From Sipunculus nudus (taxonomy: Eukaryota > Annelida > Sipuncula > Golfingiida > Sipunculidae): DNA of 64,000 bases. Shown one piece after another: positions 1 to 64,000 of the stretch (position 1 is its first letter; every line of letters begins with the position of its first letter). The stretch is from positions 64,922,019 to 64,986,018 of the forward strand of contig CM049306.1 of the NCBI GenBank assembly GCA_026874595.1, in the 5' to 3' direction. The translations under genes and the position numbers were made by a program. The notes under the pieces are model-generated. The model was not told the DNA's origin, searched no databases, and worked only from the letters and a program-made list of their open reading frames with translations.

Positions 1-2075
1 AGATATTTTGTCACTTAAGACCAAAAGTGTTAAAGGTAGGAATTTTTTTTTAGTAATACTACTTTAAATAATCAAAATTGAATTGTAAACCAAAAATTAG
101 ATCAAAATCTGTTAAATTTTTTTAAATATTGGCAAAAATATAGAATTGGTACCTTAAATTTTGCCCAAGTTTGACCATGGCATGTTTTTTTCCTGTAACT
201 GCTGTGGATTTAATTTTCAAAGCATGTTTTTGTTACCATTTCAACTGTTAAAACAAAAAATTTGAAACCAGTTGATCAAAAACTGTAGATTTTGTTCAAG
301 TTTTAAAGCACCATGTCATATATTGTTTACACCAAGCTAGTGTTATGCAGTTTACCAGAGCTCAGCTCCCCAGCTTCAGCTCTAATTTCCTTAAATTTTG
401 CATACAGTTAGATGTCCCCCAAATCCTCTACCATACTAAAAGTTTGGTCACTAGGACTGCATTCCTTCGAGATATTAAGAAAAAACTTCATTTTTCCATT
501 AAAACCCCATTGTTACACTTTAAGATTGCCTAATATCAAAACCACTGATCTGACTTTGATAATATATAATATACATATTTTTCTATACATTCGCTATGCA
601 TATGCCAGAAATGATGTCAGTATCGTGTAATTGTTTTAAGTTCTAGGCCCAACCATAATGCACTTTGTAAAAAATCAAGAAATATATTTATCCTCTTTAC
701 ATGAAAATTGCTGAAGGTAGACATTTTTTGCCAGGGATATAACATTATTTAATCAAGATTCAATTGTATTCCCAAAATTAGTTCTGAATTTTTCAAATTT
801 TATAAGTTATTAGCATAAATATAAAATCAGTACCTTAAATTTTGCCCAAGTTTGACCATGGCATGTTTTTTCCCTGTAAGCACTGTTGATTTAATTTTCA
901 TATCTTGCACTGGTAAGGATTTAAGCTTCTAAATTATGAAGTGATAAAAGGAATTGGTCAAAAACTAGCTTTTATGAAAGTTTTTATGAGACCATATCAC
1001 ACCTTGGCTGTACTGAAGCCCCTCTTTTATGTCCCCACATTGACCTTTCAGGCCAATTATGCATGCTTGAAGCGAGGCACTCTGCAGCCAGCTCTTGGGT
1101 GGCTTCAACTGGATCTAACTGTCCAACCCCTCCACTAGTATTTGTTTAGGCCATAAACATAACAATAAACTTTTTTTTAATATTTGGTTTATGATAAGAA
1201 CTTAAAAAAATAAATGGAAAAGGAATTTATAGTTAATGAGTTACAGGGGATTACCTTGCAATTACTGATCATTTATGGATCTTCCATGGATGGCCAAAAT
1301 TGTATTTCAAATAACACCATGCAGTCACCATTGGGTATTTTTCATTTCAACCATAAAAATGAAAAATAAATAATTAAAATAAATTGTTGTTTACTATTAG
1401 GGATTATATGAAGCAAGATAATGATAGACAAGGATGCAGTTGATTATATTAAATTAATCTAAATTTCCAGGTCTTTTCCAGGTGTTTAACTTGTTGGTTT
1501 ATATTTATTACAAAATTAAAATAATAAATAAATATGTCAAAAATTTTAAATATTACTCAGACAAGTGTTCATTAAAGATTTTAATTTGTTTGACTTATAA
1601 CTCATGGTTGTATCAGTTTTTACATGAGACTGGCTAAATAATCAAAATTTATATTGCTGGTTCTTTATTTCAGTTCATAAAATTAAACATTCCCAACTCC
1701 AGTTTGCTCCTGGTTTGATATATTGGGTGTTTTGATCCTTGGATTAATTTTAACACATGTATTAGTTTTATAGCTGAGAATACTTTTCTTTTTTTCCTGA
1801 TACCATTTAAAAAAATATAAATATTCAAATTTTTCCTGTTAGTGCTGTGGATATAATTTTCACAGCATTAACATTTCATCTGTTAAAATCTGAAATTTGA
1901 AACCAATTGATCAAAAACTGTAGATTTTATTCAAGTTTCCAGGTACCATGTCTTCATTGTTTGCATCAGATCAGTATAAATGCAGTGTACTGGGCAGTTA
2001 CATAACACCTTCAGGTCTGACCTACTGCCACTGTGAGTGTCTGGGTCAGGCGGGTCAGGCAGTAATTATCAGAGA

Positions 2076-2162
2076 GCCTCTCTTTCTCTCTCTCTCTGGC
2101 AGTCTAGGTCTCTTTCTCTCTCTTTCTCTCCTCTGCTTTTTCTCTTTCTTTCTCCATCTTTC

Positions 2163-2221
<59 letters not shown>

Positions 2222-2223
2222 CC
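2076..2223. repeat. CT-rich microsatellite inside family A
   Basis: Degenerate then pure CT repeats. The same position of another family A copy holds a CT run at 20816-20871, so the tract belongs to the element and is not a random local expansion. Any protein read through it is an artefact. Confidence 0.9.
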
Positions 2224-2734
2224 CTAATTGCCTCCCTTGCTCCCTCCATCCCATTCTGTTGACAGGTACTATAAACTAGATACATTAGCTATAAATGTTG
2301 ATACAATTTAGAAATGTGAATCAACTGAAATATTCACAATCACATGTATGTTATACTGTAAATTTATAGTAACATTCAGAAACTTGGATTAAAATTATGT
2401 AATGAAAAAAAGGAATAAATGCAAATATTGTTAATTTTTTCTTGGCTCAGTAGAATGGGGAAAAAAATTATTTGCTTTATTTCTCCATCTTTCTTTCTGT
2501 TTTAAATATTTAATGTTCATGAATAAACCTTTTTTTTATAAGCAATGTTGAATTAAATTTCATATCCTGTATGTATATGGAAGGGTGTTGTAACTCTCAC
2601 CATCCCCTTCTTCATCCCACTGAGGCTTTGCTCCTTGGCACTGTGAACAATAGTTCTATGGCTATAGCATAAAATTTAATAATTAAAGAAAATATCTACA
2701 GAGAGACAGAGGCTTTGTAACTCTGATCATAACA

Positions 2735-2755
2735 CCCCCCCCCCCCCCCCCCCCC
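2735..2755. repeat. Poly-C tract
   Basis: An uninterrupted run of about 21 C. Family A copies have similar C runs at 20874-20890, 33845-33856, 53827-53841 and 59250-59270. Most are followed by a variant of an ACTAGATGAAT or AACAAGATGAAT context; this one lies in a different neighbourhood. Confidence 0.9.
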
Positions 2756-3600
2756 ATATCAAGTCATTGCACCTGTGGAATGAGGACGTTATGGCAACTG
2801 TATACATATCATAAAATTGATAAAAAAGGTTTACCAAATAAATTGGATCTCATCAGACAAATGTGTAAACTGTTTAACTGTCAACAGCTTATCAAAAAGA
2901 TAACCAGTGGAAAGGCATGGTCAGGTCTCAAATATTATTTGCAACATTTTCTTCAATCATATAAACCAACCATGGCCCAGATTACCTCTTACTCTCAAAC
3001 ATTATCTACATTTCATCATATTTTTAAGATTTTAACCTTCCAGGTGGTTCAGTACTGTTGCCCATTTGTCCATAGGTACCTATGTACATGCCAGAAATTA
3101 TGTCAATATTGTGTAATATGTAGACGTGAGGGGCATCAAAATAATGCACCTTGTCAAGACTGATCTTGTCAAGATATTATGTCATACAGTCACAAATTCA
3201 TAAATCCCCTATCAGTATAGTTAATCATAACATTTTATCTGTCAAATTGAACTCTTGCAGTTTTCCATACACTATAGATCCTTCAACAAATAGCCTTATC
3301 ATCATTATACCACTGCTTAGCATACTGTCATTGCATTCATATTTGCTCAAATAAATTGCTTTTTTCAACACCTCCCAAATAAATAAAAAATAAACCACTA
3401 TATTTTACTCCAAATTAATCCATCAGTCAGGTTATTTCATATATCATTTACTCACATATTACATTATATTCCTTTATAAAACCCAACATGACCATGATAT
3501 TCTAAGCTTTATCTACTCAATATAGTATCACAATGGTGATACATTTATAGTCCAATCAGGATCAGCTGAGCGCCTAGCCATGACAACATGACACTCAGGC

Positions 3601-3863
3601 CTTCGGAGATAAACTGATAGTGCCCGGAGTCATGATGGCAGTCACAACAGAACGCCCATTCTAAGGGTCGGATCAAAATATTTCCTGTCTGGTATTATTT
3701 TGCATCACAGGCTTATATGGTCGTATCATATGTGCTTAATATCGAAGAAAAAGGGTTGTTACACAAAAATTATTACATTTATTACCTCCTTTCGTCACTG
3801 TGGCACCGATTCACGTGAAGCGGTACTTCTCGTTCGAAACTGAAGTGTCATGACGGGGTCGTG
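3601..3863. other. Unique stretch with an E-box palindrome
   Basis: No family A to F sequence recognised. It is richer in CpG than its surroundings and holds the perfect palindrome TTCACGTGAA at 3810-3819. Around 3660-3705 the minus strand loosely resembles the five-unit repeat at 9.1 kb (CCAGAC, then GATCCG). No convincing exon seen. Confidence 0.35.
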
Positions 3864-3865
3864 TA

Positions 3866-5477
3866 TGTAAACTTGGAAGTCCGAAGCCGGAAACCAAGGA
3901 ATTGTTTTATAAATAATGCAGTTTGAAGCATATACAAAATGCTAACGCTTCAATACCATTTTGCTTTTTCCCGATAGAATAAGATCTTTATTATCATTCT
4001 GTGAACAATTATAGTTATTCATTCTTTGATCTGAAAGTTATGACAATTTTGTGCTCGGAAGCCATCTCGGAAGTCACTCAGATGTGATTCAAATATGTAT
4101 AACTCGGAAGCCACAGAGACGCACTGGTTAACTTGTGGTCAGTTAAGAGCCACAGCCCAAATGCAGTTTCATTATAATTATAGTTGCATGCATATATTTA
4201 AATTGCTTGTGCATGATTCTGCTTTTAATGAGTGTATAATACAATACATTATACAAAATCGGAAAACTATGTTCTCAATTTTTTGTTTTGTAGATTTAAT
4301 ATAAATGTATACAGATATGTGGGTGTATTTTCACATTATATATATCACCCCATGAAATATATTAATAAAATCTAGAGCCATGTGTTGTTTATTGTTTTAT
4401 TGTTTTTCTGTTGATTTTTTTTCAATTGACGTATTTTACAATATATCTATAAAAAAGTATTGATGTTTGTGCCCTGCGGTTTTACAAATTTTCAAAACAT
4501 TAATTTAATGAATATTGTACCTAACAGCATAAAAAATATTGATTAAATATTGAATCGTTCTGCAAAAACAGAAACTATTGTTTTTATATTATCAAAAAAA
4601 TTTACAATCGGCATCATATCTATTTACACATGCATTGTGTATTTCTCTCTGTCAAGGTATTGTTAATGTTTGTGTTTTCCTTTTAAATTTGCAGGATAAG
4701 TCTGATGAAATCATTATCAAACAAATTATTGTAAAGCATCATGTATATTATGCTATTTAGGCAAAATTTCAAAACATGAATTGAAACAGGTTCCGTTTAC
4801 AGCAGGAACATATAGGGGAAAATATCACATTTTGATTTTATATATATATATGGAAGAGGAAAATAAATATTTCATTCAAAACAACCTTGTAAAAATATTT
4901 ACTGGACGTTTTGAGGTTCTGTCAAATTTTCTGTTTATGTCTCTATGATATTATCAGGGTAATTTTTATAGGGACACATTCGTAATGTGAATAAAATATT
5001 ATCAAAACCTTTATTTTTTTTCATGTTTCCATCATCATAAAATACGGTAACAGCGAAAAATATTGACGAGTTAATGTAATCTTGTTTTACAAAATGAAAT
5101 AAAATATCAATATAATATATTATAAAAAACAGCATCATGAATGTTACAAAACTGATTGAGTTTATGTAAAAAATGTCATATTGAAGAAATTGAAAATGCT
5201 TGACACGTTGCTGACGATATGATGACCAGTGTATTAGCCATTACTGGCTTCCGAGTTTTACACATTTGGACTATAACCGAGCATTTCAGAGCAAATAGTC
5301 TATTACTTCGGATGGATAACCTTGATTTTTTTTACAAAATGATAGAATAGACCTTATTCTATCAATAAAAATAAAATGATACTTTCCATTGATGTAGTAG
5401 CATTTTAATTATGCTTCGATCATTGCTTTATTTTAAAAAATCCTTGCTTCCGACTTCGGACTTCCGAGTTTTACACA
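3866..5477. mobile_element. 1.6 kb element with long inverted arms
   Basis: The left arm (about 3866-4110) reads TGTAAACTTGGAAGTCCGAA and inward to GATAGAATAAGATC and CTCGGAAGCCA. The right arm (about 5225-5477), reverse complemented, reads TGTGTAAAACTCGGAAGTCC, then TGATAGAATAAGGTC and CTCGGAAGCCA. TA sits at both outer edges (3864-3865 and 5478-5479), compatible with a TA target duplication. Each arm repeats its own terminal motif internally (near 4090 and 5245). The centre is AT-rich with no transposase-like frame. I infer a non-autonomous DNA transposon or foldback element; the superfamily is not assigned. Confidence 0.6.
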
Positions 5478-5761
5478 TAGCCGTCTGGGAATCCCCTACA
5501 GGATATTATGATTCTCCCGCTGAAGCCGTGAAGATGAATTTTTTCAAGTGAAACCAGCCTCGGTATTAAAAACTGCTGCACGAATACACGTAAGTCAACC
5601 GAGGAAGTAATAATTATTATTTTCCCCAACAGAATTTCGTCACATTTTGTCTTAACTCAGGAAAATAACAGTTCTAGAAGTAGATGAAAATTAAAAAGTA
5701 GTGTCAGAAATGGCGTGCACATCTGCACATACTAGAATTGATGCGAACCCAATAGCTTGTA

Positions 5762-5813
5762 CTGTCACCCCATCGTTCTTCAGTTAATCTAAAATCGACG
5801 TTTGGGGTGACAG
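5762..5813. repeat. 11-bp perfect inverted repeat
   Basis: CTGTCACCCCA at 5762-5772 is exactly complementary to TGGGGTGACAG at 5803-5813, with about 30 bases between. It lies just upstream of a solo family A 3' terminus. It could be part of a diverged element end or an operator-like hairpin; function unknown. Confidence 0.6.
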
Positions 5814-5819
5814 GCTGTG

Positions 5820-5853
5820 GCTACTGAGCGCCGTGACCCATGGGTCCCTTGTT
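5820..5853 (+). mobile_element. Solo family A 3' terminus
   Basis: Decayed inverted arm CTACTGAGCGCC, then the intact hairpin GACCCATGGGTC and the end CCCTTGTT. No family A body is recognisable immediately upstream, so this is a terminal relic or the end of a family A variant with an unrelated interior. Confidence 0.6.
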
Positions 5854-6228
5854 TTGTATGAACTCCTGCAAGCGCGCCTGGGCCCGTAAAAATCTGCCTT
5901 CAAGTAGTAGAAAAATAGCCCTTCTATTACATTCTTAGATGCCCTTAATATCCATAATGAAAAGTATTACCCGACGTTGCCGTTCGTTTAATTTGAGCCT
6001 TAAAAATTAGTCAGGTTGTGCCTATATATACGTGGAACGATCGTTATACTCGTGCGCGAGAGAAGAAAAACCACCGGGAAACCCCCATCAAATTTTGTTA
6101 TTCTGGCGAAACAGGCCGATTAAAATATTGAGCAATTAGAAATGGTTCTTATTTGATTACAAATAAAGCTGACGCTTATCGCTGTCGCATTAAATGAAAG
6201 TTCTCTCGACATTCATACTGTCAACCGA

Positions 6229-6402
6229 CCAATGTTGGCATTTAAACCATGTGACATGTCGATTTGCATAAACACTTGCCTGGAACAAGCAGACGTTCTT
6301 GTGATTGGCGGAGCAATCACGTGTCACAGCCAGAGAGCCAATAAGAGGTTCGTAGTAAAAGTTCACCCCATGTGACTTCATTCAGGACTATTTTGGCGGG
6401 AA
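6229..6402 (+). promoter_or_regulatory. Promoter-like segment (CCAAT, E-box, E2F-type)
   Basis: CCAAT at 6229-6233, inverted CCAAT (ATTGG) at 6304-6308, CACGTG at 6318-6323, CCAAT at 6338-6342, and TTTTGGCGGGAAAA at 6391-6404, which matches the E2F consensus. A TATATATA-like run lies upstream at 6023-6030. The cluster is in one of the few CpG-containing, non-repeat parts of the window and sits directly before the ATG at 6404. The motif identities are established knowledge; activity here is inference. Confidence 0.4.
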
Positions 6403-6403
6403 A

Positions 6404-6467
6404 ATGTTCACTGCCATTGGGTCGCTTATGTTGGTTTTAATTTTTCAGCTACAGTCATGGTCGCACC
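6404..6467 (+). CDS. Candidate first coding exon, signal peptide
   Basis: From the ATG at 6404 the frame reads MFTAIGSLMLVLIFQLQSWS and one more residue (H), then meets the strong donor C|GTGAGT at 6468. The 21 residues have the shape of a secretory signal: short start, hydrophobic core (LMLVLIF), polar end. The exon ends in phase 1, the usual phase for signal-peptide exons of secreted and extracellular proteins. It lies immediately downstream of the promoter-like cluster. The frame would stop two codons past the donor (GAG TAG), so splicing is required. The gene family is unknown. An accidental hydrophobic ORF remains possible. Confidence 0.35.
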
Positions 6468-6473
6468 GTGAGT

Positions 6474-7480
6474 AGCCTATATAAAGCAAATGACGCGGGC
6501 CTATTAGATGGAACCTGCAACTGACGATGTGTAACGCACAATCTCCACAAATCAGATGTTTGGTATTACAAGAACTGCTTCATTTTAATAGTTCTGTGGC
6601 GATCATGACAGGGTTTTGCGACCACAGCTATCAGAACACGCATAAAATTTTAGCGACCGTCTTTTTTGGTTGTGTTTCTTTTTAACTGCCTTTGTTAAAT
6701 TATTTCATTTTATTAATTGCCTTTAAAACAAACAGATATTTTCTGACCGTACGGCATTACTTGTTTAGACGTAGACGAGATAGAGATCAACATTGCTCGC
6801 TCAGTCATTAATTACAGAAAAATAAAAAAAGTCCAGCATTACTTCCATTAGGCACCGTGCCTCTCATTGATTTTTTGTTTGTTTGTTTCTGATTCTTTTT
6901 GCTGGTACTTTATTTACAAGAGGGTTTTAAAAAGTCAAGAAAGTAACAATAGATTGGCAAAAATATATTGAGAAATAAGACTTAATGTCCATGAGTAATC
7001 TTACAAATATTATAGTATGGACACAACTGCATGCTTGTATATCAGAGTATGACCTGTCAGATGCAAAAAGTCAATGCCAATGAAATTTTGTTTTATTATA
7101 ATCAAGCGGGGCATCTGATAACTAGCAATGAAAAGCAAACAAATGTGACCTAGTTTTTAAAACCAAAAACAAATAGAAATGAATACTCCTAAGCCTTTGG
7201 GCAGTTAATGTTATATAATACAAATATATCATGAATGGTTAATTATATTTTTAGCTTTCAATTACTTTTTTTTCATTATTACCAAAAAATATAAGGGCCT
7301 GTAATTTTTCTTGCGGGCCTGTGAAACCTGTATGCATGTCAGCAGTAGCACTAATTGTTATAAAATGAAAGTCCATGCCGGTGGTGAAGTTTAAATAATA
7401 CACTGGAGTCTCAGGGCCTGTATTACGACTGTTTTTTTTTGTTTTTTAAACTTTTGCATGAAATATCATGCACAAATAAG
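6474..7480. other. Low-repeat stretch, possible intron
   Basis: AT-rich DNA without recognisable family A to F sequence, hairpin ends or convincing exon. It would be the first intron if the two exon candidates on either side belong to one gene. GGGCCTGT is repeated near 7294, 7314 and 7414, which may be an old repeat. Confidence 0.3.
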
Positions 7481-7541
7481 GACTGTATATTGGCGATGCC
7501 ATTCCAAATCATATACTGGCTGTCAAAGACATCTGCAGAAG
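7481..7541 (+). CDS. Candidate second coding exon
   Basis: A segment between CACAAATAAG|G and CAGAAG|GTGAGT. If joined to the phase-1 exon ending at 6467, the frame stays open: arginine across the junction, then LYIGDAIPNHILAVKDIC and R, leaving phase 2. The donor is a close consensus match. The acceptor is weaker, because the T-rich run (7431-7447) sits well upstream of the AG. A second GTAAGT donor follows at 7561. No family recognised; the case rests on frame compatibility and the donor. Confidence 0.22.
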
Positions 7542-8214
7542 GTGAGTGGCATAATCAGGGTAAGTCCAATATATGGGTTTATCTTTCAAATAAGTACAGT
7601 TTTTCATATATTTGTATAAACATTTTATATATTCTACTACCTTATAAGGCATTGACTTTAATTAATAAAGTGTTAATTTATTACCATCCTTCTTAAGTAT
7701 ACCTCTTCATTTGCAAAGGAAATCTCAAATCGCACTCATTCATAAAATTCTGGCACTCGCGTACAACACAAAATAAAATTGTCTGCAAATTTATGTGAGA
7801 TCCAGAAAAGGCTTACAATCCTAATTAGAATCTGTGCAATGAGATAAACATCAGTTATAATGCTTTCATGATAACATGCTTGACCATTATTGGAAAAGTA
7901 CTTGATCACTTTTCACATACGTGAATATTTGACATGTACATGTACAAAGCATATTCTAAAACATTTTGTACCCGAATACAAGATTTTAAGCCTGTAATGA
8001 AACACAAAATCTATTCAGAGATACCTTGTTGTACATGTTGAATGGAATATGGGTATGTAATATGACATACACCTCACATATGCAAAAAACGGTAAAAAAA
8101 GGTGTAGTAAACTGCGGATCCTCCTTAAAAAAAATTTTCCTCCCTACCTGATGATTTTTTGGGGACGAATGTTAGCCCCAACACAAAATTTTTAAGGATG
8201 GCCTAAACAGAGTG
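7542..8214. other. Low-repeat AT-rich stretch
   Basis: Nothing supportable is seen: no long frame, no element ends, no tandem array. Confidence 0.3.
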
Positions 8215-8224
8215 ATTGTTCTTA

Positions 8225-8335
8225 TCAGTCACTTCACACCTGACGCGTGCCCCAGCGCGGTAGCCAATGACCTGATTACCGATGACCGACCCCTCGGACC
8301 AGTAAGCTCCGCCTACTTTAGTTTGACAGTTCTCC
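8225..8335. promoter_or_regulatory. GC-rich, CpG-containing island
   Basis: About 110 bases with CpG-rich words (GACGCGTGCCCCAGCGCGG, CCGATGACCGACCCCTCGG, CTCCGCC) inside very AT-rich DNA, with CCAAT at 8262-8266. It could be a promoter or short first exon in either direction: plus-strand ATG ACC GAC CCC TCG GAC meets CA|GTAAGC. The evidence is composition and weak motifs only. Confidence 0.2.
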
Positions 8336-9088
8336 AGTTGTCATGTTGCCTAATAAAATCCTTTTATTAACATTGATAAACCATTAAATTTTATAATTTA
8401 TATATTGAAACCAATTCTCATCGGAACATTTAGTGAAAAAATGTCCCAATTAACTTAAACACCTACAACTTACATAATATATAATTATGATGAAATACAG
8501 AGAGTGAGAATTGTAGTAATAGACTGGCCTTAGTACATTACACACCTCCCCTTCCCCATAAAAATTTTAATTTTTAAACAAAATTAAAATTTTCTACATA
8601 AAATAGTCATGAATACCAGTACAATCATTCCAACATGTATATCTGTGCACAGTGATTAAAAGGTGAATCTCAGACATTAAGACTGATGTTTACTGTAACA
8701 AATTTGTTAGCATTTGGAAAAAAAAATGTTGATGTGGGGTCATTTTAAGTCATTACTTGCGTATCTGACGTATGAAATGTACACATTCATATTGTATGAT
8801 TCAAATATGTAAGACAAGTAGCACATTAGCGTGAGTATTTCACATTTATGTGACCTCTTCTTGCACTCATTAAGTGTCAATACATTCTATATACTCAATA
8901 ATCTAATAACGTTTGCACATATCCACTTGCATCCTGTCATTTAAGCTCTAAATGACATCATAAAACACCCATGAATATCCTTATCGGTGTTTATACCTCT
9001 GTCTGTCCCATATATATTCACACAGGAATACTTACGACACCCAAATATGATCCCATTAACCAAAATAAAACAAAAAAAATTGCCAAAT
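8336..9088. other. AT-rich stretch without recognised features
   Basis: No element termini, arrays or exon-like frames stood out on either strand. Confidence 0.3.
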
Positions 9089-9595
9089 ACCATACCAGAC
9101 GCTCATTTCTGATCCGCCCTTATTAGGTAAACAAATGACAGTGTAACTCTTCCCTTATTCTGTAATATATCACTGATCAGGGCCCCTTCACACTGACAGA
9201 ACTTAGAAACAAAATTGCCTAATACCATACTAGACGCTCATTTCTGATCCATCTTCAACAGGTATGTCAGTGATACACTTAAAACTCTGTTTTGTGCCAC
9301 CGAACAGGCAGGTTGACACTGAGAGAATCTTACCCAAAAAAAATACTATACCAGACACTCATTTCTGATCCGTCCTTACCAGGTAATATATAGCAGTGTA
9401 ACAATTTACTCATTTAGTCCTATACCACTGAATAGGCAGGTTTCTGCTGACAAAACATTGAAACAAAATTCCCTAATACCATACCAGACGCTCATTTCTG
9501 ATCCGTCTTTAACAAGTAAGCCAGTGTATCACTAATAATTCTGTTCTGTGCCAATACCATACCAGACGCTCATTTCTGATCCATCCTTTCTAGGT
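9089..9595. repeat. Five-unit tandem repeat, about 120-135 bp period
   Basis: Units begin near 9089, 9224, 9345, 9478 and 9556, giving spacings of 135, 121, 133 and a short 78. Each contains the block CCAGACGCTCATTTCTGATC with few changes (ATACTAGACGCTC, CCAGACACTC), followed by a looser spacer. The block is much better conserved than the spacer. Confidence 0.85.
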
Positions 9596-9599
9596 AAAT

Positions 9600-10700
9600 A
9601 TATGGCAAGACATATACTATAGTATACTATAGGAACAGTACATTCATGACAATGTGAATTATTTGTTAAACACATCCATATATATATATAAAAAGATATA
9701 ACTGTTACCCTAGTCGGTTAAGACTCCCATAGACCAGGTTTTACATTTTCAGTCTATTAATAAGACGTGTGAAGGATCCTTGAACAGTTCCCTCTCTTCA
9801 TCACACTTAACAGACAAAGTAAAACAAAAATACATAAATAAATAAAATCATGATGGGAATGTATGAAATTTGCAACTTCTGCTTACATGTATGGGATGTT
9901 CAAAAGCATGGTCCGTCCCTACATTACATAAAATATATATAGCTGTTGAACTGAAGCTATAGTGTACTACTTGTCACTGTCAACAGTAAGACTTATATTG
10001 GTTGAATTATATAATCATTGTCACACCGTTCAGCTATAAGCTACTGATAATTACTTATTCAAAAGTGTGTAACACGTTAATACACACAATAAAGGATAAA
10101 TTTAAAATGTAAAAATACATATCAGTATTTTGAAAACTAGAATATACACGTACAATAAGTAACACGTGTATCAACGGCTGTATGTATCAACTAATTATGC
10201 TTATTCACAGTAATATAGTGCATTTCTACTATACTACAATGGATGTTCACACCTGATCCAACCATGCTTGTAGATTTTATAAGTGTTGGCCATACATGTC
10301 TGTGCTGGCTACCACCTAGAAAGCACATCTTCGATTTAAATTAGAATATGACAATTATTATAACACAAATGCGCATGTATATCTTACGTATCTCTGTTAG
10401 ATCACCATGCCGAACATTCATAAGAAAAAATAAGCAAAATTTTCAACTGTTTTCTGATTATACAATAACTGATATCATGAACTGAGATTGATCAAGTTGC
10501 AGCCGGTTATTACCTTGCCTTAAGACTTATACCTCGTTATTTCACAGAACATCTTGGAAATAAAACATACTAGTATATATATTAGCTTAGTGATGCATCC
10601 CAATTCCTCAGATGCACATGCATTCAGGTTATATATATGCGCTTAAAGTTGATATTGATATATAATCAAACTAACGACCATGCAGTTAATTATCTCAAGA
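9600..10700. other. AT-rich stretch without recognised features
   Basis: Short AT dinucleotide runs (near 9675 and 9935) and no element ends. Isolated splice-like signals occur, but no frame longer than a few dozen codons can be defended. Confidence 0.3.
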
Positions 10701-10709
10701 TTATTTTTT

Positions 10710-10795
10710 TTAAGAAAAGGAGGAGTAAACCATAAATATCTGTCCCACTTGACTACCAGACATCAGCGTACCAGCAATATAAACCGAAAAACATC
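10710..10795 (-). CDS. Exon-like minus-strand frame (terminal exon?)
   Basis: Read on the minus strand, the acceptor CTGTTTACAG is followed by GA and an open frame CFSVYIAGTLMSGSQVGQIF, then a few residues to a TAA. It could be a 3'-terminal exon or chance. No family recognised and no link to neighbouring candidates can be proven. Confidence 0.13.
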
Positions 10796-11108
10796 CTGTA
10801 AACAGATCACATTACTCTGTGAGTTACTTAGTTCTTTATGAAGCACTTTCTTAATAAAACTCAGATTTACCATAAAAGGTGTGACTTTAAACCAGGAATG
10901 TATTCAAGTTTTAAGATACAACTTGCATCCTGAATTGCACTGCTTGTCAATATACACACACCTGACAGATATAAGTTTAAAAGGTTAAAATACTAGCTAA
11001 TTCTATTAAAGATAAACCAGTTGCATATATTTTGGAATTCTCATATAACTCCTACATTTTTTAACAACATTTAACTGCCATATTATTTTAAAATTTTTTG
11101 TAATCCTA

Positions 11109-11388
11109 TCAGAAGAATATATAAAATGCATATACAGATATTGATACCATAGTTATTCTGTTCTGCTGCATGGCTGGGAATGGCTCCATTGCTCCTGATA
11201 GCTGTCCACGCGTCCTGGGGTTTGTTTCCTCTGACCTGTGTTCCATGAGACATATGAGTGGCGGCATCACAAGCATCGAGCTCTTCTCTTGTAAATTGGC
11301 ATCACTAGTTGCTTCTTTCCCAAGTGACTTTTTCTCAGTGCTCTTGATATTGAGTTGAAAACCATAGCCAGTGATCAGATCTATGTCA
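11109..11388 (-). CDS. Exon-like minus-strand frame, 93 codons
   Basis: After a possible acceptor AACCAAACAG at 11398-11389 the minus strand is open for 92 codons to a TGA. The start reads DIDLITGYGFQLNIKSTEKK, followed by a charged and polar region and then MLVMPPLICLM. Residue composition is ordinary and this is not family A to F sequence. GYGF recalls the PDZ binding-loop motif, but the following residues do not fit a PDZ domain, so I assign no function. It joins in frame to the candidate ending at 11553 (phase 2). Confidence 0.22.
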
Positions 11389-11552
11389 CTGTTTGGTTAT
11401 ATTCTTAAGGGTACATCAGCAGGTTAGCTTCTTCTTGCCTGGATGGATCACAACAGGCTTTCACTGGAGCAGCTTAGGTACTGTTGCAAGAACATTCTAC
11501 ATGAATTTACTGTATAATTGCAGATATGCTTGTAAGGTATATTTTGACTTAC

Positions 11553-11638
11553 TGCATTTGATTCCAGGTACAATAAGAGGCATGCTCGCCAGTGTAGAGA
11601 TTATAACCTTGTCCAGGATGTGTTGACAGCTTTTTCAT
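11553..11638 (-). CDS. Exon-like minus-strand frame with donor
   Basis: From an ATG at 11638-11636 the minus strand reads MKKLSTHPGQGYNLYTGEHA and eight more residues, ending before a strong donor TGCA|GTAAGT. Phase 2 at the donor matches the candidate acceptor at 11388, implying an intron of about 165 bp. No signal peptide and no known family. One-in-three frame compatibility is weak support. Confidence 0.2.
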
Positions 11639-11684
11639 CACCAGCAGGGCTCACATGTATTCCCGAACAAGTGTTAAATAATAA

Positions 11685-11757
11685 TTAACATGAGAGTTGC
11701 TGTACATCCTCTATTATCGCCCATCGCCGGATCTCAGGTGTCAAACGATCTTCTCTC
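11685..11757 (-). CDS. Exon-like minus-strand terminal frame
   Basis: A good minus-strand acceptor (AGAATATTGCAG) is followed by G and an open frame reading REDRLTPEIRRWAIIEDVQQ plus LSC and a TAA. The composition is protein-like and the other two frames stop early. If it is a true last exon, the downstream minus candidates near 11.1-11.6 kb belong to another transcript or to pseudogene debris. Confidence 0.22.
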
Positions 11758-11859
11758 CTGCAATATTCTAATTTTTCATATTTTACATATAATAGTTCAC
11801 ACACTGAGAAAAATAATTATTTTTTCCTGTACTAATTCAAGTAGACATTACAGTAAGTC

Positions 11860-12203
11860 TGATGTTTTGGCCTGATATTTTGACCTATGTGTCTTTGATG
11901 GCTTTCTCGTTCACAAGACAGGTGTCACCACCTACAATACTTTTGCACAGTGTGTGACTTTTGTGCCTGCTTATTTCTATAGAGGAATTTGATATATTAT
12001 CCTGAAATTGGGCATATTTATACCTATCGAATAGCTTAGTCATATACAAGACTGGTGGTGCCACCTACAATAATTTTTGCACTGTGTGTGTCCCTGGTTA
12101 TTTCTCAGGAGGGGTTTGATATATCAGTTAGTCTGAACTTGGGATATGTGTATATCTCTGATAGCTTTGTTGTTTACAAGACTGGTGATGCCAGCTACAA
12201 TCA
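11860..12203 (+). mobile_element. Family B core fragment
   Basis: Matches the 3' half of the family B cores at 18830-19129 and 57100-57420: CTTTGATGGCTTTCTCGTTC, then GACTGGTGGTGCCACCTACA and a repeated weaker unit. It stops at GCCAGCTACAATCATTTT, where a family A 5' end begins; another B copy is interrupted near the same point by family C (19130). Confidence 0.6.
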
Positions 12204-12600
12204 TTTTAAGCTCAGCTGACTGTAAGTCAACTGAGGTATAGGAATGGCGCCTGTCCGTTGTCCGTCTGGACGTCCTGGAGTCCAGCAGTCTGTTAGCAGG
12301 GCACAAATCATAATGGCTGGATCTAGAAACATCTGAGTGAAGATCCAGGGAGGTCAATAAAAAATCTAATAAGAAACCTGAAATTAGGTCACTGCGACCT
12401 ATATCCTTTGAGCTATGGGGCTTGAAAGTACCCCCCAGAATAGTAAAAAATTTGATAAAACCCCCCCAATATCTTGATAATTAATGCATGGTTTGTTGTG
12501 AATCTTGCCTTGAATATTGACCATGACTAGTTTTGTCAGTTCCTGAAACGTGGTGCCGCCACCTGTATTTAACAAATATTTTTCTATTTATTTACTATAA
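12204..12600 (+). mobile_element. Family A 5' fragment, short-period subtype
   Basis: Diverged 5' end TTTTAAGCTCAGCTGACTGT, then GTCCGTTGTCCGTCTGG and one unit of the 337-bp type (GGGCACAAATCATAATGG, TTTGAGCTATGGGG, CCACCTGTATTT). No 3' end of its own: the match passes into family B sequence between about 12600 and 12640. Confidence 0.5.
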
Positions 12601-13587
12601 AATGACAACAATCATGTCAGTTTCTCAGCTGTGATTACATCTGTCATGCGTCGTGCGTCGTGCGTCATCTGTACATTAACCATAGCTATCTCAAAAACGG
12701 CAGGAGCTAGCATCACCAAATTTTTTTGCAAATAATCAGTCATTCAAAAAACTATATAGGATTTTATTTATTTTTTTTCTAACTGCATTATCTTAGATTT
12801 TATAGGGAAAAAGCTAAAAAAGCTTTAAAAATCTTCTTCTGCGAAATTGTCCAGCCAAATTGTCCAATATTTTACAGAAATGATCCCTGGAACAATCTCT
12901 CTCAAGTTTGTTCGAATGTTTCCAGTTTGGAGATTTTTGGCCGAGTTACAGGAAGTTGAACTTTGTTTACTGTGCAAAAAAGCATATTAAAATTTAAATC
13001 TCAGAAACGACTGGCGCTATCAGCACCAAATTTTATGCCAATGTTGGTCACATAGGTCATATCTGAAATTGAGGTATTGGTGGCGCCACCAGCATCTGCC
13101 TTTTTTGTACGGGGTCATCAGTGCCTGTATCACACTGAGGGCTAGAAAAACTTCTTCTCTGAAACCATATGGCCAAAATGTTTAATATTGCACAGAAATG
13201 ATCCTAGGGTAGAGCTTTCTGAAGTTTGTTCAAATCGTCTCTTTTCAGTGACTTTTGGCTAAGTTATGGGAGGCTGAATTTAGTCATATGCCATAACAGC
13301 CCATTTTAGCACAGTGGCTACAAAGATCTTCTTCTCACAAAACCACTGGGCCAAATTCTTAAATCTCACACAATATTTATCCTCAGATGTTGATAATTCA
13401 AGTTTGTTTAAATGGTTTTGGTTCAGTGCTTTTTGGCTAAGTTACGGGAAGCTGAACTTAGCCAGTTTGCTGTATCTTCCTATATGAGTTAAAAAAAAAA
13501 AAACCTGCAAAAACGTTTTTAGCTCAGCTGACTGAAAGTCATCTGAGCTATAGCGATCACTCTTTGTCCGTCGTCCGTCTGTCTGTC

Positions 13588-13618
<31 letters not shown>

Positions 13619-13950
13619 TAACCAGGCACAAATCGTCACCGCTAGAACTGGAATCTTCTTACTTGACATCCTGGGAGGTCCATGAAAAATCTCCTTGGAA
13701 ACCAGAAATTAGGTTTCTGTTACCCATATCCTTTGAGCTATGGGGCCCCAAAGTACCCCCCCGAGAAGTCCAAAATTTCATACAAAAACTTCAATATCTC
13801 ATTAACTACTTGACTGATGGTCATGATTTTTGGCATACATATTGATCATGAGAGGTTCCATCAGTTCCTGAAGACTGGTGGCACCACCTGTATTTTTCGA
13901 TTTTTTACGAATTTTTTTCTCTATTTTTGAGACCTTTAAAAATGTGAACA

Positions 13951-15640
13951 TCTGTTAACAAGGCACAAATCGTAATGACTGGACTTAGAATCTTCATTCT
14001 CGACACACTGAGAGACCTATGAAAAGTCTCCATGGAAACCAGAAATTAGGTCTCTGTTACCCATATCCTTCCAGCTATGGGGCCCCAAACTACCCCCCAG
14101 AAAAGTAAAAAATTTCAAACAAAAACTTCAATATCTCATTAAATACTTGACTGATGGTCATGATTTTTGTCATACATATTGATCATGAGATGTTCCATCA
14201 CTTCCTGCAGACTGGTGGCACCACCTGTATTGTTCAATTTTTTACGAATTTTTTTCTCTATTTTTGAGACCTTTCAAAATGTAAACATCTGTTAACAAGG
14301 CACAAATCGTAAAGACTGGACCTAGAATCTTCATTCTTGACACACTGAGAGACCTATGAAAAGTCTCTATGGAAACCAGAAATTAGGTCTCTGTTACCTA
14401 TATCCTTCGAGCTATGGAGCCCCAAAGTACCCCCAAGAAAAGTAAAAAATTTCATACAAAAACTTCAATATCTCCTTAACTACTTGACTGATGGTCATGA
14501 TTTGTGGCATAACTATTGATCATGAGATGTGTCATCACTTCCTGCAGACTGGTGGTGCCACCTTTATTGTTCGATTTTTTACGATTTTTTCCTCTATTTT
14601 TGAGACCTTTAAGGATGCTGTCATCTGTTAGCATGGCACAAATCGTAACGACTGGACCTAGAATCTTCATTCTTGACACACTGAGAGGTCCATGAAAAAT
14701 ATTCTTGGAAACCAGAAATTAGGTCTCTGTTAACCATATCCTTCGAGCTATGGGGCCCCAAAGTACCCCCCCCCCAGTAGTCAAAAATTTCATACAAAAA
14801 CTTCAATATCTCAATAACTACATCACTGATGGTCATGATTTTTGGCATACATATTGATTATGAAATGTTCCATCAGTTCCTGCAGACTTGTGGCCCCACC
14901 TGTATTGTTTGATTTTTTACGATTTTTTCCTCCATTTTTGAGACCTTAAAGGATGCTGTCATCTGTTAATGTGGCACAAATCATAACGACTGGACCTAGA
15001 ATCTTCATTCTCGACACACTGAGAGACCTATGAAAAGTCTCCATGGAAACCAAAATAAGGTCTCTGTTACCCATATTCTTCGAGCTATGGAGCCCTAAAG
15101 TACCCCCAAGAATAATGGAAAATTTGATAAAAACAAACTGCAACATCTCAATAACTACAACACTGATGGTCATGATTTTTGTCATACATATTGATCATGA
15201 GATGTTCCATCACTTCCTGCAGACTGGTGGAGCCACCTGTATTTTTCGATTTTTTACAAATTTTTTTCTCTATTTTTGAGACCTTTAAAAATGTGAACAT
15301 GTGTTAACAAGGCACAAATCGTAAAGCCTAGACCTAGAATCTTAATTCTTGATACACTGAGAGGTCCATGAAAAATCTCCTTGGAAACCAGAATTTAGGT
15401 CTCTGTTACCCATATCCTTCGAGCTATGGGGCCCCAAAGTACCCCCCCAGAAAAGTCAAAAATTTCATACAAAAACTTCAATATCTCAATAACTACTTGA
15501 CTGATGATAATGATTTTTGGCATACATATTGATCATTAGATGTTTCATCACTTCCTGCAGACTGGTGGCGCCACCTATGTTATCTATCAAGAGGGTACAA
15601 ATTGCAACAACTGGACCTAGAAACTTCATTCTTGTCATGC
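13951..15640 (+). repeat. 337-bp tandem units inside family A
   Basis: TCTGTTAACAAGGCACAAAT or a close variant recurs at 13951, 14288, 14624, 14962 and 15299, spacings of 336-338. Each unit ends in a form of CTGGTGGCGCCACCTGTATT. Units differ by scattered substitutions. More diverged, partly shortened units continue to about 17440. Confidence 0.85.
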
Positions 15641-15824
15641 AAGGAGGCCCATGAAGAGTGCCTGTGGAAACTTGAAATTAGGTCTCTGTTACCCATATCC
15701 TTCAAGCTATAGGTCTCTGAAGTATCCCTCAGAATAATGGACAATTTGATACAAAAGCTGAAGTATCTGAACAACTAATACGGAGATCATCATGATTCTT
15801 TGCATGGATATTGACCATTAAGTG

Positions 15825-15856
15825 TTTTTAGCTCAGCTGACTGTAAGTCATCTGAA
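15825..15856 (+). repeat. Internal family A 5' end fragment
   Basis: TTTTTAGCTCAGCTGACTGT then AAGTCATCTGAAG: a family A 5' hairpin inside another A element, followed by mid-unit sequence with no GTCC tract. It looks like a recombination junction, not an independent insertion. Confidence 0.6.
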
Positions 15857-16343
15857 GTATCCCTCAGAATAATGGACATTTTGATACAAAAGCTCAAGTA
15901 TCTAAACAACTATTGCAGTGATCACCATGATTCTTTGCATGGGTATTGATCATGGAATGTGTCATCAGTTTCTGCAGTATGGTGGCGCCACCTGTATTTT
16001 TTTTTATTTTTACGAATTTTTTTCTCTATTTTTGAGACCTCATAAGATGCGGTCATCTGTTATCATGGCACAAATCGTAACAACTGGACCTAGAATCTTC
16101 TCTCTTGACATGCTGAGAGGCCCATGAAAAGTTTCCTTAAAAACTTGAAATTAGGTCTCTGTTACCCATAACCTCTGAGCTATGGGGCTCCGAAGTACCC
16201 CCCAGAATAATGGAAAATTTGATACAAAAGCTCAAGTATCTGAACAATTATTATATTGATCACCATGATTCTTTGCATGGATATTGATCATGAAATGTTT
16301 CATCAGTTTCTGCATTCTGGTGGCTCCACCTGTATTTTTTCAA

Positions 16344-16420
16344 TTTTTAGCTCAGCTGACTGAAAGTCATCTGAGCTGTAGGGATCACCTTTTGTCCGTC
16401 GTCCGTCCGCTATCCAGGTG
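16344..16420 (+). repeat. Second internal family A 5' end
   Basis: TTTTTAGCTCAGCTGACTGA, the second hairpin arm and the GTCC/GTCT tract are all present, followed by standard units. Only one 3' end (17542) exists downstream of several 5' ends, so this is a nested or tandemly joined copy. Confidence 0.65.
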
Positions 16421-18239
16421 TCTGTCTGTTAACAGGGCACAAATCGTAACCGCTAGACCGGGAATCTTCTTACTTGAAATCCTGGGAGGTCTATGGAAAT
16501 TCTCCTTTTAAACCTGAAATTAGGTCACTGTGACCTATATTCTTCGAGCTATGGGGTTCTGAAGTACCCCCCAGAATAATGCAAAATTTAATACAAAAGC
16601 TCAAGTATCTGAACAACTAATGCATTAATCACCATGATTCTTTGCATGGATATTGATCATGGAGTGTTTCATCAATTTCTGGAGATTGGTGGCGCCACCT
16701 ATATTTTTTTATTTTTTACGATTTTTTTTCTCTACTTTTGTGATCTTTAAACATTTGGTCATCTGTAAACAGGGCACAAATCATAATGACTGGACCTAGA
16801 ATCTTCTGTCCTCACCTCCAGGGAAGCCCATAAAAGGTCTACATGGAAACCAGAAATAAGGTCCCTGTTACCCATATTCTGTGAGCCATGGGGCTCTGAA
16901 GTACCCCCCAGAATAAAGATTTGGTCATATATTAACAGGGCACAAATCATAATGACTGTACCTAGAATCTTCTGTCCTCACCTTCAGGGAAGCCCATAAA
17001 AGGTCTACATGGAAACCCGAAATAAGGTCCCTGTTACCCATATCCTTCATGCTCTGGGGCTCCGAAGTACTCCCCAGAATAAAGATTTGGTCATCTGTTA
17101 ACAGAGCACAAATTATAATGACTTGACCTAGAATCTCCTTTCTTGATATGCTGGTAGGCCCCTGAAAAGTCTCCTTGTGCACCTGAAATTACATCTCTGT
17201 TACCCATATCCTTCATCCTATGCGGCTTTGAAATACCCCCCAGAATAAACATTTGGATTTGTTAACAGGGCACAAATCATAATAACTGGACCTAGAATTT
17301 TATTTTTTGACATGCTGGGACACCCCTGAAAAGTCATCTTGTAAACCTTGAAAATAGGTGTCTGTTACCCATATCCTTCATGCTACAGAGCTCCATAGTA
17401 CCCAAATGAATATTGGATGATTTTATACAAAAGGTCAAGTTTGGAAAAAGTATTTCATTCAAATTTGACATTCAGATGATAAAATTACTTTTGTCAATGT
17501 CTTCCTGGTCAGCTGAGCGTCATGACCCCTGGGTCACTTGTTTGACTGATGCCACTGAAGCCAGTTTATTAAATATTTTACAAGAATAATCCCTACAATA
17601 ATTCTTATAATAATTGGCTGAATTATGGAGATTGAATTGAGTTATTTTACCATATATGTTAGCTGTGTTATGCTGTTACATCTAGCCTGGCACCAGTTTA
17701 TTAGCATCTATAACATCATGCCACTAGACATTTAGATTTCGGGTTATCTTTGGTTAATATTGACAAGAAAGTTTTTTTATAAGCTTTTTAAAAAATTTAG
17801 ATTTATCATTTAAGTTATTCATCATACCTGGCAATGTTACAATCATGGATAATCAGCTCTCTGTGGCTATATAAAGACAACTGTATGTGGATTATAAATT
17901 ATTGGTATCCCTACTCAACTTAATTCAAGAATTTGCCATCAATGAGATATATCTGTATTTTAATTTTGCCTTCAGTATGCATCAGTAATAATTTTACATA
18001 TATTCCTGATTTCTTTTTTTTTTACAAAAAGTCAGCTGAAAAGCATTTTGTATTGGGAAAATAAATTTCAAATAAATTTTAAGTAGGGACCACTTTTGTG
18101 TACAGATGGCAGCACTTGGTTTACCATTGGCAGATTGCCAGTGCCTTGATGTTGGCCATTAGCCAAGATGATGTCAGCTCCATAAATAGTTTTGGCACAG
18201 TGCCAGTATTGGAAGAAGTGAAGCCAGGTATAGGTCAAG

Positions 18240-18740
18240 AGTTCACTCAGTGCAGTTGCTGCATTCTATTTATAGCTTTGGCAGACTGCTCACTGCTTCA
18301 GATTTGGCACCATAGTTCAGTCTGAATATGTTTATAGCTTTGGCAGACTGCCAACTGTGTCAGATTATGCAAGAGGTCAAGAGTTCATTCAGTGCAGCCA
18401 GGTACAGGTCAAAAGTTCACTCTGTCTAGCCAGGTGCAGGTCAAGAGTTCACTCAGTGCAGATGCTTGAGGCAGCAATTTGTCACAGGTCACTGTGCTTT
18501 TGCTGCATTCTATTTATAGCTATTGCAGACTGATCACTGCTTCAGATTTGGCACCAGAGTTCAGTCTGAATCTATTTATAGCTTTGGCAGACTGCCAACT
18601 GTGTCAGATTATGCAACAGGTCAAGAGTTCACTCAGTGCAGCCAGGTACAGGTCAAAAGTTCACTCAGTCTAGCCAGGTGCAGGTCAAGAGTTCACTCAG
18701 TGCAGTAGCTTGAGGCAGCAATTTGTCACAGTTCACTCGG
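18240..18740 (+). repeat. 244-bp direct repeat in family B core
   Basis: GCTGCATTCTATTTATAGC starts units at about 18257 and 18501. Within each unit, CAGGTCAAGAGTTCACTCAG recurs two or three times. A third, related copy is in the other B element (56400-57000). Open frames crossing the array are repeat translations. Confidence 0.8.
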
Positions 18741-19240
18741 GGGCAACTGCCTTACTCACCTAAGCCTTGTCAGCCCAGTGCATCATAGTCTGGGGAAGTT
18801 TGATGTATTGGACTGATATTTTGACCTGTCTATGCATCTTTGATGGTATTCTCATTTACAAGACAGGTGGTGCCACCTACATTGACTTTTGCAGTGTACG
18901 AGCCTGCTTATTTCTACAGAGGAATTTGATACATCAGCCTAAAATTGGGTATGTTTATACATATTGGGTAGCTTTGTAGTGTACAGTCTGGTGGCGCCAC
19001 CTACAATAATTGTTGCACAGTGTATGTCCCTGCTTATTTCACAGGAGGGGCTTGACATATCAGTCTGACATTGGGCATATGTATATATCTCTTCGTTGTA
19101 TATAAGACTGGTGGTGCCCGCTACAATCATTGTATCCGCCAAAACAGAGATTTGAGGATACTGTGTTTTCAGTCTGACGCCGACGCTGCCGTCATCGCAG
19201 CATAGGTTTCCGGAGAACTCCTCCATAACCACTGGGCAGA

Positions 19241-20817
19241 TTTTTTAGCTCAGCTGACTATAAGTCATCTGAGCTAAAGTCGTGGTCCATTGTCCATCGT
19301 CTGTCCGTCTGTCGTGCCATCCGTCTGTCCGTCCGTAGATGTGGCAGGTTTTGAAACCGTAAGACCTTGAAATCCAAAATTCGGCATAGTGTTAGATGTC
19401 CCCAAGATCACCTACCAAGCCGAAAACTGGGTCTTTGCGACTTCGTTCCTTTGAGAAATTAAGGAAAAACCTCAATTTTTTATTAAAAACCTATTTTCAC
19501 ACTTCAGGACTGCCTAATATCAAAAACACTCATCTGTTTTTCCTCATATTTACTGTAAATATTCCTGTATATAGTTCCTATGTACATACCAGAAATTAGG
19601 TCTGCATTATATAATTGAAAAAAGTTATGGGCTCAAACAAAATGCATTTTGTAAAAAAACAGGAAAGATATTTGATCACTTAACACAAAACATGTTAAAG
19701 CTTAGGATTTTTTTCCCAGTAATATCACCTTAATTAATCAAAATTAAATTCTACACCCAACATTAGATCAAAATCTGTTAAATTTTTTTAAATATTAGCA
19801 AAAATAAAAAAAAATTGGTACCTTAAATTTTGCCCAACTTTGACCATGGCACTTTTTTTTTCTTGTAAGTACAGTTGATTTAATTTTCACAGCCAGTTAA
19901 CATATGGATTTAATCTGATGAATTTTGAAATTTGATAGTATAAGCTTAAAAAATAGTCTAGCTATTGGAGTTATTTAGAGGCCTTGATGTATTTGTATTT
20001 TCTAGCATCATGAGCCCACTTTTGTTTACTACAACTGTGCCTGGTAATCCAAAAATTAGCATAATGTTAGATGTCCCTAAGATCTCCTTCCAAGCCAAAC
20101 ACTGGGTCTCTGTGACTTTTTTTTTGAGAATTTAAGGAAAACCTCAATTTTTTTTTAAAATCATTTTTACACTTCAGGAATGCCTAATATCAAAACCACT
20201 GATCTGAATTTGATCATTGTAAATATGCATATTCTTCCATACATTTTCTATTTAAATTCCAAAAATTAGGTCAGTATTGCGTAATTTGTTGAACTTATTG
20301 GCCCAGACATAATGCAACTTGAAAAAAAATAAGGAAATATATTAACTCACTCAACATAATAATTCTTGAAGCTAGAGACTTTTTTTCAGGGATATAACTT
20401 CATTTAATCTAGATTCCATTGTACACCGAAAATTATATCTGAATTTTGCAATTTTTTCAAGTTATTAGCATAAATATAAAATCAGTACCTTAAATTTGCC
20501 CAACTTTGGCCACAGCACGTTTTTTTTCCAGTATGTACTGTGGATTTTATTTTCACAGCATGTACACACAAGGATTTAATCTGTTAAAATCTTAAATTTA
20601 AATAAAAGCTCAAAAATAAGGCTTATGATTGATTTTTTGTGGAGGCTCTTGTTGTATTCCCTTACATTGTCAAGCAGCCCACTTAGGGGTCACTGTAGGT
20701 CATTCAGTATTGCTCTCTGTGCCCAAGGTGTTGTTATGTAATCCCATCACTCATGCAAGCCCTCTCTCTTTGTTGAGCTTATTCAGGGTGTCTGCAGTTA
20801 ATACCACAGGGAGTCTT

Positions 20818-20875
<58 letters not shown>

Positions 20876-21643
20876 CCCCCCCCCCCCCCCACCACCACAC
20901 CCAATTCTGTTCACAGACCTGTACTATAAACAAGATGAATCTTATAATTTCACATTTTTCAGCAACCAGCAGTAACAACAGAGACTCCTCCCCCACCTAC
21001 CCCTTCAAAACACAGGACTCATAAACAAGATGAATCTTAATGAATGATGAATTAATGTAAATTAATTCTTTTTGTTGAGACTTGTAAAATTTTATTTTTT
21101 TTTAGATAGAAATGTTCAAGAATTGAGTTCTAACATTCAAATGTGATAAAATATTATGATCTAACATAAGTGCTAATTGACTAGATTTAAGAAGATATAA
21201 ATACTTTGTAGCATTTGTATCTCTTAAAGTTGGCCGGGCCTAGGTGTGAATAATACTATTAAACTTAGTTTTAAAATCAGAAATATTGGTCAAACTTTGG
21301 GGGAATAATTTTTAAATCCTATGGCCATATATTTAACTATTGAAAACTTAATTTCTTCACACATTCTTTGTTTATGAAATGTTACTTTCATATAACACTT
21401 ACCGTTGGCCCATTTTTCCCTTGGTGCATCATGAAATGGTTTCAGGCCACAAGTTTATTACACAGTGCATATGTTTTAGCTTATGTCCATTATTCTGTAA
21501 TCTGCAGAGTTTAATTTTAACAGCTCCATTTTCTCTTTGCCTTTGAAATGCTAATATACATAAACCAAAAGAAATAAGAATATTTTGCATTTGCTAATAT
21601 TTTCCAAATTCAGCTGAGCGACGTGACCCATGGGTCCCTTGTT
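19241..21643 (+). mobile_element. Complete family A element, long-period subtype
   Basis: Both ends intact: TTTTTTAGCTCAGCTGACTA with its second arm, and TCAGCTGAGCG, GACCCATGGGTC, CCCTTGTT. The body is a GTCC tract, two units of about 675 bp (TTAGATGTCCCC at 19391 and 20061), a CT/poly-C slot and an AT-rich tail. Its position inside a T run of family C defines both boundaries well. Non-coding. Confidence 0.7.
20816..20890. repeat. CT microsatellite followed by poly-C
   Basis: A CT run to about 20871 followed by a C run at 20874-20890, in the fixed slot of the long-period family A subtype. Confidence 0.9.
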
Positions 21644-22717
21644 TAAAATTCAGAATTATTATTGGTCAAATGTGAACTGCTGCACCCTCATTTTTGGTTG
21701 ACCTCTGACATTTCCTCTCTGCCCAGCGTCCATTTGTGCGTCTGTTTCCACACATAAACCCACATGTCTCGGGAACTGTTTGACCCATAAGGCTAAAGAT
21801 TTTGCACAAATGTAGCACTTGGAAAGCTTTATAACATACACGAAAAATGGTGGTGCCACCTGCAACCATTTTTGCACAGCGTTTGCCATCTGTTCATCTG
21901 CTTAGGGATAAAAACACTTATATCTCTGCATTGGTTGGACTTATCCACCTGAAATTTTGCATGTGTATACATCCTGGAAGCTTTCCTGATTTTATGACAG
22001 GTGGCGCCACCTACATTTAGGTTTAAGCTGCAGACATCCATGCTCATATCTCAGGAACTGTTTGACCGATTGGGCCAAAATTTTGCCTGTGTATAGTTCT
22101 CACATAGCTCTTCATTATTAGCAAAACTGGTGGCACCACCTGCAACCACTTATGCAGAGCGTCTATCTGTTCATCTGCCTTGGGATAAAATCACTCATAT
22201 CCCAGCAGTGGTTTGACTTATCCAACTGAAATTTGGCAGGTTTATACATCCTGGACAGCTTTCTCAATTTATGATAGGTGGCGCCATTGACATTCATGTT
22301 TACTTTGCAGACATTAAAGCTCATATCTCAGGAACAGTTTGACCGATTGGGCCAAAATTTTGCAAGTCTATAGATCTCACATAGCTCTTCATCATAGGCA
22401 AAACTGGTGGCACCACCTGCAACCATTTATGCACAGCATCCATCTGTTTATCTGTTTTGGCGTAAAATCACTCATATCTCAGCAGTGGTATGACATATCC
22501 ACCTGAAATTTTGCAGGTTTATACATCCTGGAAAGCTTTCACCATTTATGACAGGTTGGGCCACCTACGTTCAGGTTTACTCTGCAGACATCCATGCTAA
22601 TATGCAACACACCTCACTCTATTCCCCTTGCCACTTAATCTATGCCTCACTTCACCTGTCCCACTCTTGATTTCTGCGGATACACATAGTTGCTTGTTGA
22701 CTACCCATAATCTAGTT

Positions 22718-22889
22718 TTAAAATGTCCTAGTTTGAAACTTGCAGGTTCGGAACGCCCACTTTGCTGAAATCATAATGATTAAGGTAGATATGCAGGACT
22801 TAAAAGGATCAATATTAAATTTTAAACATAAACCTCCATTCATACTCCCAAACTTTGCACAGATTCGCATTAGGCCTGTAGGCCTTGTT
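22718..22889 (+). mobile_element. Family B 3' end fused behind a C 3' end
   Basis: AAAATGTCCTAGTTTGAAAC to CACAGATTCGC, AGGCCTGTAGGCCT and TTGTT. The same 170-base segment follows a C 3' end in the B/C chimeras at 31608-31779 and 38870-39042. The C-to-B junction is therefore older than these insertions. Confidence 0.6.
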
Positions 22890-23061
22890 AAAAGATTGTT
22901 ACAATAATCCTAATGCTGCTAGTTCAAGGATATTAAGTTCTAAGATTTTTTGGTCACAAGGTCTTTGGTTCAGGTCACAGGACTGTCATTCTGAAAAATT
23001 TCTTTAAAAAAATCCTTATAGACAAATTCAGCTGAGTGTCGAGACCCATGGGTCCCTGGTT
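22890..23061 (+). mobile_element. Family A 3' end fragment
   Basis: No recognised body, but the last 34 bases are the A terminus: TTCAGCTGAG, the hairpin GACCCATGGGTC and CCCTGGTT. Outer family B sequence (TGTGTTGTGTGCACCC) resumes directly after it. Confidence 0.5.
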
Positions 23062-23237
23062 GTGTTGTGTGCACCCATGCCAGAATTACAGCAGTGATGT
23101 TTGTGTAATTGTTTCTTATTCAAAATGTTCAGTACCTGCATTGTTGATATACATGAGAAGTAATGGTCCAGCATTGAAGCATTATACCTGGTGTATTTCC
23201 TAATGCACAGGTTCGCATTAGGCCTCTAATCCTTGTT

Positions 23238-23434
23238 TTCAAATTTTTACACATTTTTTTTTTCTATTCATGAGACCTTCAAATGAAGTTGTCATCTGTC
23301 CAAAAGCCCACTGAAACCCATTTCTAAGGACTCCCCACAAAATTCATGATTTGTTTTCACTCTGGCAGTCATTTTGCTAATTGTTCAACATTCATTGAAT
23401 TCAGCTGAGCGTCATGGCCCATGGGCCACTTGTT
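23238..23434 (+). mobile_element. Family A 3' fragment with altered hairpin
   Basis: Begins with an A-like unit end (TTTTTACACATTTTTTTTTTCTATTCATGAGACC region) and ends in TCAGCTGAGCGTC, the hairpin GGCCCATGGGCC and ACTTGTT at 23401-23434. The hairpin differs from GACCCATGGGTC by a paired A-to-G and T-to-C change that keeps the stem. Confidence 0.55.
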
Positions 23435-23939
23435 CTTATTAAGACTTTATTCCAAATAAAATAATGCAAACAAATGAAAAAATGAAAACGGCCTGTCAAA
23501 TATGTTTGTTGCCTGTCAAGTTCAAATTTGACAGGCAGCAGTAGCTTGTTATTTCCAAAAATGAAATCCAAGGCCTGAATGGGTCCAGTTTGGTGATTTT
23601 TGGCCAAGTTACAGGAAGTTGAACCTAGTCATCTATATGAAAAAGGATACTAAAATTTCAATCTCAGAAAAAGTGGGAGCTATGATCACAAAGTTTTATG
23701 CCAATGTTAGTCACATGAGTCGTATCTTAAATTGAGGTATTGGTGGCGCTACCTGCATTTGCCTTTTTTGTATGGGGTCTTCAGTGCATGTATCATACTT
23801 AGGGCTACAAAAAACTTCTTCTCTGAAATCATGTGGCCAAATTGTTTTATATCACACAGAAATGATCCAAGGGTAGTGTTTTTTAAAGTTTGTTCAAACG
23901 GTGTCTGTTCAGTGATTTTTGACTCAGTTATAGTCTATA
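23435..23939 (+). mobile_element. Family B core fragment
   Basis: From about 23580 it matches B internal units (GGCCAAGTTACAGGAAGTTG, then GGTATTGGTGGCGCTACCTG, then ATGATCCAAGGGTAGTG). It breaks at 23939 in a 5'-truncated A element. The first ~140 bases are not assigned. Confidence 0.5.
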
Positions 23940-26516
23940 GTGAGCTATAGTCGTGGTCCATTGTCAGTTGTCCGTCCGTCTGTCCGTCCGTCTGTCTGTC
24001 TGTAGATGTGGCACGTTTTGAAACCGTAAGACCTAGGAATCCAAAATTCGGCATAGTGTTAGATGTCCCCAGGATCTCCTACCAAGCCGAAAACTGGGTC
24101 TTTGTGACTTTGTTCCTTTGAGAAATTAAGGAAAAACCTCAATTTTTTATTAAAAACCTATTTTCACACTTCAGGGCTGCCTAATATCAAAACCACTCAT
24201 CTGTTTTTCCTCATATTTACCATAAATATACCTCTATATAGTTCCTATGTACATGCCTGAAATTATGTCTGTATTATATAATTTAAAAAAATGGGCCAGA
24301 ACATAATGCATTTTGTAAAAAATCAGGAAAGATATTTGATCACTTAACACAAAACATGTTAAAGCTATGGACTTTTTTCAAGTAATATATCTTTAATTAA
24401 TCAAAATTAAATTGTATACCCAAAATTAGATCAAAATCTTTTAAATTTTTTAAATATTAACAAAAATAAAAAATTGGTACCTTAAATTTTGCCTAACTTT
24501 GACCATGGCACGTTTTTTTCCTGTAAGTACTGTGGATTTAATTTTCTCAGCATGTTTTTGTTAGCATTTTGTCTGTTAACACTAAAAATTTGAAACCAGT
24601 TGATCAAAAACTGTAGATTTTATTCAAGTTTTCAAGCACCATGTAACATATTGTTTACATCAGGCTAGTGTTATGCAGTTTGCAAGAGCTCAGCTACCCT
24701 GCTTCAGCTCTCAGTTCCTAAAATTTGGCATACAATTAGATATCTCCAAAATCCCCTACCATGCCAAGAATTTGGTCACTAGGACTTAATACCTTTGAGA
24801 TATTAATGAAAAACTTCATTTTTCAATTAAAAACCCATTGTTACACTTCAATACTGCCTAATATCAAAACCACTGATCTGACTTTAATCATATATAATAT
24901 ACATGTTTTTCTATACATTCTCTGTGCACATGCCAGAAATGATGTCAGTATTGCGTAATTTTTTTTAAGTTATGGGCCCAAACATAATGCAGTTTGTAAA
25001 AAATCAAGAAATATATTTACTCCCTTAACAAGGGGCTTTGCTGAAGCTAGAGATTTTTTGTCAGGGATGTAACATTATTTAATCAAGATTCAATTGAATA
25101 CCCAAAATTAGTTTTGAATTTTTAAAATTTTATAAGTTATTAGTATAAATATAAAATTAGTACCCTTTAAATTTTTTCCAGTTTTGACCATTTCACGTTT
25201 GTTTCTTGTGAGCTCTGTTTATATAATTTTCATATCATGCACACATAAGGATTTCAGCTTTTTAGTTAAGAAAGCTGAAAGAAATTGGCCAAAAATTGTA
25301 GCTTTTATTAATGTTTTTATGAGACCATGTCAGACCTTGGCTCTCTCCAGCCAATCTTGAGTCACCTGTATGTTGACCTTGTTGAACTTTCAGCAAATTA
25401 TGCATGCTTGAGGCGAGGCATATACTGGGGCAGCCAGGCAGCTTATGGCCAGCCACAGTTGATCCAGGGGTCCAACCCAACTCATCTAGTAGTTTTAACC
25501 AACAACATAACAATAAACAATAAGTTAATCAATTTTTATTGGTTTTTACTAACAAATTAAAGAAAAATAGAAAAGGAATTTGTTAGTTTATAATAATAGG
25601 GAATTAACTTGCAGTTACTGATGATATAAGAATCTTGTATCGATGGATAGAATGTCACGTATTCCAAATAACACCATGCAGTCACCTATGGCATTTTTCA
25701 CTTCAATTTTAATAATAAAAAAGTAAATCATATTATTCATTACTAATCATTAGGGATCATATGAAGGAAATTAATGATAGACAAAGATGCAGTTGATAAT
25801 ATTAATCTAGATTCCTACTGTGTCTAGTGTGTACATTGATGTGAAATTAGTCCAAAATTATATTACATTTATTTTTTTTAAAAGCCAGAAAACCAGGTAC
25901 TTATCATCATTATTTAAATGTGTGAATTTTGTACATTCTGGATTCTCAACACCATTGTGTGGTGAAAACTGAATAAATACTTTGCAATTGTATTTAAATA
26001 CGAATATGAATATGTACTCCATTGTAAAATTTCTTGCACAAAGAATGGGAATTCAGGTAAAAATGAAAGTATATGAATACCAGTGCAAATACTTTCCAAA
26101 TGTATTCATGAATGCATTCATGAATATATTCTTTAATATTATTTTCATAATCATTTCAGTTATATTTCATTTTAAAAATCAAACGATTCTCTTATTATTT
26201 TTAATAAAAATTATATCTGGGACAATATTTGTAATTATTTTTAATAAATAGTTAAACTCTTATATTATATGTTCTGCTTATAAGTTATATGGCCAAGTCA
26301 AAATCTGTGTGACAATAGTACTCCATTTGTTAATAAAATAAATGAAATCAATTCTGTCTCCAAAGGTACTATCAAAATCATACATAAGCTAAACAACAAC
26401 AACTCGTATTACAGCTTATACTTATTACCACACAAAACCAGCATGTGCCTCATTTCTAAATCATATTTTTTTATCATATATAACAGCTGAGCGCTGTGAC
26501 CCATAGGTCCCTTGTT
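23940..26516 (+). mobile_element. Family A element, 5' end truncated
   Basis: Lacks about 30 terminal bases: it starts at TGAGCTATAGTCGTGGTCC and continues with GTCC tract and two long-period units (TTAGATGTCCCC at 24059, then a diverged TTAGATATCTCC at 24735). A different tail, shared with 35060-36285 and 62200-64000, leads to AACAGCTGAGCG, GACCCATAGGTC and CCCTTGTT. The right flank is A core, not B, so a rearrangement has also occurred. Confidence 0.6.
26103..26126. repeat. 24-bp perfect palindrome (copy 1)
   Basis: TATTCATGAATG followed by its exact reverse complement. It is in the AT-rich tail of the A variant and recurs unchanged at 35865-35888 and 63448-63471. Confidence 0.9.
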
Positions 26517-26572
26517 AAACTCTCATCCCCGCCCCCCCATCAGGTCCTTCCACCTGTGGGATGGGAACATTA
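26517..26572 (+). mobile_element. Family A core fragment, left flank of F
   Basis: Resembles 2716-2790 (AACTCTCATCC, C run, CACCTGTGGGATGGGAAC), continued loosely after 28240 (GTAAACTGCTGAACTGCCAA, as at 2866). Family F is inserted between them. Confidence 0.45.
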
Positions 26573-28240
26573 TTAGGGCCCCGCTTGAAAAGCGGGTGCC
26601 CTACAGATATCGACCTGTCCGTCTGTCTGTCTGTCCGTCCGTCCATCTGTCCGTCCCTTTGTCCGTCTGTCCGTCCACAAATTCTTTTCCGGATGATAAC
26701 TCCAGTTAGGATTGACGGATTGAGCTCAAACCTGAAATATATATTAACCATCAATTATGGAGAGATCCCTATCAATTTTGGGGTCCGAAGGTGAAAGGTC
26801 AAAAAAGTTATTCATGGTTTGGTGTTAAATTTTAGGACCCTCTTTCAGCAGGGCAGAAATCATAATTGTAACCATAATTGTTTGTTCCACCTTAACAGTA
26901 GGACAGGTCCTCATGTCAACAGCAACGAGGCATGATATATGGTCATAGTCAGCCATTTTTCTGTAAGTTATACGGTAAAAACCATTATTGAAAACCTAGT
27001 AAGGTTGCACTCTCTTAGCAAATATGCATGCAAAAGGACACACATTGTTAACACAATAACTCGTAAAAAGTATTTCATATAAGGTCCCTAGACTCATAGC
27101 AGTGATGGACCTTTTGATGGGCTACATCATGTTTGAAGATGGGTGAACTTGATGGATTTTCAAGGTCACAGGTGATAATGCTAAAATGATGTTAACCAAA
27201 TAGCTCGCAAACAATTTGACTAACACTCACTGAACTTACACCATTAATGTTTGTTATGAAGGGAATAGGTCAAGTTCGAAGATGGATGACCTTGACAGAG
27301 ACAATAATTCTCAAATGATGTTAATGCAATAACTCAGAAAGAATTTGATGAACAATCAAATTCGTTTCTGCATAATAACTCCCCTAACATATGATGGATA
27401 GGATTCAAACATAAGATTATCACCCATGGCCTAAGGGAAATGCTTTTTGATATTGGGGTCAGAAGGAAAAAAAATAAGTAATACACAGTTTGGTGTTCAG
27501 TTGCTGGTGTCTCCTTCAGCAGGCCAGAAATGGATGAATCTTTTTCGAGTCACTTGTGTACAGCGGCATTACATTTTCACAGCATATTTTGTACAGACTA
27601 TTTGAAGATTCCCCAGAAAAGGATACACTGGCCCAATGCACCACAGTGGTTCTCATTTAGACCATGTTTGGACAAATCTATCTCCACTTCCAACATCTCA
27701 AGGAATTTTGGAGCTATTATAGTGGCCATCAACAAATTTACATGGATATTCATATGTAGCCTTTCTACACATCACAGCGCATCTGTAGACCCAATCCCAA
27801 GAACAGCTGAATCTCAGTTCAAGAGAATGACCATTTTATCACTACAAACCAGCAGCTGACTCTCTCTATTACTACAAGGTTCATGTACAGACTCAAGCCT
27901 CACATATAATAAGGCCAATTCAACATAGAAATACTGGAAAAATATTTGACACAGCCCAGTCAAGACTTAAACCAAGAATAACTGGCACAGGTAATGAAGA
28001 ATTACAGAAACTAAAAATGCATGCAGTTCTTTTATATCATTATTTTGATAGCTTTGAACATTTCACTTTTCCATATCTTTTCTTCCAGTTTATCCATGTC
28101 AGCTGTTCTTTACAGGTTCTTTAATTTTCAAATATCACTCTATCAGCCCATGCTACCAAAATACACCAAATTCACAGTACTTCAATTTATAATGACTGCA
28201 TCTTTTGCGGGGCCCTTACTGACCTGTCAGTTTTCTAGTT
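26573..28240 (+). mobile_element. Complete family F element
   Basis: The 5' end TTAGGGCCCCGCTT folds back on AAGCGGGTGCCCT (26590-26602). A GTCC/GTCT tract follows (26609-26682). Near the 3' end GCGGGGCCCT (28207-28216) is the exact inverse of the 5' arm AGGGCCCCGC, followed by the hairpin ACTGACCTGTCAGT (28218-28231) and TTTCTAGTT. The body has degenerate units with GTGTTAATGCAATAACTC-like words and AAGGTCA motifs, then a foreign-looking block (27510-28200). It has the same plan as families A, C, D and E but no shared terminal sequence. Confidence 0.65.
27510..28200 (+). other. Non-repeat block inside family F
   Basis: This part does not resemble F's own units or any other family in the window. 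It contains a plus-strand open frame at 27530-27859 (109 codons, starting MDESFSSHLCTAALHFHSIF) and a second at 28021-28251. Neither shows a known motif; the first has mixed, protein-like composition. It may be captured genomic DNA, as rolling-circle elements often carry, or diverged element sequence. Confidence 0.3.
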
Positions 28241-28330
28241 TTTGTTTATAATTAAAAACAATGGATTTAATTGGATAGTGTAAACTGCTGAACTGCCAAC
28301 AGCTTATCAAAAAGCCAACTAATGATCATG

Positions 28331-29079
28331 GTAATAGTATAGATCTCATATTCACAAACTGCTATAGCCTGATATGTTTTAGTTGGTCACAAAGTCTTAT
28401 TTAAGAATGTTAAAAAGTTGGTGAGCTGGAATGTTAATTAATCACCTCCCTACCTCCCCCCCCCCCTGTTTATGTGTTTAAATAATATATTTTAAAATAC
28501 TTATAAAATATCAGTTACATTATAACATTCATGTTCCAGATGGGCCAGATAGGGAAATGTTCAGGTGTATTATTAAATAGTTTAATACCACAATTTTCAT
28601 GCATAACACATTACAATATATACTTATCAGATATAGTGTATGCTCATTTGGAAATGGATTTGTTCACAGCTTTTTATTTGAATCAGTAAATTAAAATTGT
28701 ATTGTAGATGTTAATCCCCACTTCCTTCCTTATGCTATGATTGAGAGGTGTTAATTCATTCCCATCGTTATTTATGCACATATAGCTGAAATAATGATAC
28801 TTCTAGAAATATCTGATCATGAGAGACTCCTGAAGCTAAAATTGAAACACTCCATAAAAGTGCACAGTTTTAGTTCAGCAATATGTATTTAATATTTGAT
28901 TGTCATGAGTAAGCAGGGCCTTTTGCTTTTATCTTTTCAAAAACTATTATATATATGGGCCAATTGTGCTAAATCTGTACATTGCTGTGTCTTTGGTTAT
29001 AGAAGGAAAAATTAGTGTGTTTATTGTGCAGTTAGTACTTAAGAATAACACAGATGATGAGGACAGTAACATCTATCAC
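28331..29079. other. AT-rich stretch between elements
   Basis: No termini, arrays or exon-like frames recognised; a short C run lies at about 28459-28467. It may be diverged family A tail or host DNA. Confidence 0.3.
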
Positions 29080-29854
29080 TTTTTAGCGAACCTGTGAGCT
29101 TATGCGATGGCGCAGCGTCGTCCGTCAGCCGTCCAGGGTTGGCTTTCCGCTGTCCATGGCTGTAAGTCAGAAACTGTCAGAGCTAGCAGCTCCAAATTAC
29201 ATGAAAGAAGTCGTCACATGTGAAACTTGGTGCCCTGGAGCTTATTATTGGGTATCTGCATTAATTTAGATTTTATAGAGAAAAAGCTTAAAAACCTTTA
29301 AAAATCTTCTTCTCTGAAATTGTCCAGCCAAATTGTCCAATATTTCACAGAAATGATCTCTGGAACAATCTCTCTCAAGTTTGTTCGAATGGTTCCAGTT
29401 CAGAGATTTTTGCCCGAGTTACAGGAGGTTGAACTTGGTCATCTGTCCAAAAAAGCACACTAAAATTAAAATCTCAGAAACGGCTAGAGCTATAATGACC
29501 AAATTTTATACAAATGTTTGTCACATATGTCATATCTGATTTTGAGGTATTGGTGGCGCCACCTACATTGATGTGTTTTTTACAAGCGAAAATGTAATTT
29601 TAAACTCTTCTAGCTTATACACTGATTTATGATGAAACTGTTCAGCTGATTGGTTTAAACTTTACAAGAATTATTCTATGGTAGGGTTCTGCCAGTTTTA
29701 TAAGAACAGATTGGGTAAATACAGTTTTAAAAAAGCATTGTAGCCAATTGAAAAAGGCTTTCTGTATTTGAAAACAGATTTGACTTCATGCAGCCAAGTC
29801 AAGAGGTCGCTCAGTACAAACAGGTGGGGTCCAGACATCACCATGGCAACTGAC

Positions 29855-29935
29855 TTGGCTCTAGGGGGGTGTCTAGACAATGTGTCTAGACGTCTAGACA
29901 CAGCGTCTAGAGGTCTGGATACAATGTTTACATGC
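29855..29935. repeat. GTCTAGAC palindrome cluster (copy 1)
   Basis: Several overlapping GTCTAGAC palindromes, including a 22-bp perfect palindrome at 29881-29902 (TGTGTCTAGAC plus its reverse complement). A longer version is at 37113-37172. Confidence 0.85.
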
Positions 29936-30199
29936 AGAATTCCCAGATTATTGGAACCATATCTTTCAACTGTTTGAAAAAACTTGGTTTGCATTTTAAG
30001 CAAATCAGGTTCATCATCAGGTCAAATGTGAACTGCTGCGCCTTCATTTTTGGTTGACCTCTGACCTTTCCTTGCAGCCCAGTGTCCATTTGTGCGTCTG
30101 TTTCCACACATAAACCCGCATATCTCGGGAACCGTTTGACCGATCAGGCTAAAAATTTGGCACAAATGTAGCCCTTTGATAGCTTTATAACATACACTA

Positions 30200-31460
30200 A
30201 AAATGGTGGCGCCACCTGCAACCATTTTTGCACAGCATCCATCTGTTCATCTGCCTTGGGATAATATTACTCATATCTCAGCAGTGGTTTGACTCGTCCA
30301 CCTGAAATTTTGCAGGTTTATACATCCTGGACAGGTTTCTCGATTTTATGACAGGTGGCACCACCTACATTCACATTTACTCTGCAGACATCCAAGCTCA
30401 TATCTTGGGAACCGTTTGACCGATTAGGCCAAAATCTTGCATGTTTATAGATCTTACATAGCTCTTCATCATAGGCAAAACTGGTGGTGCCACCTGCAAC
30501 CACTTATGCACAGCTTCCATCTGTTCATCTGCCTTTGGATAAAATCACTCATATCTCAGCAGTGGTTTGACTTATCCACCTGAATTTTTGCAGTTTTATA
30601 CATCCTGGACAGGTTTCTCGATTTTATGACAGGTGTCGCCACCTATGTTCACATTTACTCTGCAGACATCCAAGCTCATATCTCAGGAAACGTTTGACTG
30701 ATTAGGCCAAAATTTTGCATGTGTATAGATCTCACATAGCTCTTAATCAAAGGCAAAACTGGTGGTGCCACCTGCAACCATTTATGCACAGCGTCCATCT
30801 GTTCATCTGCCGTAGGTTGAAATCACTCATATCTCAGCAGTGGTCTGACTTTTCCACTTGAAATTTTGCAGGTATTTTACATCCTTGACAGGTTTCTTGA
30901 TTTTATGAAGGTGGCGCCACCTACATTCACGTTTACTCTGCAGACATCCAAGCTCATATCTCGGGAACCATTTGACTGATTGGGCAAAATTTTGCGTGTG
31001 TATAGATCTCAGATAGCTCTTCATCATAGGCAAAACTGGTGGCGCCACCTGCAACCACTTATGCACAGCATCCATCTGTTCATCTGCCTTTGGATAATAT
31101 CACTCATATCTCAGCAGTAGTTTGACTTATCCACCTGAAATTTTGCAGGTTTATACATCCTTGACAGCTTTCTCGATTTTATGACAGGTGTCGCCACCTA
31201 CATTCACATTTACTCTGCAAACATCCCAGCTCATATCTCGGGAACCGTTTGACCGATTAGGCCAAAATTTTGCATGTATATAGATCTCACATAGCTCTTG
31301 GCGCCACCTGCAACCACTTATGAACACCGTCCATCTGTTCATCTGCCTTGGGATATAGTCCCTCATATCTCAGCAGTGGTTTGACTTATCCACCTGAAAT
31401 TTTGCAGGTTTATACATCCTGGACAATTTCTCGATTTTATGACAGGTGGCACCACCTACA
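30200..31460 (+). repeat. About 277-bp tandem units of family C type
   Basis: Each unit has CTCATATCTC, a GTTTGACCGAT or GTTTGACTTAT word, AAATTTTGCA and two palindromes: CTGGTGGCGCCACCTGCAAC and, about 130 bases on, ACAGGTGGCGCCACCTACAT. The second palindrome recurs near 30354, 30632, 30909, 31190 and 31446. Confidence 0.8.
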
Positions 31461-31563
31461 TTCACGTTTTAGCTGCAGACATCCATGCTAATATGCAACA
31501 CACCACGCTCTATTCCCCTTGCCACTTAATCCATGCCTCACTTCACCCGTCCAACTCTGAATT

Positions 31564-31607
31564 CTGCGGATACACATAGTGGCTTGTCGACTGCCCATAT
31601 TCTGGTT
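31564..31607 (+). repeat. Internalised family C 3' terminus
   Basis: CTGCGGATACA, a GTGGCTTGTCGACT stem with mismatches and CTGGTT. It lies 170 bases upstream of the B 3' end and is no longer an element boundary. Confidence 0.6.
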
Positions 31608-31779
31608 TTAAAATGTCCTAGTCCAAAACTTGCAGGTCAGAAACATCCATTTTGCTGAAATCATAATGACTAAGGTAGATATGCAGGACTTAGGAGGATC
31701 AATATTAAATTTTAAAAATAAACCTCCATTCATACTCCTAAACTTTGCACAGGTTCGCATTAGGCCTGTAGGCCTTGTT

Positions 31780-32301
31780 AGAGTGTAAGAAAGGAGATTT
31801 CTGTCCACATGCAGCAAATTGTATGGCATTTTGTCCCACCTGTAATGTGTCCACAGTTTAATCCATGATTTTTATTACCATGTAGACCTTAATTAGCTGC
31901 ATATATACTGCTGTATGAATTTAAAATGTGTAGTAGGATTGAAAGATTAAATGTAGAATACATTTGGTTACAGAAATCTGTAAGTTGAATTTTTGGTACC
32001 CATTATGATGTCTTTGTCTAATATAAAATAATGTTTTTATCACACCCATAACAGGCTGTGCTGCAAAATCAGGATTATTAACCTAAAACTGCAGTATGTG
32101 TTAGAATAGAATATTCTTCTATTCTTGGTTTGTGTCTAGAAATGAAGTAAGATTAATTTTTCATGAGTCTGGGGTACATATAACTTAAATAAATAAGAAT
32201 AAAGTGTTTCATTTGACAAGATAGATATCGGTAATCATAACTGTCCCACACGTAACAGTGGAATAACACTGTGAAATTAGGTAGAAAATAAAAATTTAAC
32301 C
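31780..32301. other. Stretch between elements
   Basis: No element termini. GTCCCACCTGTAA near 31834 is shared with 39103, so part of it may be an unidentified old repeat flanking the B/C chimeras. No exon-like frame. Confidence 0.3.
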
Positions 32302-34600
32302 TTTTTAGCTCAGCTGACTATAAGTCATCTGAGCTATAGTCGTGGTCCATTGTCCGTCGTCCGTCCGTCTGTCCGTCCGTCCGTCCGTCCGTCCGTCCAT
32401 AGATGTGGCACGTTTTGAAACCGTAAGACCTAGGAATCCAAAATTCAGCATAATGTTAGATGTCCCCAAGATCTCCTACCAAGCCGAAAACTGGGTCTTT
32501 GTCTTTCATTCCTTTGAGAAATTAAGGAAAAACCTCAATTTTTTATTAAAAACCTATTTTCACACTTCAGGACTGCCTAATATCAAAACCACTCATCTGT
32601 TTTTCCTCATATTTCCTATAAATAATCCTCTATATAATTCCAATATACATGCCAGAAATTAGGTCTATATTATATAATTTAAAAAAGTTATGGGCCCAAA
32701 CATAATGCATTTTGTAAATAATCAGGAAAGAAATTTTATCACTTAACACAAAACTTGTTAAAGCTAAGCACTTTTTTTCCAGTAATATTACTTTTATTAA
32801 TCAAAATTAAATTGTATACCCAAAATAAGATCAAAATCTTTTAAATTTTTTAAAATATTAGCAAAAATAAAAAATTGGTACCTTAAATTTTGCCCAATTT
32901 TGACCATGGCACGTTATTTTGCTGTAACTGCTGTGGATTTAGTTTTCACAGCATGTTTTTGTTAGCATTTCAACTGTTTACACCAAAAATTTGAAACCAG
33001 TTGATCAAAAATTGTAGATTTTATTCAAGTTTTCAAGCACCATGTCACATATTGCTAGTGTTATGCAGTTTGCTAGAGCTCAGCTCCCGAGCTTCAGCTC
33101 TAAGTTCCTTAAATTTGGCATACAGTTGGATTTCTCCAAAATCCCCTACCATGCCAAGAATTTGGTCACTAGGACTTAATTCCTTCGAGATATCAATGAA
33201 AAACTTCATTTTTCCATTAAAAACCCATTGTTACACTTTAAGACTGCCTCATATCAAAACCACTGATCTGACTTTGATGATATATATAATATACATATTT
33301 TTCTATACATTCGCTATGCACATGCCAGAAATGATGTCAGTATTGTGTATTTTTTTTAAGTTATGGGCCCATATAATGCACTTTTTTAAAAATCAAGAAA
33401 TATATTTACTGACCTTAGATGAGAATTGCTGAAGCTGGAGACTTTTTGTCAGGAATATAACTTTATTTTATCAAGATTCGATTGTTTACCCAAAATTAGA
33501 TCTGAATTTTGCAAATTTTTCAAGTTATTAGCTTAAATAAAAAATCAATACCCTTAATTTTGTCCAACTTTGGCAATGGCATGTTTTTTTTCTGTAAGCA
33601 CTGTTGATTTAATTTTCCCGGCATATATACATAAGGATTTAATCTTTTAAAATCTGAAATTTCAAAGGAATTGATTGAAAAGAGTAGCTTTTATTCAAGT
33701 TTTCATACACCATGTCAAGTGTTGTTTACATCTAGCCCACCTAGTAGTAAAGCCTTCACTTGCATTATATAACCCACCCCAGGCAGCTTGTCTTGGCTCA
33801 GCTGGGCCAATACTAGCAGGCTTCTTCTCTGCCCTGCTCACCCTCCCCCCCCCCCTAGATGATGCATTAACTAGATGAATGTTATAATTTTCTGTATTTC
33901 ATTTTATTCTTGGCTATGCTACATTTTAGATTTTGTATTTACCACCAGGGTTACAATGATTAAAGTGCACATTTAATTGTGTCCACAAAGTGGTGTATTG
34001 CTATGAAAGTGTGGATGTTCATCAGATAAGTAATTCCTTCCTTGAGAAGAGTAAAAACTTCACAAGGTGTGAAATTGACTATTAATTCCAGGAATAAATT
34101 AAAGCTTAGATTGTAATGAGCATAATGATATTGTTTGTCCCTCATTCAACCAACAGTGTGTATACTTTATTTGAAAAGATGTTTTTATTTTACCAAATTT
34201 ACAGAATCTTATTTTATTTTGGTGAATAAGATTAAGCATGTACTGAAAACTCCAATGTGCAAAACTTTTTAATAGTGATTCAAGGAATAATCTTGCAGAT
34301 GCCATGTTGTGGCATTATTTTCTTTTAAATTCAGTTTAAAAATTTGTGATTTAAAAATAATAAAAATATATGTGTATGCATAATATGACCCAATACGAGC
34401 TACACTCTGGATGTATAATGATTGCAACTAAGAATTCTAATATTTTAACTTATATTTTCAGTGTTTTTTTAATACAAATTTATAAAACTTGTAAATAAAA
34501 AAAATTAACCAGATAAAAACTATTTTAATGGAAAAAGTGGATATGCTTAAATAATATATAAACTTAAATGTATTATTCCCTTGAATGTGAAATAAAGGTA
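32302..34600 (+). mobile_element. Family A element, 3' end missing
   Basis: Intact 5' end (TTTTTAGCTCAGCTGACTAT and second arm), a long GTCC tract (32351-32398), two long-period units (TTAGATGTCCCC at 32456, a diverged unit at 33128), a poly-C slot at 33845-33856 and a tail matching 53870-54650. The tail breaks near 34603, where a partial A unit starts again. Confidence 0.6.
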
Positions 34601-34602
34601 TT

Positions 34603-36285
34603 AGTCCAGACCTAGGAATCCAAAATTCGGCATAATGTTAGATGTCCCCAAGATCTCCTACCAAGCCGAAAACTGGGTCTATGCAACTTCGGTCCTTTGA
34701 GAAATTAAGGAAAAACCTCAATTTTTTATTTAAAACCTATTTTCACACTTCAGGAGTGCCTAATAACAAAACCACTTATCTGTTTTTCCTCATATTTACC
34801 ATAAATATTCCTCTATATAGTTCCTATTTACATGCCAGAAATTATGTCTGTATTATTTAATTTAAAAAAGTTATGGGCCCAAACATGATGCATTTTGTAA
34901 AAAATCAGGAAAGATATTTGATCACTTAACACAAAAAAAGTTAAAGCTATGGACCTTTTTTCCAGTAATATAACTTTAATTAATCAAAATTAAATTGTAT
35001 ACCCAAAATTAGATGAAAATCTTTTAAATTTTTTAAAATATTAATAAAAATAAAAAATTGGTACCTTAAATCCTGTCAGACTTTGGCTCTCTCCAGTCCC
35101 TCTTGAGTCACCACTTTGTTGACCTTGTTGACCTTTCATCAAATTATGCACGCTTGAGGCGAGAATCCAGGCAGCTTATGGCCAGCCACAGTTGATCCAG
35201 GTGTCCAACCCAGCTCATCTAGTAGTTTTAACTAACAACATAACAATAAACAATAAATTAATAAATTTTTATTGGTTTTTAATAACAAATTAAAGAAAAA
35301 TAGAAAAGGAATTTGTTAGTTTATAATAACAGGAAATTAACTTGCAGTTACTGATGATATAAGAATCTTGTATCGATGGGTAGAATGTCACATATTCCGA
35401 ATAACACCATGCAGTCACCTATGGCATTTTTCAGTTCAATTTTAATGATAAAGAAGTAAATCATATTATTCATTACTAATCATTAGGGATTATATGAAGG
35501 AAATTAATGATAGACAAAGATGCAGTTGATAATATTAATCTAGATTCCTACTGTGTCTAGTGTGTACATTGATGTGAAATTAGTCCAAAATGAATTTTTT
35601 ACAGTTTTTTTTTTAATATAAATAAAGGCCATAAAACCAGGTACTTATGATCATTATTTAAATGTGTGAATTTTGTATATTCTGGATTCTCAACATCTTT
35701 GTTTGGTGAAAACTGAATAAATACCAGACATGGTGCGAATACTTTGTAATTGTATTTAAATACGAATATGATTATGTACTCCATTATAAAATTTCTTGCA
35801 TAAAGAATGGGAATTCAGGTAAAAATGAAAGTATATGAATACTCGTGCAAATACTTTCAAAATGTATTCATGAATGCATTCATGAATATATTCTTTAATA
35901 TTATTTTAATAATCATATCAGTTATATTTCATTTTAAAAAATCATATGATTCTCTTATTATTTTTAATAAAAATTATATTTGGGACAATATTTGTAATTT
36001 TTTTAATAAATAGTTAAACTCTTATATTATATGTTCTGCTTATAAGTTATATGGCCAAGTCAAAATCTGTGTGACAGTAGTACTCCATTTGTTAATAAAA
36101 TAAATGAAATCAATCCTCTTCCCTGTCTCCAAAGGTAATATCAAAATCATACATAAGCTAAACAACAACAACTCATAATACAGCTTATATTTATTACCAC
36201 ACAAAACCAGCATGTGCCTCATTTCTAAATAATATTTTTTTATCATATATAACAGCTGAGCGTCGTGACCCATAGGTCCCTTGTT
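34603..36285 (+). mobile_element. Family A fragment with 3' end
   Basis: Starts mid-unit (GACCTAGGAATCCAAAATTC), runs to about 35065, then jumps to the tail type of 25340-26516 and ends with AACAGCTGAGCG, GACCCATAGGTC and CCCTTGTT. Tail identity to the 26.5 kb copy is high, including the unusual CATAGG hairpin variant, so these two copies are close relatives. Confidence 0.6.
35865..35888. repeat. 24-bp perfect palindrome (copy 2)
   Basis: Same sequence as 26103-26126, although the surrounding tail differs by substitutions and indels. Confidence 0.9.
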
Positions 36286-37112
36286 TTAGAAAAGCACGAA
36301 CCTGAACTGTTTTTAGCGAACCTGTGAGCTTATGTGATGGTGAAGTGTCGTACGTCGTGTCGTGCGTCATGCGTCATCTGTACGTTAACCATAGCTATCT
36401 AAAAAATGACAGGAGCTAGCATCACCAAATTTTTTACAAATAATCAGTCATCTGAAAAACTCTATGGGATTTTGTTTATTTTTTTTTCTAACTGCATTTT
36501 CTTAGATTTTATAGGGAAAAAGCTAAAAAAAATTTTAAAATCTTCTTCTCCGAAACTGTCTAGCCAAATTTTTCAATATTTAACAGAAATGATCCCTGGA
36601 ACAATTTCACTCAAGTTTGTTTGAATGGTTCCAGTTCGGAGATTTTTGGCCGAGTTACAGGAGGTTGAACTTAGTCATATGTCCAAAAAAAGCACACTAA
36701 AATTAAAATCTCAGAAACGGGTAGAGCTAAATCACCAAATTTTATACCAATGTTCGTCACATATGTCATATCTGATTTTGAGGTATTGGTGGCGCCACCT
36801 ACCTTGATGTGTTTTTTACAAGCGAAAATGTAATTTTAAACTCTTCTAGCTTATACACTGATTTATGATGAAACTGTTAAGCTGATTGGTTTAAACTTTA
36901 CAAGAATTATTCTATGGTAGGGTTCTGCCAGTTTTATAAGAACAGATTGGGTAAATACAGTTTTAAAAAAGCATTGTAGCCAATTGAAAAAGGCTTTCTG
37001 TATTTGAAAACAGATTTGACAACATGCTGAGTATCAGCACCCAAGTCAAGAGGTCACTCAGTACAAACAGGTGGGGTCCAGACATCACCATGGCAACTGA
37101 CCCGGCTGGAGG

Positions 37113-37172
37113 GGGGGATGTCTAGACAATGTGTCTAGACGTCTAGACACAGCGTCTAGACGTCTAGACACA
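37113..37172. repeat. GTCTAGAC palindrome cluster (copy 2)
   Basis: Six GTCTAGAC or CGTCTAGACG palindromes in about 60 bases, with a 22-bp perfect palindrome at 37130-37151. In copy 1 the last repeat has decayed (GTCTAGAGGTCTGG). Confidence 0.85.
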
Positions 37173-37589
37173 ATGTTTAGATGCAGAATTCCCAGATTAT
37201 TGGAACTATATCTTTCAACTGTTTGAAAAAATTTGGTTTGCATATTAAGCAAACCAGGTTTATCATCAGGTCACATGTGAACTGCAGCGCCCTCGTTTTT
37301 GGTTGACCTCTGACCTTTCCTCGCTGCCCAGCGTCAATTTGTGCGTCTGTTTCCACACATAAACCCGCATATCTCGGGAACCGTTTGACCGATCAGGCTA
37401 AAAATTTTGCACAAATGTAGCCCTTTGATAGCTTTATAACATACATTAAAAATGGTGGTGCCACCTGCAACCATTTTTGCACAGCGTCCATCTGTTCATC
37501 TGCCATGGGATAATATCACTCATATCTCAGCAGTGGTTTGACTTATCCACCTGAAATTTTGCAGGTTTATACATCCTGGACAGCTTTCT

Positions 37590-38720
37590 CGATTTTATGA
37601 CAGGTGGCGCCACCTACATTCAAGTTTACTCTGCAGACATCCAAGCTCGGGAACCGTTTGACCGATTGGGCCAAAATTTTGCATGTATATTGATCTCACA
37701 TAGCTCTTCATCATAGGCAAAACTGATGGCGCCACCTGCAACCACTTATGAACACCGTCCATCTGTTCATCTGCCTTGGGATAAAGTCACTCATATCTCA
37801 GCAGTGGTTTGACTTATCCACCTGAAATTTTGCAGGTTTATACATCCTGGACAGGTTTCTCGATTTTATGACAGGTGGCGCCACCTACATTCAAGTTTAC
37901 TATGCAGACATCAAATCTCATATCTCTGGAACTGTTTGACCGATTGGGCCAAAATTTTGCTTGTGTATAGATCTCACATAGCTCTTCATCGTAAGCAAAA
38001 CTGGTGGCACCACCTGCAACCACTTATGAACACCGTCCATCTGTTCATCTGCCTTGGGATAAAATCACTCATTTCTCAGAAGTGGTTTGACTTATCCACC
38101 TGAAATTTTGCAGGTTTATACATCCTGGACAACTTTCTCTATTTTATGACAGGTGGCGCCACCTACATTCAAGTTTACTATGCAGACATCAAATCTCATA
38201 TCTCTGGAACTGTTTGACCGATTGGGCCAAAATTTTGCTTGTGTATAGATCTCACATAGCTCTTAATCATAAGCGAAACTGATGGCGCCACCTGCAACCA
38301 CTTATGAACACCGTCCATCTGTTCATCTGCCTTGGGATAAAGTCACTCATATCTCAGCAGTGGTTTGACTTATCCACCTGAAATTTTGCAGGTTTATACA
38401 TCCTGGACAGCTTTCTCTATTTTATGACAGGTGGCGCCACCTACATTCAAGTTTACTATGCAGACATCAAATCTCATATCTCTGGAACTGTTTGACCGAT
38501 TGGGCCAAAATTTTGCTTGTGTATAGATCTCACATAGCTCTTCATCATAAGCGAAACTGATGGCGCCACCTGGAACCACTTATGAACACCGTCCATCTGT
38601 TCATCTGCCTTGGGATAAAGTCACTCATATCTCAGTAGTGGTTTGACTTATCCACCTGAAATTTTGCAGGTTTATACATCCTGGAAAATTTTCTCGAATT
38701 TATGACAGGAGGCACCACCT
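37590..38720 (+). repeat. 270-282 bp tandem units of family C type
   Basis: ACAGGTGGCGCCACCTACAT recurs at about 37600, 37870, 38147 and 38429. Three consecutive units (from about 37750) are nearly identical, indicating recent unequal exchange or replication slippage. Confidence 0.85.
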
Positions 38721-39042
38721 ACATTCATGTTTACGCTGCAGACTTCTATGCTAATATGCTACACACCTCACTCTATTCCCTTTGCCACTTAATCCATGCC
38801 TCACTTCACCTGTCCCACTCTGATTTCTGAGGATACATATAGTCGCTTGTCGACTACCAATATTCTAGTTTTAAAATGTCCTAGTCTGAAACTTTCAGGT
38901 CCGAAATGTCCATTTTGCTGAAATCATAATGACTAAGGTAGATATGCAGGACTTAAAAGGATCAATATTAAATTTTAAAAAGAAACCTCCATTCATACTC
39001 CCAAACATTGCACAGATTCGCATTAGGCCTGTAGGCTTTGTT

Positions 39043-40992
39043 ACCTAATATGTATGCCTGCCCCCTGCATTATTATACAGCAGATAAAAAAATACATCTT
39101 TTTGTCCCACCTGTAACATGTCCCACCTTTAACAAGGTAAAGAATATTGCTTGCTTCATAAAAATTATATTTAACAACTCATATTAATTTTATATCATTT
39201 CTTTTAACTCCCTTTAAAGGTAAAAACTGTACTTTTGCTACATTTTAGATTTTGTATTGTACCACCAGGGTTACAATGATAAAAGTGCAAATTTAATTGT
39301 GTCCACAAAGTGGTGTATTGCTATGAAAATGTGGATTTTCATCAGATAAGGAATTCCTTACTTCAGAAAAGTAAAACCTTCACCAGGTGTGAAATTGAAT
39401 ATTAATTCCAGTAATAAATTATAGCTGAGATAGTAATTACCATAATATTATTGTTTGTCCCTCATTCTACCAACAGTATGTATTCTTTATTTGAAAAGAT
39501 TTTTTTATGTCCCCTCCCCAAAGTGGCCGGGGCATATAGTTTTACCCATGTTTGTCATTCCGTCCTTCTGTCCTTCTGTCGTTCCAATTCAAAGAGTTGT
39601 ACAGACTTTTTTTCGCAATGCCTGCAGGTATTGGCGTGATTTATTGGTGTGTGGGCAGATAATGACCAGTTACAGATTGAGTTTGCGTTTCGTCCCGGTT
39701 GATCTACTTCTGACCGTATGCAGGCTCCTGAACATAGAAAATTTCATGAAAAATAGAAATTTTCATGACAAACCCACATGTACGGACTTTTTTTCGCAAT
39801 GCCTGCAGATATTAGCCTTATTTTTGGTGTGTGGGCAGATTATGACCAGTTACAGATCAAGATTGCGTTTCATCCCAGTTGATCTACTTTTGACTGTATG
39901 ACAGCTCCTGAACAGAGAAAATTTCATGAAAAAATATAAATTTTCCAGACAAATGCACATGTACTGCCTTTTCTTTGCAATGTTTGCAGATATTGGCCTA
40001 ATTTTTGGTGTGTCGTTGCATAATGACCACTTCAGATGGAGTTCGCATTTTGTCCATGTTTACCTTCTTTTGACTGAACATATAAAATTTCATGAACTTT
40101 TTTTTTTGCAGTGCCTGCAGATATTAGCCTGATTTTTGTTGTGTGGACAAATTATGACTAGTTACAGATAGAGTTTGTGTTTCATCCTGGTTGACCTATA
40201 TTTGACTGTATAACGGCTCGTGAACAAAGAAAATTTTACAACTTAACAAATATTTCAAATTTGCTCCAGGCGGGATCATTTGTGTAGCTCTGACACATCA
40301 AGTTTAATTTATCAAATTTACTGAATCTTTTATTTCGGTTTATAAAATTAAGCATGTACTGAAAACTTCAATGAACAAAACTTTTTAAAAATGATTCAGG
40401 GAAAAATCTTGAATATGCCATGTTGTGGCTTTATTTTCTTTTAAAGTCAGTTTAAACATTTGTGATTAAAAAATAATAAAATATATGTGTATGCATAATA
40501 TGACCTGATGTGAGCTAAACTCTGGATAAATAATGATTGCAACTTACAAATCTGATATTTTAACTTATATTTTCAGATTTTTTTATTACAAATTTATAAA
40601 ATATGTAAATTAAAAAAATTGAATCTGATAAAAACTTTAATGGAAAAAGTGGATATTCAAAAAAAAAAATAGGGTTTAATATAAACTTAAATGCATTTTT
40701 CCCTTGAAAGTGAATAAAAGGTATCAGTTCATTCTGTCCATCTGTAAATTTTTCATATGCATTACAGTATCTCAAAACTTTTACTGTTTTTATTCATGAC
40801 AGTCTTGTTAGAGTATTAGTTTTGCAATCATATATTTAGAACTTCAGTATAACCATGTAGGAAGGCCATTTCCTCTTAGCTTCTCATTTGCTTATATATA
40901 AGAAAAACATTATATTAGAATATTTTGCATATTTTGCATTTGCTAAAATTTCAAACTTCAGCTGAGCGCCAAGACCCTTGGGTCCCATGATT
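39043..40992 (+). mobile_element. Family A tail fragment split by a family E element
   Basis: From about 39236 (GCTACATTTTAGATTTTGTA) it matches the A tails at 33900 and 53900. It is interrupted at 39506-40304 and resumes with ATTTATCAAATTTAC as in 54180. It ends in a decayed A terminus (TTCAGCTGAGCGCC, GACCCTTGGGTC, CCATGATT). The first ~190 bases are unassigned. Confidence 0.55.
39507..40304 (+). mobile_element. Family E element, short and decayed
   Basis: The 5' end ATGTCCCCTCCCC is partly paired with GGCCGGGGCAT. The body has about four units of the E type (ACTTTTTTTCGCAATGCCTG). The 3' end has AGGCGGGATCAT, a decayed hairpin (TGTGTAGCTCTGACACA) and ATCAAGTT. The uninterrupted site is visible in the A tail near 54172-54185. 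The open frame crossing it is a repeat translation. Confidence 0.6.
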
Positions 40993-42518
40993 GGCCATAA
41001 TTCAAAGGCATAAACATTAAGTGTATCGGCAAAAACGAAGTTTTGCGGATACTATGTTTCTGACCAGGTTCCGCCACTGCCGTTTCCGCATTCTTTTCCA
41101 GAGAACTCCTCTGAGACTACTGGACTGATTTTTCCAAAACTTACACCATTTATCGGGTCACATGTGAACTGGTGCCTAACCAATTGGCGTTGACCTCTGA
41201 CCTTTCCTCTCTGCCCAGCGACCATTTGTGCATCTGTTTCCACACATAAACCCACATATCTAGGGAACCATTTGACTAAACAGGAAAAAATTTTGCACAA
41301 ATTAGCCCTTGGATAGCTTTATAACATACACAAAAAATGGTGGCGCCACCTGCAACCATGTTTGCACAGTGTCCTTCTGTTCGTCTGCCATGGGTTAAAA
41401 TCACTCATATCTCTGCAGTGGTTTGACTAATTCACCTGAAATTCGGCATGCGTATACATCCTGGATAGCTTTCTTGATTTTATGACAGGTGGAACCACCA
41501 ACATTCACGTTCACGCTGCAGACATCCATGCTTATATTTCTGGACTGGTTTGACGTATCTTCCTGAAAATGTGCATGTGTATAGATCTCATATAGCTCTT
41601 TATCCAGGGTTCGTGCGCAGTCTTACAAAGTCTTACAAAGTCTTACTTTTTATTTTGCAAAAATAAGTCCTTAAAAATTCTTACTTTTCTTACATTTTAG
41701 AGGCTAGGTCTTACAAAAGTCTTACTTTTTGTTTCACAGAAACTTAAATAAAATTTTGAATCGTGAAGGAAGCAAATAAATGGATACCATAAACCTAAAT
41801 GTAGCTAATTTTTCAAAGCTTGTTCCCTTATTTAAATGCATTTCACACATAATCTGCATCTTCAGACCACCATGGGTCTCATGATCATTGGGGGCACCTG
41901 CGGAGTATTTTCAATGCGGACAACAATAAATCTGAATCAAAAGACACGCATTCACAAAAGTTCATCACCAATTATTATGGTATTTTCCTCTACTGTACAC
42001 TTTCCCTAAATCATGTAATCTCTGCAGTTTCTGCATGTCAATGGATGCACAATAACTTTGTTGGAAACAAAGTAACGATGCGCTGTGTGTTTGTCGACAA
42101 TGCAAATAAAGTAGAAGAAATTCCGGAAACTATGACTTAATCATGAAAGAGTTTGGTCCTAAAAAATCACTCGAGCATCTTTTTTTTCAGTTTCGTGTTT
42201 GCTATACAGGTTCATGTATATTTCTGTTTGAATATTGACAGCATTTAAAAAGATAATTATTTTGCTTGACTCAGGCACACAAGAATTGCAGGGCTCATAC
42301 CAATAAAAGGTGTTTGAAAGTGTGATAGGTATATTTGAACACGTGCTTGAAACTGGAAGTTGAAATAAATATTTTTGTGTGAGTCGGTGTACAGAAGATG
42401 CTTCAGTGATTTCTAAACCAGCCAGCATTTATATTACCCTGTATACCAGAACACGGCATGAACTGACATGCGTTTTCTGTAACTTTGCATGATTCAGGCT
42501 CTTCCTTCGTCGACATAC

Positions 42519-42570
42519 CTTTGAGCTGAATTTTCCCAGGAACGATATCGATGGGTTTGAAAATTTGTAC
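42519..42570 (-). CDS. Exon-like segment inside the CAGGGTT element
   Basis: On the minus strand, acceptor TTCTATAG is followed by an open frame TNFQTHRYRSWENSAQ, with the donor CTCAAAG|GTATGT. It is short but has both splice signals. It could be part of a transposase or a captured gene; no motif is recognised. Confidence 0.15.
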
Positions 42571-42862
42571 CTATAGAAGTTAATACATTTGAATATTTTG
42601 AATAGTCTTGTGAAATATAACGTTAACATATTTACCTCCTTTGTGGTCAAGGAATTCTTATCAGGCACATATGCATTATGACCATTGTATAATTCATAAA
42701 TAATTTAATTTATGGATAACAGTTAAATCAGTTACAATTAATTATATTTTGTCAAATTTACACTGCATATATTAAGCAAGTTATAAGTCTTGGCTGTATA
42801 ATATGTTTGAAATATTTGAGCATTGAAATAAGGGGTATAATTGCTCTGCGGAGGCTCATCTA

Positions 42863-44211
42863 ATTGTATCCGCCAAAACAGAGTTTTGTGGATACTATGT
42901 TTTCAGCTGCACGCCGCAGCCGCCGCCGCGTAGGTGTCCGGAGAACTCCTCAGTAACCGCTGGGCAGAATTTTACGAAACCTGGGATTATGTTCGGGTCA
43001 CATGTGAACTGCTGCGCCCCGATTATGTTTTGACCTCTGACCTTTCCTCTGCCCTCTGCGTCCATTTGTGCGTCTGTTTCCACACATAAACCCACATATC
43101 TCGGGAACCGTTTGACGGATCAGGAAAATTTTTTTGCACAAATGTAGCCCTTGGAGAGCTTTATAACATACACAAGAAATGGTGGCGCCACCTGCAACCA
43201 TGTTTGCACAGTGTCCATCTGTTCGTCTGCCTTGGGTTAAAATCACTCATATCTCTGCAGTGATTTGACTAATTCACCTGAAATTCGGCATGCGTATACA
43301 TCCTGGATTGCATGTGTATAGATCTCACATAGCTCTTTATCATACGCAAAACTGGTGGCTCCACCTGCAGCCATTTTGCACAGCTCCCGTCTGTTTGTTT
43401 GCCATGGGATAAAATCACTCATATCTCTGCAGTGATTTGACTAATTCACCTGAAATTAGGCATGCGTATACATCCTGGATAGCTTTCCTGATTTTGTGAC
43501 AGGTGGTGCCACCTACATCACGTTTACGCTGCAGACATCCAAGCTCATATCTCGGGAACCGTTTGACCAATTGGGCCAAAATTTTGCATGTGTATAGATC
43601 TCACATAGCTCTTTATCATACGCAAAACTGGTGGCGCCACCTGCAGCCATTTTTGCACAGCTCCCGTCTGTTTGTCTGCCATGGGATAAAATCACTCATA
43701 TCTCGGCAGTGGTTTCACATATCTGCCTAAAATTTTGCAGGTTTATACATCCCCGACAGCTCTCTTGATTTTATGACAGGTGGCGCCACCTGCATTCTAG
43801 TTTATGCAGCAGACATCCAAGCTCGGGAACCGTTTGACCGATTGGGCCAAAATTTTGCATGTGTATAGTTCTCACATAGCTCTTTATCATACGCAAAACT
43901 GGTGGCGCATCCTTCAACCATTTTTGCACAGTGTCCATCTGTTTGTCTGCCACGGGCTAAAATCACTCATAAACATATAGTGGTTTGACTTATCTGCCTC
44001 AAATTTTGCATATGTATACAACTTGGATGGCTTTCTGGATTTTGTGGTAGGTGGCACAACCTACATACACCATTTGGCTGCAGACATCCATGCTAATATG
44101 CAACACTTCACTCTATTTCCCCTTGCCACTCAATCCATGCCTCACTTCACCCGTTCCACTCTGATTTAGGCGGATACACGTAGTCGCTTGTCGACTACCC
44201 GTATTCTAGTT
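42863..44211 (+). mobile_element. Complete family C element
   Basis: The 5' end TTGTATCCGCCAAAAC pairs with GTTTTGTGGATAC in a stem-loop. The 3' end has GGCGGATACA (inverse of TGTATCCGCC), the perfect hairpin GTAGTCGCTTGTCGACTAC and CCGTATTCTAGTT. The interior has about four units with GGTGGCGCCACC palindromes. At 1349 bp this is the best type copy of family C. T flanks both ends. Confidence 0.7.
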
Positions 44212-44389
44212 GTTGTATGCCAATAAATGCATTCACATTAGAACATTTTTTATGTATTGTGCCCGTGTATACAAGGCAGAAGGAACATATATCAGTGTCA
44301 ACAATGACTGGCCTATAATCTGTATCACCAAATACTACATGTTTCATAAACTTGGTATTTCCAAAATATGCATGACCATCAGGAAATTA

Positions 44390-44905
44390 TTTTTTATCAT
44401 AAAATATTTTTTTATCATATTGCTCTCGCATATCAGAACTCGATTTGCCCATGAATTATATACTGTCTGCCGATGTCAGTGTCATCCAACAACATTTTTC
44501 CAAACGTTTCCCGTAAATTATTGAACGTCCAGGCACACCTGTTATCTTTACAGATGTCTCATTCTTATAGGGGACACGTGGTTTATGCAGTAGATCATGC
44601 TAATACAGAGGTATTATGAAAATATAAATGAACATTAAGAAATCTATATTTTGTTGATGTAAATTTATTTTTATCCTATGGCTCCTGCATTTCAGAACAT
44701 GTTTTGCCATCATATTACGGTCTGCCCGATGTGAACGATGTCAGTATCATTCAACTTCATTTTTCCACACGTATCCCCGTGAATTATGGAACGTCCAAGC
44801 TCGCTTGCTCTCTTTACAAATGCCTCACTCTTTGGTGGGGATACCTGCGGTTTTGCAGTAGATTGCGCTAATACAGCAGGATATCCAAGGGTTTCAAAGA
44901 GGAAA
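44390..44905 (-). repeat. Duplicated coding-like block, about 280 bp
   Basis: Two diverged tandem copies (about 44400-44610 and 44690-44890). On the minus strand both encode a related peptide, with GRSIIHGDTCGKMKLNDTD in the second copy and GRSIIYGKRLEK in the first. The second lies in an open frame of 83 codons at 44710-44961 (starting MQSSPQVQTF). Copy 1 appears frameshifted. This may be exon duplication in the transposon's own gene or captured coding DNA. Confidence 0.4.
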
Positions 44906-45667
44906 CTGGTCATTCTCTCGGTTTTACATAAAAATGTTTGTACCTGAGGACTGGATTGCATGTGTTCTCTGATTTTGGTGGGAAAATGAAGTTGCTCAGG
45001 GAGAAGTGGGGCCTAGCGATCGTGGGGCTGCAGCAATCAAGTTATATATATATAAGGTTTCTAATAACCATATGAAAATGGTCTTATTTTTCTCGAAAAA
45101 AAAAGGTCTTACAAAGTCTTAAAAAGGTCTTACCTTTTTAAATGGAAAAGGCGCAAGAACCCTGTTATCATACGCAAAACTGGTGGCGCCACCTGCAACC
45201 ATTTTTGCACAGCATCTGTCTGTTTGTCTGTTAACACCTCACGGTAATGCGTCAGCGAATATGTCATCGTATCAAATTTACCGCTGCACTTTTTTGCAGA
45301 TATTCTGTGAACTCCAGTAAAGGATGTTATCCAAACATTGCCATGAAAATGTTTGTACCTGAGGACTGGATTGCACTTGTTCTTTGATTTTGGTGGGGAA
45401 AATGAATTTGCTCAGGGAGAAGTGGGGCCTGGCGATCGTGGGGCTGCAGCAATAAAGTTACAACATTACCGTTCTACGACTAAACGCTGTTTATAGATAT
45501 GGTAAACTTCATTGACAGATTTATGGATAAAAAGATGCATGCTTTGCCATGTATAATATAAGCCTACGGGAATGGACTCCGATCGTAACAACATATCTGA
45601 ATAAGTATATGGCAACAGCCGGCAAAGGAGTAGAGAATATACGGGTGTGTAAATGAAGGCCTATTTA

Positions 45668-47157
45668 TTGTATCCCAAGACAAAGTTGGGATACTATGGT
45701 TTCATGACAGTCCAGCCGCCTCCGCCGCAGAAAAACCTTGTGAGCGGGATTACTCAAAAAATATTTTACTGATCTCTTTCAAACTTTGCATTTGTGAAGA
45801 GATATATAAGGGGATGAAGCCTATTTAAAATGGGGTCATGACCTATGCTAGGAGAGTGACCTTGACCTTGAATAGGTCCATTTTTGCTGAAAATAACACA
45901 AATCCTTAAATATCTCAAGTAAGCTTGCATGGACTGGTCCAAAAATCAAGGTGACCGAAGATCTTGGATAGCCTTGTGTTGGAAACTGGTGGCACCACCT
46001 ATTATCCTTTTCTTGTTTTTACGCCTATTAATACCCCCATAATTGCCACTTGACAGTACTGTAAGCATTATAAGTCAAAAACTAATGGACAGATTTCTTT
46101 CATATTATGCACATGTAGAGATATTGGTTATGGGATAAGGTCTATTTACATTTGGGTCATGACCTTTACCATTGACCTTGACCATGACGTTTTATGTGTC
46201 CATATTAGTGAAAATCACACACCTCTTATGATATCTCCAGTGTTGATAGCCATATGGATTTCAAACGTAACTTATGTATGGCCCACCACTAAAGTAAGAA
46301 TCCTATAGGTTCTAGGGTCTTGAGGTCAGAGGTCAAGGTCACTGGACTCGCATCTTAAAAGATACTGTGGATGCATTTTAAGCCAAACTTTCATCCCACG
46401 TCTTCCATCTTGAATATATAGCCTACTTGCCAATAGTGGATGATCCATATCAAGTTTGGGGTCACAAGGTCAAAGGTCAAGGCCACAGGAGCTGTCTGTC
46501 AAAAAAATTAGTTTCTGGATGATAATTCCTGCTTTTAATGATGTATTGATTTCAAAATTTGACTTATATATGTCCCATTAAAAAAGCAAGACTCCAAATG
46601 ATTTTGGGGTCATGAGGTAAAAGGTCAAGGTCACAGGACACATCTTTAAAAAGATTGTGGATGCATTTTCAGCCAAACAAATTATCTCAGATCTTTCATC
46701 TTGCACATATAGTCCACCTGCCAAGAGTGGAAGACCCCTATCAATTTTTAGGTCACAAGGTCAAAGGTGAAGGTCACAGGAGCCATCTGTCCAAAAATTA
46801 GTTTCTGGATGATCATTTCTGCTTTTATTGATGTATTGATTTCAAACTTGACTTGTATATGTCCCATTGGAAAAGCAAGACCCCAGTTGATTTTGGGGTC
46901 ATGAGGTCAAAGGTCAAGGTCACAATACACATCTTTAAAAAGATTGTGGATGCATTTTCATCCAAACATTTCATCTCAGACTTTTCATCTTGCACATAAA
47001 GTTCACCTGCCAAGAGAGGAAGACCCCTATCAATTTTGAGGTCACAAGGTCAAAGGTGAAGGTCACAGGAGCTAAAATGGGGGCCTATTCTTAAAGGGGG
47101 GAGTGGTACTATGTCTGGGGATACTCTGGCACCGGCGGTGCCAAGAAATGTCTAGTT
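45668..47157 (+). mobile_element. Complete family D element
   Basis: The 5' end GTATCCCAA (45670-45678) pairs with TTGGGATAC (45686-45694). Near the 3' end GGGGATAC (47117-47124) inverts the 5' arm, followed by the hairpin TGGCACCGGCGGTGCCA (47127-47143) and AAGAAATGTCTAGTT. Body units (about 300 bp) carry AGGTCAAAGGTCAAGGTCAC words, and one GGTGGCACCACC palindrome is at about 45989. Inserted in the duplicated CAGGGTT element. Confidence 0.65.
46440..47065 (+). promoter_or_regulatory. Repeated AGGTCAAAGGTCA (DR1-type) sites
   Basis: Direct repeats of AGGTCA with one-base spacing occur near 46466 and 46905, with one-base variants near 46613, 46751 and 47040. DR1 spacing is the known binding form of RXR/HNF4/PPAR-type nuclear receptors. 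Whether these are bound here is unknown; the repeat may simply belong to the element. Confidence 0.4.
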
Positions 47158-47386
47158 AATTTATGTTTAATTTGTAAATCGGATGGGTAAAAAAAACAAA
47201 TATAATTAAGACCTATATATATATATAAGGTTTCTAATAACCATACAAAAATGGTCTTATTTTCTCGAAAAAAAAAGGTCTTACAAGGTCTTAAAAAGGT
47301 CTTACCTTTTTAAATGGAAAAGGTGCAAAACTGGTGGCGCCACCTGCAACCATTTTTTCACAGCATCTTTCTGTTTGTCTGTAGTA

Positions 47387-48568
47387 CAGGGTTGGTTTTC
47401 TTCTGGAAGAAATGTATTTCTTCCGAGACATTGGAAGAAATTGGAGGAAATGGGGTTTCCTCCACTTTCTTCCAGAAGTATTGGATGAAAATGGAATTTA
47501 GTGGACAGTAAGAATGATAGTGTGATTTACAAAAATCAAAACAGATATTTGAACTATTTTTATTTCTTTTGAATAAAATAAAACAATATGACTTTGTAAC
47601 TAGTTCTTACCAAATTTGTGTCACTCAGAAATGTTACTTTTGTATGATAGAGAATTACAGATTGATATACTACAATTTTCTCAACTTGGTTTCATAACAG
47701 TCAAGTGCATAGCTGCCAAGTTGCATGCAGTGCTGCGTACTAACTCATTAAATAATGTTGAATCTAAATAGTATGCAAGCTGCACTTCCTACAAAATATA
47801 ACATAATTAATAGCTTGCTAGTGTAAGACTTAAAAATATCCTGTGTGATATTACACTATGATTGATCAGTAATCACTAGTTGAACTTATAATTATCACTC
47901 ATTTAAATTTATGCATCTTGCCATGTAAGCTCTGTTGTTAATCACAGTGGAGTACAATCAGTACCTGCCAGTTATTTACATCTAAGTTACCACAATGCAT
48001 GCGACAGTAAATCACCAATTTTGCAGCCCTGCAAACTTTTTAGTCTATTCCTGAGCTTCTTGTGAATTATGCCAAAACCAGAAAATACCATGAAAATATG
48101 GGAAATAATCTGTTAAATAACAAGAAGCAGTTTGACTGTTTGATTAGTATAGACTAGTGGAAACCCTGTTATTGTGACATGGCTTCCCCATATCCTGCCT
48201 CTCTATGCAGTCAGGGGTAACTGAAGTGAAGCTGCACTGTTTACGTAATCACCAGGTAATCATTGCATGATTCACTGGACTGATACCTGTGTCAATTGAT
48301 TTTGAACAATGTCACCGGAAACTCAAAACTACATGAGGCATATTTGTCTAACTAAATTAAACTAATAGTCATATATTCTAAGATAACACTATATATTAAT
48401 ACAAACCTTTATTAGATGGAACAGATAATGTTAAAGCAGAAATAAAGCTGAAAATTTATTAGTTTTATATATTCTCACATGAAATTTGGAAGAAATGGAG
48501 GAAATTATTTATTCCAAGCCGGAAGTTTCCAAGAAGAAACCACCCCTCGGAAGAAATTGCCAAACCTG
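47387..48568. mobile_element. hAT-like non-autonomous element
   Basis: The left end CAGGGTTGGTTTTCTTC and the right end, reverse complemented CAGGTTTGGCAATTTCTTCC, are inverted. Subterminal GGAAGAAAT repeats occur at both ends. The flanks CTGTAGTA (47379-47386) and CTTTAGCA (48569-48576) match at six of eight positions, consistent with an aged 8-bp duplication typical of hAT elements. Length 1182 bp; no transposase frame. Confidence 0.6.
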
Positions 48569-48771
48569 CTTTAGCATATAGTGGTTTGACTAATCTGCCT
48601 AAAATTTTGCGTATGTGTACAACTTGGACAGCTTTCTGGATTTTGTGGTAGGTGGCGCAACCTACATACACATTTCGGCTGCAGACATTCATGCTAATAT
48701 GCTACACACCTTACTCTATTTCCCCTTGCCACTCAATCCATCCCGCACTTCACCTGTTTCACTCTGATTTT

Positions 48772-48828
48772 GGCAGATACATGTAGTGGCTTGTCGACTA
48801 CCCGCAAGCGACTACCCGTATTCTAGTT
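48772..48828 (+). repeat. Family C 3' end with a duplicated hairpin arm
   Basis: TGGCAGATACA, GTAGTGGCTTGTCGACTAC, then CCGCAAGCGACTACCCG and TATTCTAGTT: the right hairpin arm GCGACTACCCG occurs twice, unlike the other four C 3' ends. Confidence 0.65.
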
Positions 48829-49190
48829 TCATAAATTATAGCTTATTTTCTTCCTCTGTGTCTTCTCCATTACCTGGATAAGTCAACTGGTCTCAAGCTA
48901 ATGTCACTTTGTAAGTGTGTCTGTGTGTTTGTCAGTTGTCCTCAATTTCGCCTGCTTGCTGGCTCTTGCATCTTACCAAGGAGTTTATAGGACTGGAGTA
49001 ACAAGTCCCAGCAGCTGAGGCCAGCCTCGACACTTAATTGCAATTAGCACAGGATAAACCCCATCAACCCTATTGTGCGCCCATTGTGTTTGGGTATCAC
49101 GCACGGCACTTGCACTCCCTTTGAACCTGCCCATGTGTCTCATGTAACTGATGGTCACCATATGTATTAATTGAGATGATTGTTGGGTCC
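48829..49190. other. Unique stretch between C and B elements
   Basis: Not similar to any family here and less AT-rich than its surroundings. A minus-strand open frame (48985-49314, 109 codons) runs through it into the B 5' end, so at least its N-terminal part is element sequence. No motif recognised. Confidence 0.3.
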
Positions 49191-51250
49191 TTTTTAGCGA
49201 ACCTGTGACCTTATGCGATGGTGTGGCGTCGTCCGGCGTCCAGCGTTCGTCGGCTGTGGTCCGTCGTATGACGTTAACCCATACTATCTTGAAAATGGCA
49301 AGAGTTAGCATCAAGAAATGTTCTGCAAAAAATTAGTCATCTAAAAAACTCTATCCGATTTTTCTTATTTTTTGGCTAACTGCATTTTCTTAGATTTTAT
49401 AGAGAAAAAGCTAAAAAAAACTTTAAAAATCTTCTTCTCTGAAACTGTTCACCCAAATTGTCCAATATTTCACAGAAATGATCCATGGAACAATCTCTCT
49501 TAAGTTTGTTCGAATGGTTTAAGTTTGGTGATTTTTGGGCGAGTTACAACAAGTTGAACTTAGTCATCTGTCCAAAAAAGCATACTAAAATTACAATCTT
49601 AGAAATGGCTGGAGCTGTCATCACCAAATTTTATGCCAATGTTGGTCACATGAGTCATGTCTGAAATTCAGGTATTGGTGGCGCCACCTGCATCGACCTT
49701 TTTTGAATGGGGGTCATCAGTGCCCGTATCATACTGACAGCTAGAAAAAACTTCTTCTTTGAAACCATTTTGGCAAATTGTTTAATATCCCACAGAAATG
49801 ATCCTAGGGTAGTGCTTTCTGAAGTTTTTTCAAATGGTCTCAGTTCAGTGACTTTTGGCTGAGTTATGGGAAGCTGAATTTAGTCATATGCCATAACAGC
49901 CCATTTTAGCTCAGTTGCTACAAAGATCTTCTTCTCAAAAACCACTGGGCCAAATTCTTAAATCTCACACATTAATTATCCTTAGATGTTGATAATTCAA
50001 GTTTGTTCAAATGGTTTTGGTTCAGTGATTTTTGGGAGTCATTGGAAGCTTAACTTAGCCATTTTGCTTTATTTTCCAATATGAGTTATAAACCTGCAAA
50101 ATGTTTTTTGAGTGACGCCACTGAGGCCAATTTGTTTAATATTTTACAAGAATAATCCCCTGAATAATTCTTATAATAATTGTCCTTTATGGTTCCAAAG
50201 AATGAATTTTGGCTGAATAATAAAGATTGAATTGAGTCATTTTACCATTTATGTCAGCTGTGTGAAGCAGATACATCTAGCCTTGAACCAGTTTATCAGC
50301 ATCTGTTACATCATGCCTCCAGACATTTAGATTTCAGGTTATCTTTGGTCAGTATTGACAAGAATGTTTTTTAAAAACTTTTAAAAAATGTAGATTTATG
50401 ATTTTAGAAATTCCTCATGCCAGGTAATGTTTACAATCACAGGTATACGTTAACCATACTATTTCAAAAACGACTGGAGCTAGCATCATGAAATTTAATG
50501 CAAAAAATTAGCCATCTGAAAAAAATCTGCATTTTCTTAGATTTTATAGAGAAAAAGCTAAAAAACCTTTAAAAATCTTCTTCTCTGAAACGGTCAAGCC
50601 AATTTGTTCAATATTTCACAGAAATAATCTTTTATACCATCTCTCTCAAGTTTGTTCAATTGGTTCAAGTTCTGTGAATTTTGCCGAATTACAGGAAGTT
50701 GAACCTAGTCATCTGTCCAAAAAAGCATACTAAAATGACAATCTCAGAAACGGCCAGAGCTATCATCACCAAATTTTATGCCAGTGTTGGTCACATGAGT
50801 CATATATGATAGATAATTCAGGTATTGGTGGCGCCACCTGCATTGACCTTTTTAGCTCAGCTGACTATAAGTCATCTGAGCTATAGTCGTGGTCCATTGT
50901 CCGTCGTCCATCCGTCTGTCTTGCCGTCCGTCCGTATGTCCGTCCGTCCGTCTGTCCGGATGTCCGTCCAAAAGACTGGCACGTTTTGACACCGTTGGAC
51001 CTATGAATCTGAAATTCGGCATACAGTTAGATGTCCCCAAAACCTACTACCATGCCGAAAATTAGGTCAATAGGACTTCGTACCTTCGAGATATTTAGGA
51101 AAAACCTCAATTTTTTATTAGAAATCTATTTTCACACTTCAGGACTGCCTAATATCAAAACCACTCATCTGGTTTCTTCATATTAACCATAAATATTCCT
51201 CTATATAGTTCCTATGTACATGCCAGATATTAAGTCAGTATTATATAATT

Positions 51251-52679
51251 ATGCCCCCGCCACAAAGTGGCCGGGGCATATAGTTTTACCCATGTCCGTC
51301 CTTCCGTCATTCTGAAATCAAACAGTTGTACGGACTTTTTTTCACAATGCCTGCTAAACTTAGAAAATTTCATGAAAAATAGAAATTTTCATGACAAATA
51401 CACATGTACGGACTTTTTATCGCAATGCCTGCAGATATTGGCCTGATTTTTTGTGGGTGGGCAGATAATGACCAGTTACAGATCCAGTTCGCGTTTCGTC
51501 CCGGTTGACCTACTTTTGAACGTTTTGCGCCTCCTTAACTTAGAAAATTTCATGAAAAATAGAAATATTCATGACAGATACACATGTACAGACTTTTTTT
51601 CACAATGCCTACAGATATTGGCCTGATTTTTGGTGTGTGGGCAGATAATGACCAGTTAAGATCGAGTTCGCGTTTCGTCCCGGTTGACCTACTTTTGAAC
51701 ATTTTACGGCTCCTGAACATATAAAATTTCATGAAAAATATGAAATTTCAAGACAAATACACATGTACAGACTCTTTTTCGCAATGCCTGCAGATATTGG
51801 CCTGATTTTTAGTGTGTGGGCAAGTATTGACCAGTTACAGATCTAGTTCTCGTTTCGTCCCACTTGACCTACTTTTGACTGTTTAACGGCTCCTGAAAAT
51901 AGAAAATGTCATGTAAAATATAAATTTTCATGACAAATACACTTGTATAGACTTTTCTTCGCAATACCTGCGGATATTGGCCTGATTTTTGGTGTGTTGG
52001 CAGATTAAGACCAGTTACAGGTCGAGTTCGCGTTTTGTCCCAGTTGACCTACTTTTGACCGTTTGACGGTGCTCTAACATAGAAAATTTCATATAAAAGT
52101 GCACACGTATGGACTTTTTTTGGCAGTGCCTGCAGATACGGGCCTGATTTTTGGTGTGTAGGCAGATAATGACCAGTTACAGATCCAGTTTTTGTTTTGT
52201 CCCAGTTGACCTACTTTTGACCATTTGTCTGCTCCTGAACATAGAAAGTTTCATGAAAAATAGACATTTTCATAACAAATGCTTATGTACTGAATTTTTT
52301 TCCTCAATGCCTGCAGATACCACCCTGATTTTTTGTGTGGTCAGATAATGACAGTTACAAATCGAGTTCGCGTTTCGTCCCTGTTGACCTACTTTTGATT
52401 GTTTTACGGCTCCTAAACATAGAAAATTTCATGAAAGACAGAAATTTTTATGGAAAATGCACATGTAATGACTTTTTTTCATAATGCCTGCATATACTGG
52501 CATGATTTTTGGTGTGTTGCTTGATAATGACCCGTTACAGATTGAGTTTGCATTTTGCCCTTGTTGACCTACTTTTGACCATATGACACCTCCTGAACTT
52601 GAAAAATTTTTCAAAATTTTACAAATGTTTCTAATTTTCCCCAGGCGGGGGCATTCGTGTCGTTCCGACACATCTAGTT
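51251..52679 (+). mobile_element. Complete family E element
   Basis: The 5' end ATGCCCCCGCCAC pairs with GTGGCCGGGGCAT in a stem-loop. Near the 3' end GGCGGGGGCAT (52644-52654) is the exact inverse of ATGCCCCCGCC, followed by the perfect hairpin GTGTCGTTCCGACAC (52657-52671) and ATCTAGTT. The body is about seven units of about 178 bp. The intact target ATATAATTTAAAAAAG is visible in other A copies near 24277 and 32676. Confidence 0.7.
51400..52620 (+). repeat. 178-bp tandem units of family E
   Basis: ACTTTTTTTCGCAATGCCTG-type words start units at about 51411, 51591, 51771, 51949, 52113, 52290 and 52470. Each unit carries GTCCCGGTTGACCTACTTTT and ends with AAAATTTCATGAAAAATAGA. Confidence 0.8.
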
Positions 52680-55600
52680 TAAAAAAGTTATGGGCCCAAA
52701 CATAATAGACTTTGTAAAAAAGTTCAGGAAGATATTTGACTTAAGATCAAAAGTGTTAAAGGTAGGGACTTTTTTTCCAGTTATACAACTTAAAATAATT
52801 AAAATTTAATTGTAAACCAAAAATTAGATCAAAATCTGTTAAATTTTTTTCAATATTGGCAAAAATATAAAATTGGTACCTTAAATTTTGCCCAACTTTG
52901 GCCATGGCACGTTTTTTTCCTGTAAGTACTGTGGATTTAATTTTCATAGCATGTATACATAAGGATTTAATCTGTTAAAATCTGAAATTTGAAAATAAAA
53001 GCTGCAAAATTAGGCTAGTTATTGAATTTTTTTGGAGGCTCTTGTTGTATTCCCTTACATTGCCAAGCAGTCCACTTTGATGACTGTAGGTCATTCAGTG
53101 CACATCTCTATGCTCCCCAGGCTGTTGGCATAATTTTAGATGTCCCCAAAATCTCCTACCATACCGAAAATTGGGTCATTAGGACTTGGTTCCTTCGAGA
53201 TATTAAGGAAAAAAAACTCCGTTTTCCATAAAAAAAGTCATTGTTACACTTCAAGGCTGCCTAATATCAAAACCACTGATCTGTTTTTGATCGTATTTAG
53301 TATTCACATTCTTTCATACATTTTCTATGAACATACCAAAAATTAGGTCAGTATTGGGTATTATTTTGAAGTTATGGGCCAAAACATAATGCATATTTTA
53401 AAAAATCAGGAAATATATTTACTCACCTAACATGAGAATTGCTGAACCTAGAGACTTTTTTTCAGGAATATAACTTTATTTAATCAAGATTCAATTGTTT
53501 ACCCAAAATTAGATCTGAATTTTGCAAATTTTTCAAGTAATTAGAATAAATAAAAAATCAATACCTTAAATTTTGTCCAACTTTGGCACTGTTGATTTAA
53601 TTTTCACAGCATAAATACATAAGGATTTAATCTTTTTAAATCTGAAATTTCAAAGAAATTGATTGGAAAGAATAGCTTTTATTCATGTTTTCATACACCA
53701 TGTCAAGTGTTGTTTACATCTAGCCCACCTAGTAGTACAGCCTTCACTTGCATTATGTAACCCACCCCAGGCAGCTTGCCTTAGGTCAGCCTGGCCACTA
53801 CCAGCAGGCTTCCCCTCTGCCCTGCACTCCCCCCCCCCCCCAGATGGTGCATAAACTAGATGAATGTTATTATTTTCTGTATTTGATTCATTCTTATTCT
53901 AGGCTATGCTACATTTTAGATTTTGTATTGTACCACCAGGGTTACAATGATTAAAGTGTACATTTAATTGTGTCCACAAAGTGGTGTATTGCTATGAAAG
54001 TGTGGATGTTCATCAGATAAGCAATTCCTTACTTCAGAAGAGGAAAAAGTCACCAGGTGTGAAATTGACTATTAATTCCAGTAATAAATTAAAACTGGGA
54101 TAGTAATTAGCACAATGATATTGTTTGTCCCTCATTCAACCAACAGTGTGTATACTTTATTTGAAAAGATGTTTTATTTTATCAAATTTACTTTTATTTT
54201 ATTTTGGTGAATAAAATTAAGCATGTACTGAAAACTCCAATGTGCAAAACTTTTTAATAGTGATTCAAGGAATATTCTTGTAGATGCCATGTTGTGGCAT
54301 TATTTTCTTTTAAATTCAGTTTAAACGTTTATGATTTAAAAATAATAAAATATATGTGTATGCATAATATGACCCAATATGAGCTACACTCTGGATATAT
54401 GATGATTGCAACTTTTGCAACAATCCTAATATTTTAACTTATAGTTTCAGTTTTTTACTCTGTATATATAATGATTGCAACTTTTGCAACAATTCTAATA
54501 TTTTAACTTATATTTTCAGGTTTTTTTATTAACAATTTATAAAACCTGTAAATAAAAAAATGATTCAGATAAAAACTTCTTAATGGATAAAGTGGATATG
54601 CTTAAAAAAATAGGATTATATATAAACTTAAATACATTATTCCCTTGAAAGTGAAATAAAGGTATTAGTCCATTCTGTCCACTTGCCTGTCCATCTGTAA
54701 ATTTTCATATGCATCACAGTATCTCAAAATTTTACTGTTTTTCTTCATGACAGTCTTGTCAGAGTATTAGTTTGCAATCATATATTTAGAACTTTACTAT
54801 AACCAAGTAGGAAGGCCTCTTTCCTCTTAGCTTTTCATATTCTTATGTAAATGAAAAACATTACAATAGAATATTTCTACATCCACCTTCGTGCTGCCCT
54901 CACTTTTCCCTTCTCTGAAGCCCATCCCAAAGTCAGCCTCAGTAAGCGAGAACAAGATGAATCAGATATATTCATACTTTTATATTTTGTATAAATATTC
55001 GTCCATTATGTCAATATTGTGTTATATGTAGACATAGTGGGCATCACAATAATGTACCTTGTCAAGACTAAAGAGATATTGTGTCATACAGTCACAAATT
55101 CATAAATCACTTCATCAGCATAGTTAATCATAACATCATATCTGTCAAATTGAAAGCTTGCAGACTACCATACACTTTAGATCCTGCAACAAATAGCCTT
55201 ATCATCATTCTACTACTGCTTATTACTGCTGTCATTGCATTCATATTTGCTCAAATATATCACAGTTTTCAACCCCTCCTAAATAAATAAAAAATAAACC
55301 ACTATATTTGACTCTATTAAGCCATCAGTCAGGTAATTTCATTCATCATTTACTCACATATTACATTACATACCTTTATAATAGCCCAACATGTCCATGA
55401 TATTCATAAGCTTTATCGACTCGATATAGTATCACAGTGGAGAAACATTTATAGTCCAATCACGATCAGCTGAGCGCCGTGACCCATGGGTCCCTTGTTT
55501 TGTACGGGGGTCGTTGGTCATCTGTATATCAACCCATAATTTCTCAGGAATTGCAGGAGCTACCATCCCCAGATTTTATGCAATTATCTGTCACATATCA

Positions 55601-57687
55601 AATGTTGTGGGATTCAGCTTATGTTTTTTGCTATCTGCATTTACTTAGATTTTATAGGGGAAAAGCTGAAAAACCTTTAAAAGTCTTCTTCTAAACAGTC
55701 CAGTAAAATTGTTCAATATTTTGCAGAAATGATCCCAGAGGCAAGCACTCTCAAGTTTGTTCAAATGGTTTGCATTTGATGAATTTTAGTGGAGTTAAAT
55801 GAATTTGAATGGTCATTTGGCCAAGTAAGCATACTGACATAGTTATCTCAGAAATGACAGAAGCTAGCATTACCAAGTATTGTGCAAATGTTGGTTACAT
55901 GACTCATATTTGAAGTTGCAGATTTTGATGTGCCACCTACATTGACCTGTTTTTTATGGGCAAAAATCTCATAATTTTAGCCTTTTTCAGCTTAAAATGT
56001 TTATGATGAAACTGTCAAGTTGAATCGTTCAATTTTTCAAAAGAATTATCCTAGGACATGGTTCTTTCAATCATATCAGAAAAACTTAGATTGGTCTAAT
56101 GGCCATTTAATTTGTCTATTTCAAACTGAGGACTGCAAAACTGTTCTTCTACAAAATTATTGTTTCAGTTATAACTTCTGTAACATTGCACAGAAATTAT
56201 TCTTAGGTCGCCTTTGTTCAAGTTTAGTTGAATGATTTTTTTGCAGAATTATTGGACCTTTAACAATGAAAGAACTGAATCCTTTATTTTTCTAGATATT
56301 TTGATAAAAAGTTTATGAATATGTCAGCTTGAAAAAAAAGCATTTTAGCCAAAGTCTTTCAGTATGTGTAAACAGTTTTAGCAACAGGTCAAGATTGTGT
56401 CTGTATATTTACATAGGTTAAGAAACTGCCAACTGTTTCAGATTTGGCAATAGATCAAGAGTTCATTCAGTGCAGCCAGATACAGGTCAAGAGTTCAGTC
56501 AATGCAGTCAAGCACAAGGCATGTGATCACCTCATGGATGACATGTGAACACCTCATGGGCACCGTGTGATCACTTCATGGGTGTCATGCCACTCAGGGC
56601 AGGGCCCCTGCATGAGCTTATGCAATGGTGTGGCTACTATTTCAGATTTGGCAACAGGCTAGAGGTCAGTCTGGATCTATTTATAGCTCTGGCAGACTGC
56701 CAACTGTATCAGATTAGGCAACAGGTCAAGAGTTCACTGAGTGCAGCCAGGTATGGGTCAGGAGTTCACTGAGTGCAGTAGCTGCATTCTATTTATAGGA
56801 TTGCCAGACTGCATACTGCATCAGATTTGGCACCAAAGTTCAGCCTGGATCTATTTATAGCTTTGGCAGAGCACCAACTGTGTCAGATTATGCAACAGGT
56901 CAAGAGTTCACTCAGTGCAGCCAGGTACAGGTCAAAAGTTCACTCAGTCTAGCCAGGTGCAGGTCATGAGTTCACTCAGTGCAGTGCCTGAGCCAGAAAA
57001 TTTGTCACAGTTCACTTCAGGCAACTGCCTTTTCACCTAAGCCTGGTCAGCCCCAATGCCATGCATCAGACTCAAGGTAAGTTTGATGTATTGGCCTGAT
57101 ATTTTGACCTGTCTATGTGTCTTTGATGGCTTTTTCGTTCACAAGACAGGTGTCGCCACCTACAATGACTTTTGCATTTTCTTCACCATGACTTATGTGC
57201 CTGTTTATTTCTACAGAGTTATTTGATATATCAGCCTGAAATTGGGCATATATATACTTATCGAATAGCTTTGTCATATACAAGACTGGTGGTGCCACCT
57301 ACAATAATTTTTGCTTTTTTTCAGGAGGAGTTAGATATATCAGTCTGAAATTGGGCATATGTATATATCTCTCTGATAGCTTTGATAGTATACAAGACCG
57401 GTGGTGCCAGCTACAATCATTTTTGTGTTGTGTGCACCCATGCCAGAATTTTACCAGTGATGTTTGTGTAATTGTTTCTTATTCAAAATGTTTAGTACTT
57501 GCATTGTTCATATTCATGAGAAGTATTGGTCCAGCATTGAAGCATTATACCTGGTGTATTTCCGTATGCACAGGTTCGCATTAGGCCTGTAGGCCTTGTT
57601 AAATCGTAAGAGACCAATTTTTAGGCCTGGAACCTTCGACCTCACCCCAACCCAAACCTTTTCTGGAAATGGGGACCTTGTATTAGG

Positions 57688-59979
57688 TTTTTAGCTCAGC
57701 TGACTATAAGTCATCTGAGCTATAGTCGTGGTCCATTGTCCGTCGTCCGTCCTTCCGTCCGGATGTCCGTCCGTAAGACTTGCACGTTTCGACACCATTG
57801 GACCTACGAATCTGAAATATGGCATACTGTTAGATGTCCCCAAAATCTCCTTCCATGCCGAAAATTGGGTCAATAGGACTTGGTTCCTTCCAGATATTAA
57901 GGAAAAACCTTAATTTTTTATTAGAAATTTATTTTCACACTTCAGGACTGCCTAATATCAAAACCACTCATCTGGTTTTCTTCATATTTACCATAAATAT
58001 TCCTCTATATAGTTCCTATGTCCATGCCAGAAATTAAGTCAGTATTATTTAATTTAAAAAATCTAGTTTAAAAAAGTTATGGGCCCAAACATAATGGACT
58101 TTGTAAAAAAAATCAGGAAAGATATTTGGTCATTTACGACCAAAAGTGTTAAAGGTAGGGACTTTTTTTCCAGTAATACAAGTTTTATTAATCAAACTAA
58201 ATTGTATACCAAAAATTAGATCAAAATCTTTTAAATTTTTTTAAATATTGGCAAAATATAAAATTGGTACCTTAAATTTTGCCCAACTTTGGCCATGGCA
58301 CGTTTTTTGTTGTAAGTACTGTGGATTTAATATTCATAGCATGTACACATAAGGATTTAATGTGTTAAAATCTGAAATTTGAAAATAAAAGCTGCAAAAT
58401 TAGGCTAGTTATTGAGTTTTTTTGGAGGCTCTTGTTGTATTCCCTTACATTTTCAAGCAGTCCACTTTGGTGACTGTAGGTCATTCAGTGCATATCTCTA
58501 TGCTCCCCAGGCTGTTGGCATAATGTTAGATGTCCCAAAGATCTCATACCAAGCTCAAAACTGGGTCTTTGCAACTTTGTTCCTTTGAGAAATAAAGGAA
58601 AAACCTCAGTTTTTTGTTAAAAACATATTTTCACACTTCAGGACTGCCTAATATCAAAACCACTTATCTGTTTTCCTCATATTTTCCATAAATATTCCTC
58701 TATATAGTTCTTATATACATGCCAGAAATAAGGTCTGTATTATATAATTTAAAAAAGTTATGGGCTCAAACATAATGCATTTTGTAAAAATTCAGAAAAG
58801 ATATTTGATCGCTTAACACAAAACATGTTAAAGCTAAGGACTTTTTTCCTGTAATATAACTTTAATTAATCAAAATTAAATTGTATACCCAAATTAGATC
58901 AAAATCTTTTAATTTTTTTTAAAATGTTAGCAAAAATAAATATTGGTACCTTAAATTTTGTCCAACTTTGGCCATGGCACGTTTTTTTCCTGTAAGTACT
59001 GTGGATTTAATTTTCACAGCATGTGCACATAAGGATTTAATCTGTTAAAATCTGAAATTAGAAAATAAAAGCTGCAAAATTAGGCTAGTAATTGAATTTA
59101 TTTTGGAGGGCTCTTGTTGTATTCCCTTACATTGTCAAGCAGTCCACTTTGGTGACTGTAGGTCATTCTGTGCAGCTCTCTCCACTGAGTTGAGCTTGAT
59201 CAGGCTGTCTGCAGTTAATACCATACCACAGGGAGCCTTTTCTCTGGCGCCCCCCCCCCCCCCCCCCCCCATTCTGTTGACAGACCTGTACTATGAACTA
59301 GATGAATCTTAAAATTAACATTTTTTTCAGCAACAAGCAGTAACAACAGAGACCCCTCACCCCCACCCACCCCTTCAATACACAGGACTAATAAACAAGA
59401 TGAATCTTATAATTTTAATGTTAAATAATTCTTTTTTATGAGACTTGGACAATTTCGATTGTTTTAAAGAAAAAAAATTCAGGAATTTAATCCTAATATT
59501 CAAATGTGATGAAATATTAGGATATAATGTAAGTGCTAACTGACAAGATTTAAGAAGATATAAATACTGTAGCATTTCATTCATATCTCTTAAAGTTGGC
59601 GGGGCCTAGGTGTGAATAACACTGTTAACTTAGTATTAAAATTAGGAATATTGGTCAAACTTTGTGGGATAAATTTTTAACTCATATGGCCATATATTTA
59701 ACTTTTAAAAACTTGATTACCTTTACACATTATTTGTTCATGAAATGTTACTTTTATATAACACTTACCATAGGCCTATTTGTTCTCTTGAAGCGTCACT
59801 AAATGGTTTAGCTCATGTTCATTATTCTAAAATTTACAGAGTTTAATTTTAGCAGGGCCATTTCCTCATAGCTTTTCTAATGATAACATACATGAAAAAC
59901 TAAAAGAAATAAAAATATTTCGCAGTTACTAATTTTTTCCAAAATTCAGCTGAGCGATGTGACCCATGGGTCCCTTGTT
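57688..59979 (+). mobile_element. Complete compact family A element
   Basis: Intact 5' hairpin end, GTCC tract, two long-period units (TTAGATGTCCCC at 57832, TTAGATGTCCCA at 58523), poly-C slot at 59250-59270, AT-rich tail and intact 3' end (TTCAGCTGAGCG, GACCCATGGGTC, CCCTTGTT). With 2292 bp and no nested element this is the best type copy of the long-period subtype. Open frames in it are non-functional. Confidence 0.75.
58061..58069 (+). repeat. Possible family E terminal scar
   Basis: ATCTAGTTT, the exact last bases of family E plus the flanking T, stands between two AATTTAAAAAA-like words at the same A-core position where E is inserted at 51251. Confidence 0.4.
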
Positions 59980-60510
59980 TCTTTAATCCTCCCAGGTTGA
60001 ACCCCTCCTTTTTAGTAAAGCGAGCCAGAGTCATGTGTTTTTCACATTGACTGACCACACACGTGGGTGCCTTTGTCTAATGACAGCACAAACATGCATA
60101 AATCCTTCCGACTGAAAACAAGGTTATTCATATGCACGGAAGTCCTTAAATCAGCTTAATTCTGGGCTTGAGGTGACCACAAAGAAAATCCAGTCTTTGC
60201 CAAAGGCAGTTCGGCTGTTCTTTGGTGATAGCCTCCGCTCATATCAGAAAACACGCAAAAATCACTGAAAAATGATGTGTACATTAAAAATTATTTATTC
60301 TAATATTGGCCATGTCTCTGAGGGAACAATAACCTTTAAAATGTGGTAAAGCACAGTATCATACGCGACGCGGTTTCAGAGAACATTGTGAACACAGGTG
60401 GAATTCCTTTTATAAGTATTAAATTATGTGCACAAAATATATTCAGGTGAAGCAAGTGTGGGGAACTCACTTGAGCAACGTTAGGAAGAATGCAGCAATT
60501 AATGTTCAAT
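59980..60510. other. Unique stretch between two family A elements
   Basis: Not repeat-like within this window and moderately CpG-containing (CATACGCGACGCGG near 60360). Holds the exon-like frame described below. No promoter motif stood out. Confidence 0.35.
60156..60264 (-). CDS. Exon-like minus-strand terminal frame
   Basis: On the minus strand the acceptor CATTTTTCAG is followed by one base and 35 codons: DFCVFSDMSGGYHQRTAELP, then 15 more residues to a TAA. The frame also has an internal ATG (MSGGY). The acceptor has a T-rich run, composition is protein-like, and the other two frames stop early. It could be the last exon of a minus-strand gene to the right, now separated by family A insertions. 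No family recognised. Confidence 0.25.
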
Positions 60511-60816
60511 TTTTAGCTCGGCTGACTCTAAGTCATCTGAGCTATAGTCGTGGTCCTTTGTCCGTCGGATGTCCGTCTGTCTGTCCGTCTGGCCCGTCCG
60601 TCCATCAGTTAAACTGGCACGTTTTGAAACCATTGGATCTACGAATCTGAAATTAGGCATACCTTTAGATGTCCCCAAAATCTACCATACCGAAAATTAG
60701 GTCACTAGGACTTAGTTCCTTTGAATTATTAAGGAAAAAACTCTGTTTTTCATTTAAAACCTATTGTTTCACTTCAAGACTGCCTAATTTCAAAACCACT
60801 GACCTGTTATTGACCA
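60511..60816 (+). mobile_element. Family A 5' fragment
   Basis: Complete 5' end (TTTTAGCTCGGCTGACTCTA, AGTCATCTGAGCT), GTCC tract and the first 170 bases of a long-period unit. It stops where a second A 5' region begins, in the shared word TTTTTAGCA/CATCTGAG. Confidence 0.6.
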
Positions 60817-63800
60817 TTTTTAGCACATCTGAGCTATAGTAGTGGTCCGTTGTCCGTCTGTCTGTCGTGCCGTCCGTCCGTCCGTCCAGATGTCCGTCCT
60901 TAAGACTGGCATGTTTCGACACCATTGGACCTACGAATCTGAAATTCGGCATACAGTTAGATGTCCCCAAAATCTCCTACCATGCCGAAAATTGGGTCAA
61001 TAGGACTTGGTTCCTTTGAGATATTAAGGAAAAACCTCAATTTTTTATTAGAAATCTATTTTCACACTTCAGGACTGCCTAATTTCAAAACCACTCTTCT
61101 GGTTTTCTTCATATTTACCAATAATATTCCTCTATATAGTTCCTATGTACATGCCAGAAATTAAGTCCGTATTATTTAATTTATAACAGTTATGGGCCCA
61201 AACATTATGCACTTTGTAAAAAATCAGGAAAGATATTTGGTCACCTTAGACCAAAAGTGTTAAAGGCAGGGACTTTTTTTCAGTAATAAAACTTTAATAG
61301 ATCAAAATTTAATTGTATACCAAAAATTAGATCAAAATCTGTTAAATTTTTTTAAATATTGGCAAAAATATAAAATTGGTACCTTAAATTTTGCCCAAGT
61401 TTGACCATGGCATGTTTTTCCCCTGTAACTGCTGAGGATTTAATTTTCAAAGCATGTTTTTGTTACCATTTCAACTGTTAACACAAAGAATTTAAAAACC
61501 AGTTGATCAAAAACTGTAGATTTTATTCAAGGTTTCAAGCACCATGTCACATATTGTTTACATCAAGCTAGTGTTATGCAGTTTGCTAGAGCTCAGCTCC
61601 CCAGCTTCAGCTCTAAGTTCCTTAAATTTGGCATACACTTAGATGTCTCCAAACTCTCCTACCATGCCAAGAATTTGATCACTAGGACTTAATTCCTTCG
61701 AAATATTTATGAAAAATTTCATTTTTCCATTAAAAACCCATTGTTACACTGTGAGACTGTCCAATATCAAAACCACTGATCTGACTTTGATCGTATATAA
61801 TATACATATTTTTTTCTATACATTCGCTATGCACATGCCAGAAATGATGTCAGTAGTGGTAATTGTTTAAAGTTATGGGCCCAAACAGAATTCACTTTTT
61901 AAAAAATAAAAAAATATATTCACTCCCTTAACAAGAGGATTGTCAGGGATATTACATTATTAAATCAAGATTCAATGGTATACCAAAAATTAGTTCTGAA
62001 TTTTTCAAATTTTGTAAGTTATTAGTATAAATATAAAATCAGTACCTTCAATTTTACCTAATTTTGATCATGGCATGTTTGTTTCCTGTAAGCACTGTTG
62101 ATATAATTTTCATATCATGCAGAAATAAGGATTTCAACTAGTTATTTTTGAAAGTTGAAAGAAATTGGCCAAAAACTGTAGCTTTTATTAAAGTTTTTAT
62201 GAGACCATGTCAGACCAAGGCTCTAACAAGCCCCCTTTCAGTCACCTGTATGCCCTCTACTTGACCTTTCAGGCCAATTATGCACGCTTGATGTGGGGCA
62301 TATACTTGCAGCTGGGAAGCTTATAGCTGGCCACAGCTGATCCAGGTGTCCAACCCAGCTCATCTATTAGCTGTTTAGAGCAACAGCATAACAATAAACA
62401 ATGAATAAATAAATTGTTATAGGTCAATAATAACAACTTTTAAAATAATCAATAGAAAAGGAATTTGACAGTTGATGAGTAACAGGGAATTACCTTGCAG
62501 TTACTAATGTTTTATGGATTTTGTATGGATTGATGAAAATGTATTCCGAGTAACGCTATTGAGTCACCTATGGTATTTTTCTTTTCAATTTTAATAATGA
62601 AAAAAAAAATAATTAAGTTATATTGTTCTATACTGTTAGGGATTATATGAAGGAAATTAATGATTGACAGAGATGCAGTTGATAATATAAATCTAAATTC
62701 CCAGGTCTTTTCCAGGTGTTTCAGCATGTTAATATATATTTATTTAAAAATTTAAAAAAATTTAAAATGCCAAAATTTTTAAATTTTACTCAGACAAGTA
62801 CAGATTAAAGATGTCAATATGTTTCACTTATTACATTCAGACACTTGGCTGTAACAGCTGTCACCAGACTGTAAATAATCAATATTTATATTACTGGTTC
62901 CTATATTTCAGTTAATAAAATTAAACTTGCCCATCTATAGTTTTCTCCTTGTATTATTTATAAGTTGTTCATATCCTTGGGTTGTTTTTTACACATATAA
63001 TGGTTTCATAGCTGAGATACTTCAAATTTTTTTTCTGATACATTTTTTTTAAATAAAAAAAATTGAATATGATAAAAATCAGATCTTGGACAAGTTCTCA
63101 TTATGATTTCTATAATGTTAATAATTGTCATAAGACTCTTGCTATGTCTAGTGCACAGATAGATGTGAAGGTAGTCCAAAGTGAATATTATAGTTTTATT
63201 TTTTGAATATGAATAAAATTCATAAAACCAGGTACTTATAATCATTATTTATATTTGTGAGATTTGTTTATTTTAGATTCTCAGGAACTTTGTTTGGCCG
63301 AAATTGAATAAATATCAGACATGGTGCAGTACTTTGCAAATGTATTTGAATGCAAATATAAATATGTACTCCATAATTTCATGTATAAGGTTAGGAATAC
63401 AGGTAAAATGAAAATATTTGAATACAGATGCAAATACTTTCAAAATGTATTCATGAATGCATTCATGAATATATTCTTTAATATTATTTTAATAATTATT
63501 TATTTTGATCATATTATTAAGAACATCTTTACAGATGATACTGTTATAATTTTTAATTTAAATTATATTTGACTCAATATTTGTTATTAATTTTTGATAA
63601 ATATTTTAACTTCTGTTATTTGTGCTAGTGCTACTCTTGGGTAGGGATAACCTGTTATAATTAAATAACAGTTAACTCATTTGTAAAAAGTATAATTAAC
63701 ATGACTGATATTGGACAGTTTTTTTGTCAAATTATTCTACTGCAATGTAGATAAAAATATATGGCCAAGTTAAAACACCATTTCCAACTGTAAATAATAT

Positions 63801-64000
63801 AAATGACATCAGTCCTCTTTCCTGCCTCCAAGGATCTTTTCAAAATCTTACATTACTTGAGTTAAACACCATCAACTCAGAATACAGCTTATATTATCAC
63901 ACAAAACAAGCATTTGCCTACCTCCTCTAAAACACCAATTCCAACTGTGAATAATTAATATAAATGACATCAATCCTCTTTCTTGTCTCCAAGGATCTTA
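60817..64000 (+). mobile_element. Family A element, 3' end beyond the window
   Basis: Starts with the second arm of the 5' hairpin (CATCTGAGCTATAG; first arm missing), then GTCC tract, long-period units at 60958 and 61637, and a tail like 25100-26300 and 35060-36200, including the 24-bp palindrome. No 3' end before the window stops. Confidence 0.6.
63448..63471. repeat. 24-bp perfect palindrome (copy 3)
   Basis: Unchanged relative to 26103-26126 and 35865-35888, while the neighbouring tail sequence has clearly diverged. Confidence 0.9.

What the first reader, a model, noticed from the sequence alone, without database searches (positions are those of the whole stretch)
12204..60000. Six unrelated families obey one terminal grammar
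Families A, B, C, D, E and F share no terminal sequence, yet each has a 5' arm whose inverse lies near the 3' end, then an independent 3' hairpin, then CTTGTT or CTAGTT. Arms and hairpins: A GCTCAGCTGA with GACCCATGGGTC; B GCGAACCTGTG with AGGCCTGTAGGCCT; C TGTATCCGCC with GTAGTCG/CGACTAC; D GTATCCC with TGGCACC/GGTGCCA; E ATGCCCCCGCC with GTGTCG/CGACAC; F AGGGCCCCGC with ACTGAC/GTCAGT. In A, C, D, E and F the 5' arm also folds locally, so one 5' sequence can pair with either its neighbour or the 3' arm. The published Helentron/HINE plan explains the arms and 3' hairpin. The alternative 5' pairing across five families is less familiar and could act as a start/stop switch for rolling-circle replication.
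Basis: partly seen in the sequence, partly recalled or inferred. Interest (0 to 1): 0.85.

Follow-up and report, generated by a model that had tools for sequence, protein, structure and literature searches.

The report
Jumping genes facing one way regionally
The six repeat families are rolling-circle jumping genes of a known animal type with the known end structure, but unrelated families in the same stretch of chromosome mostly point the same way, which may mean that insertion follows the direction in which DNA is being copied.

Summary
All six families have a 5' arm repeated inverted near the 3' end, then a hairpin, then CTTGTT/CTAGTT; in five (not B) the 5' arm also folds locally. They are HINEs, non-autonomous Helentrons, and the local 5' repeat is already published for oyster Cg_HINE and fly DINE-1. 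The start/stop switch is untested. At least 54,058 3' ends lie in this 1.43 Gb genome.

What I found instead: unrelated families share local orientation. On contig C1, cross-family pairs 5-50 kb apart agree 228 of 228 in the first 3 Mb and 214 of 283 in 3-85 Mb (1,000 rotations: mean 50%, maximum 61.8%); beyond 3 Mb agreement falls to 55-61% at 200-400 kb. T-run asymmetry looks too weak to explain it. My best reading is insertion into single-stranded DNA on one strand of the replication fork, as in bacterial IS200/IS605. A signed test at chromosome ends was inconclusive (8 of 13), gene strand was not tested, and no strong control repeat was found, so the cause is inference.

The parts
12204..17542 (+). 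family A, 5' arm 12210, 337/166-bp central repeats, 3' arm 17509, ends CTTGTT; further A 5' arms at 13522, 15831, 16350 inside, so a stack of A elements
19242..21643 (+). family A HINE inserted in a family C element (5' arm of C at 19131)
   Evidence: diverged empty site at 42911-43045, 75.6% identity
57688..59979 (+). family A HINE, 5' hairpin 57694-57720
32302..36285 (+). family A element, 5' arm 32308; 3' limit inferred from GTCCCTTGTT ending at 36285
50849..55499 (+). family A element, 5' arm 50855, 3' arm 55466, hairpin 55481; family E lies inside
   Evidence: E flanks match A interiors
29080..31779 (+). family B HINE, 278-bp central repeats; no 5' hairpin
42859..44211 (+). family C HINE, 271/172-bp central repeats, 5' hairpin 42866-42895
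45664..47157 (+). family D HINE, 289-bp central repeats, 5' hairpin 45670-45694
51249..52679 (+). family E HINE, 180-bp central repeats, 5' hairpin 51251-51279; empty site in L001 without duplication
26573..28240 (+). family F HINE, 5' hairpin 26575-26602

Best explanation
The six families are non-autonomous Helentrons (HINEs), moved by Rep-helicase-endonuclease proteins of the kind encoded elsewhere in this genome. Their ends follow the published plan; the hairpins most likely serve as single-strand recognition sites for the HUH Rep. The transposed single strand is most likely joined to target DNA that is single-stranded on one particular strand, at a T-T step. The best candidate is the lagging-strand template at a replication fork, so an element's 5'-to-3' direction records fork direction at insertion. 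This would make unrelated families point the same way within a replication domain, with imperfect agreement where forks run in either direction from cell to cell. Shown: end structure, no target duplication at one site, uninterrupted Rep genes, and regional orientation agreement across families on one chromosome. Inferred: the role of the fork, which strand it is, and that these Rep proteins move these families.
For: Cross-family pairs 5-50 kb apart agree 228/228 in C1 0-3 Mb and 214/283 in 3-85 Mb. In 3-85 Mb, rotating strand labels within families gives 50% sd 3.4, maximum 61.8% of 1,000; same-family pairs agree 105/134, shuffle maximum 63.4% of 1,000. Beyond 3 Mb cross-family agreement falls to 55% (449/818) and 61% (95/155) at 200-400 kb. 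In 19 stretches fetched by place inside domains called from the listed ends, 79 of 88 matching 500-bp pieces (of 361) carry the expected orientation. The left end of C1 is one '-' segment to 1.17 Mb (88 sites). GC skew of masked DNA differs with domain sign: +0.018 in '+' loci, -0.028 in '-' loci; 16 of 20 loci usable, Mann-Whitney p 0.04. Bacterial IS200/IS605 transposons show fork-directed orientation (passages of PMC5371812).
Against: The prediction written beforehand (left chromosome ends '-', right ends '+') was met by only 8 of 13 hits from 99 pieces, which is inconclusive. Agreement beyond the first 3 Mb is 76%, not near-total. Nine of 88 pieces in the fetched loci point against their domain, including all five in L013 and three of four in L006, which lies inside the first '-' segment. 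TA skew of masked DNA does not follow domain sign (p 0.68). Runs of 14 T also lean towards the nearest Helentron's strand, 33 of 52 within 50 kb. The scale beyond 3 Mb would also fit gene or gene-cluster orientation, which was not tested. There is no strong non-Helentron control repeat. Only contig C1 could be mapped densely, because listings stop at 100 places. No autonomous element with A-F ends was found around the two Rep genes examined.
Confidence: 0.5

Rival explanations
1. Orientation follows transcription: insertion uses the displaced strand of transcribed DNA (R-loops), or selection removes one orientation within genes, so coherent blocks are genes or clusters of same-strand genes.
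For: Beyond 3 Mb most of the agreement is lost by 100-200 kb (59% and 58%), a scale compatible with genes; transcription can also give GC skew.
Against: The first 1.17 Mb of C1 is one segment (88 sites), long for genes on one strand. No gene annotation was available, so gene strand was not tested.
Confidence: 0.2
2. Coherence is a by-product of nesting, composite elements, tandem or segmental duplication: elements insert into T-runs of older same-direction Helentrons, or blocks are copied together.
For: Nesting is common in the window. A and B 3' ends lie exactly 176 bp apart at four of the listed places, so some pairs move as one unit. Runs of 7 or more T outnumber A-runs 77 to 42 in the window.
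Against: Pairs under 5 kb were excluded, yet agreement persists at 20-50 kb (101/144 and 29/38 beyond 3 Mb). T-runs in the window favour the T strand only 51-57% for run thresholds 2 to 6. Among the six loci of the first '-' segment (L001-L006), one 64-bp match is all that remains after masking the known families.
Confidence: 0.17
3. One reading: the 5' arm pairs either with its neighbour or with the 3' arm, and this choice starts or stops rolling-circle replication. It concerns the ends and is compatible with the best explanation.
For: Both pairings exist in five of six families; the local pairing of A and E has one mismatch while the long-range pairing of E is perfect and that of A perfect over its 10 named bases.
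Against: Family B lacks the local hairpin yet has 8,684 matching ends, so the hairpin is not required for spread. The arrangement is published, in the passages I read without such a function. No test of competition was possible.
Confidence: 0.2
4. The strand agreement is caused by strand-biased target sequence (T-runs) in host DNA.
For: Elements sit in T-rich sites and runs of 14 T lean the same way, 33 of 52 within 50 kb.
Against: In masked DNA the share of T among T/A runs of 5 or more is 0.51 in '+' domains and 0.555 in '-' domains, opposite to expectation.
Confidence: 0.06

Closest known systems
Cg_HINE elements of Crassostrea gigas (PMC7492417; passages and section 9 read)
   Same: 5' subTIR with a nearby complementary IR, microsatellite (GTCY-type in several elements), central satellite-like repeats, 3' subTIR, 3' palindrome, T-rich target without duplication, several families with unrelated ends.
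   Different: End sequences not compared with ours; that paper reports integration in both orientations (section 9), and I saw no regional orientation analysis in the parts read.
DINE-1 and mite HINE, Helentron superfamily (PMC4067079; passages read)
   Same: SubTIRs, 5' IR or palindromic subTIR, 3' stem loop, T-rich/TT target, no target modification found; autonomous partners with Rep/helicase/endonuclease.
   Different: There the autonomous partners were linked by sequence identity; here they were not.
IS200/IS605 bacterial transposons (review PMC5371812; passages read)
   Same: Works like: orientation recapitulates replication direction because insertion targets the lagging-strand template.
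   Different: Bacterial transposase of another lineage (recalled); here the link to replication is inferred only.

Membership tests
Helentron/HINE | subterminal inverted repeats, 5' near the end and 3' internal to a palindrome | tested here: met
   six of six families
Helentron/HINE | short palindrome near the 3' end | tested here: met
   six of six families
Helentron/HINE | 5' IR complementary to the 5' subTIR (DINE-1 and Cg_HINE; not all HINEs) | tested here: met
   five of six families fold; B does not
Helentron/HINE | insertion at TT in T-rich DNA without target duplication | tested here: met
   E: empty site in L001 at 93% identity, no duplication beyond the ambiguous TT; A_b: diverged empty site, T-rich. 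The other six of eight element queries gave no junction-spanning match
Helentron/HINE | autonomous partner with Rep, PIF1 helicase and C-terminal endonuclease sharing the same ends | tested here: inconclusive
   proteins present in uninterrupted frames; A-F ends not found in 13 kb around two of them, apart from two hits to D's 7-base arm
Helentron/HINE | rolling-circle transposition observed | not testable with these tools
   no experiment
IS200/IS605-like fork-directed insertion (mechanism, not membership) | element orientation matches replication direction | tested here: inconclusive
   regional coherence shown on C1; signed chromosome-end test 8 of 13

The most novel reading that the evidence does not exclude
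Eukaryotic rolling-circle transposons insert with an orientation set by replication-fork direction. If so, more than 50,000 Helentron ends form a fossil strand map of germline replication direction, readable from sequence alone in any Helentron-rich genome.
Probability: 0.45. Interest if true: 0.87.

Novelty: new variant of a known kind. Interest (0 to 1): 0.62.

Why it matters
If orientation follows the fork, Helentrons would share the lagging-strand targeting of bacterial IS200/IS605 transposons, which bears on how Helitron-type elements choose targets. It would also let germline replication domains be inferred from assembled genomes of species that cannot be studied in culture. The end structure alone is ordinary for bivalve HINEs.

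Tried and rejected
Control repeats. A TIR transposon (window about 5.84-8.23 kb and L011; 406 matches, 100 listed) was too rare: neighbours under 200 kb agree 2 of 5, and 2 of 3 copies agree with the nearest listed Helentron. A motif shared by L005 and L007 had 94 matches, often in inverted pairs, and was dropped. No abundant non-Helentron control repeat was found in 244.5 kb, so the control is weak. Runs of 14 T served as a target control.

Chromosome ends. 99 pieces of 500 bp at 50, 100 and 150 kb from 33 ends of 17 chromosomes gave 13 hits: left 3 '-' and 2 '+', right 5 '+' and 3 '-'. Three of the 99 are all N. Counting only strong matches would give a better ratio, but that cut was thought of afterwards and is not used. 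Two F ends within 1 Mb of a right end, not in the written test, are both '+' (C4:97174776, C16:62778279); C1:110813087 is the element already in L079.

Autonomous partner. Around two Rep genes (13 kb each) the only hits were two to D's 7-base arm, one 66-bp match to window 48903-48968 at the edge of the C8 stretch, and one weak hairpin-CTTGTT candidate on C11.

Chance arms or hairpins were rejected (and zero backwards-read controls). Cut-and-paste transposition was rejected for E by its empty site.

Literature. In ten searches of the held open library I saw no report of regionally coherent or fork-directed Helitron/Helentron orientation. For most papers I saw only listings, some cut at 20 rows (73, 38 and 33 papers). 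Passages on orientation in PMC3288121, PMC4289320, PMC4683698 and on orientation or strand in PMC8268682 do not describe it. Subscription papers are not held.

Full report
WHAT IS THERE. The window lies at C1:64922019-64986018 of a 1.43 Gb assembly with 17 chromosome-size contigs. The motifs of the finding are at the stated places. The first 31 nt fold as single-strand DNA in A, C, D, E, F (z -3.8 to -6.7) but not in B. The genome holds 21,208 A, 8,684 B, 14,126 C, 4,948 D, 4,744 E and 348 F 3' ends under the patterns used, 54,058 in all, with zero backwards-read control matches. The patterns required CTWGTT or near it, so copies ending otherwise were not counted.

WHAT IT IS. The anatomy is that of non-autonomous Helentrons (HINEs). 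The oyster Cg_HINE paper (PMC7492417; passages and section 9 read) describes subTIR, a complementary IR 1-12 bp away in the left flank, a microsatellite (GTCY-type in several elements), central satellite-like repeats, 3' subTIR and palindrome, T-rich insertion and no sign of target duplication. The DINE-1/HINE paper (PMC4067079; passages read) describes the same kind of IR for DINE-1. For family E an empty site exists in L001 (93% identity) with no duplication beyond the ambiguous TT. Families are unrelated only at their ends, since B/C and A/B share internal modules, much as some oyster elements share modules.

MACHINERY. Helitron_like_N (PF14214) matches 143 places, several within open frames above 2,200 codons. 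Two examined ORFs (2,235 and 2,250 aa, each scanned in two parts) carry Helitron_like_N, a PIF1 helicase and a C-terminal Exo_endo_phos domain, the Helentron arrangement, plus OTU and DUF6570. In 13 kb around each I found none of the six families' ends, only two hits to D's 7-base arm, a 66-bp match to window 48903-48968 and one weak hairpin-CTTGTT candidate. The partner of A-F is not identified.

THE UNEXPECTED PROPERTY. In the window the 16 five-prime ends that I recognise are all on the + strand (8 A, 3 B, 2 C, 1 each D, E, F). In the first listing, A ends along the first 1.17 Mb of C1 were '-' with one exception, then switched. Listed ends of other families switch at matching places. With all listed C1 sites (A 270; B, C, E 100 each; D 95 of 100 listed; F 18 of 100 listed, the rest being on other contigs), cross-family pairs 5-50 kb apart agree 228/228 in 0-3 Mb, 163/219 in 3-16.6 Mb and 51/64 in 16.6-85 Mb. 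For 3-85 Mb (214/283), rotating labels within families gives 50% sd 3.4, maximum 61.8% in 1,000. Same-family pairs agree 206/219 in 0-3 Mb and 105/134 in 3-85 Mb. Pairs below 5 kb were left out because some A and B ends form composites exactly 176 bp apart. Agreement falls with distance: in 3-16.6 Mb 83% at 5-20 kb, 70% at 20-50, 65% at 50-100, 59% at 100-200, 55% at 200-400 kb; in 0-3 Mb it is still 72-73% at 200-800 kb. An earlier two-state model on 327 sites in 0-16.6 Mb gave a switching scale near 300 kb and minority rates from 0 (E) and 2% (A) to 16% (C). The extra A sites show more mixing beyond 3 Mb than that model implied, so I rely.

FETCHED STRETCHES. Nineteen 9.5-kb stretches were fetched by place inside domains called from the listed ends. 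Of 361 pieces of 500 bp, 88 match the window's repeats and 79 of these carry the domain's orientation. The nine exceptions are all five hits in L013, three of four in L006 and one in L009. Six loci gave no hits. With a library of eight window elements, 60 of 69 best matches follow the domain (A 39/42, B 6/9, C 0/1, D 9/9, E 4/6, F 2/2).

CONTROLS AND RIVALS. Target asymmetry: in masked DNA, T-runs do not follow domain sign, and in the window T-runs favour the T strand only 51-57% for run thresholds 2 to 6, though 77 to 42 for runs of 7 or more, too little for 76-100% agreement unless only long runs are used. Runs of 14 T agree with the nearest Helentron 33 of 52 within 50 kb, a weak lean that may come from T-runs inside Helentrons. 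Duplication: after masking the known families, the six loci of the first '-' segment share one 64-bp match; the remaining matches between loci, apart from a TIR transposon (L011 and window) and a 150-bp motif (L005, L007), I take for further Helentron parts, but did not identify each. A non-Helentron repeat abundant enough for a strong control was not found. Gene strand was not tested.

WHY REPLICATION. HUH transposons join single strands (recalled). In bacteria IS200/IS605 insert into the lagging-strand template, and their orientation recapitulates replication direction (PMC5371812, passages). A fork model predicts cross-family agreement on a sub-megabase scale, imperfect where fork direction varies between cells, and an outward direction at chromosome ends. 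The C1 left end fits, but it set the sign. The written prediction for the other 33 ends gave 8 of 13, not significant. GC skew of masked DNA differs with domain sign (p 0.04), while TA skew does not; transcription could also cause GC skew. If skew polarity is as in mammals (recalled), the element strand would lie on the lagging-strand template.

VERDICT. The reported end grammar is real and already known for HINEs. The regional orientation agreement is, on this evidence, real on C1, and I saw no report of it in ten searches of the held library (mostly listings). Its cause is open; fork-directed insertion is the most likely of the explanations considered.

Noticed in passing
window 5840-8230; L011 about 3.9-5.95 kb: A terminal-inverted-repeat DNA transposon, 406 matches to one of its 40-mers genome-wide, in opposite orientation in the two loci.
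   Followed up: partly
C1:162501/162677, 1947207/1947383, 10457414/10457590, 9809977/9810148: A (CTAGTT variant) and B 3' ends exactly 176 bp apart at four places: apparently a composite element that spread as one unit.
   Followed up: partly
L003, L004, L006, L007, L008, L012: Long minisatellite or satellite arrays, several with strong strand skew, in the first 2.2 Mb of C1; some are open over hundreds of codons.
   Followed up: no
94 places, e.g. C2:70266474/70267565, C9:24462877/24466048: Motif TTGTCCACTCGGACT occurs repeatedly as inverted pairs about 1-6 kb apart, suggesting another terminal-inverted-repeat element.
   Followed up: no
L025, L026: Autonomous Helentron proteins carry an OTU protease domain and DUF6570 upstream of the Rep domain.
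   Followed up: no
C1:0-3 Mb versus the rest of C1: Cross-family orientation agreement is total near the left chromosome end (228/228) but about 76% further in; the reason for the difference is not known.
   Followed up: partly
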